This document shows positions 1 through 64,000 of a DNA stretch of 64,000 bases, one piece after another. The notes under the pieces were generated by a model. That model saw nothing but the letters and a program-made list of their open reading frames with translations, searched no databases and had not been told where the DNA came from. The stretch is from contig NZ_VIGB01000003.1 of the NCBI RefSeq assembly GCF_006636205.1, forward strand, positions 5,508,501-5,572,500, in the 5' to 3' direction. Positions within the stretch are counted from its first letter, which is position 1, and the number at the start of each line of letters is the position of its first letter. The position numbers were made by a program, and so were the translations under genes. This stretch comes from Kitasatospora acidiphila. Its GTDB lineage: Bacteria > Actinomycetota > Actinomycetes > Streptomycetales > Streptomycetaceae.

Positions 1-26
1 AATCAGGCACGTCAGGGGCAAGAATT

Positions 27-51
27 CACCCCGCCGGGTGAGGGCGGGGTG
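27..51 (-). terminator. Stem-loop terminator after the OHCU decarboxylase gene
   Basis: Arms CACCCCGCC (27-35) and GGCGGGGTG (43-51) form a perfect 9-bp stem with a 7-nt loop. It lies just past the stop of the leftward gene and is read as its factor-independent terminator. There is no clear T-tract, which is common in this group. Confidence 0.55.
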
Positions 52-88
52 TGGGAGATGACGCGTGGGCGGCCGGATCGAGGCGGCG

Positions 89-733
89 TCAGGAACTGCC
101 GCTGGCGACCAGGTGCTCCAACCGGTGCAGCGCGATCCGGCGCAGCTGCTCGGCGGCGACCAGGCGCTCCTCGTCCGGCTCGTTGGCCAGCCGGGTGCGT
201 ATCGAGCTGAGCACGGTGTCCAGCATCTCCTCCGGCTCGACCCCGTCCAGGCAGACCACGAAGACATGGCCGAACCGGGCCTCGTAGGCGGCGTGCGCGG
301 CCCGGAGCGCGGTGTGCGCGGCCTGGCTGCCGGGCGCCCGCATGCCGAGCAGCGGCTGCGGCATCCAACTCTCGTCGGCCAGCGCCTCGGCCAGATCGCT
401 GGGGCGCAGGTCGTAGGAGGCCTCACTGGCCGCGGCGAGCAGGGAGTCCAGATCGGGGTAGGGGCGGTGGGCGGTGAGTCGCAGGGCCCAGCGGTGGCTG
501 CCGCAGCAGGCGAGCAGCGCCTCCTCGGCGGCACCGGGGTCGGCCTCGTTGAACCGGTGCAGCCCGACTGCCGGCAGCACGGGGCGGCCGGCGGCGGTGC
601 TGGTGGGGCGGGGTGCGGGGATGCCGACCTGATCGCGAGCGCGATCAGGAGGGGTGTCGCTGGCCAGCGGGTCCTCCTCGGGAGGGAAAGAGGGCGTCAG
701 GATGGCGGTGAGGTCGTAACCAGCATGGATCAC
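89..733 (-). CDS. 2-oxo-4-hydroxy-4-carboxy-5-ureidoimidazoline (OHCU) decarboxylase
   Basis: Probably decarboxylates OHCU to S-allantoin, the last step of urate oxidation in the cytoplasm. The 214-residue product has the family pattern: FNEADPG near the start of the domain, a CCGSHRW segment typical of the catalytic helix, an E-A-S-Y-D-L-R stretch, and the C-terminal YEARFGHVFVVCLDG followed by a charged helix ending RRIALHRLEHLV. The first 55 or so residues are proline-rich and outside the domain, so the true start may be internal. No urate oxidase or transthyretin-like gene is visible here, so the pathway partners must lie to the left or elsewhere. The family call is firm; the N-terminus is not. 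Confidence 0.85.
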   Translation of the reverse strand: MIHAGYDLTAILTPSFPPEEDPLASDTPPDRARDQVGIPAPRPTSTAAGRPVLPAVGLHRFNEADPGAAEEALLACCGSHRWALRLTAHRPYPDLDSLLAAASEASYDLRPSDLAEALADESWMPQPLLGMRAPGSQAAHTALRAAHAAYEARFGHVFVVCLDGVEPEEMLDTVLSSIRTRLANEPDEERLVAAEQLRRIALHRLEHLVASGSS

Positions 734-943
734 GGCACGGCGCGGACGAGGTCACCCGCGCGGGGTCGTGCTCCTCCCGGGCAGCGCCACCACGGTAGTT
801 GAGCGCTCATCAGTTGGGGAGGGCGATGACCGAATTCACCCTGACGAGCTATCAAGTTGTGACCGGTGGGCTACCGGTGAACATGAGCGCGCGAAGCAAG
901 CTCATCATTCGATGCCGTGGGGAACGGGTGGGACCGCTCCGGA

Positions 944-2440
944 TCACCGGGGGCAGCTGGTCCCCTGCGCCGGCATCGTGCCGCTGACCAGGTAGGCGTC
1001 CAGCGCCCGGTCCACGCAGGAGTTGCCGCTGCCGAAGGCCGCGTGCCCCTCGCCCTGCCGGGTCAGCAGGGTGGCGTCGGCGAAGCCCTTGGCCAGGTTG
1101 ACGGCCTGCTGGTACGGGGTGGCCGGGTCGTCGGTGGTGCCGATCACCAGGATCGGGGCGCTGCCCTGGGCCCGGACGGTGTGCGGCTGCTCGGTGGTCC
1201 GGTACGGCCAGTCGGCGCAGGCCGGGGTGGTCAGGTCGGCGGCCGCGGTGTCCCGGTTGAGCAGCGGGGCCTGCTGCTTGAGCTCGGCCAGCACCTTCTG
1301 CACCTGGTCCGGCGAGGGCGTCACGCTGGGCGCGTCGGCGCAGCTGATCGCGGTCTGGGCGTCGTCGGAGGCGGTGTAGTGGCCGTTCTGCCGCCCGTTG
1401 TAGGCGTCCGCGGCGGACAGCAGGGCCGAGCCGTCGCCCAGCTTCATCGCGGTGAACAGCGCCTCGCGCAGCTGCCGCCAGGCGGTGTCCTGGTCGCCGT
1501 AGAGGAAGAGGAGGGTGCCGGTCCAGCCGAGGGTCGAGGTGAGCTTGCGCCGGCCGGGGTCGCCGGTGGACAGCGGCTTGTCGCGCAGGCCGTCCAGGAA
1601 GGCGGCGGCCTGCTCCCCGGCGGCGGCCGGGTCGTCGCCCAGCGGGCACTCGTCGTGGTGGTTGGTCACGCAGTCGGTGGCGAACCGCTCCAGCGACTTC
1701 TCGAAGCCGATCTGCTGCTGCACGCTGGCGTCCAGCCGGTCGGCGGCCGGGTCGACCGCGCCGTCCAGCACCAGGCGGCCGGTGTTCTGCGGGAACTGCT
1801 CGGCGTAGAGCGCGCCCAGGTAGGTGCCGTAGGAGATGCCCAGGTAGTCGAGCTTGGGGTCGCCGAGCGCCTGGCGCAGCGCGTCCATGTCGCGCGCGGT
1901 GTTGCGGGTGCCGACGAACGGCAGCAAGCTGCCGGCCGCCCGCTCGCAGGCCGCTGCGTAGTCCTTGGCCTGCTGGGCCCGCTTGGCGGCGCGGGCCGTC
2001 GGGTCGGCCGGGTCGTCCTGCTGGTCCTGGGCGTCCCGCTGCTGGTCGGTCAGGCAGTGGATCGGTGAGCTGTCACCGGTGCCGCGCGGGTCGAAGCCGA
2101 CGATGTCGAAGTGGTCGTGCAGCGGGCCGTCGAACTGTGCGGTGGAGTCCTTCACCATGGCGACGCCGGACTCGCCCGGCCCGCCCGGGTTGACGATCAG
2201 CGAGCCGACCCGGGTGGCCCGGTCGCGGGCCGGCTCCCGGATCAGTGCCAGCTGGAGGCTGTCGCCGTCCGGGTGCGCGTAGTCCAGCGGCACCCGCAGC
2301 TTGCCGCACTGCAGGCCCGAGCCGCAGGAGGTCCAGTGGATCGGGCCGTCGGGCCGGCCCGGCGCGGGCGTGCCGGGGCTGCCGGAGCAGCCGGCCAGCA
2401 GCACCGCGCCGAGCACGGCGGCCACCGCGAGGCGTCGCAT
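944..2440 (-). CDS. Secreted alpha/beta-hydrolase lipoprotein, tripeptidyl aminopeptidase (TAP/Slp) family
   Basis: An exported serine hydrolase that probably removes short peptides from protein N-termini outside the cell. The signal peptide ends in the lipobox LAGC, so Cys18 would carry the lipid. Then come the oxyanion motif GGPGESG (about 86-92), the nucleophile elbow GISYGTYLG (Ser203), an Asp in LVIGTTDDPATP, and the catalytic His in GEGHAAFG inside the C-terminal TAP domain. The 498-residue length is normal for the family. Its ATG shares one base with the TGA of the upstream short-chain dehydrogenase (TGATG at 2440), which implies translational coupling. Exact substrate is not readable from sequence. 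Confidence 0.88.
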   Translation of the reverse strand: MRRLAVAAVLGAVLLAGCSGSPGTPAPGRPDGPIHWTSCGSGLQCGKLRVPLDYAHPDGDSLQLALIREPARDRATRVGSLIVNPGGPGESGVAMVKDSTAQFDGPLHDHFDIVGFDPRGTGDSSPIHCLTDQQRDAQDQQDDPADPTARAAKRAQQAKDYAAACERAAGSLLPFVGTRNTARDMDALRQALGDPKLDYLGISYGTYLGALYAEQFPQNTGRLVLDGAVDPAADRLDASVQQQIGFEKSLERFATDCVTNHHDECPLGDDPAAAGEQAAAFLDGLRDKPLSTGDPGRRKLTSTLGWTGTLLFLYGDQDTAWRQLREALFTAMKLGDGSALLSAADAYNGRQNGHYTASDDAQTAISCADAPSVTPSPDQVQKVLAELKQQAPLLNRDTAAADLTTPACADWPYRTTEQPHTVRAQGSAPILVIGTTDDPATPYQQAVNLAKGFADATLLTRQGEGHAAFGSGNSCVDRALDAYLVSGTMPAQGTSCPR

Positions 2441-3201
2441 CAGTCCCGGTGCACCTTGTAGTTGGAGGCCTGGGCCCGCGGCCGCACCACCAGCAGGTCG
2501 ATGTTGACGTGCGAGGGGCGGGTGACCGCCCAGGCCACCGTGTCGGCGATGTCCTCCGCGGTGAGCGGGTGCGAGACGCCCTGGTAGACGGCGGCCGCCT
2601 TGGCCTCGTCGCCGCGGAACCGGGTGACGGCGAAGCCCTCCGACTTGACCATGCCCGGGGCGATCTCGATCACCCGGATCGGCTCGCCGACCAGCTCGAG
2701 GCGCAGCGTGGCGGCGATGGTGTGCGCGGCGTGCTTGGCCGCGACGTAGCCGCCGCCGCCCTCGTAGGCGGCCAGCGCGGCGGTGGAGGAGAGGATCAGC
2801 ACGGTGCCGTCACCGCCGGCCCGCAGCACCGGCAGCAGCGCCTGCGTCATGTGCAGCACGCCCAGCACGTTCACCTGGTACATCGCCAGCCAGTCGGCCG
2901 GGTCGCCCTGCTCCACCGAGTCGGCGCCGAGCGCCCCACCGGCGTTGTTGACCAGGACGTCGACCTGGCCGACCTCCCGGGCGAAGGCGTCCACCGCGGC
3001 ACGGTCGGTGACGTCCAGGGTGACCGCGGTCGCGGTGCCGCCGCGCGCCTCGATCTCCTTGGCGAGCTCCTCGATCCGCTCGGTGCGACGGGCGGTCAGC
3101 ACCACCGAGAAGCCCTCCGCGGCCAGCCGCCGCGCCGTCGCCGCGCCGATCCCGCTGCTCGCCCCGGTGACCACCGCGACCTTCTGCCCAGCGCTGCTCA
3201 T
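2440..3201 (-). CDS. SDR family NAD(P)-dependent oxidoreductase
   Basis: A classical short-chain dehydrogenase of 253 residues. The N-terminal cofactor motif is VTGASSGIG, followed by a central NNAG and the catalytic Ser...Tyr-X3-Lys pattern (SSTAALA then YVAAKHA). The ATG at 3201 was chosen over the longer frame because GAGGAGAGG lies just upstream and the cofactor strand starts nine residues in. It is the first gene of a two-gene unit with the secreted peptidase. The link between the two is unclear; the pair may simply be co-transcribed. Substrate unknown. Confidence 0.88.
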   Translation of the reverse strand: MSSAGQKVAVVTGASSGIGAATARRLAAEGFSVVLTARRTERIEELAKEIEARGGTATAVTLDVTDRAAVDAFAREVGQVDVLVNNAGGALGADSVEQGDPADWLAMYQVNVLGVLHMTQALLPVLRAGGDGTVLILSSTAALAAYEGGGGYVAAKHAAHTIAATLRLELVGEPIRVIEIAPGMVKSEGFAVTRFRGDEAKAAAVYQGVSHPLTAEDIADTVAWAVTRPSHVNIDLLVVRPRAQASNYKVHRD

Positions 3202-3355
3202 TGCCGTCCTCTCCTCGTACCCGTGTGCGGCTCCAATCATGGCAGGCGGCTGTGAGGAAGGTCCCAGAATGGGAACCTGTCGTGGTTCGAGCAGCGGCCC
3301 CTACAGTGCGTAACACCAGCTGAACAGTGATCAGCATGATCCGGAGGTTCCCCCC

Positions 3356-4930
<1,575 letters not shown>

Positions 4931-4951
4931 CCGGGCCATAGGGAAAGCGGA

Positions 4952-4982
4952 GAGGCCCGCGACCGGATCGGTCGCGGGCCTC
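4952..4982. terminator. Bidirectional terminator between the mutase and S53 peptidase genes
   Basis: A perfect 13-bp inverted repeat: GAGGCCCGCGACC (4952-4964) and GGTCGCGGGCCTC (4970-4982) with a 5-nt loop. It sits between two convergent genes, so it can stop transcription from both sides. Confidence 0.85.
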
Positions 4983-5006
4983 ACGCGTTCAGGTCAACCG
5001 GGCTGA

Positions 5007-7091
5007 CTACTCGTCACCCTGGCTGTTGTCGTCCTGGCCCTGGTTGCCGTGCAGGCCGAAGGACTTGAAGAAGCCGGTGCCCGGGGAGCCGACACCGGTC
5101 GCGGTGTCGTAGCCCTTGGCGGCCGCCAGGCCCTGGTCGGCACCGATCTTGTACAGGCGCACCTTGAGCAGGCCGCCCACGGTGCCCAGGTCCACCACGT
5201 TGCCGCGCGCGGTGTGCACCGCGGCGTCGTTGACGTCGTGGAACGCGCGGGTGCCGGCCCGGTCGTACAGCGACGGGTTGGCGAAGCCGACCGGACGGCC
5301 GCCACGGGCCTGGATCACGTCGGCCATCATCGCGGCGAACTCCGGCGAGGAGACCGAGGTGCCGCCGTAGCCGCCCTCGCTGTAGGCGCCGCCGGCCGGG
5401 GTGTAGCCGACCAGGGTGGCCGCCACCAGGTCACCGCTCATCGCGACGTCCGGGGTGGCGCGCAGCGGGGTGGCCGACTTGGTGCCGTCCGCCGCCACCG
5501 TGGAGATGCTGTCCGCGACCACGCCCTGCTGGTACCACGGCTGCGGGAAGTCCTTGGAGACACCGCCGCCGCCACCGAAGTAGAAGTTGCCGGGGAACGG
5601 GGTCCAGGACTGCTGGTCGGTCGAGAGCACCGAGCGGCGGTCGCCCATCGAGACCTCGTGGCCGTAGCTGCCGGACTTGTCCTTCAGCTCCAGCGCGGTG
5701 CCGCCGACGCCGGTGATCCACGGCGAGGCCGAGGGCCACTGGGTCTGCGCCTGGTTGGTGTCGGCCTGGCAGTTGACGCCGGTCGCGGCGGCGGTCGGCG
5801 AGTTGTCGCCGCAGTCGCCGGCGGAGGCCATGAAGGTGATGCCCTCGGCCGCGCCGCGCTCCAGCGCCTGGTTGTCGGCCGCGATCACGCCCGGGTCGAG
5901 GTCACCGCTCTTGCCGTGCATGATCTCGCCCCAGGAGTTGGAGACGATGTCGGCCAGGTGGTTGTCCACGATCTTGTTCAGCGCGGCGGTCAGGTCCTGG
6001 TCGTAGCAGGAGTTGGCGCCGACGTAGACCACGTTGGCGTCCGGCGCCAGGCCGTGCACCATCTCGACGTCCAGCGACTCCTCGCCCGACCAGTCGCCGC
6101 AGTCGGCCTGGTGCTGCCACTGGTCCGGGGTGACGACCTCGGAGTACTGGCCCGGGGCGAACGGCTGGTCACCGTGCGCGGTGGCGAAGTGGTTGGCGTC
6201 CGCCTGCATGGTGCCCAGCGCGTAGGCGTCCACGATGGCGACCCGGGCGCCCTTGCCGGTCAGGCCGGACTTGGTGACGCCGTACGCCTTGCGCAGCTGG
6301 CTCGGCACGTAGGAGCAGGGGGCGAACGGCTCGTTCTTCTCGTAGCCCTGCGGAGCGCCGTAGGCGATCTTGGAGCCGAAGCCGTTGTCCGAGCAGGTCG
6401 CGACGGTCGGCAGCGAGGTCTGCGGGGCGGCGTTCGCGGCCTTGGCGCCGGACTGGCCGGTGGCCTCGGCGGCGGCCTGCGAGACGGCGTTCGAGGAGGC
6501 CTTCTGCACCGAGTCGGCCAGGCCCGAGACGGCCGCCACGTCGGCGGCGACCTGGGCCGGGACCACGGCGTCGGCGGCCGGCGCCTTGTGCACGCCGTCC
6601 GGGGTGCGGTAGTTGCGGAACTGGGTGCCCAGCGCCCGGGTCAACTGGTCGGTGGTGCCGTTGACCTGGATGTAGTGCTGGTTGGTCTCGCTGATGGTCA
6701 GACCGGAGTCGGTCAGCCACTGGCTGACGGCCTTGACCTGCTCAGGGCTGGTGCCGAACCGGGACTGCACCTGGTCGGCCGACAGGAACTGGCCGAACTG
6801 CGGCGAGTTCGGGTCGGAGACGGCCTTGGCGAAGGCGTCCAGGCCGGCCTGGTCGCGGCCGGCCAGGTAGACCCGGGCGGTGGCGGCGGTGCCCGCGGGC
6901 ACGGCGCCGGCGTCGGCCTGCTGGGTGGCCCAGTCCGGGTGGGTGCCCGGCAGCGCCTTGGCGGCGACGGGCCCGGTCGGGCCGGGGTCGGCGATCGCCG
7001 GGGAGGCGACCGCGACCGTTCCCAGGACGAGGGCGGCGGCGGCCGGGGCCGCCACGGTTATCCGGGAGAGCCGGCTGCGATTGGCTGGCAC
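5007..7091 (-). CDS. Secreted S53 (sedolisin/kumamolisin) serine-carboxyl peptidase precursor
   Basis: An exported acid-type endopeptidase made as a zymogen. It has a signal peptide with a cleavage-like ASPAIADPG site (about 30-37), then a pro-kumamolisin activation domain (about 60-195), an Ala-rich linker, and the peptidase domain. The catalytic Glu-X3-Asp pair is visible in SGEESLDVE (Glu337, Asp341), SNSWGE follows, and the nucleophile is in GGTSVSSPEF (Ser579). A DVND stretch near the end fits the family's calcium site. The 694-residue length is normal. The start is GTG with a purine-rich GAGAGTGGGG upstream. It is transcribed alone and ends at the shared terminator. Confidence 0.9.
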   Translation of the reverse strand: MPANRSRLSRITVAAPAAAALVLGTVAVASPAIADPGPTGPVAAKALPGTHPDWATQQADAGAVPAGTAATARVYLAGRDQAGLDAFAKAVSDPNSPQFGQFLSADQVQSRFGTSPEQVKAVSQWLTDSGLTISETNQHYIQVNGTTDQLTRALGTQFRNYRTPDGVHKAPAADAVVPAQVAADVAAVSGLADSVQKASSNAVSQAAAEATGQSGAKAANAAPQTSLPTVATCSDNGFGSKIAYGAPQGYEKNEPFAPCSYVPSQLRKAYGVTKSGLTGKGARVAIVDAYALGTMQADANHFATAHGDQPFAPGQYSEVVTPDQWQHQADCGDWSGEESLDVEMVHGLAPDANVVYVGANSCYDQDLTAALNKIVDNHLADIVSNSWGEIMHGKSGDLDPGVIAADNQALERGAAEGITFMASAGDCGDNSPTAAATGVNCQADTNQAQTQWPSASPWITGVGGTALELKDKSGSYGHEVSMGDRRSVLSTDQQSWTPFPGNFYFGGGGGVSKDFPQPWYQQGVVADSISTVAADGTKSATPLRATPDVAMSGDLVAATLVGYTPAGGAYSEGGYGGTSVSSPEFAAMMADVIQARGGRPVGFANPSLYDRAGTRAFHDVNDAAVHTARGNVVDLGTVGGLLKVRLYKIGADQGLAAAKGYDTATGVGSPGTGFFKSFGLHGNQGQDDNSQGDE

Positions 7092-7574
7092 GTGGGTTCC
7101 CCACTCTCACTTGGGTCACCTCGTCTGCGGGGGCAGCGGGTGACTGCGCCGTGGCCGCACTTTGTAGGCGCTGCCGGACGCGGGCAGGACGGATCGCCCC
7201 GGCGACCGGGCTCCTGAAGGAGGGTCGGCGGTGCGGAGTTTGACTGTGCGGACGTTGTCTATTCGTTCGAATGGCCGAAGCTCAAGACTTCGCCTGAACT
7301 TTTTGCCAGTACATGACCTAGCCGTCCGCATCCCGATACGCACCGGCCACCCCCTCGTGGTGCGCCCGCCATCCCGTACTGCCGGGCCCGTTGACCAGCC
7401 GTTACCTGAGGGGTTCCTACTCGTTGCACAGGTTCATCAACCGGGGCGTCCGCGCGTGAAGGAGGCGGCTGAAACGTGACGTCATACCCACCCGTCGGCC
7501 GCGTATGCGTGGAATCCCGGCGAGATTCGGCCGAAGTGCGGCCAAACCCGGCTCCGCACCATAGGCTTGCTGAG
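7092..7574. other. Divergent promoter region between S53 peptidase and amidohydrolase
   Basis: About 480 bp with no gene I can support; the open frames here lack any recognisable domain. The right end holds TAGGCT at 7562-7567, seven bases before the GTG start of the amidohydrolase, a good -10 for a leaderless transcript. A perfect TGACGTCA palindrome lies just before 7485. No terminator or repeat was recognised. Confidence 0.5.
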
Positions 7575-8789
7575 GTGAACGATCCTCAGACAATGACGCT
7601 CCGTTCGCGGGTGGCGGCGCTGGAGGCCGAGCTGGTGGCCTTCCGCCGCGATCTGCACCGCCACCCCGAGCTGGGCCGTCAGGAGTTCCGCACCACGGGC
7701 AAGTTGACGGACCGTCTGACCGCGGCGGGTCTGACGCCCCAGCTGCTGCCCGGCGGCACCGGGCTGATCGTCGACCTGGTCCCGCCCACCGCCGCCCCCG
7801 GCACCCCGATGGTCGCCTTCCGGGCCGACATCGACGCGCTGCCCATCGACGACGCCAAGAGCGAGGCGCCGTACCGCTCCACCGTCCCCGGGGTGACCCA
7901 CGCCTGCGGGCACGACGTGCACACCACGGTGCTGCTCGGCACCGCGCTGGTGCTGGCCGAGGCGCTGCGCGACGGGCGGCTGATCCAGCCGGTGCGGCTG
8001 ATCTTCCAGCCCGCCGAGGAGGTGATGCCCGGCGGCGCGCTGGACGTGATCGCGGCCGACGGGATGGCCGGGGTCGGGCGGATCTTCGCGGTGCACTGCG
8101 ACCCCAAGGTGACGGTCGGTCGGATCGGCCTGCGCACCGGCGCCATCACCTCGGCCGCCGACGCGGTGCTGCTGCGCCTGGACGGCCCCGGCGGCCACAC
8201 CGCCCGCCCGCACCTCACCACCGACCTGGTCACCGCGGTCGCCAGGCTGGCCGCAGACCTGCCCGGCGCGCTGGCCCGCCGGATGGACCCGCGCTGGGGC
8301 GTCTCGCTGGTCTGGGGCCGGATCGAGTCCGGCTCGGCCCCCAATGTGATCCCGCAGCACGCCGAGCTGGAGGGCACGGTGCGCTGCCTGGAGCTGGCCG
8401 GCTGGCACGAGGCGCCGGACCTGCTGCACGAGCTCGTCAGCAAGATGGCCGAGACCTACCTGGCGAAGGTCAGCCTGGACTACCGGCGCGGGGTCCCGCC
8501 GGTGGTGAACGAAGCAGTGTCCATCGCCCAGTTGGAAACGGCGATGACGCGTCAGTTCGGTGCCCAGGGTGAAGAAGTCGTGGAGCCGACCGAGCAGTCG
8601 CTCGGTGGTGAGGACTTCTCCTGGTACCTGGAGCACGCGCCGGGTGCGCTGGCCCGGCTCGGGGTCCGCGCGCCGGACGAGACCCAGGTGCGTGACCTGC
8701 ACCAAGGCCGGTTCGATGTGGACGAGCGCGCGATCGGGATCGGGGTCGAGCTGTTCGCCTCACTGGCGCTGGAGCATGCGGAGGTATAG
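7575..8789 (+). CDS. M20D family amidohydrolase / metallopeptidase
   Basis: A zinc- or manganese-dependent amidase of the IAA-amino-acid hydrolase/HippO type, probably removing N-acyl groups from amino acids. Visible motifs are FRRDLHRHPELG near the N-terminus, FRADIDALP, the metal-binding THACGHDVHT, QPAEE, and the C-terminal GGEDFSWYLE. GTG at 7575 is preferred (product 404 residues) because TAGGCT lies seven bases upstream; an ATG at 7593 is possible, and a longer frame from 7476 adds residues without family support. It sits directly upstream of the nucleoside importer operon, but about 175 bp and a separate operator separate them. Confidence 0.85.
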   Translation: MNDPQTMTLRSRVAALEAELVAFRRDLHRHPELGRQEFRTTGKLTDRLTAAGLTPQLLPGGTGLIVDLVPPTAAPGTPMVAFRADIDALPIDDAKSEAPYRSTVPGVTHACGHDVHTTVLLGTALVLAEALRDGRLIQPVRLIFQPAEEVMPGGALDVIAADGMAGVGRIFAVHCDPKVTVGRIGLRTGAITSAADAVLLRLDGPGGHTARPHLTTDLVTAVARLAADLPGALARRMDPRWGVSLVWGRIESGSAPNVIPQHAELEGTVRCLELAGWHEAPDLLHELVSKMAETYLAKVSLDYRRGVPPVVNEAVSIAQLETAMTRQFGAQGEEVVEPTEQSLGGEDFSWYLEHAPGALARLGVRAPDETQVRDLHQGRFDVDERAIGIGVELFASLALEHAEV

Positions 8790-8903
8790 GGGGAATCCCG
8801 TGGGACACTGGGGGCGCTTTGCGGTGTTCACTGCCGCGACGCGCCCCGTGCCACGGTTTGATAACAACCCCAATGGCCCGCCGCCCCGTAATACAACCGT
8901 GTT

Positions 8904-8915
8904 CTACGCGCGTTA
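8904..8915. promoter_or_regulatory. Nucleoside-regulon palindrome (imperfect) upstream of the BMP importer operon
   Basis: CTACGCGCGTTA matches the 12-bp palindrome CTACGCGCGTAG at ten positions. It sits 49 bp before the TTG start of the BMP lipoprotein gene. Perfect copies precede add, deoC and the purine nucleoside phosphorylase gene. Operator role is inferred. Confidence 0.6.
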
Positions 8916-8963
8916 CGGTGGCGTCCGACCACGCCAAACGGGTGTGTAGAAGGAGATATTCCC

Positions 8964-10028
8964 TTGCGCCGTTCAGTAAAGCTCGCCGCGGTGGTGCTCT
9001 CGGGTTCCCTGGGCATCGCCTCGCTCGCCGCTTGCGGCGCAAAGAGCACCAGCACCTCTTCTTCCGCCAGTGGCGGCGGCTCCGGCATCAAGGTCGGTAT
9101 GGCCTACGACGTCGGCGGCCGTGGCGACCAGGGCTTCAACGACTCGGCCGCGGCCGGCCTGGACAGGGCCAAGACGGACTTCGGCATCACCGCCAACGAG
9201 GCCGAGGCCAAGAACGGTGAGTCCGACTCCGACAAGCAGGCCCGTCTGGAGCAGCTGGTCACCGCCGGTTACAACCCGATCATCGCGGTCGGCTTCGTGT
9301 ACCAGCCCGCGGTCGAGAAGGTCGCCAAGGAGCACCCGAACGTCAAGTTCGCGATCATCGACTCCGACTCGCCGACCCAGCCGTCCAACGTGACCTCGCT
9401 GGAGTTCACCGAGCAGCAGAGCTCGTACCTGGCCGGTATCGCCGCCGCCCTGAAGACCCAGAAGAAGCAGGTCGGCTTCATCGGTGGCGTGCAGTCCGAG
9501 CTGATCAAGAAGTTCGAGGCCGGCTACCGGGCCGGTGTGGCCTCCGTCGACCCGAACATCAAGGTCGACGTCACCTACCTGACCACCCCGCCGGACTTCA
9601 CCGGCTTCAGCGACCCGGCCAAGGGCAAGTCCGCCGCGCAGGGCCAGCTGGACAAGGGCGACGACGTGATCTACACCGCCGCCGGCGCCTCCGGCACCGG
9701 TGCGATCCAGGCCGTGGCCGCCAAGCCGGGCACCTGGGCCATCGGTGTCGACTCCGACCAGGCCAAGCAGACCGCGCTGGCCGCCTACAAGAACCAGATC
9801 CTGACCTCTGCGCTGAAGAACGTGGACACCGCGGTGTACTCGTACATCCAGAGCGTCAAGAACGGCACGCCGGAGACCGGCATCCAGCGCTTCGACCTGA
9901 AGTCGGGCGGTGTCGGCCTGGCCACCACCGGCGGCCACATCGACGACATCAAGGCCAAGCTGGACGCTGCCACCCAGCAGATCGTCTCCGGTACGACCCA
10001 GATCCCGACCGCTCCGTCGGCCGGCTGA
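8964..10028 (+). CDS. BMP family nucleoside-binding lipoprotein of an ABC importer
   Basis: Substrate-binding component of a purine/pyrimidine nucleoside importer, anchored outside the membrane. The TTG start has AAGGAG nearby. The signal peptide ends in the lipobox SLAAC, followed by a Ser/Gly-rich tether and the PnrA-like domain opening GIKVGMAYDVGGRGDQGFND, with the typical GFVYQPAVEKVA and FIGGVQS segments. The length of 354 residues is normal. It heads an operon with an ATPase, two permeases and cytidine deaminase, which supports nucleosides as the ligand. The operator-like palindrome about 50 bp upstream ties it to the deo/add genes. Confidence 0.93.
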   Translation: MRRSVKLAAVVLSGSLGIASLAACGAKSTSTSSSASGGGSGIKVGMAYDVGGRGDQGFNDSAAAGLDRAKTDFGITANEAEAKNGESDSDKQARLEQLVTAGYNPIIAVGFVYQPAVEKVAKEHPNVKFAIIDSDSPTQPSNVTSLEFTEQQSSYLAGIAAALKTQKKQVGFIGGVQSELIKKFEAGYRAGVASVDPNIKVDVTYLTTPPDFTGFSDPAKGKSAAQGQLDKGDDVIYTAAGASGTGAIQAVAAKPGTWAIGVDSDQAKQTALAAYKNQILTSALKNVDTAVYSYIQSVKNGTPETGIQRFDLKSGGVGLATTGGHIDDIKAKLDAATQQIVSGTTQIPTAPSAG

Positions 10029-10221
10029 TCCGGATCTGCCCAGCAGTAGCACTCAGCAGTAGGTAGCAAGGGAGGGGCCCGGTGGGTCGCGCGTGAGCGC
10101 ACTCCGCCGGGCTTCTCCCGTCTCCGCCTCTTCCCCGGCGCGCCGCGTGTTCCCGTCGGCAGCGCACTCAACCCGGCCCTCCCCGGCGCAAGGACGCGCC
10201 CGCCACCACCAGGAGATCGCC

Positions 10222-12020
<1,799 letters not shown>

Positions 12021-12024
<4 letters not shown>

Positions 12025-13217
12025 CCGAGATGACCACTTCGACCGAACCCTCCCCCAGCCTCCCGCCGGGCGGGGCCTCCAGGCGCGGCTGGCTCCGGCG
12101 GATCGACCGCGAGCGGCTGCTGCTGGCCATCGCGGCACCCGTGCTGGCCGTCATCGTCTCGGTGGCGCTCTGCTCGCTGCTGCTCGCCGTCGCCGGGTAC
12201 AACCCCGGCGAGGCGTTCCGGCTGATGTCCACCTACGGCTTCGCCTCCGATGGGCAGGTGGCGATCCTCAACAAGGCGACCACCTACTACATCGCCGGTG
12301 TCGCGGTGGCCTTCGGCTTCCGGATGAACCTGTTCAACATCGGTGCCGACGGCCAGTACCGGCTCGCCGCGCTGTTCGCCGCCTTCGTCGGCGGCGCGGT
12401 GGACCTGCCGTCGTTCATCGAGATCCCGCTGGTGCTGATCACCGCCATGCTGGTCGGCGGCCTGTGGGCGGCCATCGCCGGTGTCCTCAAGGTCACCCGC
12501 GGGGTCAGCGAGGTGATCTCGACGATCATGCTGAACGCGATCACCACCGGTGTCATCGGCCTGCTGCTGGTGCCCGGCCGTTTCGCGCCGAGCGTCAGCA
12601 GCGGCAGCAGCAACAGCATCCAGACCAAGATGATGGCCCCGTCCAGCAACTTCTTCACCTTCAGCACCATGGGCGGCCAGCTCTACGGCTTCATCATCAT
12701 CGCGGTGGTGATCGGTGTGCTGTTCCAGCTGACCCTGAGTCGCACCCGGTTCGGCTTCGACCTGCGGGCCACCGGGCGCTCCGAGGAGGCGGCCGGCGCC
12801 AGCGGCGTCAACGTCAAGCGCATGGTGCTGACCAGCATGTGCGTCTCTGGTGCGCTGGCCGGTCTGATCGGCATGCCGGACCTGCTGTCCGCGGACACCG
12901 GCCACTACTTCGGTCAGAGCTTCCAGGCCGGTATCGGCTTCACCGGCATCGCGATCGCACTGCTCGGCCGCAACACCCCGGTCGGCATCGCCTTTGCGAC
13001 GCTGCTCTGGGCCTTCCTGGACGCCACCGCCGGGCAGCTGTCGACGAACAACTTCCCGCCGGAGATCATCGACGTCATGAAGGGCACCATCGTCATCTGC
13101 GTGGTCGTCGCCTACGAGCTGGTCCGCCGCTTCGGGCTGAAGCGCCAGCAGCAGAAGGTCGGCGCCCAGCTCGCCGCTCAGGCCGCCGCGGCGGCGAAGA
13201 AGGAGGTGGCGGCATGA
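12021..13217 (+). CDS. Nucleoside ABC importer permease (first)
   Basis: Membrane subunit of the importer, BPD_transp_2 type like those of BMP systems. It has several hydrophobic helices, and the family's GFRMNLFNIGADGQY segment near residue 100 and the GVSEVISTIMLNAI segment are clear. The GTG start overlaps the ATPase stop as GTGA, and its own stop overlaps the next permease as ATGA, so all four genes are translationally coupled. Length 398 residues. The C-terminus ends in a Gln/Lys/Ala-rich cytoplasmic tail. Confidence 0.92.
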
Positions 13218-14485
13218 GCACCGCGACCGAGACCCGTCCCAAGCCGGCCGGCAAGGCGCCGGCCAAGGGCGCCAAGAAGCTCTCCTGGCCGATCGTGCTG
13301 CTGCTGTCGGCCGGTGCCCTGGTGCTGTTCTCGGTGGTCGGCATGATCACCGGGAACCACAGCCTGACCTCCTCCGGCCAGGTCTCCGCCGCGCTCGGCG
13401 CCGCAGTGCCGATCGGCATGGCCGGCCTCGGCGGCCTCTGGTCCGAGCGGGCCGGCGTGGTCAACATCGGCCTCGAAGGCATGATGGTGGCCGGCACCTT
13501 CGCCGGCGCCTGGACCGGCTACCTGGTCAACCCCTGGGTCGGCCTGCTGGCCGGCATGGCGGCGGGCGCGCTCGGCGGCCTGCTGCACGCGGTGATCACG
13601 GTCGGCTTCGGCGTCGACCACATCGTCTCCGGTGTCGGCATCAACCTGCTGATCCCCGGTCTGTGCCTGTACATCAACCGGATCTACTACACGGACTACA
13701 TCAGCGCCGGTGCCGGTGCCTCCAAGTCCCCGCCGACCCAGCCGCTGCCGTTCATCACCGTGCAGCACCTGTCGCAGTGGCTGGACAGCGTCGAGGGCCA
13801 CCACTGGTTCCTGATCTCGGACCTGGCCGGCGTGGTCGGCGGTCTGGTCACCAACCTCTCGGTGGTCACGCTGATCGCGGCCGCCCTGCTGGTCGCCAGC
13901 TACTTCATCCTGTGGCGGACCACCTTCGGCCTGCGGCTGCGCTCCTGCGGTGAGAACCCGACCGCCGCCGAGTCGCTGGGCGTCAACGTCTACAAGTACA
14001 AGTACATCGCGGTGATCGCCTCCGGTGGCTTCGCCGGCCTGGGCGGTGCCTACCTGTCGATGGTCGCGGCCAACGTCTTCCAGGACGGGCAGACCGGCGG
14101 CCGCGGCTACATCGGTCTGGCCGCGATGATCTTCGGTAACTGGCTGCCCGGCGGGCTGGCCACCGGCGCGGGCCTGTTCGGCTTCACCGACAGCCTGCAG
14201 CTGCGCGACCCGAGCTCGGTGCACGTGCTGCTGCTGGTCGTCTCGATCGTCCTGGCGCTGCTGGGCCTGTGGAACCTGTACCGCCGCAAGTGGGTCGGTG
14301 CCGCGGTCACCCTGGTGGCGTCCGGTGCGCTGGCGCTCTGGTACGCCTCCACCAGCACCGTGGAGCGTCCGCTGATCGTGGCCTCGCCGTACGTCATCAC
14401 CCTGGTGGTGCTGGCGCTCTCGGCCCAGCGGCTGCGCCCGCCGAAGGCGGACGGCCAGATCTACCGCAAGGGCCAGGGCAAGTGA
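13214..14485 (+). CDS. Nucleoside ABC importer permease (second)
   Basis: Second membrane subunit (423 residues), paired with the preceding permease to form the channel. ATG at 13214 overlaps the previous stop (ATGA). After a Lys/Ala-rich cytoplasmic leader come multiple membrane spans; the family motif LWSERAGVVNIGLEGMMVAG and the loop CGENPTAAESLGVNVYKYKY are both present. The stop overlaps the cytidine deaminase start as GTGA. The larger extracytoplasmic loop (about residues 155-200) is longer than I would expect in short homologues, which may be a lineage feature. Confidence 0.92.
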   Translation: MSTATETRPKPAGKAPAKGAKKLSWPIVLLLSAGALVLFSVVGMITGNHSLTSSGQVSAALGAAVPIGMAGLGGLWSERAGVVNIGLEGMMVAGTFAGAWTGYLVNPWVGLLAGMAAGALGGLLHAVITVGFGVDHIVSGVGINLLIPGLCLYINRIYYTDYISAGAGASKSPPTQPLPFITVQHLSQWLDSVEGHHWFLISDLAGVVGGLVTNLSVVTLIAAALLVASYFILWRTTFGLRLRSCGENPTAAESLGVNVYKYKYIAVIASGGFAGLGGAYLSMVAANVFQDGQTGGRGYIGLAAMIFGNWLPGGLATGAGLFGFTDSLQLRDPSSVHVLLLVVSIVLALLGLWNLYRRKWVGAAVTLVASGALALWYASTSTVERPLIVASPYVITLVVLALSAQRLRPPKADGQIYRKGQGK

Positions 14486-14886
14486 CGGCGGCTCAGGATG
14501 CGGCGGCGATCGACTGGGAGCGGCTGCGGGCCGCGGCCCGGGACGCGATGTCCCGGGCCTACGCCCCCTACAGCAAGTACCCGGTCGGCGCTGCGGCGCT
14601 GGTCGACGACGGTCGGGTGGTGACCGGCTGCAACGTGGAGAACGCCTCCTACGGCCTCGGCCTGTGCGCCGAGTGCGGGCTGGTCTCGGCGCTGTACGCC
14701 AGCGGTGGCGGCCGACTGGTCGCATTCACCTGTGTGGACGGCGCCGGGGAGCCGCTGATGCCGTGCGGCCGCTGCCGCCAGCTGCTCTGGGAGCACGGCG
14801 GTCCTGAACTGCTGGTCGAACTCCCCAGCGGGATCAAGCCGATGACCGAGGTGCTGCCCGACGCCTTCGGTCCGGAGCGGCTGTAG
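14482..14886 (+). CDS. cdd: Cytidine deaminase
   Basis: Deaminates cytidine and deoxycytidine to uridine and deoxyuridine in the cytoplasm. This is a 134-residue homotetrameric-type enzyme. The catalytic zinc motifs are clear: NVENASYGLGLCAEC (zinc Cys and catalytic Glu) and PCGRCRQ (two further zinc Cys), and the substrate-binding PYSKYPVGAA is near the N-terminus. The GTG start is inside the end of the permease gene (GTGA), so import and deamination are coupled in one operon. After the stop, short degenerate repeats of a CGGNTGTAG-like unit run to about 14935. Confidence 0.95.
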   Translation: MTAAQDAAAIDWERLRAAARDAMSRAYAPYSKYPVGAAALVDDGRVVTGCNVENASYGLGLCAECGLVSALYASGGGRLVAFTCVDGAGEPLMPCGRCRQLLWEHGGPELLVELPSGIKPMTEVLPDAFGPERL

Positions 14887-14945
14887 TTCCGGAACGGCTG
14901 TAGCCGGGCCGGTTGTCGTCGGACCGGTTGTAGTCAGCAGTACTG

Positions 14946-14957
14946 TGACGCGCGTAG
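14946..14957. promoter_or_regulatory. Nucleoside-regulon palindrome (one good half) upstream of deoA
   Basis: TGACGCGCGTAG matches CTACGCGCGTAG at ten of twelve positions, with the right half perfect. It directly follows a possible -10 (TACTGT, 14941-14946) and precedes the deoA leader hairpin. Operator function is inferred from the shared motif. Confidence 0.5.
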
Positions 14958-14961
14958 AGTG

Positions 14962-14998
14962 ACGCGTGGGGCGGCCGAGCAGTGGCCGCCCCACGCGT
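14962..14998. terminator. Long perfect hairpin in the cdd-deoA gap (terminator or leader attenuator)
   Basis: Arms ACGCGTGGGGCGGCC (14962-14976) and GGCCGCCCCACGCGT (14984-14998) give a perfect 15-bp stem with a 7-nt loop. A short CTTTTC follows a few bases later. It can end the importer-cdd transcript; since the operator lies just upstream of it, it may also lie in the deoA leader. Confidence 0.75.
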
Positions 14999-15051
14999 TC
15001 CTCGCTTTTCGGGGTCCTGGAGGGCCCCCTTCCTTCCCCTGGAGCCAAGCC

Positions 15052-16329
15052 ATGGACGTCATCTCCGTCATCCGCGCCAAGCGCGACCGCCAGGAGCTGA
15101 CCGATGATCAGATCGACTGGGTGATCGACGCCTACACCCGCGGCGCCGTGGCCGACGAGCAGATGTCCGCACTGGCCATGGCGATCCTGCTGAACGGGAT
15201 GAACCTGCGCGAGATCAGCCGCTGGACCGACGCGATGATCCGCTCCGGCGTCCGGATGGACTTCTCCGGGCTCAGCCTGCCCACCAGTGACAAGCACTCC
15301 ACCGGCGGCGTCGGCGACAAGATCACCCTGCCGCTGGCCCCGCTGGTGGCCGCCTGCGGTGCCGCCGTGCCGCAGCTCTCCGGGCGCGGCCTCGGCCACA
15401 CCGGCGGCACCCTGGACAAGCTGGAGTCGATCCCCGGCTGGCGGGCGCTGCTCTCCAACGAGGAGATGCTCCAGGTGCTGGGCGACACCGGCGCGGTGAT
15501 CTGCGCGGCCGGTGACGGGCTGGCCCCCGCCGACAAGAAGCTCTACGCGCTGCGTGATGTCACCGGCACCGTCGAGGCGATCCCGCTGATCGCCTCCTCG
15601 ATCATGTCCAAGAAGATCGCCGAGGGCACCGGGGCACTGGTGCTGGACGTCAAGGTCGGCTCCGGGGCCTTCATGAAGAACCTGGCGGACGCCCAGGAGC
15701 TGGCCCGCACCATGGTCGGCCTGGGCCGCGGCGCCGGGGTCAACACGGTGGCGCTGCTCACCGACATGTCCACCCCGCTCGGCCTGACCGCCGGCAACGC
15801 CCTCGAGGTCCGCGAGTCGGTCGAGGTGCTGGCCGGCGGCGGCCCCGCCGACGTGGTGGAGCTGACCGTCGCGCTCGCCCGGGAGATGCTGGCCGCCGCC
15901 GGCGTGCACGGCAAGGACCCGGCCGAGGCCCTGCGGGACGGATCCGCGATGGACCACTGGCGCCGCATGATCAGCGCGCAGGGCGGCGACGTGGACGCGC
16001 CGCTGCCGGTCGCCAAGGAGCAGCACGTGATCGCGGCCCCGGCCACCGGCGTGCTGACCGCCCTCGACGCCTACGCGGTCGGCGTCTGCGCCTGGCGCCT
16101 CGGCGCCGGCCGGGCCCGCAAGGAGGACCCGGTGCAGGCCGGAGCGGGCGTCGAGATGCACGCCAAGCCGGGCGACACCGTCACAGCCGGCCAGCCCCTG
16201 CTGACCCTGCACACCGACACCCCCGAGCGCTTCGACTACGCCATCGAGGCCCTGGCCGGCGGCATCGAGGTCTCCCCGGTGGGCACCGAGTACACCCGCA
16301 CGCCGCTGATCCTGGACCGGATCGGCTGA
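15052..16329 (+). CDS. deoA: Thymidine phosphorylase
   Basis: Splits thymidine and deoxyuridine with phosphate to the base and 2-deoxyribose-1-phosphate. The 425-residue length fits the family. The signature SGRGLGHTGGTLDKLESIPG is complete, the phosphate-binding KHSTGGVGDK precedes it, and the C-terminal alpha/beta domain ends normally with FDYAIEALAGGIEV. The ATG has GGAG about seven bases upstream. It follows cdd in the pathway sense (deoxycytidine to deoxyuridine to uracil) and carries the shared operator upstream. It ends at a strong hairpin. Confidence 0.94.
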   Translation: MDVISVIRAKRDRQELTDDQIDWVIDAYTRGAVADEQMSALAMAILLNGMNLREISRWTDAMIRSGVRMDFSGLSLPTSDKHSTGGVGDKITLPLAPLVAACGAAVPQLSGRGLGHTGGTLDKLESIPGWRALLSNEEMLQVLGDTGAVICAAGDGLAPADKKLYALRDVTGTVEAIPLIASSIMSKKIAEGTGALVLDVKVGSGAFMKNLADAQELARTMVGLGRGAGVNTVALLTDMSTPLGLTAGNALEVRESVEVLAGGGPADVVELTVALAREMLAAAGVHGKDPAEALRDGSAMDHWRRMISAQGGDVDAPLPVAKEQHVIAAPATGVLTALDAYAVGVCAWRLGAGRARKEDPVQAGAGVEMHAKPGDTVTAGQPLLTLHTDTPERFDYAIEALAGGIEVSPVGTEYTRTPLILDRIG

Positions 16330-16336
16330 GCACGCC

Positions 16337-16373
16337 GACGGCCCGGTGCGTCCCCGCGGCGCACCGGGCCGTC
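16337..16373 (+). terminator. Terminator after deoA
   Basis: GACGGCCCGGTGCG (16337-16350) pairs perfectly with CGCACCGGGCCGTC (16360-16373), a 14-bp stem with a 9-nt loop. It lies between the ends of deoA and the leftward Uma2 gene and may serve both. Confidence 0.85.
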
Positions 16374-16400
16374 GAGGCGGTGAGAGCCGCCGCGGCTCGG

Positions 16401-16967
16401 TCAGGTGGTCCCCGGGCCGTACGTCATGAGCTCGCTGGTGTCGATCGTCCACGGGCCGACGGTGACCTGGTCGCCGAAGGTGAACTTCTCGCGGGAGGCG
16501 TACTTCGGCTCGGAGTGCACGATGCCGGTGCCGTCGCGCGGGTCGACCAGGAGGTAGTGCGGGATGCCCATGGCGGCGTAGTCGCGGACCTTGTTCTCGT
16601 AGTCGTTCTCGGGGTTCGACTTGGAGACGATCTCCACGACCAGCAGCACCTCCTGAGGCAGGAGCGCCGGCCCCTCGCCTCGCAGGGTCGCCTCCGGAAA
16701 GACCATCAGATCCGGCCGCCGGAGTCGGCCGAGGCCGCTGTCCTCCAGATCCGCGCCCGCATAAGCGATGTACCCCGAATGGGTGTCCGGCAGTTGGGCG
16801 TTGAGTTGCCGCGCGAGCCGGAAGATCGCGTATTCGTGCCGCTTGACCGGCGACATCATCATGACGATCTGGCCGTCAGCGATCTCTATGGCTCCTATCC
16901 CCGGCACCTGCGGCAGCTGGTCGGCGATCTCGCGGAGCCGGGCGAACGTCGCGGCGTCGATGCTCAT
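16401..16967 (-). CDS. Uma2 family (DUF820) putative restriction-endonuclease-like protein
   Basis: A PD-(D/E)XK-fold protein of 188 residues, a family expanded in Streptomyces and cyanobacteria with no settled role. Motifs fit the nuclease core: RRPDLMVFP (Asp), LVVEIVSKSNPENDYENKVRDYAAMGIPHYLLVD (catalytic Glu and Lys region) and a final beta-rich segment. The ATG overlaps the upstream MFS stop as ATGA, so it is translationally coupled to a transporter, an unusual partner. A second, decayed family member is at 26.6-27.0 kb. Confidence 0.85.
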   Translation of the reverse strand: MSIDAATFARLREIADQLPQVPGIGAIEIADGQIVMMMSPVKRHEYAIFRLARQLNAQLPDTHSGYIAYAGADLEDSGLGRLRRPDLMVFPEATLRGEGPALLPQEVLLVVEIVSKSNPENDYENKVRDYAAMGIPHYLLVDPRDGTGIVHSEPKYASREKFTFGDQVTVGPWTIDTSELMTYGPGTT

Positions 16968-18391
16968 GCCGGAAGCGTACCCACGCCCGCCGACCGCCGG
17001 GCTGCGATCGCCTGCCGGGTCGCGTAGAGGGTGACGCCCGCCGCGAGGGCCATCGCGGTGAGGCCGACCGCCGCCGACCCCGGCCAGCCGACGGCGTGGT
17101 AGGCGTCGGCGCCCAGGGTGCCGCCGAGGCTGTTGCCCAGGTAGTAGGCGATCAGGTAGAGGGCGGAGGCCTGGGCGCGGCCGTGGGTAGCGGTGCGGCC
17201 GACGGCGGACGAGGCGGTGGCGTGGCCGGCGAAGAAGCCGGCGGTGATCAGCACCAGGCCGAGCAGGGCGCCGGTCAGTGAGTCGGTGAGGGAGAGCAGC
17301 AGGCCCGCGGTGGTGCAGCCGATCGCGGTGTAGAGCGCACCGCGGCGCCCGAGCCGGGCGGCCAGCCGACCTGCGCCGGCCGAGGAGGCGGTGCCGACCA
17401 GGTAGACCACGAAGATCGAGGCGGCCACCGACTGCGGCAGGTGGAAGGGTGCGGCGATCAGCCGGAAGCCGACGGTGTTGTAGACCGCGCCGAAGACCGC
17501 CATGAAGAGCAGGCCCAGACCGTAGAGCCGCAGCAGCAGCGGGTTGCGCAGATGGGAACCGACGGTGCGGCGCAGCGCCCGGGCGTCGACCGGGGAGCGG
17601 CGGAAGTGCCGCGCGGGCGGGATCAGCAGCCGGAACGCGACGGTGGCGGCCAGCGCCAGCAGGGCCGAGGAGACCAGGCCCCAGCGCCAGCCCCAGGCGG
17701 CGGCGGACCAGCCGGCGACCAGCCGTCCGCCCATGCCGCCGATGCTGTTGCCGGCCACATAGAGCCCCATCGCGGAGGCCAGGGCGCTCGGGTGCACCTC
17801 TTCGGCCAGGTAGGCCATCGCGGTGGCGGGCAGCCCGGCCAGTGCCGCGCCCTGGATGGCGCGCAGGGCGACCAGGGTGGTGAGGTCGGGGGCGAACGGC
17901 AGCGCGACGGCGATCAGTGAGGCGGCCGCCATCGAGCCGGTCATCACCGCGGTGCGGCCGAACCGGTCGGACAGCGCGCTGGCCGGCAGCAGGCCGAGCG
18001 CCAGACCCAGGGTGGCGGCGGAGGCGGTCCAGCTGGCCTGACCGGGGGTCAGCGAGAGGTCGGCGGCGAGCAGCGGCAGCAGGCCCTGGGTGGAGTAGAG
18101 CAGGACGAAGGTGGCGATACCGGCGGCGAAGAGCGCCAGGTTGGAGCGGCGGAAGTCGCGCTGCCCGGGCAGCAGGCGGGTGTCGGCCTGCGGGGGTGCG
18201 GCAGCCTGCGGGGTCCCATCGGTCTCCGGGGTCCCACCGGTGTGTGGGGTCCCACCGGCCTGCGGGGTCCCAACGGTGTGTGGGGTCCCATCGGTCTGTG
18301 GGGCGGCGGAGGTTGGCGTAGGGGCGACGGCGGGGGTTGGGGCGGCATCCGGCGCGCTGGCGGCGAATGCCCCGGTATCGGCGGAGGGCAT
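16964..18391 (-). CDS. MFS transporter (drug:H+ antiporter type)
   Basis: An integral membrane exporter-like protein of 475 residues. The MFS loop 2-3 motif appears as ALSDRFGRTAVM and its second-half counterpart as GRLAARLGRRGALY. ATG at 18391 is preferred: TACGTT lies seven bases upstream, suggesting a leaderless mRNA. A start at 18421 would add ten residues. The first 70 residues are not membrane but a Thr/Pro/Gly hexapeptide repeat (GTPxxx) coded by five 18-bp repeats. Divergent from a LysR regulator with a shared inverted repeat, and coupled to Uma2 downstream. Substrate not known. Confidence 0.88.
   Translation of the reverse strand: MPSADTGAFAASAPDAAPTPAVAPTPTSAAPQTDGTPHTVGTPQAGGTPHTGGTPETDGTPQAAAPPQADTRLLPGQRDFRRSNLALFAAGIATFVLLYSTQGLLPLLAADLSLTPGQASWTASAATLGLALGLLPASALSDRFGRTAVMTGSMAAASLIAVALPFAPDLTTLVALRAIQGAALAGLPATAMAYLAEEVHPSALASAMGLYVAGNSIGGMGGRLVAGWSAAAWGWRWGLVSSALLALAATVAFRLLIPPARHFRRSPVDARALRRTVGSHLRNPLLLRLYGLGLLFMAVFGAVYNTVGFRLIAAPFHLPQSVAASIFVVYLVGTASSAGAGRLAARLGRRGALYTAIGCTTAGLLLSLTDSLTGALLGLVLITAGFFAGHATASSAVGRTATHGRAQASALYLIAYYLGNSLGGTLGADAYHAVGWPGSAAVGLTAMALAAGVTLYATRQAIAARRSAGVGTLPA
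18210..18299. repeat. Five tandem 18-bp repeats coding a GTPxxx linker in the MFS protein
   Basis: Units begin GGGGTCCCA at 18210, 18228, 18246, 18264 and 18282, each exactly 18 bp and followed by (T/C/A)CGG and a variable five bases. They stay in frame and give hexapeptides of the type Gly-Thr-Pro-x-x-x on the minus strand. Copy number is likely to vary among strains. Confidence 0.9.
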
Positions 18392-18412
18392 GCCATAGAA
18401 CGTAGCTTCGGT

Positions 18413-18440
18413 CCATTCCATGCGTCCAATACATGAATGG
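18413..18440. promoter_or_regulatory. Candidate LysR operator between the divergent MFS and regulator genes
   Basis: CCATTCCATG (18413-18422) and CATGAATGG (18432-18440) form an inverted repeat with a one-base indel, separated by nine bases. It lies in the short gap between divergent starts, the normal place for a LysR-type binding site. The adjacent GATAAT (18443-18448) may be the regulator's own -10. Confidence 0.5.
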
Positions 18441-18458
18441 GCGATAATCAATGCTGTG

Positions 18459-19448
18459 ATGCATGAGCGGTCCCAGTCGGCGTCGGCCCAGTCCGCGTTG
18501 GCCCAGCCTTCGTTGGCCCAGCCTTCGTTCGAGCTCGGCCCCGATGCCCCGGGCGTCATCCTGGCGCCCCGGCTGGCCCAGTTCGCCGCCGTGGCGCGAC
18601 TGGAGCACATCACCCGGGCCGCGGAGGAACTGGGCATGCCGCAGCCCACGCTGTCCCGAGCGATCGCCCGGTTGGAGGCGGAGCTGGGGGTCGCCCTGCT
18701 GGCCCGGCAGGGCCGCGCGGTGCGGCTGACCAGGGCGGGTCGGCTGCTGCTCGACGCGGTCGAGCGGGCGCTGGCCGAGCTGGACCGGGGCGCGGCGGCG
18801 ATGCTGGCCGAGACCGACCCGGCGAGCGGCCGGGTGGCCTTCGGGTTTCTCCACACCATGGGGACGGATGCGGTCCCGGCGCTGCTGCGCGGCTTCAGGG
18901 CCGACCATCCGGGGGTGAGGTTCCAACTGGTGCAGGACTATGTGGCGGCGATGCTGGAACGGCTGCGCGCCGGTGAGCTGGACCTCTGCCTGGTCTCGCC
19001 GATTCCGTCCGAGCCCGAGTTGACGGCCCGCCAACTGGACGAGCAGCAGCTTTACTTGGCGGTTCCGGCCGACCACCGGCTGGCGGTGCGGCGGCGGATC
19101 CGGCTGGCGGAGGCGGCGGAGGAGCCGTTCGTCGCGGTGGAGTACGGCTACGGGCTGCGCACCATCACGGACGAGTTCTGCGCCCAGGCCGGCTTCACTC
19201 CGCGGATCGCCTTCGAGGGTGAGGACACCGAGACGCTGCGCGGCTTGGTCGCGGCCGGGCTCGGGGTGGCGCTGCTGCCGCCGGGTCTGGTGCCGCGGCC
19301 CGGGGTGGTCGAGCTGGCGGTGACGGCGCCGCGCACCCGGCGGGCGATCGGGCTCGCCTGGGTGACCGGCCGGCCGCTGCCGCCGCCAGCCGAGGCGTTC
19401 CGCGACTTCGTGCTCGCTCGGCGGGGGCGGTTGTTGGATCACGGGTGA
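18459..19448 (+). CDS. LysR family transcriptional regulator
   Basis: DNA-binding regulator of about 330 residues. The N-terminal winged helix is clear (FAAVARLEHITRAAEELGMPQPTLSRAIARLEAELG), followed by the effector-binding domain with typical segments such as LDLCLVSP and VAAGLGVALLPPG. ATG at 18459 is chosen; a frame from 18420 would run through the candidate operator. The 25 residues before the HTH are a short Ser/Ala/Gln repeat (SAQSALAQPSLAQPS), longer than usual. It is expected to control the divergent MFS-Uma2 pair and itself. Confidence 0.9.
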   Translation: MHERSQSASAQSALAQPSLAQPSFELGPDAPGVILAPRLAQFAAVARLEHITRAAEELGMPQPTLSRAIARLEAELGVALLARQGRAVRLTRAGRLLLDAVERALAELDRGAAAMLAETDPASGRVAFGFLHTMGTDAVPALLRGFRADHPGVRFQLVQDYVAAMLERLRAGELDLCLVSPIPSEPELTARQLDEQQLYLAVPADHRLAVRRRIRLAEAAEEPFVAVEYGYGLRTITDEFCAQAGFTPRIAFEGEDTETLRGLVAAGLGVALLPPGLVPRPGVVELAVTAPRTRRAIGLAWVTGRPLPPPAEAFRDFVLARRGRLLDHG

Positions 19449-19461
19449 CGGGGCGAGGGTT

Positions 19462-19664
19462 AATAATGCCCATTATTGCAGCCTGCTTGTCGCGGCGTGG
19501 GGTGCGCGAGTGGGTTGTTAATAATGGGCATTATTAGCGCCCACTGCCGGTTTGGGTGAGGCGCCGGGCCCCGGCGTGGGCGGGGTTCCAGGCTGGGGGC
19601 AGATAGCGGTTCAGGAAATGCTAATGGCCATTATTAATGAGCCGCATTAATAATGGCCAATACC
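19462..19664. promoter_or_regulatory. Array of four AT-rich palindromes, consensus AATAATG-N2-CATTATT
   Basis: Site A at 19462-19477 (AATAATG-CC-CATTATT) and site B at 19520-19535 (AATAATG-GG-CATTATT, extending one base each side) are perfect. Site C at 19620-19635 keeps CATTATT and a TAATGGCCATTA core. Site D at 19649-19664 keeps AATAATG. They fill the gap between the LysR gene and add, in DNA otherwise over 65% GC. This is likely a multi-site operator for an unknown regulator; nothing in the window obviously encodes it. Confidence 0.7.
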
Positions 19665-19695
19665 GGCAAGCCCGAGTGAACCCTCGGCGTGGGCA

Positions 19696-19725
19696 TTGGG
19701 TATCTACGCGCGTAGGGCTTAGACT
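19696..19725 (+). promoter_or_regulatory. add promoter with perfect CTACGCGCGTAG operator in the spacer
   Basis: TTGGGT (19696-19701) and TAGACT (19720-19725) are 18 bp apart and can serve as -35 and -10. The palindrome at 19704-19715 lies fully inside the spacer, as expected for a repressor site. The -10 is six bases before the ATG, so the mRNA is probably leaderless. Confidence 0.65.
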
Positions 19726-19731
19726 CCCGCA

Positions 19732-20879
19732 ATGCAGAAGCAGATCCCTCTCCCCGCGGGCACCACGGCCCCGCGCATCCCCACCGCCGAGCAGATCCGC
19801 CGCGCCCCAAGGTCGTGCTGCACGACCACCTGGACGGCGGCCTCCGCCCCGAGACGATCGTCGAGCTCGCCGCCGCCTGCGGCTACCAGAAGCTGCCCAC
19901 CACCGACCCGGCCAAGCTGGGCATCTGGTTCCGCGAGGCCGCCGACTCCGGCTCGCTGGAGCGCTACCTGGAGACCTTCGCGCACACCTGCGCCGTGATG
20001 CAGACCCGCGAGGGCCTGGTCCGCGTCGCCGCCGAGGCCGCCGAGGACCTGGCCGCCGACGGCGTGGTCTACGCCGAGGTGCGCTACGCCCCCGAGCAGC
20101 ACCTGGAGGGCGGCCTGACCCTGGACGAGGTGGTCGAGGCGGTCCAGGAGGGCTTCCGGATCGGCGAGGCCAACGCCCGCGCCAACGGCGACCGGATCAA
20201 GGTGGGCACCCTGATCACCGCCATGCGCCACGCCGCCCGCTCCCAGGAGATCGCCGAGCTGGCCAACCGCCACCGCGACACCGGCGTGGTCGGCTTCGAC
20301 ATCGCCGGTGCCGAGGCCGGCTTCCCGCCCACCCGCCACCAGGCCGCCTTCGACTACCTCAAGGGCGAGAACAACCACTTCACCATCCACGCCGGTGAGG
20401 CCTTCGGGCTGCCGTCGATCTGGGAGGCGCTGCAGTGCTGCGGCGCGGACCGGCTCGGTCACGGCGTGCGGATCACCGACGACATCACCGTGCACGACGA
20501 CGGCACCGTGACGCTCGGCCGGCTGGCCGCCTACGTCCGGGACAAGCGGATCCCGCTGGAGATGTGCCCCACCTCCAACCTGCAGACCGGTGCCGCCAGT
20601 TCCTACGCCGAGCACCCGATCGGCCTGCTCACCCGCCTGAAGTACCGGGTCACCGTGAACACCGACAACCGGCTGATGAGCGGCACCAGCATGAGCCAGG
20701 AGTTCGCCCACCTGATCGAGGCGTTCGGCTACGACCTGGACGACATGCAGTGGTTCACCGTCAACGCGCTGAAGTCGGCGTTCCTGCCGTTCGACGAGCG
20801 GCTGGCGATGATCAACGACGTGGTCAAGCCCGGCTATGCCGAGCTGAAGGCCGAGTGGCTGTTCGGCTCCTCGTCCTGA
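19732..20879 (+). CDS. add: Adenosine deaminase, with an apparent one-base frameshift near 19805-19808
   Basis: Deaminates adenosine and deoxyadenosine to inosine forms. Reading from ATG at 19732 gives [16 protein letters not shown]...AEQIRRAP, which then leaves frame; the next frame continues at once with [17 protein letters not shown]. Adding one C to the CCCC at 19805-19808 restores a protein of about 382 residues. Metal and catalytic motifs are intact: [43 protein letters not shown] and [13 protein letters not shown] start at GTG 19815 would lose the first beta strand just before the HxH motif. A base-calling error is more likely than decay. Operator and AT-rich palindromes lie upstream. 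Confidence 0.88.
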
Positions 20880-20952
20880 GCCTGCCCCGAGCTACTGCCG
20901 AACTCGTCCTGAGCTCGTCGGAGTTCGGGGCTCCGGCTCGATCTGACGTCCG

Positions 20953-20983
20953 TAAGCGGTCTGACGAAACGTCAGGCCGCTTA
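20953..20983 (+). terminator. Terminator after add
   Basis: TAAGCGGTCTGACG (20953-20966) pairs with CGTCAGGCCGCTTA (20970-20983) through 14 positions with one U-G pair and an AAA loop. It lies about 75 bp after the add stop. Confidence 0.8.
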
Positions 20984-21154
20984 TGTCATACGGTCCGACG
21001 ATTCACTCACACGGCTGATGCGCTTTTGGCCCGGGTCCTCGGCTGTGTCTACGGTGTGCCAGTCACTGCTGACACGGCGCAGCGGCGTATCCCGGGACGG
21101 CTGCCGCCCCGGGCCAGGCTGGGGCGCCGGCCCGAGAGGACACGAGGACTACTC

Positions 21155-21526
21155 ATGAAGCAGGCCACTCTGAAGGCCGCCGGTACCGCGGCGCTCGCCA
21201 TCGCGGCGGTCGCCGCGGGTACCGCCTCGGCTTCCGCCGCCACCGGCGGCCTGAGCGCACTCCCCACCGGCACCCTGCCCGACACCGGTGCTGTGACCGG
21301 TGCGCTGAGCCACGCCCCGGCCCTCGGCGGCCCGGTCGCGCAGACCACCGGCCTGCTCAACCAGGGCGCCGGCCAGCAGGCGGCGGCCGATGCCACCGCC
21401 GGTCTGACCCGCGGCCTGCCGCTCGGCGCCGTGTCCAGCGTTGCCAAGCAGGCGCCCGGTCCGCTGGCCGGGCTGCTGGGTGGCGTGGTGCCGGTGAGCG
21501 GTGGTCTGCCGGGCCTGGGCGGCTGA
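21155..21526 (+). CDS. Small secreted protein of unknown function
   Basis: A 123-residue protein with a clear Sec signal peptide (MKQATLKAAGTAALAIAAVAAGTASASA, cleavage about residue 29). The mature part is rich in Gly, Ala, Leu, Pro and Thr, with no cysteine and repeated GL/LGG motifs (GGVVPVSGGLPGLGG at the end), so it is probably flexible or weakly hydrophobic. Residues such as LPDTGA resemble a sortase motif but lie near the N-terminus with no membrane anchor following, so cell-wall attachment is not supported. ATG follows a GAGAGGACACGAGGA stretch. I do not recognise the family. Confidence 0.65.
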   Translation: MKQATLKAAGTAALAIAAVAAGTASASAATGGLSALPTGTLPDTGAVTGALSHAPALGGPVAQTTGLLNQGAGQQAAADATAGLTRGLPLGAVSSVAKQAPGPLAGLLGGVVPVSGGLPGLGG

Positions 21527-21544
21527 CCTACGCCCGATCCCGGA

Positions 21545-21580
21545 CTGTGGCGCGGCTCCCGATCTCGGGCCGCGCCACAG
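21545..21580 (+). terminator. Terminator after the small secreted protein gene
   Basis: CTGTGGCGCGGC (21545-21556) and GCCGCGCCACAG (21569-21580) form a perfect 12-bp stem with a 12-nt loop, about 20 bp after the stop. The 18-bp tandem repeats that follow begin with the last bases of the right arm. Confidence 0.8.
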
Positions 21581-21683
21581 CAGTCGTTCGGCCCACAGCA
21601 GTCGTTGAGCGCACAGCAGTCGTCAGGCTGGCAGCAGTCGCTAGACCCGCAGCGGTCGTCAGGCCCGCAGCAGTCGTCGGACC
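21576..21683. repeat. Six tandem 18-bp repeats, consensus (C)RCAGCAGTCGTYRGRCC
   Basis: Units start at 21576, 21594, 21612, 21630, 21648 and 21666, with a partial seventh. Each contains CAGCAGTCG or CAGCGGTCG. The region is non-coding, between a terminator and the end of the leftward PspC gene. The repeats abut without spacers, so this is a minisatellite rather than a CRISPR array. Confidence 0.85.
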
Positions 21684-21702
21684 CACAGATCCACGCCGGT
21701 CA

Positions 21703-21884
21703 TCAGGGCTCCTGGGGCAGGAGCACCCAGAGCGCCAGGTAGATCAGGAACTGCGGGCCGGGCAGCAGGCAGGAGGCCAGGAAGATCAGCCGGACCGTCC
21801 AGGGGTCAGGCCGAACCGCTCGGCGACCCCGGCGCAGACACCGGCGACCAGACGCTTGTGACGGGGGCGGGCCAGGGGGCGCAT
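21703..21884 (-). CDS. PspC domain membrane protein (about 60 residues), apparent one-base frameshift
   Basis: A short phage-shock-protein-C-like membrane protein. The ATG at 21884 has AAGGAG seven bases upstream. It reads MRPLARPRHKRLVAGVCAGVAERFGLTP, the standard PspC opening, then loses frame. The adjacent frame continues WTVRLIFLASCLLPGPQFLIYLALWVLLPQEP and stops at 21703, the expected second half with its hydrophobic helix. One base missing from the GGGG run near 21805-21810 (plus strand) explains it. With the base restored the gene has 61 codons. A sequencing error is more likely than a true lesion, as the rest is well conserved. Confidence 0.8.
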
Positions 21885-21945
21885 CGGATTCTCCTTGCTC
21901 GGAGGCGTTGACCGGACGCCTCCATGCTCGCCGCGAGCACCGGGT

Positions 21946-22620
21946 TCAGGCCTCCGCCTGGATGCCGATCCGCGCCCCCGGGGTTTCACCGGTCGGGACC
22001 ACCCTGGTGTCAGGGACGGTCTCAGGGTCGGCCCCGAGACGCACCACCCGACTGGGCGCCGCCGCCCGGCCCCGCCGCAGTGCGGCCCGGGTCGCCGGGA
22101 CCACCAGCAGATGGGCCAGCGCCGCGCCGATCACCCCGAGCAGCACGTCGTCCACGTTCAGCACCCGCCCGGCCGAGGTCTCCAGCACCTCGAGGCCGGT
22201 GGCGAACAGCGCACTGGAGCCGATCGCCTGCAGGAACGACGGGAACCAGGCGGCGCGCAGCCGGCCGCCGATCAGCGGGAGCAGCACCCCGAGCGGTGCC
22301 GTCTGGCCGACCGCGGTCAGGGTTTGGCCGAGCGCCGCGGAACTGCCCGAGCTGAACGCCCGGTGCAGGGTGGCGAACGGGGTCAGGTTGGCGTCGTAGG
22401 CCCAGGCGGTCGGCACTTGGCGCAACATCAGCCAGCCGAGCAGGGCGACGTGCAGGGTGAGCAGGAGCAGGGCGGCCGAACGGACCGCCAGGGGGAGCGA
22501 GGTGCGAGGGCGCGCGCGGAGCTGAGCACCGCCCTCGGGCCGAGCCGTCGGGGCCGGTTCTCGCTCTGGGATCCGCACCGTGCCTGGCGCGCTTCGCACG
22601 CCGGTGCTGTCTCGCTGCAC
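21946..22620 (-). CDS. VanZ-like family membrane protein
   Basis: An integral membrane protein of 224 residues resembling VanZ/teicoplanin-resistance-type proteins. After a 45-residue polar N-terminus come about five hydrophobic segments; the family's NLTPFATLHRAF and the loop ETSAGRVLNVDDVLLGVIGAALAHLL (DVLLNxxG type) are recognisable. The C-terminus is a 50-residue polar tail with Thr/Pro. It stands alone, with a 120-bp gap to the AfsQ operon. No glycopeptide resistance genes are near, so a resistance role is not implied. Confidence 0.8.
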   Translation of the reverse strand: MQRDSTGVRSAPGTVRIPEREPAPTARPEGGAQLRARPRTSLPLAVRSAALLLLTLHVALLGWLMLRQVPTAWAYDANLTPFATLHRAFSSGSSAALGQTLTAVGQTAPLGVLLPLIGGRLRAAWFPSFLQAIGSSALFATGLEVLETSAGRVLNVDDVLLGVIGAALAHLLVVPATRAALRRGRAAAPSRVVRLGADPETVPDTRVVPTGETPGARIGIQAEA

Positions 22621-22742
22621 GCTGGTGTGGACGCGGGCCCGGGAGCGGCCGGTTGCAGGACGCGGCCGTTCTACCGGGTGGTGCCACTCACACCGCCGCG
22701 CACACCGTGGTCAGCCACTGCGGTCACTGCGGTCTGCGATCA

Positions 22743-23069
22743 CTAGCAGTGCAAGGTCCCGGAGGGGGTCGGAGAGGGCGACGGTGCCGCGCTGAACACG
22801 CTGCCACCGGGGACGGAGGGACTCGGGCTCGCACTGGCCAGGTCGGGGAGACCGCGCGCCAGGCCGCGCAACGTGCCCGCGGGCGGGCTGGGGGCGACCG
22901 CCGGCGGCCGGAGCGGGCTGGGGCAGGAACCGCGGCTGGCGGGCGCGCCGGCGTCCACCGGGATCGCGGTCGGCCGGATCCCGCAGCCGCCGGCCAGCAG
23001 TGCGACGGCCACCGCACCGCCGACCGCCAGCGCCAACCGCCGCCCGCGTGCGACCCGTACCTCGCTCAC
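22743..23069 (-). CDS. Small putative lipoprotein coupled to afsQ2
   Basis: A 108-residue exported protein. The N-terminus has an Arg-rich head and a hydrophobic run ending LLAGGCGIRP, a weak lipobox with Cys29 or so. The rest is Pro/Ser/Ala-rich with no domain. The GTG start overlaps the afsQ2 stop as GTGA, so it is made together with the sensor kinase. By position it corresponds to the small lipoprotein of the afsQ locus in S. coelicolor, where a role in modulating the kinase, as with CseA, can be guessed but is not shown here. Confidence 0.75.
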   Translation of the reverse strand: MSEVRVARGRRLALAVGGAVAVALLAGGCGIRPTAIPVDAGAPASRGSCPSPLRPPAVAPSPPAGTLRGLARGLPDLASASPSPSVPGGSVFSAAPSPSPTPSGTLHC

Positions 23070-24751
23070 TGCTCCGACCTCCGCTCGGTTGTGTCCCCCG
23101 AGTCCCCGAAGTCCCCGAAGTCCCCGGTGTCCCCGGTGTCCCCGAAGTCCCCGGCGCCGCCCCCACCGCGCTGCTCAGACGCGGCAGACTGCCCGGGCGC
23201 GCCCGCCGTGGCGCCGCCCCTCGCAACACCGCCCCCCGAAGCGTCACCCACCGAAGCCCCAGCCGCCGCCGGCCGCAGCGGCAGCCGCAGGGTGAACACC
23301 GCACCGCCCTGCTCGCCGTTGGCCGCCGTGATGGTGCCGCCGTGGATCTGCGCGTTGGCCATCGCGATGGACAGGCCGAGACCGCTGCCCTCGGACCGGG
23401 CCCGCCCCTTGTCCGCCTTGTAGAACCGGTCGAAGACGTGCGGCAGCACCTCCTCGGGGATGCCGGGCCCGCTGTCGGTGACCCGCACCACCACCTCGCC
23501 GGCCCCGGTCGGCCCGACGCCCTGGCGCACGGTGACCTTGACCGGGGAGCCGCCGTGCTTGAGCGCGTTGCCGATCAGGTTGGCGAAGACCACGTCCAGT
23601 CGGCGCGGGTCGACCACGGCCCGCACTCCGCGCGGGGCGTCCACCTCGACCGCGTCGTACCAGGCGCGGCCGTCGATGCAGGACATCACCAGGTCGGCGA
23701 TGTCCATTTCGTCGGCGACCAGCTTGGCGGTGCCGGCGTCGAACCGGGTGACCTCCATCAGGTTCTCCACCAGGTCGGAGAGCCGGCGGGTCTCGCTGAC
23801 CACCAGCCGTACGGCCGGCTCGATCATCGGGTCGAGCGCGTCCGCCTCGTCCTCCAGGATGTCGGTCACGGCTGTCATCGCGGTGAGCGGGGTGCGCAGT
23901 TCGTGCGACATGTCGGCGACGAACCGGCGGCTCTGCGCCTCGCGGGCGCTCAACTCCTCGACCTGCTCCGAGAGTGCCTCCGCGGTGCTGTTGAACGTCC
24001 GTGCCAGGTCGGAGAGTTCGTCGGTGCCGCTGACCTCCAGCCGGGTGTCCAGCTTGCCCTCACCCAACCGCCGGGCGGCCTCCGCGAGTTGGCGCACCGG
24101 GCGGAGCACGGTGGCGGACGCGGCCTGGGCCAGCAGGGTGGCGGCGATCAGCGCCAGCAGGGTGGCCACCGCCAACGACCAGCCCAGCGTGTTGAGATCG
24201 GCCCGCTCGTTGTCCAGCGACTTGAACATGTAGGCGGTCGGGCCGGTGGGCACCACCTTGGTCCCGCCGACCACATAGGGCTGGCCGTCCAGGTTCACCC
24301 GCTGCCAGTACAGGTGGTACTCGTTCGGGTTGCCCGCGCCGACCGCGCGCGGAGTGGTCACCGCCAGCTGAAGGGCGTGCGGCACCTGGGCGGCGGTGAA
24401 CCGCGGGTCCGAGACGGCGGTGCAGTCCGGCTGGTTCTCGTCCACCACCACGACGTTGTAGCTCAGCCCGGAACTCGCCACCTCGGTGGCCAGTTGCGCC
24501 AGCGCCGGGCAGCCGGCGTTCAGCGGCAGCCCCTGGACGCTTCGGCTGAGTGACACCCGGAAGTCGTTGAGCGCGGTGTCCTGGGCCCGCTTGAGGACCG
24601 CGTCCCGGTTCAGCCAGTACGCGATCCCGGAGGCGGAGACCGCGGCCGTCAACGCCACCACGGCGAACACGGCGGCGAGCCGGACCCGCAGCGAACTCAG
24701 CCGCAGCCGTCGCCGCCAGGCCTGGCGGCGGCCGTTCTGATGGTCAGTCAC
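23066..24751 (-). CDS. afsQ2: AfsQ2 sensor histidine kinase
   Basis: Membrane kinase that phosphorylates AfsQ1; the pair links nitrogen (glutamate) status to antibiotic production and growth in S. coelicolor. The protein (561 residues) has a first membrane span at about 25-47, an extracytoplasmic sensor domain at about 48-188, a second span at about 190-215, then HAMP, and HisKA with FVADMSHELRTPL (His283). The N-box region VVFANLIGNALKHGG and DSGPGIP/GSGLGLSIAMAN follow. The last 60 residues are a low-complexity tail ending in Gly-Asp repeats coded by 9-bp repeats. GTGA overlap with the lipoprotein gene; 34 bp after afsQ1. Confidence 0.9.
   Translation of the reverse strand: MTDHQNGRRQAWRRRLRLSSLRVRLAAVFAVVALTAAVSASGIAYWLNRDAVLKRAQDTALNDFRVSLSRSVQGLPLNAGCPALAQLATEVASSGLSYNVVVVDENQPDCTAVSDPRFTAAQVPHALQLAVTTPRAVGAGNPNEYHLYWQRVNLDGQPYVVGGTKVVPTGPTAYMFKSLDNERADLNTLGWSLAVATLLALIAATLLAQAASATVLRPVRQLAEAARRLGEGKLDTRLEVSGTDELSDLARTFNSTAEALSEQVEELSAREAQSRRFVADMSHELRTPLTAMTAVTDILEDEADALDPMIEPAVRLVVSETRRLSDLVENLMEVTRFDAGTAKLVADEMDIADLVMSCIDGRAWYDAVEVDAPRGVRAVVDPRRLDVVFANLIGNALKHGGSPVKVTVRQGVGPTGAGEVVVRVTDSGPGIPEEVLPHVFDRFYKADKGRARSEGSGLGLSIAMANAQIHGGTITAANGEQGGAVFTLRLPLRPAAAGASVGDASGGGVARGGATAGAPGQSAASEQRGGGGAGDFGDTGDTGDFGDFGDSGDTTERRSEQ
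23102..23155. repeat. Six tandem 9-bp repeats in the 3' end of afsQ2
   Basis: Units GTCCCCGAA or GTCCCCGGT/GGC start at 23102, 23111, 23120, 23129, 23138 and 23147, with a degenerate unit before them. On the minus strand they code Gly-Asp-(Phe/Thr) tripeptides in the kinase tail. The unit length keeps the frame whatever the copy number. Confidence 0.9.
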
Positions 24752-24785
24752 GTGTCGGGTCAGCCATTCACTCTGGGCAGGACGG

Positions 24786-25463
24786 TCAGGAGGGCGGGTC
24801 CAGACGATAGCCGACGCCGCGGACCGTGCGGATCAGGGTGGGTGCCGAAGGGACATCCTCCACCTTGGCCCGCAGTCGCTGCACACAGGCGTCCACCAGG
24901 CGCGAGTCGCCCAGGTAGTCGTGCTCCCAGACCAGCCGCAGCAGCTGCTGGCGGGAGAGCGCCTGGCCCGGCCGGCGGCTGAGTTCCAGCAGCAGCCGCA
25001 GCTCGGTCGGGGTGAGCTGGAGGTCCTGGCCGTCCTTGGTCACGGTCATCGCGGAACGGTCGATCACCAGCGAGCCGAACGCCGAGGAGTCCGAGTTCTC
25101 CCGCTCGCCGCGGCGCAGCACCGCGCGGATCCGGGCGTCCAGCACCCGTGGCTGGACCGGTTTGACCACGTAGTCGTCGGCGCCGGACTCCAGGCCGACC
25201 ACCACGTCGATGTCGTCCGAGCGGGCCGTCAGCAGGATGATCGGCAACTGGTCGGACCGCCGGATCCGCCGGCAGACCTCGAAGCCGTCGATGCCCGGCA
25301 GCATCACGTCCAGCACGATCAGGTCGGGCCGCTGCTCCTTGAACAGCCGCAGGCCGTCCTCGCCGGAGGCGGCGGCGGCCACACGGTGGCCCTGGCGGGT
25401 GAGGGCGAGTTCGAGGCCGGTCCGGATGGCGTCGTCGTCCTCGATCAGAAGGAGGAAAGGCAC
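24786..25463 (-). CDS. afsQ1: AfsQ1 response regulator (OmpR/PhoB family)
   Basis: DNA-binding response regulator of 225 residues, partner of AfsQ2. The receiver domain has the acidic pair EDDD, phosphoacceptor Asp52 in LIVLDVMLPG, TAR and Lys in VVKPV; the winged-helix output domain ends RTVRGVGYRLDPPS. GTG at 25463 is preferred over TTG at 25481 because it gives VPFLLLIEDDD and places the aspartate at position 52, as known for AfsQ1. It is divergent from sigQ with an AfsQ1 box between them, and the downstream kinase is 34 bp away. Confidence 0.92.
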   Translation of the reverse strand: MPFLLLIEDDDAIRTGLELALTRQGHRVAAAASGEDGLRLFKEQRPDLIVLDVMLPGIDGFEVCRRIRRSDQLPIILLTARSDDIDVVVGLESGADDYVVKPVQPRVLDARIRAVLRRGERENSDSSAFGSLVIDRSAMTVTKDGQDLQLTPTELRLLLELSRRPGQALSRQQLLRLVWEHDYLGDSRLVDACVQRLRAKVEDVPSAPTLIRTVRGVGYRLDPPS

Positions 25464-25571
25464 CTGTTCATTCTGGCTCAAGGATTGTGTTGCCGGGAAC
25501 CGTCCGGAGCAGGTGGGACGTCAAGGGTGTCGAGCGCCACTTGGGATCGCGGGACCTTCGTCCTGAGGCTT

Positions 25572-25587
25572 GTGACACCGCTGTGAC
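25572..25587. promoter_or_regulatory. AfsQ1 box (GTnAC-N6-GTnAC) in the afsQ1-sigQ intergenic region
   Basis: GTGAC (25572-25576), six bases, GTGAC (25583-25587) exactly fits the published AfsQ1 consensus of two direct GTnAC repeats. It lies between the divergent genes and upstream of sigQ, a known target in S. coelicolor. Confidence 0.8.
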
Positions 25588-25751
25588 AGTCGGCGGACAC
25601 CGTCATGACGGGTGGCGGGCAGGATTTTCGTTGTCACCGCGAGAGACCGCCACGGCGGACCGGAACGGAGACGCGAAAGGACCCGCTCGTACCGACCATG
25701 GGGGCGCACGATGAACGAAACGCTTGAGACCCGGAGCTTCTGGGACGCCAA

Positions 25752-26456
25752 GTGTTCCTCACCGGCGCGGGGGCGGTTGGACGGCTGCTCAGGGGGACGC
25801 CGGGGGGCGTCGGCAGCCGGGGTCACGGGGGGACGAAGGGGGCGACCCTCTACCGGCTGGCGCCGGTGGAGGAGCGCCTGCCGTCGACGGGACAGGGGGG
25901 TGCGACGGGGGACTCGTCGGCCGCCGAGGTGGACCACCTGACGGAGTTCACCGCGTATGTGCGCGAGCGCCGCGCCTCCCTGTACGCGACGGCCTACCAC
26001 CTGACCGGCGACCGCTACGAGGCCGAGGACCTGCTGCAGAGCGCGCTCTTCAGCACCTACCGGGCCTGGGGCCGGATCGCCGACAAGGCGGCGGTCGGCG
26101 GCTACCTGCGCCGCACCATGACCAACCTGCACATCTCGGCCTGGCGCCGGCGCAAGCTCAACGAGTACCCCACCGAGGAGCTCCCCGAGACCGTCGGCGA
26201 CACCGACGCGATGGGCGGCACCGAGCTGCGGGCGGTGCTCTGGCAGGCGCTCGCCAAGCTCCCGGAGAACCAGCGCACCATGCTGGTGCTGCGCTACTAC
26301 GAGGGCCGCACCGACCCGGAGATCGCCGACATATTGAACATCAGCGTCGGCACCGTCAAGAGCAGCATCTGGCGCGCCCTGCGCCGGCTGCGCGACGACG
26401 AGCACCTCAACCTCACCGGCGACACCACGCACGCCTTCGGCGAGCTGGTCGCCTGA
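25752..26456 (+). CDS. sigQ: SigQ, ECF sigma factor of the SigE-type family
   Basis: RNA polymerase sigma factor that in S. coelicolor is controlled by AfsQ1 and opposes its effect on antibiotic production. Region 2 is clear (YVRERRASLYATAYHLTGDRYEAEDLLQSALFSTYRAWGRI), as is the LHISAWRRRKLNEYP segment and region 4 (LPENQRTMLVLRYYEGRTDPEIADILNISVGTVKSSIWRALRRL). No anti-sigma gene follows, as usual for this group. The N-terminus is uncertain: the GTG at 25752 is the first start in the domain frame, but an ATG at 25711 opens another frame (MNETLETRSFWDAK) and a lost base between them cannot be ruled out. Confidence 0.88.
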   Translation: MFLTGAGAVGRLLRGTPGGVGSRGHGGTKGATLYRLAPVEERLPSTGQGGATGDSSAAEVDHLTEFTAYVRERRASLYATAYHLTGDRYEAEDLLQSALFSTYRAWGRIADKAAVGGYLRRTMTNLHISAWRRRKLNEYPTEELPETVGDTDAMGGTELRAVLWQALAKLPENQRTMLVLRYYEGRTDPEIADILNISVGTVKSSIWRALRRLRDDEHLNLTGDTTHAFGELVA

Positions 26457-26556
26457 ACCACCCCACAACTCCCGTCGGGGGACGGGTAAGCGGGCGCGGA
26501 GTCGCGCGGGACTCGGGGGAGCCCCCGCCGGCAGGGAAGCCGCGCCCCACACAGGG

Positions 26557-26593
26557 CCGGACCCGGCATCTCGGGAGAGGATGCCGGGTCCGG
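26557..26593 (+). terminator. Factor-independent terminator after sigQ
   Basis: CCGGACCCGGCATC (26557-26570) pairs perfectly with GATGCCGGGTCCGG (26580-26593), a 14-bp stem and 9-nt loop, followed by TTCTGTTTTC. This is the most classical terminator in the window. Confidence 0.92.
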
Positions 26594-26601
26594 TTCTGTT
26601 T

Positions 26602-26989
26602 TCAGAGTTCGACGATCCGAGCGAGGTCGATCTCGATCGGGAACGGGAGCTCGGTCTTCAGCTGACGGACGTGGTGACCGCCGGCAGGGCGGGCGGGTAG
26701 ACGCCGGTCTCCCGGTTGAGCCAGAACTCGAACACCTCCGGCAGATCGCTCGCACCGCGCTCGACGCGCCAGTAGTAGGGGATGCCGGCTTCGGCGTACA
26801 GGTTCGGTGCAGCGCGAAGAACAGCTCGCCGCGCACCGTGCCGTGCCAGAGGCCGGTCCGCTCCTGCGGCACGACGTGTCCGTCCAGCAGGTCGAAGTCG
26901 AAGGGCAGGTCGAGCGCGATGGCCTGCTGGTAGGTCAGCAGGCCATCGGGGACCAGCCAGTAGGGCCGAGCGGTTGCCACGGCACTCAC
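26602..26989 (-). pseudogene. Decayed Uma2 family gene lacking its nuclease core
   Basis: GTG at 26989 gives an N-terminus like small Uma2 proteins (PYWLVPDGLLTYQQAIALDLPFDFDLLDGHVV and then VRGELFFAL). The next recognisable piece, in a different frame, is the family's late segment NLYAEAGIPYYWRVERGASDLPEVFEFWLN; the end, RQLKTELPFPIEIDLARIVEL, is in a third register. The middle part with the catalytic Asp and Glu-X-Lys is absent. So at least one internal deletion and two frame changes are needed to reach the stop at 26602. One of these could be a base-calling error, but the missing core cannot. Confidence 0.75.
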
Positions 26990-26990
26990 G

Positions 26991-27965
26991 TTAGCCGCCC
27001 ACCCGCGCCGCTTGCCCGTTTTGGTCCTCTGTTCCCCCCAACGGGCGACCCGCCGCCCGGTACCGCCCCGGCGACACCCTGTACTCGCGCTTGAAGGCCT
27101 TGGCGAAGGCGAACTCGCTGAGGTAGCCGGTGCGGTGGGCGATGGTGCGCAGGGGGGCGTCGGTGTCGCGGAGGAGGCGGCCGGCGGTGGTCATCCGCCA
27201 CCAGGTGAGGTAGGCGAGCGGGGGCCGGCCGACCAGGGTGGTGAAGCGGCGGGCGAAGGCGGCGCGGGAGAGGCCGGCCCGGGCGCCGAGTTCCTCGACG
27301 GTCCAGGGGCGGGCGGGGTCGTCGTGGATCGCGTGCAGGGCGGTGCTGATCGCCTGGTCGTGCAGGGCGTGGGCCCAGCCGGGGCGTTCGGTGTCGGCCT
27401 GCTCGGCGTACCAGGCGCGCAGGACGTGCAGCAGCAGGGTGTCGAGCAGGGCGGGGAGCAGGGCGTCCGCGCCGGGTCGGCGGTCCGTCAGTTCGTCGGC
27501 CAGCAGATCGATCACGGTGCGCAGCCGGGCGTGGCGGCCGTCCCGGGTGCGCAGGTGCAGGTGGGGCGGCAGTTCGGCGAGCAGTGGGTGCGGGCGGGCC
27601 TGGTTGAGCAGGTAGGCGCCGCAGAGCATGCTGCTGCTGCCCGCCTCGGCGCCGGGCCCGGCCTGCGGTGGCTGGGGTCGCAGTCGGCCGTCCGCGTCGA
27701 GCACGGCGGGGCGCAGGGTGCGGTCCGGGGCGTCGGCGATTCCGTAGCTCGCGCCGTGCGGCAGCAGCACCAGGTCGCCGGCCGCCATCCGGGCCGGCGC
27801 GGCGTCGCCCGGCGGGTGCAGCCAGGCCTCGCCGTCCAGCACCGCGTGGAACCCGACCCCGTCACCGGCCGGGAACCGCACGCCCCAGGGGGCGGCCCGC
27901 CGGTGGTGGCCGGCGTGCGGCCGGCCGGTGCGCATGGCGGTGATCGCGTCGCTGAGCACGTCCAT
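26991..27965 (-). CDS. AraC family transcriptional regulator with cupin-type sensor domain
   Basis: A 324-residue regulator. The N-terminal half is the AraC-binding-like cupin (WGVRFPAGDGVGFHAVLDGEAWLHPPGDAAPARMAAGDLVLLPHGASYGIA). The C-terminal half has two helix-turn-helix motifs: WTVEELGARAGLSRAAFARRFTTLVGRPPLAYLTWWRMTTAGRLLRD and then RTIAHRTGYLSEFAFAKAFKREYRVSPGRYR. It is divergent from a zinc-type dehydrogenase 127 bp away, its likely target; this AraC-oxidoreductase pairing is common in actinobacteria. The effector is unknown. Confidence 0.9.
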   Translation of the reverse strand: MDVLSDAITAMRTGRPHAGHHRRAAPWGVRFPAGDGVGFHAVLDGEAWLHPPGDAAPARMAAGDLVLLPHGASYGIADAPDRTLRPAVLDADGRLRPQPPQAGPGAEAGSSSMLCGAYLLNQARPHPLLAELPPHLHLRTRDGRHARLRTVIDLLADELTDRRPGADALLPALLDTLLLHVLRAWYAEQADTERPGWAHALHDQAISTALHAIHDDPARPWTVEELGARAGLSRAAFARRFTTLVGRPPLAYLTWWRMTTAGRLLRDTDAPLRTIAHRTGYLSEFAFAKAFKREYRVSPGRYRAAGRPLGGTEDQNGQAARVGG

Positions 27966-28092
27966 GGGGTGAGCCTAGCCAGTGGCGAGACGATCGGACA
28001 GGGATCCGAGACTTTCCGGCATAGGCCGTCTCGATCGGCTCGCCTACGGTTGATCACGTCAGCAAGACGCTTGTTCCAAAGGGGAGTTGGCC

Positions 28093-29078
28093 ATGGCCAA
28101 GATGGTGCTGTTCGACGAGCCGGGTGGCCCCGAGGTGCTCCGGATCGCCGATGTCGAGCTCGGGGAGCCCGGTCCGGACCAGGTGCTGGTGCGGACCGAG
28201 GCGATCGGTCTCAACCGGGCGGAGGCGCTCTTCCGGGCCGGTGCGTACTACTACCAGCCGACGCTGCCCGCCTCGCGGCTCGGCTACGAGGCGGCCGGCA
28301 TGGTGGTGGCGGTCGGCTCGGCGGTGACCGGCTTCGCCGTCGGCGACCCGGTGGTGAGCACGGTCGGCGGCCACATGAGCACCGACGGCGTCTACGGCGA
28401 CCACTTCCTGCTGCCCGCCGCCTCGCTGGACCGGCGGCCCGACGGCGTGGACTCGGTGACCGCGGCCGCCTCCTGGCTCTCCTACGGCACCGCCTACGGC
28501 GCGCTGGTGGAGCGCGGTGGGCTGCGGCCCGGCGACCACGTGGTGATCACCGCCGCCTCGTCCAGCGTCGGGGTGGCCGCGATCCAGATCGCCAACCACT
28601 TCGGCGCCATCCCGATCGCGGTCACCCGCACCGCCGGCAAGCGCGACCAGCTGCTGAAGCTCGGCGCGGCCCAGGTGATCGTCAGTGACGAGGAGCCGGT
28701 GGTGGAGCGGGTCCGCGAGCTCACCGGCGGGCGGGTGCCGAGTTCGTCTTCGACCCGGTCGCCGGGCCCGGGCTGGGGGAGTTGGCGCTCGCGGTGGCGC
28801 CCGGCGGCCTGCTGATCGTCTACGGCTGGCTGGACCCGCGGCCGGCGCCGCTGCCGATGAACTGGGGACTGCGTGTCCTCGGGTTCGCCTACGGTGAGCT
28901 GGCGCGGACCCCGGAGGTCCGGCGCCGGATGCTGCACTTCCTGGGCGCCGGGCTGCGGGCCGGCACGCTGGCCCCGGTGATCGATCGGACCTTCGACCTG
29001 TCCGAGATCGCCGACGCCCACCGCCACTTGGAGGCCAACGGTCAGGTTGGCAAGGTGGTTGTGACCGTAAAGAGTTGA
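28093..29078 (+). CDS. Zinc-type alcohol dehydrogenase-like / quinone oxidoreductase, apparent one-base frameshift near 28733-28735
   Basis: MDR-superfamily NADPH oxidoreductase. ATG at 28093 has GGGGAG six bases upstream. The catalytic N-terminal part (LVRTEAIGLNRAEALFRAGAYY, GYEAAGMVVAVGSAV) and the cofactor fold (GDHVVITAASSSVGVAAIQIANHFGAIPIAVTR) are normal until ELTGGR. The frame then shifts; the neighbouring frame continues GAEFVFDPVAGPGLGELALAVAPGGLLIVYGWL to the family's C-terminal KVVVTVKS. Adding one G to GGG at 28733-28735 restores about 328 residues. The zinc ligands of classical alcohol dehydrogenases are absent, so quinone-reductase-like activity is more likely. Divergent from the AraC gene. 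Confidence 0.85.
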
Positions 29079-29085
29079 TGGTCCG

Positions 29086-29736
29086 TCAGGCGATCGAGGC
29101 GACGGCCGGTTCGGGCCGGTCGGCCACGGTCCGCACCCGGCGGGCGGCTTCGGGGCCGTCGCAGGCGTGGGAGCCGAGACAGACCTGGCGGGCCACGATG
29201 GCGCGTTCGGCGCGCATCAGCCGCCAGCCGCGCCGCACCAGGAAGCCGACCGACTTGCGGCCCTCGCGCAGATCGCGGCGGAACCGGCGCCAGGCGGTGA
29301 CCAGCGGGTGGTTGCGCAGGCAGAGCGCGTCGCCGAGCAGGTCCTCGGCGCGGCAGCCGGCGACCAGCTCGGCGGCGAAGATCCCCTCGGCGATGAACGC
29401 CGGGGCGCCGTGCAGCTCCAGGAGCCGGGAGCCGGCCCGACCGTTGGCCGGGATGGAGTAGACGGGCACCTCGGCCCGGCCGGTCTCCACCAGCTGACGG
29501 ATCGCGGTCAGCGCCTGGTCGCCGTGCCAGGAGGCGGGCGAGTCCCAGTCGATGCCGCTGCCGTCGGGCAGTGGCGGGAGGCTCGGGTCGTCGCCGTCCT
29601 TGTAGAAGTCGTCGAGCTGCAGCACCGGGAGTCCGGCCCGCTCGGCCAGTGAGGACTTGCCCGATCCCGAGGGCCCGGACAGCAGCACCACGCGGGCGCG
29701 ACGAACAGGGGCGGGGTTCATGGGGGAGTCACTCAC
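29086..29736 (-). CDS. Uridine kinase-like P-loop ATPase
   Basis: A cytoplasmic P-loop kinase-fold protein of 216 residues. Walker A is LLSGPSGSGKSSLAE, followed by LQLDDFYKDGDD, the acceptor-binding pattern of the uridine kinase/phosphoribulokinase family, then DWDSPASWH and an Arg-rich lid (RRFRRDLREGRKS). It resembles proteins annotated as uridine kinase in Streptomyces. The nucleoside theme of the surroundings fits, but the CTACGCGCGTAG operator is not present upstream, so this should be held loosely. GTG at 29736 or ATG at 29721 are possible starts; neither has a strong Shine-Dalgarno. Its end meets the oxidoreductase end at a 7-bp gap. Confidence 0.75.
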   Translation of the reverse strand: MSDSPMNPAPVRRARVVLLSGPSGSGKSSLAERAGLPVLQLDDFYKDGDDPSLPPLPDGSGIDWDSPASWHGDQALTAIRQLVETGRAEVPVYSIPANGRAGSRLLELHGAPAFIAEGIFAAELVAGCRAEDLLGDALCLRNHPLVTAWRRFRRDLREGRKSVGFLVRRGWRLMRAERAIVARQVCLGSHACDGPEAARRVRTVADRPEPAVASIA

Positions 29737-29822
29737 GAGACACCAGTCTGACGCATCGAACGCAGTACTGGTAACCCGGCGGACGGCACCAGCGCACGGT
29801 AAGGGGGCGGCGGCAAAAGGGT

Positions 29823-29908
29823 GACGGGCCCGCGCCAGGGGGGAGAGGCGCGAGCCCGTCGGCGGTCCGTCCGGGCCCCTGGGGGGATAGGGGCACGGGG
29901 GACGGACC
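29823..29908. terminator. Two adjacent hairpins after the deoC-aldehyde dehydrogenase operon
   Basis: GACGGGCCCGCGCC (29823-29836) with GGCGCGAGCCCGTC (29847-29860), one mismatch; then GGTCCGTCC (29864-29872) with GGACGGACC (29900-29908) around a G/C-rich inner stem. They lie just past the last stop (29924) of the leftward operon and are read as its terminators. Confidence 0.65.
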
Positions 29909-29923
29909 GGTCAGGGGGAGGAC

Positions 29924-30826
29924 CTACTGGCCCATCGGGTGCCAGACGGTCTTGGTCTCCAGGAACGAGAGTAGCCGGTCGGTTCCCGGATCATTGGTCC
30001 AGTCCTGGGCCGCCGGGTCGACGGCCGTGCGCAGCACCCGCTTCAGGGTGTCCGCGGCCAGCTCCTCCAGGGCGGTCGCCGTGCCCGGACCGTCCGCGGC
30101 GATCGCGCCGGCCAGGTCGAGGGCGTTGACGTCCTGGTGGGACGCCAGGGTGGGGGCGATGTCCGCGGTGCGGCCGGAGATGACGTTCACCACGCCGCCC
30201 GGCACGTCCGAGGTGGCCAGCACCTCGCCCAGCGACAGGGCGGGCAGCGGCGCGTCAGCCGCGGCCGCCACCACCGCGGTGTTGCCGGTGGCGATCACCG
30301 GGGCGAGCACCGACACCAGGCCGAGGAAGGAGAACCCGTAGCCGGTCTGCGGGGCCACGATGCCCACCACGCCGGTGGGTTCGGGCACCGACAGGTTGAA
30401 GAACGGGCCGGCCACCGGGTTGGCGGCACCGGCGATCTGGGCCACCTTGTCGGTCCAGCCCGCGTACCAGACCCAGCGGTCGATCGCCTGGTCGACCAGC
30501 GCGGCGGCCTTCTTGCCGCCCAGGCCCTCGGCCGCGGCCACCTCGGCGGCGAACTGCTCGCGGCGGCCCTGCAGCATCTCGGCGACCCGGTACAGGACTT
30601 GACCGCGGTTGTAGGCGGTGGTGCCGGACCAGCCCTTGACGGCGGCGCGGGCGGCCAGCACGGCGTCCCGGGTGTCCTTGCGGGTCCCGAGCGGGGCGTT
30701 GGCGAGCCACTGGCCCTTTGCGTCGGTCACCTCGTACACCCGCCCGCTCTCGGAGCGCGGGAACTTCCCGCCGACGTACAGCTTGTAGGTCTTGAAGACA
30801 TCAAGTCGCATGGCAGTCTCAGACAT
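29924..30826 (-). CDS. Cysteine-free short aldehyde dehydrogenase homologue (probable ALDH16-type second domain)
   Basis: A 300-residue protein with the N-terminal aldehyde dehydrogenase fold (YKLYVGGKFPRSESGRVYEV, LVDQAIDRWVWYAGWTDKV, PEPTGVVGIVAPQTGYGFSFLGLVSVLAPVIATGNTAVVAA). It ends where the catalytic domain should begin. It has no cysteine at all and no ELGGK glutamate, so it cannot work as a normal aldehyde dehydrogenase. The ATG lies inside the end of the preceding catalytic gene (8-bp overlap, 30819-30826). A full dehydrogenase plus a dead second domain is the layout of fused ALDH16 proteins, so this is probably a structural partner of the upstream enzyme. Confidence 0.88.
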   Translation of the reverse strand: MSETAMRLDVFKTYKLYVGGKFPRSESGRVYEVTDAKGQWLANAPLGTRKDTRDAVLAARAAVKGWSGTTAYNRGQVLYRVAEMLQGRREQFAAEVAAAEGLGGKKAAALVDQAIDRWVWYAGWTDKVAQIAGAANPVAGPFFNLSVPEPTGVVGIVAPQTGYGFSFLGLVSVLAPVIATGNTAVVAAAADAPLPALSLGEVLATSDVPGGVVNVISGRTADIAPTLASHQDVNALDLAGAIAADGPGTATALEELAADTLKRVLRTAVDPAAQDWTNDPGTDRLLSFLETKTVWHPMGQ

Positions 30827-32294
30827 CGAGGTAGGCCTCCAGACCGTGCCGGCCACCCTCGCGGCCGTAGCCCGACTCCTTGTAGCCGCCGAACGGCGAG
30901 GTCGGGTCGAACTTGTTGAAGGTGTTGGCCCACACCACACCGGCCTTCAGCCGGTCGGCCATCCAGAGGATGCGCGAGCCCTTCTCCGTCCAGATGCCGG
31001 CGGAGAGTCCGTACGGGGTGTTGTTGGCCTTCTCCAGCGCCTCGGCCGGGGTGCGGAAGGTCAGCACCGACAGCACCGGGCCGAAGATCTCCTCCCGGGC
31101 GATCCGGTGCGCCTGGCTCACGCCGGTGAACAGCGTGGGGCGGAACCAGTAACCGGCGGACGGGAGTTCGCACTCCGGCGCCCAGCGCTCGGCGCCCTCG
31201 GCCTCGCCGGCGGTGGCCAGCTCGGTGATCCGGGCCAGCTGGGCGGCCGAGTTGATGGCGCCGATGTCGGTGTTCTTGTCCAGCGGGTCGCCGACCCGCA
31301 GGGTGGCCATCCGGCGCTTGAGGGCGTCCAGCAGCTCGTCCTGGACGGACTCCTGGACCAGCAGCCGGGAGCCGGCGCAGCAGACGTGCCCCTGGTTGAA
31401 GAAGATGCCGTTGACGATGCCCTCGACCGCCTGGTCGATCGGCGCGTCGTCGAAGACGATGTTGGCCGCCTTGCCGCCCAGCTCCAGCGACAACTTCTTG
31501 CGGGTACCGGCCAGTTGCTTGGCGATCGCGCGGCCGACCGGAGTGGAGCCGGTGAACGCCACCTTGTTGACGTCCGGGTGCGCGGTGAGCGCGGCACCGG
31601 TGCGGCCGTCGCCGGTGACGATGTTGACCACGCCCTTGGGCAGACCGGCCTGGCGGCAGATCTCGGCGAACCGCAGAGCGGTCAGCGGGGTGGTCTCGGC
31701 GGGCTTGAGGACCACGGTGTTGCCGGTGGCCAGCGCCGGGGCGATCTTCCACGCCAGCATCATCAGCGGGAAGTTCCACGGGATGACCTGGCCGGCCACG
31801 CCCAGCGGCTTCGGGCTGGGACCGTAGCCGGCGAAGTCCAGCTTGTCCGCCCAGCCCGCGTAGTAGAAGAAGTGCGCGGCGACCAGCGGCAGATCGACGT
31901 CCCGGGTCTCCTTGATCGGCTTGCCGTTGTCGATCGACTCCAGCACGGCCAGCTCGCGGGAGCGCTCCTGGATGATCCGGGCGATCCGGAACAGGTACTT
32001 GGCGCGCTCGCTGCCGGGCAGCGCCGACCAGTCGGCGAACGCCTTGCGTGCCGCCTTGACGGCGCGGTCGACGTCCTCGTCGGTGCCCTGGGCGAACTCG
32101 GCGAGCACCTGCTCGGTGGCCGGGTTGACCGTCTTCAGCGCCTCGCTGCCGCTGGAGTCGGCGAACTCGCCGTTGATGAAGTGGCCGTAGGAGGTGGCGA
32201 TGTCGCCGGCCGCGGCGGGCGACTCCGGGGCGGGGGCGTACTCGAACAGCCCGCTCTTGCGGACCGGCTCTGCGGCGTTCTTGTTCTTGGCCAT
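30819..32294 (-). CDS. Aldehyde dehydrogenase (catalytic subunit) of the deoC operon
   Basis: NAD(P)-dependent aldehyde dehydrogenase of 491 residues with all catalytic parts: Asn in GQVIPWNFPLMML, KPAETTPLTAL, FTGSTPVGRAI, Glu in LSLELGGKAAN, and catalytic Cys in FNQGHVCCAGSR. ATG at 32294 is preceded by GAGGA and is 5 bp after the deoC stop. DeoC releases acetaldehyde and glyceraldehyde-3-phosphate from deoxyribose-5-phosphate, so oxidation of acetaldehyde to acetate is the natural role. The next gene, an inactive aldehyde dehydrogenase half, overlaps by 8 bp. Confidence 0.93.
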   Translation of the reverse strand: MAKNKNAAEPVRKSGLFEYAPAPESPAAAGDIATSYGHFINGEFADSSGSEALKTVNPATEQVLAEFAQGTDEDVDRAVKAARKAFADWSALPGSERAKYLFRIARIIQERSRELAVLESIDNGKPIKETRDVDLPLVAAHFFYYAGWADKLDFAGYGPSPKPLGVAGQVIPWNFPLMMLAWKIAPALATGNTVVLKPAETTPLTALRFAEICRQAGLPKGVVNIVTGDGRTGAALTAHPDVNKVAFTGSTPVGRAIAKQLAGTRKKLSLELGGKAANIVFDDAPIDQAVEGIVNGIFFNQGHVCCAGSRLLVQESVQDELLDALKRRMATLRVGDPLDKNTDIGAINSAAQLARITELATAGEAEGAERWAPECELPSAGYWFRPTLFTGVSQAHRIAREEIFGPVLSVLTFRTPAEALEKANNTPYGLSAGIWTEKGSRILWMADRLKAGVVWANTFNKFDPTSPFGGYKESGYGREGGRHGLEAYLDV

Positions 32295-32299
32295 GTTCC

Positions 32300-33286
32300 T
32301 CAGTCCACCGTCACGTAGTCGGGACCGGAGTACCGTCCGGTGGTCAGCTTCTGACGCTGCATCAGGAGATCGTTGAGCAGGCTGGAGGCGCCGAAGCGGA
32401 ACCAGTGCGGGCTCAGCCAATCGTCGCCCAGGGTCTCGTTGACCATCACCAGGTACTTCATGGCGTCCTTGGTGGTCCGGATGCCGCCGGCCGGCTTCAC
32501 GCCGACCTGGATGCCGGTCTGCGCCCGGAAGTCGCGGACGGCTTCGAGCATCAGCAGGGTCACCGGGGGAGTGGCGTTGACGGCCACCTTGCCGGTCGAG
32601 GTCTTGATGAAGTCGGCGCCGGCCAGCATCGCCAGCCAGGAGGCCCGGCGCACGTTGTCATAGGTCTGCAGCTCGCCGGTCTCGAAGATCACCTTGAGGT
32701 GGGCCGAGGTGCCGTCGGGGCGCTTGCATGCCTCCTTGACGGCGGTGATCTCGTTGAAGACGTCCAGGTAGCGGCCGGAGAGGAAGGCGCCGCGGTCGAT
32801 CACCATGTCGATCTCGTCGGCGCCGGCGGCCACCGCGTCGGCGGTGTCGGCCAGCTTCACCGGCAGCGCGGCGCGGCCGGCCGGGAAGGCGGTGGCGACC
32901 GAGGCGACCTGGATGTCGGTGCCCTTCAGCGCCTCCTTGGCGGTGGCGACCATGTCCGGGTAGACGCAGATCGCGGCGACGCGGGGGGCGGTGGGGTCGC
33001 TCGGGTCGGGGTTCCGGCCCTTGGCGCACAGGGAGCGCACCTTGCCGACCGTGTCCGCGCCTTCGAGCGTGGTCAGGTCGATCATCGAGATGGCCAGGTC
33101 GATGGCGTACGCCTTGGCCGTGGTCTTGATCGAACGGGTGCCGAGGGCGGCGGCGCGGGCCTCCAGGCCGACTTGGTCGACGCCGGGCAGGCCGTGCAGG
33201 AAGCGGCGGAGCGAGGCCTCGGACGCCGCGACGTCCTTCAGACCGCCGCCCGCAGCGCCGGGGGCATTGGCTGCAAGAGTGGACAT
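32300..33286 (-). CDS. deoC: Deoxyribose-phosphate aldolase
   Basis: Cleaves 2-deoxyribose-5-phosphate to glyceraldehyde-3-phosphate and acetaldehyde. It is a class I aldolase of 328 residues, like the longer eukaryotic/actinobacterial DERA. The Schiff-base lysine is in GADFIKTSTGKVAVNAT, the second key Lys in VGVKPAGGIRTTKDAM, and the Asp in AGADEIDMVIDRGAFLSG. ATG at 33286 is likely; GTG at 33290-33292 is two codons upstream. A perfect CTACGCGCGTAG palindrome lies 20 bp before the start. It heads an operon with two aldehyde dehydrogenase genes. Confidence 0.94.
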   Translation of the reverse strand: MSTLAANAPGAAGGGLKDVAASEASLRRFLHGLPGVDQVGLEARAAALGTRSIKTTAKAYAIDLAISMIDLTTLEGADTVGKVRSLCAKGRNPDPSDPTAPRVAAICVYPDMVATAKEALKGTDIQVASVATAFPAGRAALPVKLADTADAVAAGADEIDMVIDRGAFLSGRYLDVFNEITAVKEACKRPDGTSAHLKVIFETGELQTYDNVRRASWLAMLAGADFIKTSTGKVAVNATPPVTLLMLEAVRDFRAQTGIQVGVKPAGGIRTTKDAMKYLVMVNETLGDDWLSPHWFRFGASSLLNDLLMQRQKLTTGRYSGPDYVTVD

Positions 33287-33305
33287 AGTCACCAGAGCAG
33301 CATAT

Positions 33306-33317
33306 CTACGCGCGTAG
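33306..33317. promoter_or_regulatory. Perfect nucleoside-regulon palindrome upstream of deoC
   Basis: CTACGCGCGTAG, 20 bp before the deoC ATG, overlapping the likely promoter (TATGCT follows on the minus strand). It is identical to the sites upstream of add and the purine nucleoside phosphorylase gene. Confidence 0.75.
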
Positions 33318-33442
33318 CCAATGGGTAGACGGGGTCGACTTCGATGCGGGAATGAGATGTGGGTCCGGTGCGGTCGGCTGGACGGCCGACCGGGCTCCGC
33401 TGGTTCCCGCTGCCCGGATCACCTGATCCCGGAGCGGAGCCC

Positions 33443-33515
33443 GGCGCCCATGACCGGTTCCATGGGCGCCGCGCGGAGCGAGCTCCGTGCCCTGGGGCGG
33501 GTGCGCGCCCCAGGG
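33443..33515 (-). terminator. Two hairpins after the G1 protease gene
   Basis: GGCGCCCATG (33443-33452) with CATGGGCGCC (33461-33470), perfect 10 bp; and CCCTGGGGCG (33490-33499) with CGCCCCAGGG (33506-33515), perfect 10 bp. The second is 10 bp past the stop of the leftward protease gene. The rest of the 200-bp gap to the deoC promoter shows nothing else. Confidence 0.75.
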
Positions 33516-33524
33516 CCGGTTCGG

Positions 33525-34243
33525 CTACTCCTGCAGGAACGTTTCGCTGAAGCTGGTGCCGCTGGAGCCGAGCCCGCTGGTGCGGGCCTCGTAGGCGCCG
33601 TTCGACGGGTCGAGCGCGACCGGGTTGAAGGATCCGAGGGACTTGCCGTTGACGGTGGCCGAGCTGAAGTTCAGGGTGCCGAAGTTGGGGTAGGCCCCGG
33701 TCGGCGACTCGATGATGACCTCGGCGCTGGCCCGCTGCCCGGAGGAGAGGGACTTGGTGGTGGTGTAGGTCCAGCCGCGCGAGGAGTTGGTCAGCTTCAG
33801 GGTGTACCGGTTGCTCCCGGCGTAGGTGACCGAGGCGTTGATCACGTTGCCGGCCGACACCGGGTAGGAGCTCTGGCTCAGGTAGACCGGGTTCGCGGGG
33901 TACATCTCGTACCAGGCCTGGTCCACGGGGCTGCCGCTGGAGCAGTCGGTCGCGACGCCGGTCTGCTCCACGGTGGACGTGCCGTACCCGTCGATGCCGA
34001 CCCAGGGGGCGTAGAGGTCGTTGGTGGAGTTGCAGGTGGCGTTCGGCTCGGTCCAGCTCGCCGAGACGGAGGTGAAGCCGCTGCCCGTGGCGGCGTAGCC
34101 GCCCCAGTTGTAGCCGTTGATGTTGTAGTGCAGGGGGCGGAACGACAGTCCCTGTGCGGCCGCCGCGGTGGTCGGCGCGACGGGGCGGCGAGGGTGGTCG
34201 CCGCTGCCGCGAGGGTGGCGACGCGTATCAGGAATCGGCGCAT
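33525..34243 (-). CDS. Secreted G1 family (eqolisin) glutamic endopeptidase, apparent one-base frameshift near 34182-34185
   Basis: An exported pepstatin-insensitive acid protease of the fungal eqolisin type, uncommon in bacteria. The ATG at 34243 with GAGGAG upstream gives the signal peptide MRRFLIRVATLAAAATTLAAP; the frame then breaks, and the next frame continues VAPTTAAAAQGLSFRPL into the mature domain. One C added to the run at 34182-34185 joins them into 239 residues. Family features are NWGGYAATGSGFTSVSASWTEP (catalytic Gln/Glu region), APWVGIDGYGTSTVEQTG, and a second catalytic Glu near SAEVIIESPT. The break is probably a base-calling error. Confidence 0.85.
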
Positions 34244-34486
34244 GCTGGCTCCTCGGTGGGGGACGATCAGGATGCTCGTGCTCCGACCCCAAGCCGGTGT
34301 GGGCGGCTGTGAGGCGGTGGCAGTAAAGGATGGCCAACTGTCATGAGTAGGTCAAGAGCCTTGGCATTACTGAGTGCTGGCTGAATGGCCGCGCCAAGTC
34401 GAAGGCTTGACGGTGTTTGTGGGGTCTGGCTTCGAGCTACCCGAAATCAAGTGGCGGCAGCGAGGCCTGAGCAGAAGGCTCGCACT

Positions 34487-35389
34487 GTGACACTTCACCA
34501 GAACGAGATCCGCGTAGATGAGACGGTCGTCCGAGCACTACTGCGAGAGCAGCGACCGGAGTTGGCCGACCTCCCGGTCTCCCCGGCGGGCGCGGGCACG
34601 GACAACCGGATGTACCGGCTCGGCGACGAGTTGCTCGTGCGGCTGCCGCGCACCCCGGGCAATGCGGAGGCGGTGCGCAAGGAGCAGGCCTGGCTGCCGC
34701 GCTTGGCGCCGCAGTTGCCCTGCCGCATCCCGGAGTTGGTGTACTGCGGTACGCCGGGGGACGCGTTCCCGCTGGCGTGGTCGGTGTACCGCTGGATCGA
34801 CGGCGAGGTGGTCGGCCCGGGGCGGGTCACCGACTGGCCCGCCTTCGGGGCCGACCTGGCGGAGACCGTGCGGCGCCTGCATGCCGTCCCGCTGATGGGG
34901 GCCACTCGCGAGGGCGAGCTCAGCTGGTACCGAGGGGGTGACTTGCAGGCCTGCGACGGATGGGTCAGCCGCTGCTTCGACGAGCGTCGAGCGATCGAGG
35001 GCCTGGACCTCGACATCGCGCAGTTGCACCACCTGTGGCAGGGCGCGCTCGCCCTGCCCGAGCCGTCCGGAGGCCAGGTGTGGCTCCACGGCGACCTCAA
35101 GCCCACCAACCTGCTGGTCCAGCACGGCAGATTGCACGCCGTCATCGACTTCGGAGGCCTCTCGGTGGGCTTCCCGGACGCCGAGCATGCGGCGGTGTGG
35201 GATCTGCCGGCGGCGGCCCGGCGGGCGTACTGGGAGGCGCTGGACCTCGACGAGGCGACCTGGCTGCGGGCGAGGGCGTGGGCGATCGCCGTCGGGGTCA
35301 GCGGGGTGTCGTACTACTGGCGCACCTACCCCGAGTTCGTCGACGAGTGCCTGTCGCGGCTGCGGGCGATCCTGGAGGAGAAAGGGTGA
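34487..35389 (+). CDS. Aminoglycoside phosphotransferase (APH) family kinase
   Basis: A cytoplasmic protein-kinase-like phosphotransferase of 300 residues. The Brenner motif is VWLHGDLKPTNLLVQ, followed by VIDFGG. Earlier are the nucleotide-binding TDNRMYRLGDELLVRLPRT and the hinge SVYRWIDGE. Homologues are annotated as APH or macrolide-kinase-like, but most such proteins in Streptomyces have no known substrate and no other resistance gene is near. GTG at 34487 is chosen because it is where family similarity starts; the upstream frame is unlike the rest. Not in a clear operon; the next gene begins 27 bp later. Confidence 0.85.
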   Translation: MTLHQNEIRVDETVVRALLREQRPELADLPVSPAGAGTDNRMYRLGDELLVRLPRTPGNAEAVRKEQAWLPRLAPQLPCRIPELVYCGTPGDAFPLAWSVYRWIDGEVVGPGRVTDWPAFGADLAETVRRLHAVPLMGATREGELSWYRGGDLQACDGWVSRCFDERRAIEGLDLDIAQLHHLWQGALALPEPSGGQVWLHGDLKPTNLLVQHGRLHAVIDFGGLSVGFPDAEHAAVWDLPAAARRAYWEALDLDEATWLRARAWAIAVGVSGVSYYWRTYPEFVDECLSRLRAILEEKG

Positions 35390-35416
35390 CGTGAACTGTC
35401 CCCTTTGAGAACCACC

Positions 35417-36385
35417 ATGGGTGACATGGACAAGGACACCACCACCCAGCCCATCGCCCACGAACGCCCGCTCGCCGGCCGGGTCGCGCTCGTCGCCGGC
35501 GCCACCCGGGGTGCCGGACGGGCGCTCGCCGTCGAGCTCGGCCGTGCGGGCGCCACCGTGTACGTCACCGGCCGCACCACCCGGGAGCGCGTCAGCGAGG
35601 TCGGCCGGGCCACGGAGACCATCGAGGAGACCGCGGAGCTGGTTGCCGCGGCCGGCGGCACCGGTACCGCCGTTCCCACCGATCACCTGGACGAGGAGCA
35701 GGTGCGCGCCCTCGTCGAGCGGATCGGCCGTGAGCGGGGAAGGCTCGACATCCTCGTCAACGACCTCTGGGGCGGCGAGCATCTGCTTGCCAACTCCGTC
35801 TTCGGCAAGAAGAGTTGGGAGACACCGCTGGCCGACGGCCTGCGGATCCTGGAGCTCGGGGTGCGCTCGCACGTGATCACCGCGGCCCTGGCCCTCCCGC
35901 TGCTGGTCCGCTCGGACGCGCCGCTGCACGTGGAGGTCACCGACGGCACGGCGGCCTTCAACCGCCGCTACCGCGGGAACCTCTACTACGACCTCGCGAA
36001 GAACGCCCCGATCCGGATCGCCTTCGGACTGGGCGAGGAGCTGGCGGACCACGGGGGCACCGCGGTCGCCGTCACGCCGGGCTTCCTGCGCTCGGAGCAG
36101 ATGCTCGCCCACTTCGGCGTGACGGAGGAGAACTGGCGCGACGCCATCGCCCGGGAACCGGACTTCGCCCTCGCCGAATCGCCGTACTACCTCGCCCGCG
36201 CGGTCGCCGCGCTCGCCGCCGACCCGGACCGGGCGGCCCGCTGGAACGGGAAGTCCGCCTCCAGCGCGGAACTCGCCAAGACCTATGGCGTACGGGACGT
36301 GGACGGCAGCCGGCCGGACTGCTGGTCGTACTTCGAGGCCGTCAAGTTCGGCGGGAAGGACGGCTCGGTGGACGACTACCGCTGA
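35417..36385 (+). CDS. SDR family oxidoreductase
   Basis: A short-chain dehydrogenase of about 322 residues, longer than classical SDRs. The cofactor motif is VALVAGATRGAGRALA, then LDILVNDLWGGEHL in place of NNAG, and YYDLAKNAPIRIAFGLGEEL with the Tyr-X3-Lys pair. The pattern GATRGAGRA with NDLWGGE is a recognisable subgroup often paired with WYL regulators. Starts at 35417 or 35426 are both plausible; 35405 is a TTG. Its 3' end overlaps the convergent WYL regulator gene by 10 bp. Confidence 0.87.
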   Translation: MGDMDKDTTTQPIAHERPLAGRVALVAGATRGAGRALAVELGRAGATVYVTGRTTRERVSEVGRATETIEETAELVAAAGGTGTAVPTDHLDEEQVRALVERIGRERGRLDILVNDLWGGEHLLANSVFGKKSWETPLADGLRILELGVRSHVITAALALPLLVRSDAPLHVEVTDGTAAFNRRYRGNLYYDLAKNAPIRIAFGLGEELADHGGTAVAVTPGFLRSEQMLAHFGVTEENWRDAIAREPDFALAESPYYLARAVAALAADPDRAARWNGKSASSAELAKTYGVRDVDGSRPDCWSYFEAVKFGGKDGSVDDYR

Positions 36386-37386
36386 TCCCCCGACTCCCCG
36401 CCGTACAACTCGGCGAGGGCCTGCGCGTGCTCGCGGAAGCGGGCCCGCAGGCCCGCCGGGGCCAGTACCTCCACCTGCGCACCCAGCCCGACCAACTGGG
36501 CGAAGGCGACCTCCTCCGACTCCACCGGCACGCTGAGCGTGACCCGCCCGTCGGCGTCCGGCGCGGTCGCGGAGGCAGCCGCCCCGGTCACGCCGGCCGG
36601 GTCCACCACGGCGGGCAGACGGCGCAGCCCCTGCTCCGTCAGCCGCACGGTGACGGTCGTGCGCAGCAGCGCCCGGGCGAAGGAGCCGGCCTGCGCCTGC
36701 CAGTGCGCGGCCAGGTCGAAGGACGGGTCGCGGGCGAAGGGTTCACCGGGAGCGGGGGAGAGCCCCGTGACGCGATCGACGCGGTAGGTGCGCCAAGCGC
36801 CGTCCGGGACCCGGCAGACGACGTACCACACCCCCGCCTTCAGGACGAGCCCGTACGGCTCCACCAGGCGGGTCACCACGCGGGGCGGCGCCCCGTCCCG
36901 GGCAGGGCGCGCATAGGCCAGCTCGACCGTGCGGTCGGACCACACGGCACGGGCCAGCTCCGGCAGCAACTCCGGCGCCGACGGCTCGCGGAACCAGGCC
37001 GGGGCGTCGAGGTGGAAGCGGCGCGTCGACGACTCGGCCGCCGCGCGCAGCGACGGGAGCAGGGTGGCCGACAGCTTCAGTCGGGCCACCTCCGCCGCGT
37101 CCGACAGCCCGAGATCGCGCAGCGCCGCGGGCAGGCCGGAGAGGTAGAGCGTCTCCGCCTCGGTGGGATGCAGCGTGGTGAGCCGGGTCCGGTAGCCCGG
37201 CGCCAGGTGGTAGCCGCCCGCCCGGCCGCGCTCGGCCCGGATCGGTACCCCTGCCTCCTGCAGGGCCTGCGCGTCACGCTTCACCGTGCGCGCGGACACC
37301 CCCAGCTCGCGGGCGAGGGCGGCAGCGGGCAGCCCGGGGCTGGACTGGACGAGGAGCGTCATGCGGATCAGACGGGCGGCACGCAT
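36376..37386 (-). CDS. YafY-type WYL domain transcriptional regulator
   Basis: DNA-binding regulator of 336 residues. The N-terminal HTH_11 winged helix (RLIRMTLLVQSSPGLPAAALARELGVSARTVKRDAQALQEAGVPI) is followed by a WYL domain (VEPYGLVLKAGVWYVVCRVPDGAWRTYRVDRVTGL) and a WCX extension at the C-terminus. It is convergent with the SDR gene, ends overlapping by 10 bp. Such pairs occur repeatedly in Streptomyces, so it probably controls the SDR, though no operator was found. Confidence 0.9.
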   Translation of the reverse strand: MRAARLIRMTLLVQSSPGLPAAALARELGVSARTVKRDAQALQEAGVPIRAERGRAGGYHLAPGYRTRLTTLHPTEAETLYLSGLPAALRDLGLSDAAEVARLKLSATLLPSLRAAAESSTRRFHLDAPAWFREPSAPELLPELARAVWSDRTVELAYARPARDGAPPRVVTRLVEPYGLVLKAGVWYVVCRVPDGAWRTYRVDRVTGLSPAPGEPFARDPSFDLAAHWQAQAGSFARALLRTTVTVRLTEQGLRRLPAVVDPAGVTGAAASATAPDADGRVTLSVPVESEEVAFAQLVGLGAQVEVLAPAGLRARFREHAQALAELYGGESGDQR

Positions 37387-37419
37387 GGCTCAAGGATCCC
37401 CTCGCCTCGAACGCGAGCT

Positions 37420-37779
37420 TCAGCGCTGCGGCCGCAGCCCCGCCAGGGCGCGCCGCAGCTCGCCGTACCCGCGCGGCGTGTGGAAGGCCGCCTCCTGGTT
37501 GTTGCGCAGCACGGTCACCCGGTACGGCACTTGGCCGGTGAGCCGCAGTACGGCGGCGAACGGGGTGAGCAGCAGGCGGATCAGCCACTCGACCAGCCAG
37601 AGCGGGACCAGCACGGCGAGGACGATCATGGCGGGCAGCGCCAGCAGGAACGAGATCGGATCCTGCCCGAGCCCGCCGGGGATGATGTCGTTGGCCCACT
37701 CCGGCTTGATCCGCCGCACGCCGGCCAGCCGGTGCCGTCTGATCCGCCAGCAGACGCCCTTCGCGTCTCTCCAGCGCAT
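37420..37779 (-). CDS. Small membrane protein of unknown function
   Basis: A 119-residue protein. The polar N-terminus (MRWRDAKGVCWRIRRHRL) precedes two closely spaced hydrophobic segments (about 40-80: ISFLLALPAMIVLAVLVPLWLVEWLIRLLLTPFAAVL) and a cytoplasmic C-terminus with RVTVLRNNQEAAFHTPRGYGELRRAL. ATG at 37779 has GGGAGGCACGGG upstream and is chosen over a longer frame from 37848. The LVEW-LIRLLLTP arrangement recurs in Streptomyces membrane proteins, but I do not know a function. Confidence 0.7.
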   Translation of the reverse strand: MRWRDAKGVCWRIRRHRLAGVRRIKPEWANDIIPGGLGQDPISFLLALPAMIVLAVLVPLWLVEWLIRLLLTPFAAVLRLTGQVPYRVTVLRNNQEAAFHTPRGYGELRRALAGLRPQR

Positions 37780-37963
37780 ACCCGTGCCTCCCCGTTCCCC
37801 GTGTGTCGGCGGGTGAATATGCCAGAGGTATCGGACGCTTGTCAGCAAAACGCTCGAGAAAGCTCAAATCCCGCACAGATCCTGCGGGAGGGCGGATAAC
37901 GACCAGCTTGACGCGGGTAGCGTCCACCTCAAGGGGAGGACCGCCTGCCGGGGAGGTGGCACC

Positions 37964-38272
37964 GTGTTCGAGTCGGCGCAGTGGCCGTTGGTCTGGGCCG
38001 GGTTCCTGCTGATCGCCGTGAGCGTTCGGCTGTCGGTGACGGTGCGGGCGCACCGGCACCGGCGGCTGCGGGCGGAGCGGCGGCCCAGCCATCTGGAGTG
38101 GCTGCCGGGCCTGGCCGGCCTGATCGCGGTGGTGGACGACGGGCCGCGGGTGCTGAGGGCCGACGGCACGGTGCTGGCCGTGACCGGCGAGCTCGCCAGG
38201 ATCGCGGGCGCCGGGGTGCTCGTCCTGGCGCTCTACGGGGCCATCGTGCTGGTCCGGCGGCCGAGGGGCTGA
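37964..38272 (+). CDS. Small membrane protein of unknown function
   Basis: A 102-residue protein with two hydrophobic segments (about 8-26 and 78-97) separated by a polar Arg-rich region. The GTG start has GGGGAGGTGG seven bases upstream, a strong Shine-Dalgarno. It is transcribed alone, 80 bp before the PH-like protein gene. No domain recognised. Confidence 0.6.
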   Translation: MFESAQWPLVWAGFLLIAVSVRLSVTVRAHRHRRLRAERRPSHLEWLPGLAGLIAVVDDGPRVLRADGTVLAVTGELARIAGAGVLVLALYGAIVLVRRPRG

Positions 38273-38353
38273 CCGGAAGGTTGCCGGGTTGCGGCCGAAC
38301 GGTGACCAGTGCGTCCCCGGGTAGCACGGGACCCATGGGGCAGAATCGTCACC

Positions 38354-39030
38354 ATGACCGAATCCGACGGCACGCCCGACCCGGGCACTGCCGCCCCGCC
38401 GACGAGCCGAAGTACGCCGACCAGGTCTTCCGCTCGATGCCCGGCATCATCTCCGGCGTCATGCTGCTGCTCGTCGCCGGCTGGCTGATCGTCGACGCGA
38501 TGGTGAGCAGCACCGGGAAGACCCCGTGGGTCGCGCTGGCCGCCGCTCCCGTGTTCGCCTTCCCGGTGATCGCCTACACGCTGCGCCCCGCCGTCACGGC
38601 CGGGCTCGACCGGGTGGTGATCCGCAACCCGCTGCGCACCGTCACCGTGCCGTGGGCCGAGGTGGAGGGGCTGCGCGCCGGGTACTCGGCGGAGCTGCTG
38701 GCCGGCGGCCGCAGCTTCCAGATGTGGGCGGTCCCGGTCTCGCTGCGCCAGCGCAAGAAGGCCAACCGGCGGGTGGCGCGCAGCGCCGCGGAGGGCGACC
38801 CGCGCGCCAAGCTGGCGGCCGAGGCCCGGGCTCGCCGCGGTGCCGTGCCCGGTGCGCCGGACCCCAACCGCGCCTGGTCCGACCAGGTGGTCGACCTGCT
38901 GCGCGAGCAGGCCGAGCGGAACGCCGTCCGCCCGAGCGCCAAGGGCGAGATCACCGTGGCGTGGTGCTGGTGGGTGATCGCCCCGACCCTGGCCGGGCTG
39001 GTGGCCCTGATCACCCTGCTGTCCGTCTGA
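38354..39030 (+). CDS. PH domain-like membrane protein, apparent one-base frameshift near 38394-38397
   Basis: A bacterial PH-domain (bPH2-like) protein with two N-terminal membrane spans. ATG at 38354 gives MTESDGTPDPGTAAP, then leaves frame. The next frame reads DEPKYADQVFRSMPGIISGVMLLLVAGWLIVDAMV, the normal N-terminus of this Streptomyces family, and continues through VTVPWAEVEGLRAGYSAELLAGGRSFQMWAVPVSL to a third hydrophobic segment at the end. Adding one C to CCCC at 38394-38397 gives about 226 residues. Role unknown; the PWAEVEGL segment is typical of bPH domains. Confidence 0.78.
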
Positions 39031-39047
39031 GGCATCAGGAACACGGA

Positions 39048-39086
39048 GCGGCCCGCGTCCCCCGATACTCGGGGGACGCGGGCCGC
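39048..39086. terminator. Bidirectional terminator between the PH-like and phosphosugar mutase genes
   Basis: A perfect 18-bp stem: GCGGCCCGCGTCCCCCGA (39048-39065) with its complement at 39069-39086 and a 3-nt loop. It separates two convergent genes. Confidence 0.9.
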
Positions 39087-39103
39087 AGCCGTCGTACCGG
39101 GGG

Positions 39104-40774
39104 TCAGATCCCCGCGGTCACCGCGAGGTCCCGCTTGAGCGCGCCCAGCAGCTCGGCGGCCCGCTCCCGGGCGCCGGCCAGCTCCGCGGCCGAGCCCACC
39201 GGCAGCACGACCTCCAGGTAGCACTTGAGCTTGGGCTCGGTCCCGGACGGCCGGACCACGATCCGGGCGCCGCGCACCGCCTCGCCCGCCAGGTAGTAGC
39301 GCAGCCCGTCGGTGGGCGGCAGGTCGGCGCTGCCCGCCGTCAGGTCGTCGGCCCGGGTGACGGTCAGTCCGGCCAGCGCGGTCGGCGGCTGCTCGCGCAG
39401 GGTGCGCATCGCGGCGGCGATCAGCGACAGGTCCTCGACCCGGACCGACAGCTGGTCGGTGGCGTGCAGGCCGTGGGTCAGCGCCAGCTCGTCCAGCAGG
39501 TCGGTCAGGGTGCGCCCGTCCCGCTTGAGGCCGGCGGCCAGCTCGGCGACCAGCAGCGCGGCGGTGATGCCGTCCTTGTCCCGGACGCCCTCGGGGTCGA
39601 CGCAGTAGCCGAGCGCCTCCTCGTAGCCGTAGCGCAGGCCGTCGGCGCGGGAGATCCACTTGAAGCCGGTCAGGGTCTCGGCGTACCCGAGCCCGGCGGC
39701 CTCGGCGATCCGGCCGAGCAGGGTGGACGAGACGATGGTGGTGGCGAAGGTGCCCTTGGCCTGCTTGGCGACCAGCGCGGCGCCGAGCAGCGCGCCCACC
39801 TCGTCGCCGCGCAGCATCCGCCAGCCGGTCGGGGCGGCGGCGTCCGGCACGGCCACCGCGCAGCGGTCGGCGTCCGGGTCGTTGGCGATCACCAGGTCCG
39901 GGCCGGCCTCGGCGGCGGTGGCGAAGGCCAGGTCCATCGCGCCGGGCTCCTCCGGGTTGGGGAAGGCCACGGTGGGGAACTCCGGATCCGGGTCGGCCTG
40001 CGCGGCGACGACCGTCGGCGCCGGGAAGCCGGCCTGGCGCCAGGCGGCCAGCAGGGTGTCCCGGCCGACCCCGTGCAGCGGGGTGTAGACCACGTTCAGG
40101 TCGCGCGGACCGTCCGGGTCCAGCACGGCCTGGGCCCGGGCCAGGTAGGCGTCGACGACCTCGTCGCCGAGCAGCTGCCAGCCGTCGGCGGCGAGCGGGG
40201 CGTCGGACAGCGAGCCGATGGCGTCGATCTCGGCGGCGATCGCGGCGTCGGCCGGGGGCACGATCTGCGAGCCGTCGCCCAGGTAGACCTTGTAGCCGTT
40301 GTCCTGCGGCGGGTTGTGGCTGGCCGTCACCATCACGCCGGCCGCCGCGCCCAGGTGGCGGATCGCGAAGGCGAGCACCGGGGTGGGCAGCGGGCCCGGC
40401 AGCAGCGCGGCGCGCAGGCCGGCGCCGACCATCACCGCGGCGGTGTCCCGGGCGAAGTCGTAGGACTTGTGCCGGGCGTCGTAGCCGACCACCACGAGGT
40501 CGCCGGCCCCGCCGGCGCGCAGGTACCCGGCCAGGCCGGCGGCGGCCCGGATCACCACGGCGCGGTTCATCCGCATCGGGCCGGCGCCGAGCTCACCGCG
40601 CAGGCCGGCGGTGCCGAACTGCAGCCGGTCGGCGAACCGCTCGGCCAGCTGCTGCCAGTCGTCGCCCGCCTCGGCGGCGGCCAGCAGGGCGGCCAGCTCG
40701 TCGCGGGTCTGGGGGTCGGGGTCCTCGGCCAGCCACTGCTGGACCCGGGCCTTGAGGTTGGTGGTGTCGGCCAT
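39104..40774 (-). CDS. Phospho-sugar mutase (PGM2-like; candidate phosphopentomutase)
   Basis: Alpha-D-phosphohexomutase-superfamily enzyme of 556 residues. It has the catalytic phosphoserine loop GVMVTASHNPPQDNGYKVY, the metal loop in ANDPDADRCAVAV, the sugar-binding GDEVGALLG and YEEALGYCVDP, and the phosphate-binding VVRPSGTEPKLKCYLEV. The opening LQFGTAGLRGELGAGPMRMN is typical of the PGM2/YhxB branch, which includes phosphopentomutases, rather than the AlgC branch. It follows the purine nucleoside phosphorylase gene, so conversion of (deoxy)ribose-1-phosphate to the 5-phosphate is a natural role, feeding DeoC. Annotation as phosphomannomutase is possible. ATG with GGAG upstream. Confidence 0.9.
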   Translation of the reverse strand: MADTTNLKARVQQWLAEDPDPQTRDELAALLAAAEAGDDWQQLAERFADRLQFGTAGLRGELGAGPMRMNRAVVIRAAAGLAGYLRAGGAGDLVVVGYDARHKSYDFARDTAAVMVGAGLRAALLPGPLPTPVLAFAIRHLGAAAGVMVTASHNPPQDNGYKVYLGDGSQIVPPADAAIAAEIDAIGSLSDAPLAADGWQLLGDEVVDAYLARAQAVLDPDGPRDLNVVYTPLHGVGRDTLLAAWRQAGFPAPTVVAAQADPDPEFPTVAFPNPEEPGAMDLAFATAAEAGPDLVIANDPDADRCAVAVPDAAAPTGWRMLRGDEVGALLGAALVAKQAKGTFATTIVSSTLLGRIAEAAGLGYAETLTGFKWISRADGLRYGYEEALGYCVDPEGVRDKDGITAALLVAELAAGLKRDGRTLTDLLDELALTHGLHATDQLSVRVEDLSLIAAAMRTLREQPPTALAGLTVTRADDLTAGSADLPPTDGLRYYLAGEAVRGARIVVRPSGTEPKLKCYLEVVLPVGSAAELAGARERAAELLGALKRDLAVTAGI

Positions 40775-40786
40775 CGCTCACTCCGG

Positions 40787-40846
40787 AATCAGAGGATCGT
40801 CAATCAGAGGATCGTCAATCAGAGGGTCGTCAATCAGAGGGTCATC
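40787..40846. repeat. Four tandem 15-bp repeats, AATCAGAGG(A/G)TC(G/A)TC
   Basis: Units at 40787, 40802, 40817 and 40832 are nearly identical; a partial, rearranged unit (AGGATCAGAGGATCATC) follows to about 40864. They lie in the leader between the phosphorylase and mutase genes, immediately before the mutase Shine-Dalgarno on the minus strand. Confidence 0.9.
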
Positions 40847-40879
40847 AAGAGGATCAGAGGATCATCAGAAGACAGGAAG

Positions 40880-40909
40880 CGGCCCGGGCGCGTGTCCGCA
40901 CCCGGGCCG
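40880..40909 (-). terminator. Hairpin after the purine nucleoside phosphorylase gene
   Basis: CGGCCCGGG (40880-40888) with CCCGGGCCG (40901-40909), a perfect 9-bp stem with a 12-nt loop, 10 bp after the stop. It may end or reduce transcription before the downstream mutase gene. Confidence 0.7.
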
Positions 40910-40919
40910 TGGTGGAACG

Positions 40920-41756
40920 TCAGATCCGCTCCAGGACCTTCGCCAGCAGCTCGCCCATCCGCTCGGCGGAGGCCTTGCCGGCCTCCAGCACCTCTTCGTG
41001 GTTGAGCGGCTCGCCGGTGATGCCGGCGGCCAGGTTGGTGACCAGCGAGATGCCCAGCACCTCGGTGCCGGCCTCGCGGGCGGCGATGGCCTCCAGGGTG
41101 GTGGACATGCCGACCAGCTCGCCGCCGATCACCCGGGCCATGTTGACCTCGGCCGGGGTCTCGTAGTGCGGGCCGCGGAACTGCACGTAGACGGCCTCGT
41201 CCAGGCTCGGGTCGACCTCCTTGCAGAGGGCGCGCAGCCGCTTGGAGTACAGGTCGGTGAGGTCGACGAAGTTGGCGCCGACGATCGGGGAGTCCGCGGT
41301 CAGGTTGATGTGGTCGCTGATCAGCACCGGCTGGCCGGGCTGCCAGCCCTGGCGCAGGCCGCCGCAGCCGTTGGTGAGCACGATGGTCTGGCAGCCCGCC
41401 GCGGCGGCGGTGCGGACACCGTGCACCACGGTGGCCACGCCGTGGCCCTCGTAGTAGTGGTTGCGGCCGAGGAAGATCAGCGCCCGCTTACCGTCTGAAT
41501 CGTCGCTGGCGATCTTCACCGAGCGGATCTTGCCCGCGTGGCCGGCCACGGCGGGGGCGGGGAACCCGGGCAGCTCGGTGACGGGGAATTCCGCCACCGT
41601 CTCACCGAGGGCGTCGGCGGCCGGCACCCAGCCGGAGCCCATCACGAGGGCGACGTCGTGGCGCTCGGCGCCGGTCAGCTCGCGCAGCTTGGCTGCGGCG
41701 GCCTGAGCGGCGGCATAGGGGTCGGCGGACACGGCGGTCTGAGGAGAAGCGTTCAC
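40920..41756 (-). CDS. Purine nucleoside phosphorylase
   Basis: Splits inosine, guanosine and their deoxy forms with phosphate to base plus (deoxy)ribose-1-phosphate. This is the trimeric type (278 residues): [12 protein letters not shown] (phosphate-binding Ser), [19 protein letters not shown], the [12 protein letters not shown] signature with the base-binding Glu, [11 protein letters not shown] and [12 protein letters not shown] at 41756 is preferred: TATCCT lies seven bases upstream, giving a leaderless mRNA; TTG at 41774 is the alternative but overlaps this promoter. A perfect CTACGCGCGTAG operator is 26 bp upstream. The adjacent phosphosugar mutase is the logical next step. Confidence 0.93.
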
Positions 41757-41782
41757 ACGGCCGAGGATAGACAAGAAAATGC

Positions 41783-41794
41783 CTACGCGCGTAG
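41783..41794. promoter_or_regulatory. Perfect nucleoside-regulon palindrome upstream of the purine nucleoside phosphorylase gene
   Basis: CTACGCGCGTAG, 14-25 bp upstream of the likely -10 (TATCCT, 41764-41769 on the minus strand), covering the -35 position. It is identical to the add and deoC sites. Confidence 0.75.
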
Positions 41795-41895
41795 ACAGAT
41801 TGGGCGGAGCATGCCGGATCGTTACCCGGTTGACCTAAAAGCACCGTATTTGTCCGGGAACGACGGTCGGGCTTCGGCAGAACCGCCGGTTGCCC

Positions 41896-42333
41896 TCAGC
41901 AGGGGCGGTGGCGCAGCTCGCGGACGTAGTCGTCGGGTGCGCCGGCGCTCTCCGCGGCGTCCGCGATCAGCCCGAGGTAGCGGGCCGCGGGCAGGCCGCC
42001 CTCGTAGTCGTTCAGCACGTACGTCCAGACCGGCACGTCGCCGTCGAGGGTGTGCGCCCGCAGCCGGATCTTGCGGTAGATGCCGAGCTGCACGCCCTCC
42101 CAGCGGTCCAGGCCCTCCTCGTCCATCGGCGACACGTCGTAGAGCGAGACGAAGACCTGCTCCTTCTCGTCCTCCACCACGGTGGCCAACGAGCCCTCCC
42201 AGCCCAGCTGCTCGCCGCCGAAGGTCAGCCGCCAGCCGTCCAGCCAGCCGGTTCCGCGCAGCGGGGAGTGCGGAGCCCGCCGGCTCATCTGCCGGGAGTC
42301 GAGGTTGGTGGCATACGCGGCATACAGCGACAT
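41896..42333 (-). CDS. Gamma-glutamylcyclotransferase-like protein
   Basis: A GGCT-fold protein of 145 residues. The opening MSLYAAYATNLD matches the family's substrate-binding YxxNL loop, and RWEGVQLGIYRKIRL with DYEG carries the glutamate and aromatic positions. In this family members release 5-oxoproline from gamma-glutamyl compounds, or trim other amines. The gene is alone and its substrate is not shown by context. ATG at 42333 is the only sensible start. Short gaps flank it on both sides (121 bp to the phosphorylase start, about 170 bp to the next gene). Confidence 0.82.
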   Translation of the reverse strand: MSLYAAYATNLDSRQMSRRAPHSPLRGTGWLDGWRLTFGGEQLGWEGSLATVVEDEKEQVFVSLYDVSPMDEEGLDRWEGVQLGIYRKIRLRAHTLDGDVPVWTYVLNDYEGGLPAARYLGLIADAAESAGAPDDYVRELRHRPC

Positions 42334-42502
42334 GGGCGTCAGCCTACGGGAGTTGGCGGACCGAACGGTGCGCGGCCGGTCCGCGCCCGTACCGGGGTAC
42401 GGATGTGCGTTCGGTCACAGTCCGGGCGGCCGTGGCAGGTGGCCCGCCCGAACCGCGAGCCCGCTGTTCGCGCCTCAGGCACCGTGCGGGACAATGGGTG
42501 AC

Positions 42503-43942
42503 GTGACTCGGATCGTGATCATCGGTGGCGGACCCGGCGGATACGAGGCGGCCCTGGTGGCGGCCCAGCTCGGCGCGGAGGTGACCGTCGTCGACCGCGA
42601 CGGTCTGGGCGGAGCATCGGTGCTGACCGACTGCGTGCCGTCCAAGACCCTGATCGCGACCGCGGAGGTGCTGACCAACTTCGACTCCTCGTACCAGGAG
42701 CTCGGCATCACCCTGGACGGCGAGACCGAGGGCCGCGAGGAGCGCGCGATCAGCGTCGACCTCGGCAAGGTCAACCGACGGGTGAAGCGGCTGGCGATCG
42801 CCCAGTCGCACGACATCACCCAGTCGGTCACCCGGGCCGGCGTCACCGTGCTGCGCGGCAAGGGCCGGCTCGGCGCCGGCGGTCAGGCGGCGGACGGCTC
42901 CCGCGAGGTGATCGTCGAGGGTCCGGACGGCGACACCCAGTCGCTGCGCGCCGACACCGTGCTGATCGCCACCGGGGTGCACCCGCGGGAGGCGCCGGAC
43001 GCCCGGCCGGACGGCGAGCGGATCCTCAACTGGACCCAGATGTACGACATCGAGGAGCTGCCGGCCGAGCTGATCGTGGTCGGTTCCGGTGTCACCGGTG
43101 CCGAGTTCGCCGGCGCCTACCAGGCGCTCGGCTCCAAGGTCACCCTGGTCTCCAGCCGCGACCGGGTGCTGCCGGGCGAGGACCCGGACGCCGCCGAGGT
43201 GCTGGAGGAGGTCTTCCGGCGCCGCGGCATGAACGTGATGAGCCGGCGGCGCGCCGAGAGCGCCAAGCGGGTCGGCGACCGGGTGGAGGTGACCCTGAAC
43301 ACCGGCGAGGTGATCAGCGGTACCCACTGCCTGATCGCGATCGGCTCCATCCCCAACACCGCGGACATGGGTCTGGAGGAGGCCGGGGTCAAGCTGAACG
43401 ACTGGGGCCAGATCGTGGTGGACCGGGTCTCCCGCACCTCCGCCTCGGGCGTCTACGCGGCCGGCGACTGCACCGGCGTCTTCATGCTCGCCTCGGTGGC
43501 GGCCATGCAGGGCCGGATCGCGATGTACCACGCGCTGGGCGACGCGGTGCAGCCGCTCAACCTGAAGACCATCGCCTCCAACATCTTCACCGACCCGGAG
43601 ATCGCCACGGTCGGCTACACCGCGGCCGACGTCTCCTGCGGAAAGATGGACGCGGTCGAGATCAAGCTGCCGCTGCGCGGCAACCCGCGGGCCAAGATGC
43701 AGGGCATCCGGGACGGCTTCGTGAAGCTCCTCTGCCGCCCCGGCACCGGCATCGTGGTGGGCGGTGTGGTGGTCGCGCCGCGCGCGAGCGAACTGATTCA
43801 CTCGATCTCGCTCGCGGTGGACAACAGCTTGACGGTCGAGCAGGTCGCGAACGCTTTCACGGTCTACCCGTCGCTGTCCGGTTCCACCGCGGAGGCGGCT
43901 CGCCAGCTGCACATTCGCAAGCGGGCCGAGAGCGAATCCTGA
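42503..43942 (+). CDS. LpdA-like NAD(P)H-quinone dehydrogenase (flavoprotein disulfide reductase fold)
   Basis: FAD-dependent pyridine-nucleotide oxidoreductase of 479 residues. It has an FAD-binding IVIIGGGPGGYEAAL, NAD-binding VVGSGVTGAEFAGAY, and ASGVYAAGDCTGVF near the dimer domain. The redox-disulfide position reads GGASVLTDCVPSKT, with only one cysteine, so it is not lipoamide dehydrogenase; it matches M. tuberculosis LpdA (Rv3303c), a quinone reductase, in this. GTG at 42503 gives VTRIVIIGGG, like LpdA; an ATG at 42494 would add three residues. A weak -10 (GACAAT) is seven bases upstream. It neighbours deoR but no functional link is visible. Confidence 0.9.
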   Translation: MTRIVIIGGGPGGYEAALVAAQLGAEVTVVDRDGLGGASVLTDCVPSKTLIATAEVLTNFDSSYQELGITLDGETEGREERAISVDLGKVNRRVKRLAIAQSHDITQSVTRAGVTVLRGKGRLGAGGQAADGSREVIVEGPDGDTQSLRADTVLIATGVHPREAPDARPDGERILNWTQMYDIEELPAELIVVGSGVTGAEFAGAYQALGSKVTLVSSRDRVLPGEDPDAAEVLEEVFRRRGMNVMSRRRAESAKRVGDRVEVTLNTGEVISGTHCLIAIGSIPNTADMGLEEAGVKLNDWGQIVVDRVSRTSASGVYAAGDCTGVFMLASVAAMQGRIAMYHALGDAVQPLNLKTIASNIFTDPEIATVGYTAADVSCGKMDAVEIKLPLRGNPRAKMQGIRDGFVKLLCRPGTGIVVGGVVVAPRASELIHSISLAVDNSLTVEQVANAFTVYPSLSGSTAEAARQLHIRKRAESES

Positions 43943-44103
43943 CCGTTTCACCCGCTTGCGCGGACATATCGTCCGAACGGCCGGGGTGTACCGGAGCATG
44001 TCGGCGCGCATTGTAAGGGTGCGCGCCGTGCGATGGTGAGCAGTTCCTGTTACTAGCGGCAAACGCCTGAAAGCGGAGCGTCCGGAGAGTTACCGTCGGT
44101 TCT

Positions 44104-45093
44104 GTGTTTGCTGCAGAACGTCGCCAGTTGATCCTCGAAATGGTGCGGGCCAACGGAGCCGTGTCGCTCCGTGAACTGGCCCGTGTCGTCCAGACCTCCG
44201 AAGTCACCGTCCGGCGGGACGTGCGGGCGCTGGAGGCCGAAGGGCTGCTCGACCGCCGACACGGCGGCGCGGTGCTCCCCGGAGGCTTCAGCCGCGAGCC
44301 CGGGTACCCGCAGAAAACCCACCTCGCGGCCGCCGAGAAGAGCGCCATCGCCGATCTCGCGGCCACCATGGTCGAGGAAGGCGACCAAGTGGTGATCGGC
44401 GCCGGCACCACCAACCAGGAGCTGGCCCGCCGCCTGGCCCGGGTGCCGGGCCTGACGGTGGTCACCAACTCGCTGCTGGTCGCCCAGGCCCTCGCCCATG
44501 CCAACCGGGTGGAGGTGGTGATGACCGGCGGCACGCTGCGCGGTTCCAACTACGCCCTGGTCGGCAGCAGTGCCGAGCAGTCGCTCAACGGGCTGCGCGT
44601 GACCAAGGCCTTCATCTCCGGCAGTGGCCTGACCGCCGAGCGCGGCCTGTCCACCGCCAACATGCTCTCCGCGAGCGTGGACCGGGCACTGGTGCAGTCG
44701 GCCACCGAGGTGATCATCCTCGCCGACCACACCAAGCTCGGCGCGGACAGCATGTTCCAGACCGTCCCGACCGACGCCATCACCCGGCTGGTCACGGACG
44801 AGCAGGCTGCCGGGAACGACCCGACCGCCCGCGAGTTGGACGCACTGGCCGACTGCGGCGTGCAGATCTCGCTGGCCCCCCTCGGCCTGACCGCCGAGGC
44901 GCCCGGCCATCCGGCGGGGCCGGAGCGCCACCCCCAGCAGCCTCAGCAGCAGCCCGGGATGCGCCGGGGGCCAGGCGGGCCGGGCGGGCCGGGAGGAGGT
45001 CCAGGGGCCCCGCTGCCCGGCCAGCGCCGCCCCGGGATGGCCGGCGGGCCGCCGCCCGGCCTGCTGCCGACCAGGCTGGCCGGGGCGCGCTGA
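44104..45093 (+). CDS. DeoR/GlpR family transcriptional regulator with a Pro/Gly/Gln tail
   Basis: A repressor-type regulator of 329 residues. HTH_DeoR: RRQLILEMVRANGAVSLRELARVVQTSEVTVRRDVRALEAEGLLDRRHGGA; the DeoRC sensor follows with GTTNQELARRL, VTNSLLVAQAL, VVMTGGTLRGSNYALVG and ILADHTKLG. The family is usually about 255 residues. Here about 60 more residues at the C-terminus are low-complexity (QQPQQQPG, GGPGGPGGGPGA). GTG at 44104 has TACCGT seven bases upstream, so it is probably leaderless. By name and place it is a candidate for controlling nucleoside genes, but its family normally binds sugar phosphates and no CTACGCGCGTAG copy is at its own promoter. Confidence 0.88.
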   Translation: MFAAERRQLILEMVRANGAVSLRELARVVQTSEVTVRRDVRALEAEGLLDRRHGGAVLPGGFSREPGYPQKTHLAAAEKSAIADLAATMVEEGDQVVIGAGTTNQELARRLARVPGLTVVTNSLLVAQALAHANRVEVVMTGGTLRGSNYALVGSSAEQSLNGLRVTKAFISGSGLTAERGLSTANMLSASVDRALVQSATEVIILADHTKLGADSMFQTVPTDAITRLVTDEQAAGNDPTARELDALADCGVQISLAPLGLTAEAPGHPAGPERHPQQPQQQPGMRRGPGGPGGPGGGPGAPLPGQRRPGMAGGPPPGLLPTRLAGAR

Positions 45094-45098
45094 CGACG

Positions 45099-45191
45099 GT
45101 GGCCCGCCGGTCCCAGCCTGGGGGCTGGGAGTCAGCGGGCCACTCGGGAGGCGGGGGCCGACGAGCCGTCAGTGGCTGCTGACGGCTCGTC
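45099..45191. terminator. Two hairpins between convergent deoR-like and accA2 genes
   Basis: A nested stem: GTGGCCCGC (45099-45107) with GCGGGCCAC (45135-45143), enclosing TCCCAGCC (45111-45118) with GGCTGGGA (45123-45130). Then GACGAGCCGTCAG (45160-45172) pairs with CTGACGGCTCGTC (45179-45191), perfect 13 bp. The remaining stretch up to 45250 contains a second near-copy of the accA2 3' end (CAGTCCTCGATCTCGC). Confidence 0.85.
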
Positions 45192-45249
45192 AGTCCTCGA
45201 TCTCGCGTCGGTCCACGAGCGCTCGGTCGTGGAGCGTGTCGAGGAGCGC

Positions 45250-47022
45250 TCAGTCCTTGATCTCGCAGAGCGCGGCGCCGCTGCTGACGCTCCCGCCGAC
45301 CTCGGCCTTCAGGCCGGTCACGGTGCCGGCCTTGTGGGCGTTGAGCGGCTGCTCCATCTTCATCGCCTCCAGGACCACGATCAGGTCGCCCTCGGCGACC
45401 GTCTGGCCCTCCTCGACGGCGACCTTGACGATGGTGCCCTGCATCGGCGAGGCCAGGGTGTCGCCCGAGACGGCCGAGCCGGCCTTCTTGGTGCCCACCC
45501 GGCGCTTGGCCTTGCCGGCCGGGCCGGCGGCGGCCGGAGCGCTGCCCACGCCCAGCGAGGCGGGCAGCGAGACCTCGATCCGCTTGCCGCCGACCTCGAC
45601 CACCACGGTCTCCCGGCCGTCCGGCTCCTCGCCGTCGGCCGCACCGCCGGCGAACGGCGGGATGGTGTTGTCGAACTCGGTCTCGATCCAGCGGGTGTAG
45701 ACGCTGAACGGGGCGTCGGAGCCGTGCACCTCGGGCGCGAACGCCGGGTCGACGACGACCGCCTGGTGGAACGGGATGGCGGTCGCCATGCCCTCCACCT
45801 TGAACTCGGCCAGGGCGCGCTTGGCCCGCTCCAGGGCCTGCTTGCGGTCCCGACCGGTGACGATCAGCTTGGCGAGCAGCGAGTCCCAGGCGGGGCCGAT
45901 CACCGAGCCGGTCTCCACGCCGGAGTCCAGCCGGACACCGGGGCCGGCCGGCGGCGCGAACAGCGTCACGGTGCCGGGGGCCGGCAGGAAGTTGCGGCCC
46001 GGGTCCTCGCCGTTGATCCGGAACTCGAAGGAGTGGGCGCGGATCCCGGGGTCGTCGTAGCCGAGCTCCTCGCCGTCGGCGATCCGGAACATCTCGCGGA
46101 CCAGGTCGATGCCGGTGACCTCCTCGGTCACCGGGTGCTCGACCTGGAGGCGGGTGTTGACCTCGAGGAACGAGATGGTGCCGTCCAGGGCGACCAGGAA
46201 CTCGCAGGTGCCGGCGCCGACGTAGCCGGCCTCCTTGAGGATCGCCTTGGAGGCGCGGTACAGCTCGGCGTTCTGCTCGTCGGTCAGGAACGGCGCGGGC
46301 GCCTCCTCGACCAGCTTCTGGTGCCGGCGCTGCAGCGAGCAGTCACGGGTGGAGACGACCACCACGTTGCCGTGCTGGTCGGCCAGGCACTGGGTCTCGA
46401 CGTGCCGCGGGTTGTCCAGGTAGCGCTCCACGAAGCACTCGCCGCGACCGAAGGCGGCGACCGCCTCGCGGACCGCGGACTCGAAGAGCTCCGGGATCTC
46501 CTCCAGGGTGCGGGCCACCTTCAGGCCGCGCCCGCCACCGCCGAAGGCGGCCTTGATGGCGACCGGCAGGCCGTGCTCGCGGGCGAACGCGACCACCTCG
46601 TCCGGCCCGGAGACCGGGTCCGGGGTGCCGGCCACCAGCGGCGCGCCGGCCCGCTGGGCCACGTGCCGGGCGGTGACCTTGTCACCGAGGTCGCGGATGG
46701 CCTGCGGCGGCGGGCCGATCCAGATCAGCCCGGCGTCGAGCACCGCCTGGGCGAACTCGGCGTTCTCCGACAGAAAGCCGTAACCGGGGTGGACGGCGTC
46801 CGCACCCGAGTCGGCGGCCGCCTTGAGGACCTTGGCGATGTCCAGGTAGCTGGTGGCCGGGGTGTCGCCGCCGAGCGCATAGGCCTCGTCGGCCGCGCGG
46901 ACGTGCAGCGCGTCCCGGTCCGGCTCGGCGTATACGGCGACGCTGGCAATACCGGCGTCCGAGCAGGCCCTGGCGACGCGGACGGCGATTTCTCCGCGGT
47001 TGGCGATGAGCACCTTGCGCAC
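45250..47022 (-). CDS. accA2: Acyl-CoA carboxylase alpha subunit: biotin carboxylase plus biotin carrier
   Basis: Carboxylates its own biotin with bicarbonate and ATP and passes it to PccB/AccB-type beta subunits to make malonyl-CoA or methylmalonyl-CoA. The 590 residues comprise a biotin carboxylase domain ([31 protein letters not shown] grasp, [15 protein letters not shown], active-site [12 protein letters not shown]), a linker, and a C-terminal BCCP domain with the biotinyl lysine in [17 protein letters not shown] start with GGGAG upstream. S. coelicolor AccA2 is the closest name by order and architecture. It lies near pccB/pccE and birA, so enzyme, carrier and biotin ligase are together. 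Confidence 0.93.
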
Positions 47023-47229
47023 TGTGGCTCCCTTCTTGAACCTCGATGGAGTTTAGGGATGACGAGGTGGTACCGGCGAGTAGCCCCCAGTGGTGAGCTT
47101 GCCCACACGGAGCGTGACGCAGATCGTGATCATGCGCGCACGCACCGGCAGGCCCGCAGGTGGCAACGGTACGCCCGCTGGCCGGCCCGCGGCTCCAGCC
47201 GCAGCGGCGCCGTCGTGGCCTTCGCCACA

Positions 47230-47967
47230 TCAGCCCGTTCCGGCCGCGGCGGCGGCCTGGGCCGGGGCGGTCGCCTCGGTCACATCGGCCACCAGCTCGA
47301 CCACGTCCGGGCCGTAGGTGACTGGACCGACGACCCGCAGCACCAATGCGAAGGTTCCGTGCGCGCCGACGCGGCGGGCCAACTCCCGCTGGTGGGCGCT
47401 CAGGTAACGGACCGCCGCATGGTTGGCGATCGCGGTCAGGCCGGATATCACGAAGACCGGGCGGCCGCCGTCGCCGGGGTCGAGGCGGGCCAGCAGGGCG
47501 AAGGTGTCGCCGGGCGAGTCCTCGGTGGCGAGCTCCATGCGGAACTCGCGGTCGCCGACCGTGATCGACGAACCACCGTCGAACCGTACCGCCGGCAGGC
47601 GCCAGTTGAGGTGCGCGGCGGTGCGCTCGTTGCTGCTCGGCCCGCCCAGGCAGAACTCGGCCTGCCGGCCGAGGCCCTGGCGGACCTGGTCGTGCGCCGC
47701 GATGTCCGGCCGGGCTCCGCAGGAGTTGACCAGCACGGCCAACTCCATCAGGGCGCTGACGTCGTCCCTGTGCACGCTGTTCTGGCTCGGACTCTTCATG
47801 TGCCGGTTGACCACCAGCAGGCACTCCGAGCCGCTCGGCAGGCCGAAGAACGCCTGGAGCCTGGCAGCTCGGCGCCTCCGCCGCGCGGTCTGCAGCAGCC
47901 AGCCCGCCGCCGCGCCGATGGCGCTGGTCAGCAGGCCCAGCACGACGTTGAGTACGGCGTCCGTCAT
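47230..47967 (-). CDS. Conserved protein with one N-terminal membrane anchor, unknown function
   Basis: A 245-residue protein. An N-terminal hydrophobic helix (about 4-26) is followed by an Arg cluster, placing the rest in the cytoplasm. The soluble part is alpha/beta-like: ECLLVVNRHMKSP, VSALMELAVLVNSCGARPDIAA, a conserved-looking FCLGGPSSNERTAAHL, RPVFVISGLTAIANHAAVRYL and VELVADVTEA. The GGP-SSNERT segment could be a ligand loop, but I do not recognise the family. It lies between accA2 and maf; the 207-bp gap on its downstream side shows nothing obvious. Confidence 0.75.
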   Translation of the reverse strand: MTDAVLNVVLGLLTSAIGAAAGWLLQTARRRRRAARLQAFFGLPSGSECLLVVNRHMKSPSQNSVHRDDVSALMELAVLVNSCGARPDIAAHDQVRQGLGRQAEFCLGGPSSNERTAAHLNWRLPAVRFDGGSSITVGDREFRMELATEDSPGDTFALLARLDPGDGGRPVFVISGLTAIANHAAVRYLSAHQRELARRVGAHGTFALVLRVVGPVTYGPDVVELVADVTEATAPAQAAAAAGTG

Positions 47968-48014
47968 CCGGTCCCCCTCCCCGAGTACGGCGGGTCAGCC
48001 TAGGCCTGCGCGGC

Positions 48015-48617
48015 TCAGGCGGTCCAGAGATCGGTGATCCGCACGTCCAACTCGCCCAGCAGCGAGCGCAGCAGCGGCAGCGACAGGCCGATCACGTTGC
48101 CGTGGTCGCCCTCGATGCCGGTGATGAACGGTGCCGAGCGGCCGTCGAGGGTGAATGCCCCGGCCACGTGCAGTGGTTCGCCGCTGGCCACGTACGCCTC
48201 GATCTCGGCGTCGTCCGGCTCGGCGAAGTGCACGGTGGTGGCGGCGGTCGCCGAGGCGCGGCGGCCGTTCGCGGTGTCGATCACGCAGTGCCCGGTCTGC
48301 AGCACCCCGCTGCGCCCGCGCATCGCCTGCCAGCGCCGCCGTGCCTCGGCGGCGTCGGCCGGCTTGCCGAGCGCCTGGCCGTCCAGCTCCAGCACCGAGT
48401 CGCAGCCGATCACCAGTTCGCCGTCGGTCAGCCCGGCGGCCACCGCGGCGGCCTTGGCCTCGGCCAGCACCAGGGCCAGTTCGCCGGGGGTGGGGGCGCT
48501 GAGCGCGTCCTCGTCCACCCCGCTGACGATCACCTTCGGGTCGAGGCCGGCCTGCCGGAGCAGACCCAGCCGGGCGGGGGAGGCGGAGGCGAGGACCAGG
48601 GTGCGGCGATCAGTCAT
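48015..48617 (-). CDS. Maf family nucleoside triphosphate pyrophosphatase
   Basis: Hydrolyses non-canonical or selected nucleoside triphosphates to monophosphates (dTTP/UTP or modified bases depending on subgroup); Maf proteins are also linked to septum control. It has 200 residues with the family signature [18 protein letters not shown], the [18 protein letters not shown] loop with catalytic Asp, and [18 protein letters not shown]-type ending ([15 protein letters not shown]). ATG at 48617. It is close to mmpB and the carboxylase genes, the same order as in other streptomycetes. Confidence 0.92.
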
Positions 48618-48669
48618 GGCGCCCAGCCTAGGGCCTGCCGCCAGGCCGGTACGCGGGCCGGGAGGCGGC

Positions 48670-48798
48670 TCAGAAGAGGATCAGCACGACCGCCATCAGC
48701 AGCACGGCGAAGGCCAGCAGCCGGCCGGCCCGGCGCAGCATCTCGGCGGCGCGCCGGGCCTCGGGGGAGGGTTCGTGGGACGGATCAGACCAGAGCAC
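48670..48798 (-). CDS. mmpB: MmpB-like small membrane protein (42 residues)
   Basis: A very short gene. GTG at 48798 gives [25 protein letters not shown]-like sequence (opening [10 protein letters not shown]) and ends with a hydrophobic helix [16 protein letters not shown] and stop at 48670. The LWSDP start, an acidic-to-basic amphipathic middle and a single C-terminal span match the conserved small morphogenic membrane protein family of streptomycetes named MmpB, as I recall it. It is placed between pccE and maf, where the family usually is. The 24-bp palindrome lies 31 bp upstream. Confidence 0.65.
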
Positions 48799-48828
48799 CG
48801 CCCCAGTCTGGCCCGATCCGGCCTGAAT

Positions 48829-48852
48829 TGCCTGAGTACGCGTACTCAGGCA
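48829..48852. repeat. Perfect 24-bp palindrome between pccE and mmpB-like genes
   Basis: TGCCTGAGTACG (48829-48840) is followed directly by its reverse complement CGTACTCAGGCA (48841-48852). It lies 16 bp after the pccE stop, so it can fold as a transcript hairpin, but the lack of a loop also suits a dimeric DNA-binding protein acting on the following small gene. Confidence 0.8.
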
Positions 48853-48867
48853 CTGCTCAGCTTCCGC

Positions 48868-49089
48868 TCAGTGCGCCCAGCCGGAGGTGCGCCAGACGTT
48901 CGGGCCGGGGTGCGGCGCCGACCGCATGGTGCGGGACCGGTCGGTCCACGGGGAGGCCGGGCCGCTCGCCACCCGCGCCGCCGCCTCGCGGGCGGCCTGT
49001 GCGGCGGCGGCCCGGGTTTGGACCACCGCCAGGACGGTGGCCAACTCCTCGGGGGTCGGCTGCCCGTGCAGCACATGGATCTCGGACAT
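48868..49089 (-). CDS. pccE: Acyl-CoA carboxylase epsilon subunit
   Basis: A small accessory subunit (73 residues) that activates actinobacterial acyl-CoA carboxylases by binding the alpha-beta complex. It opens [30 protein letters not shown] and ends [26 protein letters not shown], both typical; the C-terminal Trp-rich tail is conserved. The ATG follows GGAAGGACGGGAAGGACTCGACG, a purine-rich region. As sequenced, the pccB frame runs into it without a stop, but that is explained by a missing base (see pccB). The gap to the true pccB stop is 28 bp. Confidence 0.88.
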
Positions 49090-49117
49090 CGTCGAGTCCT
49101 TCCCGTCCTTCCGGGGC

Positions 49118-50715
<1,598 letters not shown>

Positions 50716-50904
50716 CCGGGGGAGTTCCTCACGTGAGCGACGCGGTGGAGGGTGGCGGAGCCCGGCAGGGCAGCGCGGTGCCGTGGACTACCGCTGGGTA
50801 GCCTAGCCAGCCGCCCGCCATCGGTGTTATGGCCAGCGACACAGTGTGTCAACCGGCCGTTCTGCGGCACGATGGGGCGGCCTAGGCGTGGTTAGGCTGG
50901 CCCC

Positions 50905-51792
50905 ATGACCGAAGACCGTCCCCGCCGCAGCGGACTGCGTGGCTTCGGCCACGAAGGGCCCTCCCCCTGGACCGACCTCGACCGCCCGCCGCTGGACGCC
51001 GCAGCCCTGCGCCACGACCTGCTGGTCCCCGGTGGCCTGTGGACGGCGCTGGACGTGGTCGAGGTGACCGGCTCCACCAACACCGACCTCACCGAGCGGG
51101 CCCGGGCCGGCGCCGCCGAGGGCACGGTGCTGATCGCCGAGCGGCAGGACGCGGCGCGCGGCCGGCTGGACCGCCGCTGGTCGGCGCCGGCCCGCTCCGG
51201 CCTCTTCATGTCGATGCTGCTGCGCCCCACCGTGCCCCGGGAGCGCCTCGGCTGGCTGCCGATCCTGGTCGGCGTCTCGGTGGCGTCCACACTGAGCCGG
51301 ATCGCCGGAGTGCAGCCCGGCCTGAAGTGGCCCAACGACCTCCAGGTGGAGATCGACGGCGCCGAGCGCAAGCTGGGCGGCATCCTCACCGAGCTGACCG
51401 GCGAGGCCGTCGTGGTCGGCCTCGGCCTGAACGTCTCGCTGCGCGCCGAGGAACTGCCAGTGCCCACCGCCGCCTCGCTGGCGCTGGCCGGCGCCGAGGT
51501 CACCGACCGGGCCACCCTGCTGCGCGCCCTGCTGCGCGAGTTCGCCGAGCTCTACGGCGACTGGCAGGAGGCGCACGGCGACCCGCAGGCCAGCGGACTG
51601 CTGCCGGCCTACACCGGGCGCTGCACCACGCTCGGCCGCCAGGTGCGGGTGCAGCTCCCCGGTGACCGCGAACTTCTCGGCGAGGCCGTGGCGTTGGACG
51701 GCGACGGCCGGCTGGTGGTGCGGACCGCGGACGGCACCCGGCAGGCGGTCGGCGCCGGCGACGTGGTGCACGTGCGGCCGGAACCGCGTTAG
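50905..51792 (+). CDS. birA: Biotin-[acetyl-CoA carboxylase] ligase
   Basis: Attaches biotin to the carrier domain of acyl-CoA carboxylase alpha subunits via biotinyl-AMP. It has 295 residues with the class I arrangement lacking the N-terminal DNA-binding domain, so it is not a repressor. Motifs: VTGSTNTDL, the biotin/AMP loop as AARGRLDRRW, LKWPNDL with catalytic Lys, KLGGILTEL, and the SH3-like end RVQLPGDRELLGEAVALDGDGRLVVRT. The first Gly of the usual GRGR loop is Ala here. TAGGCT lies six bases before the ATG (leaderless). It is divergent from pccB, 189 bp apart. Confidence 0.92.
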   Translation: MTEDRPRRSGLRGFGHEGPSPWTDLDRPPLDAAALRHDLLVPGGLWTALDVVEVTGSTNTDLTERARAGAAEGTVLIAERQDAARGRLDRRWSAPARSGLFMSMLLRPTVPRERLGWLPILVGVSVASTLSRIAGVQPGLKWPNDLQVEIDGAERKLGGILTELTGEAVVVGLGLNVSLRAEELPVPTAASLALAGAEVTDRATLLRALLREFAELYGDWQEAHGDPQASGLLPAYTGRCTTLGRQVRVQLPGDRELLGEAVALDGDGRLVVRTADGTRQAVGAGDVVHVRPEPR

Positions 51793-51913
51793 TCCCGGAG
51801 CCCGGATGCCCCGGATCCGGGAATTCCGTGCGACGATTCCCGTTGGCACGGTGTGAGGCGCGCCACTGTCCGCCGGGCGGCGGCCGGCTCACCGCAGATG
51901 GGATCTACGGCAA

Positions 51914-53110
51914 GTGCGACCGCACGGGGACGGACCGGTGGCAGACGACGACGGGCACGCGTCGCAGGAGGACGCGCGCGGCAACGGCGGCTCCGAGGAC
52001 GCGGACGCCACTGTGGCGCTCGACCTGGAGGAGCTGATCCTGGGGGCGCCGCGCCGCTACACCCCCTACCAGGCGGCCCGCACCGCCGAGGTGCCGATGG
52101 AGCTGGCCACCCGGTTCTGGCGGGCCATGGGCTTTCCGGACATCGGCCAGTCCCGGGCGCTCAACGACGGCGACGTGATCGCGCTGCGCCGCCTCGCCGG
52201 GCTGGTGGAGTCCGGGCTGATCAACGAGTCGATGGCGATCCAGGTGGCCCGCTCCACCGGCCAGACCACCTCGCGGCTGGCCGGCTGGCAGATGGACACC
52301 TTCCTGGAGAACCTGACCCAGGCCGCCGAGCCCGGGCTGACCCGGGCCGAGGTGGCCTATCCGCTGGTCGAGCTGCTGCTGCCGGAGCTGGAGCAGTTCC
52401 TGGTCTACGTCTGGCGGCGCCAGCTGGCCGCGGTCACCGGGCGGGTGGTGCAGGCCGCCGAGGACACCGAGATCACCAGCGGCCGGCTCGCGGTGGGCTT
52501 CGCCGACCTGGTCGGCTTCACCCGGCTCTCCCGGCGGCTGGAGGAGGAGGAGCTCGGCTCGCTGGTGGAGACCTTCGAGTCGACCTGCGCCGATCTGATC
52601 GCCGGTCAGGGCGGTCGGCTGATCAAGACGCTGGGCGACGAGATCCTCTTCGTCTCCGAGGATCCGGTCACCGCCGCCGAGATCGCGCTGAGTCTGGTGG
52701 AGACGCTCACCGAGGACGACTCCATCCCGGCGCTGCGGGTCGGCATGGCGTTCGGCACCGTCACCTCCCGGATGGGCGACGTCTTCGGCACCACGGTCAA
52801 CCTGGCCAGTCGGCTGACCTCGATCGCACAGCGGGACGCGGTGCTGATCGACGGCGAGTTCGCCGCCGCCCTGGAGCAGGCCGGGGCGGCCACCAGCGGC
52901 GCGACGGACGGCACCGGATCCGCCCAGTCCCAGCTGGCCGAGGCACTGGCGGCCGCCTCCGGGGCGCCGCTGGGCGTGGTCGGTCCGCAGCAGCCGGGCA
53001 CCGGCCGGACCCGCTTCCACCTGCAGGCGATGTGGCGCCGCCCGGTCCGCGGGCTCGGCCTGGTCGAGCCGTGGCTGCTGACCCGTTGGATCAGGTCGGC
53101 GGCGGGGTAG
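51914..53110 (+). CDS. cya: Class III adenylate cyclase with Rv1264-type regulatory domain
   Basis: Makes cAMP from ATP. The N-terminal half (about 45-195) is the alpha-helical regulatory domain known from M. tuberculosis Rv1264 (RRYTPYQAARTAEVPMELATRFWRAMGFPDIG... LINESMAIQVARSTGQTTSRLAGWQMD), which senses pH there. The catalytic domain has the metal Asp in GFADLVGFTRLS, substrate Lys and second Asp in RLIKTLGDEILF, and the transition-state region GTTVNLASRL. The adenine-selecting Lys supports cAMP. No membrane span. GTG at 51914 or 51938 (VADDDGH) are possible starts. S. coelicolor Cya occupies the same position relative to birA and hutH. Confidence 0.9.
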   Translation: MRPHGDGPVADDDGHASQEDARGNGGSEDADATVALDLEELILGAPRRYTPYQAARTAEVPMELATRFWRAMGFPDIGQSRALNDGDVIALRRLAGLVESGLINESMAIQVARSTGQTTSRLAGWQMDTFLENLTQAAEPGLTRAEVAYPLVELLLPELEQFLVYVWRRQLAAVTGRVVQAAEDTEITSGRLAVGFADLVGFTRLSRRLEEEELGSLVETFESTCADLIAGQGGRLIKTLGDEILFVSEDPVTAAEIALSLVETLTEDDSIPALRVGMAFGTVTSRMGDVFGTTVNLASRLTSIAQRDAVLIDGEFAAALEQAGAATSGATDGTGSAQSQLAEALAAASGAPLGVVGPQQPGTGRTRFHLQAMWRRPVRGLGLVEPWLLTRWIRSAAG

Positions 53111-53187
53111 CGGCGCCGGGCCGCAATCGCTCTGGCAGTCTGCTGGATTTCGGGCCGATTTCGATCAATTCGCCCTACTCTGGTCCC

Positions 53188-55125
53188 GTGATGGCGGACC
53201 TGGAACACCCCGACAGCGCCCCCGCTCAGGTGACGGCGAGTGGGCTCGACCGGCGCCTGCAGGCGGTGGTGGAGCTGGCCCAGGACATGGCCGGGGCGCA
53301 GAGCGCGCTGGAGGCGGTGCGGGCCGCCGCCGTCCGGGCCACCACGGCGCTGGGCGCCACCATGGCCGCCGTCTCGGTGTGGGACCGCGAGTCGGGGCGG
53401 CTGCGGGTGCTGGTCAACCACGGCGCGCTGGCGGCCGGCGAGGAGGAGATCCCGGAGGACGAGTCCTACCCGGTCGCGGACTTCCCGGAGATCGTCACCT
53501 ACCTCGACGAGCACTGGACGACCGGCCGGCTGCCCCGGGCCTGGGTGCAGACCGCCGAGACTGCTGAGGGGGTGCCCGCCATGGGGGTGCCCCAGGCCGA
53601 AGGCTGGGGGCAGGCCGGTTTCGGCGCCGACGCGCCCCCGGCCGCCGCCGCGTTCGCCCGGGCCCGCGCCGCCGGGCTGCGCCGGCGCGGCCGCTCCTGC
53701 TGCCTGGTCGCGCCGATCGTGCTGCACGGGCAGGCCTGGGGCGAGCTGTACCTGGCGCGCACCGCCGAGCTGCCGGTCTTCACCGAGGCCGACACGCAGT
53801 ACGCGACCCTGCTGGCCGCGCAGATCTCGGCCGGCCTGGCGCAGACCGAGCGGCTGGCCGACCTGCGCCGGCTGGCCTTCACCGATCCGCTGACCGGCCT
53901 GGCCAACCGGCGCGCGGTGGACGCCCAGCTGGAGGCCGCGCTGGCCGTCCACAACCAGGACGGCTCGGTGGTCTCGCTGGTCGTCTGCGACGTCAACGGC
54001 CTCAAGCGGATCAACGACCGGCACGGCCACGAGATGGGCGACCGGCTGCTGCAGCGGTTCGCCAACCAGCTCTCGATGGCGGGTGCCAAGCTGCCCGGCT
54101 CGCTCGCCGCCCGGCTCGGCGGGGACGAGTTCTGCCTGCTGGCGCAGGGCCAGAAGGCCGACGAGGTGGTCGCGGTGGCCGAGGAGCTGTGCACCCGTGC
54201 GCTGCAACTGGCCGATGGCGAGGGGGTGGCCTGCGGGGTCGCCTCGACCGGGGACGCGATCGGCCCGGTCTCCACCCCCGACCGGCTGTTCCGGCTGGCG
54301 GACGCCGCGCAGTACCGGGCCAAGGCGGCGCGCGCCGCGCATCCGGTGGTGGCCGGGCGCAGCCACGGTCCGGGGCTGGCCCCCGACCCGACGGTGCTGC
54401 TGGCCGACTCGGCGGAGCAGCGGCGCACGGACGGGCGCTGGCGCCCGGGGGCCGGCCCGGTGCGCGGGCCGCACGGCGACCGGCGGCGGTTCCGCGGCGC
54501 CGCGCACAGCGCCGACCCGGGCCAGCTGCTCACCGCGGTGCTGGCCGCGCTGGACCAGGAGGGCGGGCCGCGCACCCTGCATCCGGCCGACACGCTGGGC
54601 CGGCTGGCGGCCGTCGCCGAGACGGCGGCCCGGCTGCTGGACGCGGTGGCCTGGTGGATCTCCTACGTACCGCCGGGCTCCCGGCGGATGCACACCGCCC
54701 GGCACGCGGTGTTCCGGCTGACCAGCGGCCCGAGCAGCGGGGGCGAGCACCCGGGCTGGCCGTCGGCGGCCCGCCGGGCGGAGAGCGTGGGGGTCCCCCC
54801 GGCCGGAGGCTGGGGGAGGGCCCGGATCGAGGCCCCGGACGCGGTCTTCGACCTGGACCACTACCCGCTCACCCGGCGGGCGGTGGGCGGCGGCAGCTTC
54901 GCGCTGCGCACGGGGGCGGCGGGCAACGACCCGGCGGAGGAGGCGGTGCTGGTGGCCGGCGGCTACCGGGGGATGGCGGCCGCGGGCGGGGCGAACGCGG
55001 CGGGCGGCTGGCTGGTGGAGCTGTTCGCCGACGACGCCACGCTGCCGCTGGGTCAGATCGCGCCCGCGCTGCGGGCGCTGGTGGCGGTGGCGCTGGCGGG
55101 GCCGTGTTCTCCGCCGCCGTCCTGA
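53188..55125 (+). CDS. GAF-GGDEF protein, probable diguanylate cyclase
   Basis: A cytoplasmic protein of about 645 residues. The N-terminal part (about 25-215) is GAF-like (LEAVRAAAVRATTALGATMAAVSVWD ... RSCCLVAPIVLHGQAWGELYLARTAELPVFTEADTQYATLLAAQIS). The GGDEF domain starts FTDPLTGLANRRAVD and has an intact LGGDEFCLL active site. No RXXD inhibitory site is seen five residues before it, and there is no EAL domain. About 260 further residues look degenerate and low in known domains. TACTCT lies six bases before the GTG. It is 77 bp after cya. Two related 33-bp elements lie in frame inside the gene. Confidence 0.85.
   Translation: MMADLEHPDSAPAQVTASGLDRRLQAVVELAQDMAGAQSALEAVRAAAVRATTALGATMAAVSVWDRESGRLRVLVNHGALAAGEEEIPEDESYPVADFPEIVTYLDEHWTTGRLPRAWVQTAETAEGVPAMGVPQAEGWGQAGFGADAPPAAAAFARARAAGLRRRGRSCCLVAPIVLHGQAWGELYLARTAELPVFTEADTQYATLLAAQISAGLAQTERLADLRRLAFTDPLTGLANRRAVDAQLEAALAVHNQDGSVVSLVVCDVNGLKRINDRHGHEMGDRLLQRFANQLSMAGAKLPGSLAARLGGDEFCLLAQGQKADEVVAVAEELCTRALQLADGEGVACGVASTGDAIGPVSTPDRLFRLADAAQYRAKAARAAHPVVAGRSHGPGLAPDPTVLLADSAEQRRTDGRWRPGAGPVRGPHGDRRRFRGAAHSADPGQLLTAVLAALDQEGGPRTLHPADTLGRLAAVAETAARLLDAVAWWISYVPPGSRRMHTARHAVFRLTSGPSSGGEHPGWPSAARRAESVGVPPAGGWGRARIEAPDAVFDLDHYPLTRRAVGGGSFALRTGAAGNDPAEEAVLVAGGYRGMAAAGGANAAGGWLVELFADDATLPLGQIAPALRALVAVALAGPCSPPPS
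53581..53614. repeat. REP-like element copy 1 inside the GGDEF gene
   Basis: TGGGGGTGCCCCAGGCCGAA and the following GGCTGGGGGCAGG form a stem-loop (TGCCCCAGGCC with GGCTGGGGGCA, one mismatch). It resembles copy 2 at 54787-54819 at most positions and codes a VPQAEGWG peptide in frame. Confidence 0.65.
54787..54819. repeat. REP-like element copy 2 inside the GGDEF gene
   Basis: GTGGGGGTCCCCCCGGCCGG then AGGCTGGGGGAGG, a stem-loop of the type scattered through Streptomyces genomes, usually between genes. It codes VGVPPAGGWGR in frame, giving an insertion in the C-terminal region of the protein. Confidence 0.65.
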
Positions 55126-55189
55126 CCGGGTCCGCGCGGACAGTCCTGACAACCCGGATCGTTGCGCAAGACCCGGTTGTCATATCTTC

Positions 55190-55206
55190 ATTCAGCTGAT
55201 CTGATA
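55190..55206. promoter_or_regulatory. ATTCAG/CTGATA half-sites upstream of hutH
   Basis: ATTCAG (55190-55195) and CTGATA (55201-55206), five bases apart, just after a possible -10 TATCTT (55183-55188). The half-site CATTCAG is shared with the region upstream of hutU. Confidence 0.45.
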
Positions 55207-55212
55207 GTGCAT

Positions 55213-56793
55213 ATGGATATGCACAGTGCTCCGGCCGCCGACGCGCCGCTTGTTCAGGTCGGCAAGGCCGACGTCACCGCCGAGGACGTGCTCGCCGTGG
55301 CACGCGGCAACGCCCGGATCGAGCTGGGCCCCGACGCGCTCGCCGAGATGGCCGTCTCCCGGGCCCGGATCGACGCGCTGGCCGCCGAGCCGCGCCCGGT
55401 CTACGGGGTCTCCACCGGCTTCGGCGCGCTCGCCGTCCGCCACATCAGCCCCGAGCTGCGGGCCCAGCTGCAGCGTTCGCTGGTCCGCTCGCACGCGGCC
55501 GGCATGGGCCCGGTGGTGGAGCGCGAGGTCACCCGCGCGCTGATGTTCCTGCGCCTGAAGACCCTGGCCTCCGGTCGCACCGGGGTGCGCCCGCTGGTCG
55601 CCGAGACCATGGCCGCGATCCTGAACGCCGGGATCACCCCGGTCGTCCACGAGTTCGGCTCGCTCGGCTGTTCCGGCGACCTCGCCCCGCTGTCGCACTG
55701 CGCCCTGGTGCTGATGGGCGAGGGCCTGGCCTACGGCCCGGACGGCGCCGAGCGCCCGGCCGGCGAGCTGCTCGCCGAGGCCGGCATCACCCCGGTCGAG
55801 CTGCTGGAGAAGGAGGGCCTGGCCCTCATCAACGGCACCGACGGCATGCTCGGCATGCTGGTGATGGCGATCGCCGACCTCTCCCGGCTGTTCACCACCG
55901 CCGACATCACCGCCGCGATGACCATGGAGGCGCTGCTCGGCACCGAGAAGGTGCTGGCGCCCGAGCTGCACGCGCCGATCCGCCCGCACCCGGGCCAGGC
56001 GCTCAGCGCCGCCAACATGCTCGCCGTGGTGCAGGGCTCCGGGCTGACCGGCCACCACCAGGACGACGCCCCGCGGGTGCAGGACGCCTACTCGATCCGC
56101 TGCGCCCCGCAGGTGGCCGGCGCCGGCCGGGACACCCTGGCGCACGCCCGCACGGTGGCCGGGCGCGAGCTGGCCGCCTCGGTCGACAACCCGGTGGTGC
56201 TGCCCGACGGCCGGGTGGAGTCCAACGGCAACTTCCACGGCGCCCCGGTCGCCTATGTGCTGGACTTCCTGGCCATCGCCGCCGCCGACCTGGGCTCGAT
56301 CGCCGAGCGCCGCACCGACCGGCTGCTGGACAAGGCCCGCTCGCACGGCCTGCCGGCCTTCCTGGCCGACGACCCGGGCGTGGACTCCGGTCTGATGATC
56401 GCCCAGTACACCCAGGCCGCGCTGGTCAGCGAGAACAAGCGGCTCGCCAACCCGGCCTCGGTGGACTCGATCCCGTCCTCGGCGATGCAGGAGGACCACG
56501 TCTCGATGGGCTGGTCCGCGGCCCGCAAGCTCCGCCACGCGGTGGACAACCTGGGCCGGATCCTGGCCGTCGAGCTGACCGCCGCCGCCCGGGCGCTGGA
56601 GATCCGCACCACCGACTCCGACGCCCACCTCGCGCCCGGCACCGCCGCCGCGCTGGCCGCCGCCCGCGCGGCCGGGGTCGGCGGGGCCGGCCGGGACCGC
56701 TTCCTGGCGCCGGACCTGGCCGCCGCCGAGGCCCTGGTCGCCTCCGGCGAGCTGGTCCGCGCCGTCGAGACGGTCACCGGGCCGCTGGCCTGA
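55213..56793 (+). CDS. hutH: Histidine ammonia-lyase
   Basis: First step of histidine breakdown: histidine to urocanate and ammonia. Length 526 residues. The MIO cofactor loop reads GSLGCSGDLAPLSH: Cys-Ser-Gly instead of the textbook Ala-Ser-Gly, a variant that I believe is normal for Streptomyces enzymes. Active-site Tyr is in RPVYGVSTGFGAL, and NGTDGML, QDAYSIRCAPQVAG and SNGNFHGAPVA are family motifs. ATG at 55213 (or 55219) is used; there is no strong Shine-Dalgarno. The other hut genes lie downstream on the same strand after two unrelated genes and a regulator. Confidence 0.95.
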   Translation: MDMHSAPAADAPLVQVGKADVTAEDVLAVARGNARIELGPDALAEMAVSRARIDALAAEPRPVYGVSTGFGALAVRHISPELRAQLQRSLVRSHAAGMGPVVEREVTRALMFLRLKTLASGRTGVRPLVAETMAAILNAGITPVVHEFGSLGCSGDLAPLSHCALVLMGEGLAYGPDGAERPAGELLAEAGITPVELLEKEGLALINGTDGMLGMLVMAIADLSRLFTTADITAAMTMEALLGTEKVLAPELHAPIRPHPGQALSAANMLAVVQGSGLTGHHQDDAPRVQDAYSIRCAPQVAGAGRDTLAHARTVAGRELAASVDNPVVLPDGRVESNGNFHGAPVAYVLDFLAIAAADLGSIAERRTDRLLDKARSHGLPAFLADDPGVDSGLMIAQYTQAALVSENKRLANPASVDSIPSSAMQEDHVSMGWSAARKLRHAVDNLGRILAVELTAAARALEIRTTDSDAHLAPGTAAALAAARAAGVGGAGRDRFLAPDLAAAEALVASGELVRAVETVTGPLA

Positions 56794-56824
56794 GCCCCGG
56801 GCAGCCGCGTGGAGCGGGAGCCGT

Positions 56825-57232
56825 TCAGGCCCACTCGCTCCGCGCGGCGCCGCCGCCCCGGTGCTCCTCGCGCTCCAGCCGGTGGCCGAGCGAGGCCGCC
56901 AGGTTGACCCCGACGATCCCGGCCCAGGCGATCACCAGGCCCATGCCGTTCATCACGGCCATGCCGATCCCGGTCAGCGGGACCGCCAGCACCAGCGAGA
57001 AGTACGGCAGCTTGGAACCGCCGCCGGGCCGGAACCGGCGGCGCGGCTCCACATCGGCCAGCCTCTCGGCCAGCCGCTCGGCGACGCGCTGCTCGACCCG
57101 GGCGTCCAGCCGGGCGTCGACCCGGGCCAGGAACGAGTCGATCAGCTCGGACTCGTACTCCGGGCCCAGCTCGCGGCGGGCCTCCAGGGCGGCGTCGAGG
57201 TCACGGCGGACCTCGGAAGGCTGAGACTGCAT
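56825..57232 (-). CDS. Membrane protein with charged coiled-coil N-terminus, unknown function
   Basis: A 135-residue protein. Residues 1-65 form a charged helix (LDAALEARRELGPEYESELIDSFLARVDARLDARVEQRVAERLAERL) likely to be a coiled coil. Two hydrophobic helices follow (about 75-93 and 97-115: YFSLVLAVPLTGIGMAVM and GLVIAWAGIVGVNLAASLG). The family is conserved in streptomycetes as an uncharacterised integral membrane protein. It is divergent from the RpiR regulator and inserted, on the other strand, within the hut region. Confidence 0.72.
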   Translation of the reverse strand: MQSQPSEVRRDLDAALEARRELGPEYESELIDSFLARVDARLDARVEQRVAERLAERLADVEPRRRFRPGGGSKLPYFSLVLAVPLTGIGMAVMNGMGLVIAWAGIVGVNLAASLGHRLEREEHRGGGAARSEWA

Positions 57233-57419
57233 GCCACCAGGCTGGCGTCCGGACAGCCGGGCGGTCCAGCCGGAACGGCGTCTCCCAGGGGTAAATCAGG
57301 GTCATCCCTGAGGACACCCCGCCGTCGGGCTCGTCCCGGCATACGAGAACATCATTGCCGTCCGAGTATTCGCTCCTGCACAGTCGACCGGACACCCACC
57401 GCCCGAAGGGACCCACACC

Positions 57420-58274
57420 ATGACCGAGTCGTCCCTGGGCCCGTCCGCCCGACTCCTCGAACTGTTCGACGGCCACCGTCTGACGCCCACTCAGCGCCGG
57501 ATCGCGCACGCCCTGGTCCGGCACGCCGCCGAGGCGCCGTTCCTGTCCAGCGTGGAGGTGGCCGAGCTGGCCGGGGTCAGCCAGCCCTCGGTCACCCGGT
57601 TCGCGGTGGCGCTCGGCTACGACGGCTACCCGGCGCTGCGCCGGCGGCTGCGCGAGCTCGGTGGCGAGCCGGCCCCGCCGGAGACCCCCACCGAGGCGGT
57701 GCGCAACGAGCACCAGCAGGCGGTGCTCGCCGAGATCGCCCATCTGCGCCGGCTCGCCGAGCTCCTCGCCGACCCGGAGCCGATCGTGCGGGCCGCTCGG
57801 CTGCTGGCCGCCTCCCGGCCGCTGCCGGTGCTCGGGCTGCGGGCCGCCTCCGCCCAGGCGCGCGGCTTCACCTACTTCGCGGCCAAGGTGCACCCCGACA
57901 TCCGGCTGCTCGACGAGGGCGGCTCGATGCTCGCCGACCGGATCGAGCAGGCCGTCGCGGCCGGCGCCAGCGCGCTGCTCTGCTTCGCGCTGCCCCGCTA
58001 CCCGCGCGAGCTGATGGACGCGCTGGTGGTGGCCAGGGACTGCGGGCTGACCGTGCTCACCGTGGCCGACAGCGCCTTCGCGCCGGTGGCCAAGCTCTCC
58101 GACCTGATGCTGCCCGCCGAGGTGGGCACCGGCCTGGTCTTCGACACCGCCTGTGCCCCGATGGTGCTCGGGCGGGTGCTGCTGCAGACGATGTGCGACG
58201 AACTGCCGGGCGCCGAGGCCCGGTTGGAGGCGATCGAGCAGTCCGCGGCGGCCCGAGGACTGTTCCTGGAGTAA
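57420..58274 (+). CDS. MurR/RpiR family transcriptional regulator
   Basis: DNA-binding regulator of 284 residues. N-terminal HTH_6 (RLLELFDGHRLTPTQRRIAHALVRHAAEAPFLSSVEVAELAGVSQPSVTRFAVALGYDGYPALRRRL) and a C-terminal SIS sugar-isomerase-like domain (PLPVLGLRAASAQARGFTYFAAKV ... GASALLCFALPRYPRELMDAL). Placed between hutH and hutU, it is the best local candidate for control of histidine utilisation, though SIS domains usually bind sugar phosphates. ATG start; the leader AAGGGACCCACACC has weak SD. Confidence 0.88.
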   Translation: MTESSLGPSARLLELFDGHRLTPTQRRIAHALVRHAAEAPFLSSVEVAELAGVSQPSVTRFAVALGYDGYPALRRRLRELGGEPAPPETPTEAVRNEHQQAVLAEIAHLRRLAELLADPEPIVRAARLLAASRPLPVLGLRAASAQARGFTYFAAKVHPDIRLLDEGGSMLADRIEQAVAAGASALLCFALPRYPRELMDALVVARDCGLTVLTVADSAFAPVAKLSDLMLPAEVGTGLVFDTACAPMVLGRVLLQTMCDELPGAEARLEAIEQSAAARGLFLE

Positions 58275-58314
58275 ACCGGGCATCCCCTCGGTGGAACCAA
58301 CGGGGGGTGTCGCC

Positions 58315-58656
58315 GTGCGGGTGATCCATGAAATGCGGCAGGTCGGCCGACTCGCCTCCGGCGCCCTGGAATGGGCCTGCCCCACCTGCGGCCGACGGGT
58401 CGCGCTGGCCGATCCGCCCGCGCCCGCCCTCACCGTGCTGGACCCGGGCGACGAGACCGCCGTGCACATCGGCCTGACCGCCCCCGGCCGCGCCACCGCC
58501 AACCCGGGCGAGCCCTACGGCCTGGGCCCCGTCCAGGAGATCCCCCGCCCGCCGTCCCTCCCCATGCTCCCCGCCGACCCGCCCGACACGGCCGCCGCCG
58601 ACCGCGCCTGGCTGGCCGAGATCGGCATCGACTGGGGTGGCGGGGAAGCTGCTTGA
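58315..58656 (+). CDS. Small Cys-containing protein of unknown function
   Basis: A 113-residue acidic, Pro-rich protein. It opens VRVIHEMRQVGRLASGALEWACPTCGRRVALADPP with one Cys-X2-Cys, half of a zinc ribbon, and ends DRAWLAEIGIDWGGGEAA. The GTG has GGGGGG upstream. It follows the RpiR gene by 40 bp and precedes hutU, so it may be co-transcribed with the regulator. The short zinc-ribbon-like start suggests nucleic acid or protein binding, not more. Confidence 0.65.
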   Translation: MRVIHEMRQVGRLASGALEWACPTCGRRVALADPPAPALTVLDPGDETAVHIGLTAPGRATANPGEPYGLGPVQEIPRPPSLPMLPADPPDTAAADRAWLAEIGIDWGGGEAA

Positions 58657-58746
58657 CTGAGCGTCGGGATTCACGCCTGCCGGTTGGGGGAAAGCAGTCC
58701 TGATCGAATCCGCCAGACCCTGGCCGACCTCGGACTGATTGGATAT

Positions 58747-58769
58747 ATTCAGACTGCTCAATCCTGAAT
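58747..58769. promoter_or_regulatory. Inverted repeat ATTCAG-N11-CTGAAT upstream of hutU
   Basis: ATTCAG (58747-58752) and CTGAAT (58764-58769) are exact inverted repeats. The first overlaps a -10-like TATATT (58744-58749), a position suited to repression. The right half extends to CTGAATGAA, the complement of the TTCATTCAG present before hutH. Confidence 0.6.
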
Positions 58770-58793
58770 GAATCCATCCGCAAGGAGGCCGCC

Positions 58794-60479
58794 ATGGCGG
58801 AGCAGCAGATCAGCGGTGCGCGCGAGGTGCGTGCGGCGCGCGGGACGGGCCTGACCGCCCAGGGGTGGCAGCAGGAGGCTGCCCTGCGGATGCTCATGAA
58901 CAACCTCGATCCCGAGGTCGCCGAGCACCCGTCGAAGCTCGTCGTCTACGGCGGGACCGGCAAGGCGGCGCGGGACTGGCGGTCCTTCGACGCGATGGTG
59001 AAGACCCTGCGCGGGCTGAAGCAGGACGAGACCATGCTGGTGCAGTCCGGCCGCCCGGTCGGCGTGATGCAGACCCACGAGTGGGCGCCGCGGGTGATCC
59101 TCGCCAACTCCAACCTGGTCGGCGACTGGGCCAACTGGGAGGAGTTCCGCCGCCTGGAGAACCTCGGGCTCACCATGTACGGCCAGATGACCGCCGGCTC
59201 CTGGATCTACATCGGCACCCAGGGCATCCTGCAGGGCACCTACGAGACCTTCGCGGCCGTCGCCAACAAGCACGCTGGTAAATGGAACAGCAACGGCACC
59301 CTCGAAGGCACCATCACCCTCACCGCCGGCCTCGGCGGCATGGGCGGCGCCCAGCCGCTGGCCGTCACCATGAACGGCGGCGTGGCGATCTGCATCGACT
59401 GCGACCCGTCCCGGATCTCCCGCCGGATCGAGCACCGCTACCTGGACGTCGAGGCGAACAGCCTGGAGCATGCCCTGGAGCTGGCCACCGCCGCCCGGGA
59501 CAAGAAGCAGCCGCTCTCCATCGGCCTGCTGGGCAACGCCGCCGAGCTGTTCCCGCAGCTGCTCGCGATGGACGCGCCGATCGACATCGTCACCGACCAG
59601 ACCAGCGCCCACGACCCGCTGGCCTACCTGCCGCTCGGCGTCGCGTTCGACGACATGGCCGACTACGCGGCGAGCAAGCCGGCCGAGTTCACCCAGCGCT
59701 CACGCGAGTCGATGGCCAAGCACGTGGAGGCGATGGTCGGCTTCATGGACCGCGGCGCCGAGGTCTTCGACTACGGCAACTCGATCCGTGGCGAAGCCCA
59801 ACTGGCCGGCTACGACCGCGCGTTCGCCTTTCCCGGCTTCGTCCCGGCGTACATCCGCCCGCTGTTCTGCGAGGGCAAGGGCCCGTTCCGCTGGGCCGCG
59901 CTCTCCGGCGACCCGCAGGACATCTACAAGACCGACAAGGCCGTGCTCGACCTGTTCCCGGAGAACGAGTCGCTGCACCGCTGGATCAAGATGGCCCAGG
60001 AGAAGGTGCACTTCCAGGGCCTGCCGGCGCGGATCTGCTGGCTCGGCTACGGCGAGCGCGACAAGGCCGGCGAGCGGTTCAACGACATGGTGGCCAGCGG
60101 CGAGCTGTCCGCCCCGATCGTGATCGGCCGCGACCACCTGGACTGCGGCTCGGTCGCCTCCCCGTACCGCGAGACCGAGGCCATGCTGGACGGCTCCGAC
60201 GCGATCGCCGACTGGCCGCTGCTCAACGCCATGGTCAACGTGGCCTCCGGCGCCTCCTGGGTGTCGATCCACCACGGCGGCGGCGTCGGCATCGGCCGCT
60301 CGATCCACGCCGGCCAGGTCACGGTGGCCGACGGCACCCCGCTGGCCGGCGAGAAGATCCGCCGGGTGCTCACCAACGACCCGGGCATGGGCGTGATCCG
60401 GCACGTGGACGCCGGCTACGACCGCGCGTCCGAGGTCGCCGCCGAGCGCGGGGTTCGCGTCCCGATGGGCGAGCTGTGA
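58794..60479 (+). CDS. hutU: Urocanate hydratase
   Basis: Second step of histidine breakdown: urocanate to imidazolonepropionate, with tightly bound NAD+. The 561-residue protein shows family segments [50 protein letters not shown], the NAD loop [34 protein letters not shown] and [23 protein letters not shown] at 58794 has AAGGAGG seven bases upstream. Its stop overlaps the next start (GTGA), so hutU, the M20 hydrolase, hutF and hutI form one coupled operon. Confidence 0.95.
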
Positions 60480-61684
60480 CGCTGCCGAGCTTCGAGGAGA
60501 TGTGGGCGGAGCTGCTCCCCGTGGGCCGCTCCGCCGCCTCCGGCGGCTACCGCCGGCACGCCTGGAACACCGCCGACGCCGAGTGCCGGGCCTGGTTCGA
60601 GGCGCAGGCCCGTTCTCGTGGCCTGACGTATGAGCTGGACCGCAACGGCAACCAGTGGGCCTGGCTGGGCGATCCGCAGGGCGAAGGGGCGATCGTCACC
60701 GGTTCGCACCTGGACTCGGTGCCGGACGGCGGCGCCTTCGACGGCCCGCTCGGCGTGGTCTCGTCGTTCGCCGCCCTGGACCGACTGCGCGAGCGCGAGG
60801 CGCAGTTCACCAAGCCGCTGGCGATCGTCAACTTCGGCGACGAGGAGGGCGCCCGGTTCGGGGTGGCCTGCGTCGGCTCCCGGCTGGCCGCCGGCGTGCT
60901 CACCCCCGAGCAGGCCTTCGAGCTGCGCGACGCCGACGGGGTCCGGCTGCCGGACGCCATGGAGCGGGCCGGCCAGGACCCCACCGCGATCGGCGCCGAC
61001 CCGGCGCGGCTCGGTCGGATCGGCGCCTTCGTGGAGCTCCACGTCGAGCAGGGCCGCTACCTGGCGGAGGACCAGTCGGTCGGCGTCGCGTCCGCGATCT
61101 GGCCGCACGGCCGCTGGCGGTTCGACTTCCACGGCGAGGCCAACCACGCCGGCACCACCCGGCTGGACGACCGGCACGACCCGATGCTCACCTACGCCAA
61201 CACGGTGCTCTCGGCCCGCAAGAAGGCCCGGCTGGCCGGCGCGCTGGCCACCTTCGGCAAGATCTCGGTGGAGCCCAACGGCACCAACGCGATCGCCTCC
61301 CTGGTGCGCGGCTGGCTGGACTCCCGGGCCGCCGACGAGGCCACCCTCACCGAGCTGGTCGAGCAGATCCACCAGGCGGCCGCCGAGCGCGGCGAGCGGG
61401 ACGGGGTCAAGGTCGAGCTGGTCCGCGAGTCCTACACCCCGGTGGTGGAGTTCGACGGGCCGCTGCGCGACCGGCTGGCCCGCACCCTGAACGGCGCCCC
61501 GGTGCTGCCCACCGGCGCGGGACACGACGCCGGAATCCTGGCATCCGCCGTTCCGACCGCCATGCTGTTCGTACGTAACCCGAGCGGCGTGTCGCACTCG
61601 CCGGCCGAGCACGCCGAACTCGCCGACTGCCTGGCGGGTGTGTCGGCGCTGGCGGACGTACTGGAGGACCTGGCATGTCAGTAG
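60476..61684 (+). CDS. M20 family amidohydrolase of the hut operon (annotated elsewhere as allantoate amidohydrolase)
   Basis: Binuclear-metal amidohydrolase of 402 residues. Metal ligands are visible in [21 protein letters not shown] (His, Asp), [11 protein letters not shown] (Glu-Glu) and FVELHVEQG (His), with a final His in [34 protein letters not shown] is the substrate/dimer segment. Sequence alone places it with allantoate/N-carbamoyl amino acid hydrolases. Yet the GTG overlaps hutU and its end overlaps hutF by 10 bp. Histidine breakdown by the HutF route needs an N-formylglutamate deformylase and no HutG-type gene is seen, so this enzyme is the best candidate. Confidence 0.88.
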
Positions 61685-63033
61685 CGAAGACGTACTGGGC
61701 CGAGCACGCCTGGCTGCCGCACGTCAACGGACCGGTGGTGGAGCCGGACGTGCTGGTCGAGGTGGCCGCCGACGGCCGGATCGCCCGGGTGGTGCCGGAC
61801 AGCGGGCCCTGCCCGCCCGGCGCCGTCCGGCTGGCCGGCCTGCTGGTGCCCGGCCAGGCCAACGCCCACTCGCACGCCTTCCACCGGGCGCTGCGCGGCA
61901 CCGTGCAGGTGGGCTCCGGCACCTTCTGGACCTGGCGCGACACCATGTACCGGTTCGCCGCCGCGCTCGACCCGGACAGCTACCTGGCGCTGGCCACCGC
62001 GGTCTACGCCGAGATGGCGCTGGCCGGGATCACCGCCGTCGGCGAGTTCCACTACCTGCACCACGCCCCGGGCGGCGCCCGCTACGCCGACCCCAACGCG
62101 ATGGGCGAGGCGCTGATCGAGGCCGCCGCCCGGGCCGGCATCCGGATCACCCTGCTGGACACCTGCTACCTCTCGTCCGGCTTCGGCGCCGAACTGACCA
62201 AGCCCCAGCTGCGGTTCGGCGACGGCGACGCCAACGCCTGGGCCGAGCGGGCCACCGCGCTGAGGCCCCGGGAGCACGCCCGGATCGGCGCGGCCATCCA
62301 CTCGGTGCGCGCCGTGCCGGCCGAGCAACTGGGCACCGTCGCGCACTGGGCCGCGATGCGCAAGGCCCCGCTGCACGTCCACCTGTCCGAGCAGACCGCC
62401 GAGAACGACGCCTGCCTCACCGCGCACGGCGTCACCCCGACCCGGCTGCTCGCCGACCACGGGGTGCTCGGCCCGCGCACCAGCGCGGTGCACGCCACCC
62501 ACCTCTCCGAGGAGGACATCAAGCTGCTGTCCGACTCCTCCACGGTGATCTGCATGTGCCCGACCACCGAGCGGGACCTCGCCGACGGCATCGGCCCGGC
62601 CCGCCAACTGGCCAGGGCCGGCTGCCCGGTGACCCTGGGCAGCGACAGCCACGCGGTGATCGACCCGTTCGAGGAGGCCCGGGCGCTGGAGCTCAACGAG
62701 CGGCTGCGCAGCCGCACCCGCGGGCACTGGACCGCCAACGCGCTGCTGCGGGCCGGCACCGAGGACGGGCACGCCTCGCTCGGCTGGCCCGAGGCCGGGC
62801 GGATCGAGGCCGGGGCGCTGGCCGACTTCACGGTGCTCGCACTGGACTCGGTGCGCACCACCGGCCCCACCCCGCGGCTCGGCGTCGAGACCGCCGTGTT
62901 CGCCGCCACGGCCTCCGACGTGCGGCACGTGGTGGTCGGCGGCCGGCAGATCGTCATCGACGGGGTGCACGCCCTGGTGCCCGACGTCGCGTCGGCACTG
63001 CAGACCTCCATCTCCGCCCTGAAGGTGTCATGA
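61675..63033 (+). CDS. hutF: Formimidoylglutamate deiminase
   Basis: Amidohydrolase-superfamily deiminase turning N-formimino-L-glutamate into N-formyl-L-glutamate plus ammonia. The 452 residues include the metal pair in [16 protein letters not shown], a [13 protein letters not shown] strand, [14 protein letters not shown] (His), [12 protein letters not shown], and the Asp in [21 protein letters not shown] at 61675 lies within the end of the M20 gene. The stop overlaps hutI as ATGA. With hutF the organism uses the five-step (formylglutamate) branch rather than direct formiminoglutamase. Confidence 0.93.
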
Positions 63034-64000
63034 CCAGCACGCTCATCACCAACATCGGCACGCTGGTCACCAACGACCCGTCACATCCCGGGCTGCTCGG
63101 CCTCGTCGAGGACGCCGCCGTGGTGCTGGACGGGTCGGTGGTCACCTGGACCGGACCCGCCGCGGACGCGCCCGCCGCCGACCAGCGGTTCGACGCGGCC
63201 GGCCGGGCCCTGCTGCCCGGCTTCGTGGACTCGCACGCCCACCTGGTCTTCGCCGGGGACCGCACCGCCGAGTTCAACGCCCGGATGTCCGGCCAGGCCT
63301 ACACCGCGGGCGGCATCCGCACCACGGTGGCCGCCACCCGGGCCGCGACCGACGCCGAACTGGACGCCAACGTGGGCCGGTTCGTCGCCGAGGCGCTGCG
63401 CCAGGGCACCACCACCGTGGAGTGCAAGTCGGGTTACGGCCTGACCGTGGCCGACGAGGCCCGGGCGCTGCGGATCGCCGGGGCGCACACCCCGGAGACC
63501 ACCTACCTCGGCGCCCACGTGGTGGCACCGGAGTTCGCCGACGACCCGGCGGGCTACGTCGACCTGGTCACCGGGGAGATGCTGGACGCCTGCGCCCCGC
63601 ACGCCCGCTGGGTGGACGTCTTCTGCGAGCGCGGCGCCTTCGACGGCGACCAGGCGCGGGCGGTCCTGACCGCCGGGATGGAGCGCGGGCTGATCCCCCG
63701 GGTGCACGCCAACCAGCTCACCCACGGGCCGGGCGTGCAGCTGGCGGTGGAGCTGGGCGCCGCCTCGGCGGACCACTGCACGCACCTGACGGACGCGGAC
63801 GTCGCCGCACTGGCCGACTCGACCACGGTGGCCACGCTGCTGCCCGGTGCCGAGTTCTCCACCCGGGCGCCCTACCCCGACGCCCGCCGGCTGCTCGACG
63901 CCGGTGCCACCGTGGCGCTGTCCACCGACTGCAACCCGGGCTCCAGCTTCACCAGCTCGATGGCCTTCTGCATCGCGGTGGCCGTGCGCGAGATGGGCAT
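63030..64000 (+). CDS. hutI: Imidazolonepropionase (3' end beyond the window)
   Basis: Third step of histidine breakdown: imidazolonepropionate to N-formiminoglutamate. The visible 323 residues show the metal motif [15 protein letters not shown], the substrate Arg region, [33 protein letters not shown] and STDCNPGSS, all typical; the Asp in STDCNPG is a metal ligand. The usual length is about 390-410 residues, so 70 or more residues lie outside. The start is coupled to hutF (ATGA at 63030). Order hutU-M20-hutF-hutI runs against step order, since hutI acts before hutF. Confidence 0.94.

What the first reader, a model, noticed from the sequence alone, without database searches (positions are those of the whole stretch)
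8904..41794. Shared CTACGCGCGTAG palindrome defines a candidate nucleoside-salvage regulon
The 12-bp palindrome is perfect at 19704 (add), 33306 (deoC) and 41783 (purine nucleoside phosphorylase), and ten of twelve at 8904 (importer-cdd operon) and 14946 (deoA). All five sites are upstream of nucleoside import or breakdown genes, and where a promoter can be drawn the site sits between or on the -35/-10. The central CG and even symmetry resemble LacI-type operators; the in-window DeoR-type protein (44104-45093) is another candidate. Known: coordinated deo regulons in other bacteria. Inferred: this motif and its regulator.
Basis: partly seen in the sequence, partly recalled or inferred. Interest (0 to 1): 0.82.

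Follow-up and report, generated by a model that had tools for sequence, protein, structure and literature searches.

The report
Nucleoside-scavenging regulon of Streptomyces relatives
A short mirror-image DNA word sits in front of the genes that a Streptomyces-like soil bacterium uses to cut up, import and break down nucleic-acid building blocks; it is kept in the same places in relatives throughout its family and may bind a LacI-type repressor whose job was not known to us.

Summary
CTACGCGCGTAG is exact at 19704 (add), 33306 (deoC) and 41783 (pnp), and 10/12 at 8904 and 14946. A weight matrix trained only on other genera ranks these five first in the 64-kb window. The genome has 4 exact copies; 0.2-0.4 are expected. 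The 12-mer occurs in 199 of 200 family genomes, 748 sites against 81 for the reversed word. It precedes pnp in 78 of 78 and deoC in 45 of 47 named loci. Five genomes of other families keep the genes without a site within one mismatch. The regulon is wider than claimed: likely secreted nucleases, a 5'-nucleotidase, a second adenosine deaminase, purNH and purF. The best regulator is a LacI-family gene outside the window (C3:4076375), apparently the SCO4158 orthologue: of the 8 LacI genes found, only its promoter carries an operator-like site. The in-window DeoR gene has none, but shares the family-wide distribution and stays a rival. No binding or expression was tested.

The parts
8904..8915 (+). 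operator copy (10/12) upstream of the nucleoside importer-cdd operon
   Evidence: same CTACGCGCGTTA before BMP in L337 (genus g17) and L338 (g9)
14946..14957 (+). operator copy (10/12) upstream of deoA, overlapping a TAGAGT -10-like element
   Evidence: TTACGCGCGTAG at the same place in 4 of 5 relatives
19704..19715 (+). perfect operator upstream of add
   Evidence: exact in 5 of 5 relatives; exact in the g7, g10 and g17 genomes where add was fetched and one mismatch in g16
33306..33317 (-). perfect operator upstream of deoC (gene on - strand)
   Evidence: 45 of 47 named loci exact, the other 2 with one mismatch
41783..41794 (-). perfect operator upstream of pnp (gene on - strand)
   Evidence: exact in 78 of 78 named loci
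8964..14886 (+). putative target operon: BMP/PnrA-like binding protein, ABC ATPase, two permeases, cytidine deaminase
   Evidence: Pfam
14959..16329 (+). deoA, pyrimidine nucleoside phosphorylase (ORF as listed; true start may lie further in)
   Evidence: Pfam
19732..20879 (+). add, adenosine deaminase: likely start ATG at 19732, but the Pfam-matched frame is ORF 19815-20879 (the two are in different frames)
32300..33292 (-). deoC, deoxyribose-phosphate aldolase
   Evidence: Pfam DeoC
40920..41774 (-). pnp, purine nucleoside phosphorylase
   Evidence: Pfam PNP_UDP_1
44104..45093 (+). DeoR/GlpR-family regulator, rival candidate for the binding protein
   Evidence: Pfam; present in 14 of 14 testable family neighbourhoods, not found in 5 of 5 outgroup neighbourhoods; no operator in its promoter

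Best explanation
CTACGCGCGTAG (about 14 bp, K-CTACGCGCGTAG-M) is the operator of a regulon for scavenging nucleic acids that is kept throughout the bacterial family (Streptomycetaceae): likely secreted nucleases and a 5'-nucleotidase, the nucleoside importer, cytidine and adenosine deaminases, DeoA, PNP and DeoC, with purNH and purF of purine synthesis attached. The binding protein is most likely the LacI-family protein at G000:C3:4076375-4077442, apparently the orthologue of S. coelicolor SCO4158, acting as a repressor that sits over the -35/-10 stretch, and over its own promoter through a weaker site, and leaves DNA when a nucleic-acid breakdown product accumulates. Shown by computation: the sites, their rarity, conservation, gene contexts, and the conserved near-site at the LacI promoter. 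Inferred: LacI as the binder, repression, secretion of the nucleases, the effector.
For: Rarity: 4 exact 12-mers in 8.58 Mb, 0.2-0.4 expected; 8 cores against 2 reversed. Spread: 199 of 200 family genomes, 748 sites against 81 for the reversed word. Contexts: all 45 core sites of five same-genus genomes fetched, 40 in recurrent contexts; of 30 loci returned, 27 lie before pnp, add, deoC or the importer ATPase. 78 of 78 pnp and 45 of 47 deoC promoters exact in named loci. Regulator: of 8 LacI-family genes found over the Pfam cut-off only L094 has an operator-like site upstream (16.7 bits; the other seven at most 1.2; DeoR -0.5; 17.4 with no own-genome site in training). 38 of 45 orthologue promoters score 6.2 bits or more, median of the 45 is 9.7; about 0.1% of random 63-bp windows reach 6 and about 1 in 20,000 reaches 9.7. 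In the 39 promoters with a TAGA[CA]T -10, A and C of the left half are kept in 37 and 36 while flanks vary. The orthologue is in 25 of 25 same-genus genomes and in 0 of 16 genomes outside the family at E<=1e-60, and in 20 of 20 genomes of 16 other family genera. An even palindrome with central CG is the usual LacI-family operator (PMC4052901, passages). NCBIfam ranks two RbsR models, PurR and CytR first for it, all below cut-off.
Against: No binding or expression data. Only 8 LacI genes were found (10 matches, 150 of 175 candidates scored), while about 32 per Streptomycetaceae genome are reported (PMC4052901), so others may have been missed; other regulator families were not screened. The LacI near-site differs from the core at two positions in most promoters and is absent in all 7 promoters examined from genera g7 (3), g10 (3) and g16 (1), although these genera keep sites at pnp, deoC or add. 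The motif is 12-14 bp, shorter than the 16-22 nt reported for LacI operators. The LacI gene is not linked to the targets whereas the DeoR gene is, and both share the same family limits in the genomes examined. Among solved structures CcpA, not a nucleoside regulator, ranks first.
Confidence: 0.6

Rival explanations
1. The same operator is bound by the in-window DeoR/GlpR-family protein (44104-45093), which would sense a sugar phosphate such as deoxyribose-5-phosphate, like E. coli DeoR in logic.
For: It lies 2.3 kb from pnp. It is present in 14 of 14 family neighbourhoods long enough to show it and not found in the neighbourhood of 5 of 5 outgroup genomes that keep pnp and pmm but have no site. 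Its only hit among solved structures is the E. coli DeoR effector domain (E 1.1e-7).
Against: Its own promoter has no site within 1 mismatch in 80 of 80 loci (1 of 80 at 2 mismatches), own score -0.5 bits. It scores below cut-off for every NCBIfam equivalog listed, E. coli DeoR ranking tenth. purNH and purF are odd targets for a deoxyribose-phosphate sensor (inference). Whether the outgroups carry it elsewhere was not tested.
Confidence: 0.18
2. A third regulator, not examined here (another LacI gene, or a GntR/HutC, TetR, MarR or XRE protein), binds the site.
For: Short contiguous palindromes suit several families (recalled). A GntR/HutC protein, NupR, controls nucleoside transport in Bacillus thuringiensis (PMC9430930, search listing with start of abstract only). 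The LacI list is probably incomplete.
Against: Among the eleven promoters tested (8 LacI, DeoR, LysR, AraC) LacI L094 stands out clearly.
Confidence: 0.2
3. The word is conserved for a reason unrelated to a repressor: chance, promoter composition, Z-DNA-prone CGCGCG, or a hairpin-telomere site.
For: The 10-mer is printed in papers on hairpin-telomere DNA (PMC12624138 on phage N15 TelN; PMC3540006 on linear covalently closed vectors; search listing only). At <=1 mismatch the reversed word is commoner in the own genome (26 against 14).
Against: 4 exact copies in 8.58 Mb, 3 of them before three nucleoside genes; 748 against 81 reversed; no enrichment in 10 genomes of other families (21 against 45 reversed); none of the 10 outgroup loci fetched, out of 21 sites, near the query genes.
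Confidence: 0.02

Closest known systems
PurR, RbsR and CytR (LacI family, Enterobacterales)
   Same: LacI-family regulators of purine synthesis, ribose and nucleoside genes; even palindromes with central CG are the family rule; RbsR, PurR and CytR models rank first in NCBIfam.
   Different: 30%, 32% and 29% identity to E. coli PurR, RbsR and CytR. The arginine shared by the three E. coli proteins (PurR R196) is His in 45 of 45 orthologues, beside an insertion GDPVxDH in 43 of 45. Operator 12-14 bp. Here one motif joins nucleases, import, breakdown and purine synthesis.
E. coli DeoR (deoxyribonucleoside regulon)
   Same: Controls deoC, deoA and a purine nucleoside phosphorylase (recalled); a DeoR-family gene lies in the cluster.
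   Different: Different family from the favoured regulator; the E. coli operator is unrelated (recalled); the in-window DeoR promoter lacks the motif.
UriR, AdeR and HpxR (LacI-family nucleoside regulators named in PMC4052901)
   Same: Local LacI regulators of nucleoside use (passage seen).
   Different: UriR model 133 bits against a cut-off of 550; AdeR and HpxR were not compared. The two Streptomycetaceae mentions shown do not describe this regulon; its supplementary tables could not be read here.
SCO4158 of Streptomyces coelicolor
   Same: LacI gene directly downstream of glnR (PMC9739823); an effect on antibiotic pigment is in the title of Meng et al. 2012, seen in two reference lists (the paper itself not read).
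   Different: No target set in the passages seen; PMC9739823 only suggests that it might regulate glnR. That L094 follows a GlnR-type gene is read by eye and recall, not tested with a profile.

Membership tests
LacI-type operator | even palindrome with central CG | tested here: met
   CTACGC|GCGTAG, 49 aligned sites, most chosen by holding the exact core; rule from PMC4052901
LacI-type operator | palindrome of 16-22 nt | tested here: not met
   conservation ends about position 7 from the centre, i.e. 12-14 bp
LacI-type operator | autoregulatory site at the regulator gene (72% of LacI regulators in PMC4052901) | tested here: inconclusive
   conserved near-site in 38 of 45 promoters, mostly weaker than target sites, absent in g7, g10 and g16
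LacI family (candidate L094) | LacI HTH and LacI-type effector core | tested here: met
   PF00356 over cut-off; aligned over most of its length to CcpA, RbsR and PurR
PurR, RbsR or CytR orthologue | equivalog score cut-off | tested here: not met
   193 of 382 and 182 of 531 (RbsR models), 171 of 501 (PurR), 169 of 436 (CytR) bits
regulon (co-regulated gene set) | same site before orthologous genes across genera | tested here: met
regulon (co-regulated gene set) | co-expression and loss of control when the regulator is deleted | not testable with these tools
   no expression data
E. coli DeoR orthologue (in-window DeoR) | NCBIfam DeoR equivalog cut-off | tested here: not met
   74.9 of 244 bits

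The most novel reading that the evidence does not exclude
One LacI-family repressor with an altered effector pocket (His for the usual Arg in 45 of 45; GDPVxDH insertion in 43 of 45) governs the whole outside-to-inside route of nucleic-acid scavenging in Streptomycetaceae (ExeM/NucH-type, HNH-like and PLD-like proteins, 5'-nucleotidase, importer, deaminases, phosphorylases, DeoC) together with purF and purNH of de novo purine synthesis, so that recycling of DNA, for example from dying mycelium, and purine synthesis answer to one signal.
Probability: 0.42. Interest if true: 0.72.

Novelty: new member of a known kind. Interest (0 to 1): 0.6.

Why it matters
Streptomycetes break down much of their own mycelium before sporulation and live among extracellular DNA (general knowledge); how they decide to reuse nucleic acids is not explained by anything found here. 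One operator kept before the same genes in relatives, and present in 199 of 200 sampled family genomes, gives a directly testable regulon and a proposed job for a LacI regulator mentioned mainly for an effect on antibiotic pigment. It would link nucleic-acid recycling, purine supply and possibly antibiotic production. Not found in print: (the 12-mer and 10-mer as text gave no regulatory paper) and topic or gene-name searches, of which only listings and some passages were seen; a sequence logo, a supplementary table or a subscription paper would have escaped them.

Tried and rejected
Autoregulation by the in-window DeoR: no site in 80 of 80 promoters at <=1 mismatch. LysR gene at 18420-19448 just upstream of add: no site in its promoter, and not found beside add in the fetched G050 stretch, which keeps an add site. 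Loss of the motif in genera g7, g10 and g16, first suspected from 12-mer counts: rejected, since their pnp, deoC or add promoters carry it exactly or with one mismatch; pnp of G050 has none. rpoB upstream sites (3 of the 5 relatives fully examined; 4 of the 15 single loci L033-L047): doubtful, because the region is conserved anyway and the matrix score is low (11.1 bits). Unassigned: 5 of 45 relative sites (L049, L059, L060, L062, L072) and 1 of the 15 single loci (L045); in the own genome L018, and of the ten one-mismatch sites L008, L009, L011, L012 and L013, some of which score as high as accepted sites (L008 21.5 bits), so a high score alone does not make a target. A folD reading of L013 failed (17-codon frame). 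Of 30 loci, 2 lie inside a coding gene (L133, L155) and 1 at the start of a secreted-type protein (L128). RNA element: no Rfam match in 7000-46000. The HNH reading of the protein in L005 rests on a motif seen by eye; Pfam and NCBIfam gave nothing. 'Secreted' is read by eye from signal-like N-termini; no predictor was run.

Dropped before counts: minus-strand rows of palindromic words (listed twice). In one search random windows holding a ten-base operator core were skipped. In one search genes cut by a contig end were left out (78 and 47 of 80 kept); its random control holds 16 of 400 windows with an exact site because target sites were not masked. The training set holds the five window sites; one search repeats the scan without any own-genome site. 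The totals 748 and 81 come from the table copied by hand into.

Full report
What was checked. Three are exact, two have two mismatches. The bare count of sites within two mismatches is no better than shuffles (5 against 3.93), so the case rests on the exact copies and on conservation. The core TACGCGCGTA occurs 3 times in the window, 0.05 expected, 0 of 100 shuffles reaching 3. Markov models trained on the window expect 0.2-0.4 exact 12-mers in the genome; 4 are there. Control against: at up to one mismatch the reversed word is commoner in the genome, 26 against 14. The core occurs 8 times in 8.58 Mb, the reversed core 2 times: at add, deoC and pnp; before a 5'-nucleotidase gene (L014, with a second, weaker site 15 bases away); twice in tandem before a protein with an HNH-like motif (L005); before an Ig-domain protein (L001); and once in an unassigned intergenic place (L018). 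Of the ten 12-mers with one mismatch, three are core sites just named (L005, L006, L014), L007 precedes a PLD-like protein, L010 lies before purF (read by eye; its homologue L083 is confirmed by Pfam), and five (L008, L009, L011, L012, L013) were not assigned.

Conservation. In 16 genomes of the genus the core occurs 132 times against 36 for the reversed word; in 10 genomes of other families 21 against 45. All 45 core sites of five genus relatives were fetched and 40 fall into recurrent or fitting contexts: add 5, deoC 5, pnp 5, Ig-domain protein 5, deoA 4, purNH 4, ExeM/NucH-type nuclease 3, rpoB 3, second adenosine deaminase 2, an MFS transporter 2, 5'-nucleotidase 1, purF 1; five are unassigned. 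The nucleases match NCBIfam ExeM_NucH_DNase below its cut-off and Pfam Exo_endo_phos above it (two of the three scanned). The exact 12-mer is in 199 of 200 genomes of the family and in 16 of 17 genera, 748 sites against 81 reversed. One search returned 30 loci; the 21 named in its table come one each from 21 genomes of genus g12. The 30 gave 12 pnp, 10 importer ATPase, 4 add, 1 deoC, 1 start of a secreted-type protein, 2 inside a coding gene. Ten outgroup loci, out of 21 outgroup sites, gave none near the query genes. In 80 named loci (Kitasatospora, Streptomyces, Streptacidiphilus, Peterkaempfera and three records under other names) all 126 exact 12-mers lie before pnp (78) or deoC (48), and the pnp promoter is exact in 78 of 78.

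Origin on one branch. Twenty pnp neighbourhoods were fetched. In 15 of 15 family genomes, drawn from 8 other genera, pnp and/or deoC carries the site exactly or with one mismatch (pnp of G050 does not). In 5 of 5 outgroup genomes the pnp neighbourhood is kept without any such site. Wider stretches of four of these (G016, G017, G019, G024) hold M20, BMP (29-49% identity), ABC, permease, deoA and add, again without a site within one mismatch; some of their promoters show three-mismatch words such as AAACGCGCGTGG before BMP of G016, which may be chance or remnants. The DeoR gene is in 14 of 14 family neighbourhoods long enough to show it and is not found in the five outgroup neighbourhoods.

Own purNH carries CTACGCGCGTCA (L342:12631) and the g17 genome G065 carries CAACGCGCGTAG upstream of purN (L351:13770), so purine synthesis belongs with moderate confidence. 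rpoB sites may simply be conserved sequence.

The regulator. Eight LacI-family genes pass the Pfam cut-off in the genome, of 10 matches; since about 32 per Streptomycetaceae genome are reported (PMC4052901, passage) the list may be short. Only L094 has an operator-like site upstream: CATACACGCGTAGA, 16.7 bits, about the level of the deoA and importer sites. The other seven score at most 1.2, DeoR -0.5, LysR and AraC lower. Trained on 31 sites of other genera only, the matrix gives it 17.4 bits. Orthologue promoters from 25 genus genomes and 20 genomes of 16 other genera were compared. 38 of 45 score 6.2 bits or more; about 0.1% of random 63-bp windows reach 6. In the 39 promoters with a TAGA[CA]T -10, A and C of the left half are kept in 37 and 36 while neighbouring bases vary. 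Against this, the 7 promoters from g7, g10 and g16 lack the element though these genera keep target sites; the recognition helix there is unchanged or has one Ile-to-Val change at its end. In the effector domain the arginine shared by PurR, RbsR and CytR is His in 45 of 45, beside an insertion found in 43 of 45, so the ligand is probably not that of those proteins. That L094 is the SCO4158 orthologue rests on gene order after a GlnR-type gene, recognised by eye; PMC9739823 (passages) states that SCO4158 lies downstream of glnR.

Mechanism proposed. At add, deoC and pnp the operator ends 4, 1 and 13 bases before a -10-like element; at deoA it overlaps it. A dimer bound there would block RNA polymerase; repression is inferred. 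The graded match (perfect at add, deoC and pnp; weaker at deoA, importer and lacI) would give graded release.

Known and new. Coordinated nucleoside regulons are known in other bacteria (recalled). I found no description of this operator in the searches named under why it matters; no paper was read whole, only listings and passages. I file it as a new member of a known kind; the linking of nucleases and purine synthesis and the unusual LacI pocket may prove to be a variant. On rechecking, the near-site count was corrected from 39 to 38 of 45 and the LacI list was seen to be probably incomplete; the odds for LacI and for the novel case were lowered slightly for that.

Noticed in passing
window 19732-19815: add seems frame-shifted in this assembly: the start ATG at 19732 reads [10 protein letters not shown]...EQIRRAP in one frame and the Pfam-matched rest lies in another, while a relative (L054) reads through in one frame. 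A sequencing slip or a broken gene.
   Followed up: partly
window 19461-19655: Several AT-rich palindromic words (AATAATGCCCATTATT, AATAATGGGCATTATT, AATGGCCATT) between the LysR gene and add; all five TAATAATG/CATTATTA words of the window lie here. Possibly sites of a second regulator of add.
   Followed up: partly
L123-L127: 14 of 25 genus genomes carry a second protein, mostly 62-68% identical to the candidate LacI regulator; the five fetched have nearly the same recognition helix and no operator-like site at the promoter.
   Followed up: partly
window 43990-44040: A GC-rich inverted repeat (GGCGCGCA ... TGCGCGCC) precedes the DeoR gene and recurs in several genera by eye; terminator of pmm or a DeoR site.
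   Followed up: no
L079:2607-3632: A regulator with a LuxR-type HTH and a weak TrmB match lies just upstream of the ExeM/NucH-type nuclease gene and is found beside it in two other relatives (L038, L044).
   Followed up: no
L018:1500: A core operator TATACGCGCGTAAA lies between converging P450 and pirin genes (named by eye) with no obvious target.
   Followed up: no
papers PMC12624138, PMC3540006: The 10-mer TACGCGCGTA is printed in papers on hairpin-telomere DNA (listing only); probably coincidence.
   Followed up: no

Follow-up and report, generated by a model that had tools for sequence, protein, structure and literature searches.

The palindromes that lie between a lysR-family regulator gene and add, the adenosine deaminase gene, in Kitasatospora acidiphila are probably an operator cluster of one autoregulated TetR-family repressor, the arrays of which have multiplied and, at this locus, may lower add transcription. 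The array was analysed within a window of 64,000 nucleotides (the whole stretch of DNA under analysis) of the 8.58 Mb genome under study, G000. Scanning the window with the pattern AATAATGNNCATTATT, with up to three mismatches allowed, gave matches to AATAATG-NN-CATTATT at positions 19462, 19520, 19620 and 19649 with 0, 0, 2 and 3 mismatches, respectively; the pattern never matched when the window was shuffled 100 times with dinucleotide content preserved. These results bear out an earlier sequence-only reading, which had described two perfect and two partial palindromes upstream of add, had considered a chance origin very unlikely and had given centre-to-centre distances of 58, 100 and 29 bp, the same values being obtained on recount.

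Operators 1 (19462..19477; extended form GTTAATAATGCCCATTATTGCA) and 2 (19520..19535; GTTAATAATGGGCATTATTAGC) are both perfect, with position-weight scores of 36.4 and 42.3, the latter being the highest in the array. Operator 3 (19620..19635; two mismatches) scored 33.4 and the degenerate operator 4 (19649..19664; three mismatches) 17.4. Since operators 3 and 4 form the left and right arms of a larger inverted repeat of 45 bp (19620..19664; 18-nt arms, 94%), inside which additional overlapping half-sites occur at 19633 and 19636, this segment was taken to be a nested operator. The array as a whole spans 68–270 bp upstream of the add start, with site centres 262, 204, 104 and 75 bp from the ATG, and helical phasing was not seen in the centre spacings. 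In all likelihood the sites are protein-binding operators, and their clustering suggests joint occupancy. Reading the palindromes as RNA hairpins appeared unlikely by inspection (AT stem, 2-nt centre), and the small transcript that had been envisaged in the lysR-add gap is unnecessary to account for the array.

The motif had initially been reported as resembling no recognisable operator, a statement that no longer holds, as its probable owner was found in a TetR-family gene encoding P0001 (230 amino acids; G000:C3:1712281-1712970, minus strand), 3.8 Mb from the add array. The operator of this gene is TTAATAATG-NN-CAKYATTAA, that is, with a right half CA(T/G)(T/C)ATTAA, and the sites of the add array match it. 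Relatives were represented by a family sample of 395 genomes and a genus set of 70 genomes, and in relatives with one site, that site is at the 5' end of the TetR-family gene. Orthologues of this gene (tetR) were present in 20 of the 70 genus genomes and had the operator directly ahead of the start codon in 19 of these 20, the single exception being G107. Gene and site were each found in 20 genus genomes and together in 19 (Fisher p = 6e-15); G100, which has the site and lacks a full tetR match, contains a degraded TetR at that place. In other genera, a site was present in 23 genomes; 18 of these also have the tetR gene, with the site within ~30 bp of it in 18/18, and in the remaining five, which lack the gene, the sites are poor matches. 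Because the operator is kept beside tetR orthologues and the same motif recurs at add, the add array very probably consists of operators of this repressor, and binding of the TetR-family protein to it is predicted with high confidence. As judged from sequence, comparative support for this putative regulator-operator pair is about as strong as such evidence gets.

P0001 contains a TetR_N domain (PF00440, 3.5e-09, 36.7 bits against a cut-off of 24). Its predicted fold is all-helical and TetR-like (pLDDT 82.7; model m11c662da8f98), with TetR-family entries as the closest structure matches, and an NCBIfam profile search provided no close family name that applies, the top match, far below threshold, being RefZ. 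In G000 and in two relatives, G051 and G054, ridA is divergent from tetR at a distance of ~200 bp or more, compared with the spacing of less than 200 bp looked for in a divergent neighbour of an autorepressor gene; other tetR orthologues have an SDR gene in the same orientation next to them. We infer that P0001 is a repressor and propose that its DNA binding would be relieved by a ligand; given the RidA, SDR and efflux neighbours, this ligand may be a small molecule that is reactive or toxic.

A search for the 16-mer in the genome and in relatives, which the sequence-only reading had recommended, identified 17 sites with no more than two mismatches in the whole G000 genome, where a reversed control pattern gave none, and further sites in relatives. 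The extended consensus of the sites is TTAATAATG-SS-CATTATTAA, with one half frequently CAGCATT or CAGTATT. Most of the G000 sites are clustered, namely at tetR/ridA (1.713 Mb), at 1.833 Mb, at accDA (1.861 Mb), at an NRPS gene (2.080 Mb, five sites), at a glycosyltransferase locus (2.692 Mb) and at add (5.528 Mb); lone sites are present at 2.638 Mb and 4.698 Mb, and 0.764 Mb holds a further one that is weaker. A weaker G000 site (L191, position 7365) overlaps a possible start codon.

Multi-site arrays were identified in three species only among the 395 family genomes, those represented by G000, G051 and G054. The tetR-ridA array is common to all three, the accDA and add arrays to G000 and G051, and an array upstream of a marR-DrrA-like ABC efflux operon to G051 and G054 (genes in the retrieved loci were called with a simple composition-based script). 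The lysR-add gap of G051 contains four sites in the same place as in G000, so that the array is not the strain-specific repeat that had been raised as a possibility. The spacers are mostly unalignable, and in the alignment G051 keeps the left part of the nested repeat, TGCTAATGNNCATTATTAATG...GCATTAAT. No site was found at 28 other add loci of the genus. The lysR-add gap measures 283 bp in G000 and 460 bp in G051, and mostly 60–120 bp at genus loci that have the lysR orthologue directly upstream and no array. Spread of a single mobile array to all these loci was ruled out, as the spacers share nothing beyond ~32 nt. A literature search by title and abstract found no description of operator arrays of this kind.

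Several further features were observed at these loci. One G054 array (L029) is located between converging genes, a setting that offers no obvious target for regulation. At L042 of G000 (12819-13340) the array persists next to a polyketide-type cluster, and the marR-ABC operon has been lost, in comparison with the relatives' loci L026 and L186; by its sequence, this locus appears to be a replacement event. The marR genes of G051 and G054 are preceded by a second conserved near-palindrome, TTAGCTCTCANTGAGAGATAA, before the start (L026, ~9000-9029; L186, ~9620-9660), which is probably MarR's own operator. In L187 of G054 (9308-9323), the ATG of a gene encoding a metallo-beta-lactamase-fold protein lies within the operator AATAATGGCCAGCATTACT, such that start codon and operator coincide. 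A single good operator match in L035 of G054 (6740) overlaps the region encoding the phosphorylation site of a response regulator (DLRMPIING) and could be due to chance or be a new intragenic site.

Arrays were also located inside reading frames. In accDA, which encodes fused carboxyltransferase subunits, four palindromes lie in frame within the interdomain linker, the length of which is 231 nt in G000 and 249 nt in G051. Close orthologues in other species, including G054, have linkers of 54–111 nt from which the palindromes are absent, and they are also absent from the linkers of 201 and 177 nt in the distant homologues of G037 and G033 (~46–61% identical). Between G000 and G051, the accDA palindromes are identical at 66/80 positions (82%) and the remaining linker at 61/140 (44%); in these copies TTC mostly replaces the outer TTA where the frame would make a stop. 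The NRPS gene contains five palindromes in frame in a loop of an adenylation domain, where they separate motifs A2 and A3, which stand 189 residues apart; in GrsA this distance is about 85 residues. In-frame palindromes are likewise present in an ABC exporter gene of G054, in the linker between TMD and NBD. The accDA frame reads the palindrome as NNxHY, and that of the NRPS and ABC genes reads it as LIMxI, which rules out a conserved peptide; since the encoded peptides differ between genes, it is the DNA that has been kept and not the protein. Conservation of the operator in two reading frames across different genes, amid linker sequence that can vary freely, argues for selection on DNA binding inside a gene. 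The in-frame accDA, NRPS and ABC arrays thus place the operator in a transcribed region, as expected of a roadblock.

At the add locus, the upstream neighbour is the lysR-family regulator gene (18420..19448, plus strand), which is transcribed in the same direction as add and the stop codon of which is 13 bp ahead of operator 1; its orthologue in G051 contains Pfam LysR domains (96.7% identity). The single gene downstream of the array is add (19732..20879, plus strand), an orthologue of which matched Pfam A_deaminase (1e-103) and also the NCBIfam adenosine deaminase profile. The add frame is broken once near 19805-19808 by an apparent single-base frameshift in a C run, and the orthologues in G051 and others are intact. 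As the NRPS gene at G000:C3 2.08 Mb contains similar apparent frameshifts, an assembly indel is the likely cause, and gene integrity near 19805 of add and in the NRPS gene should not be over-read from these apparent single-base shifts in the assembly.

The conserved core promoter of add (19704..19725, plus strand) comprises a palindrome, CTACGCGCGTAG (19704-19715), and the -10-like TAGACT (19720-19725), the spacing of which fits a leaderless transcript from the ATG. All 21/21 genus promoters extracted, array or not, have the block TCTACGCGCGTAGG ... TACACTCCCGCAATG in identical or almost identical form. The array does not overlap this core promoter and leaves it intact, and its position outside the array gives no indication that add is controlled by classical occlusion of the promoter. 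Situated between the -35 and -10 positions, CTACGCGCGTAG is invariant in all 21 promoters extracted and may be a second, older operator of another regulator.

The following mechanism is proposed. Dimers of P0001 would bind TTAATAATG-NN-CA(T/G)(T/C)ATTAA, and a single site by the protein's own start codon would represent the ancestral state, which is strongly supported by comparison. As the sequences show, the site was multiplied into arrays at other loci, including add, in the lineage of G000, G051 and G054. Bound dimers may lower transcription into add in one or both of two ways, by blocking RNA polymerase arriving from lysR or by assembling a repressing complex immediately ahead of the add promoter; a small ligand would free the repressor from the array. 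A protein roadblock or an upstream repressing complex would be the best-fitting action at add, with the roadblock favoured because three arrays are intragenic and polymerase travelling from lysR to add would have to cross the array there. A promoter-occlusion operator was ruled out as the rule for all arrays, as some are intragenic or separate two converging genes. We regard it as somewhat probable that add expression depends on the TetR protein or the array, and as evenly balanced that the effect is repression; that repression would work specifically through a roadblock of elongating polymerase is a tentative suggestion. It is similarly doubtful, though conceivable, that the TetR regulon has been extended through in-frame operator arrays in linkers and loops as a chain of roadblocks, with add as the intergenic version.

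Other explanations were weighed against an operator cluster acting on add. Expansion limited to one lineage, and array positions (linkers, loops and intergenic gaps) that all tolerate insertion, would suit a selfish or passively spreading repeat that settled at tolerant places and is regulatory only at tetR, and intragenic binding sites may be inert, as described for PhoB (PMC10294691). Such a repeat is nevertheless unlikely, given its low copy number, flanks without a constant REP-type tag, the lack of spacer sequence common to different arrays beyond ~32 nt, the divergence of spacers in the face of conserved palindromes and a motif that is exactly the older TetR operator. Less likely still is that the same TetR protein uses the arrays in chromosome organisation or division-site marking and not in the control of neighbouring genes. 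Most genomes have one site, adjoining the protein's own gene, nearly all relatives lack arrays and the G000 sites (0.76–5.53 Mb) are not evenly placed around dnaA (4.49 Mb), even though arrays inside genes and between converging genes would be compatible with such a role and RefZ, a TetR-family protein, positions the septum through a few palindromic motifs (PMC6657595). RefZ was also the top NCBIfam match of P0001, but a sub-threshold score of 38.3 bits against a cut-off of 180 reflects mere shared similarity of the DNA-binding domain. Least likely is that the arrays are decoys titrating the TetR repressor and tuning its autoregulation without control of adjacent genes, since the same loci (tetR-ridA, marR-ABC, accDA and add) recur in two or three species, which titration alone does not need, despite the few genomes that hold many strong sites and the sites without a clear promoter nearby.

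Regulator sites inside genes are usually viewed as noise or as a by-product of codon choice. What is new in the preferred reading, that of multiplied TetR operators, is the unusual addition of in-frame arrays of one repressor operator inside coding genes, as well as upstream of add. This provides a clean natural system in which to test whether cells use roadblocks to elongation as a means of regulation, and it shows a route by which a repressor may gain targets with the core promoter untouched. It also names a regulator with candidate targets, comprising acyl-CoA carboxylase, NRPS, efflux operons and adenosine deaminase, in hosts that are relatives of antibiotic producers.

Among known systems, RefZ and the RefZ-binding motifs of Bacillus (PMC6657595) share with the present case a TetR-family protein and a handful of dispersed palindromic sites; here, however, the ancestral site is at the protein's own promoter. 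The conserved spacing to either side of oriC that marks the RefZ motifs was absent, with sites at 0.76, 1.71, 1.83, 1.86, 2.08, 2.64, 2.69, 4.70 and 5.53 Mb relative to dnaA at 4.49 Mb, and together with the profile score this speaks against a RefZ-like system. REP and Rickettsia palindromic elements are also short palindromes that are either intergenic or part of a reading frame, from which the present sites differ in their few copies, the lack of a GTAG/CGTC tag, unrelated spacers and the sequence of an older operator; with 17 sites in 8.6 Mb and no shared flank beyond the operator, neither REP-type high copy number nor a constant tag or boundary was found. Roadblocks by PurR and CodY involve no more than two sites each, and the coding sequence that contains them is native, whereas here protein linkers have gained an entire in-frame stretch with multiple sites, the blocking action of which is a prediction. 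The precedents, PurR at purB (He and Zalkin, 1992) and CodY (Belitsky and Sonenshein, 2011), both as cited in PMC10294691 and PMC4760761, share with the present arrays a site downstream of the promoter or inside coding sequence. Intragenic PhoB sites were found to be unconserved and inert (PMC10294691), in contrast to the sites described here, which are conserved. Streptomycete TetR autorepressors (TetR/tetO, ActR and SimR; PMC3511530) have in common with P0001 the TetR_N domain and a palindromic operator by their own gene, as well as, in three genomes here, a divergent enzyme gene (ridA, at ~200 bp or more). Unlike these, the present system has 3–5 operators per target over 150–500 bp and many targets beyond the tetR locus, with several of its arrays within reading frames.
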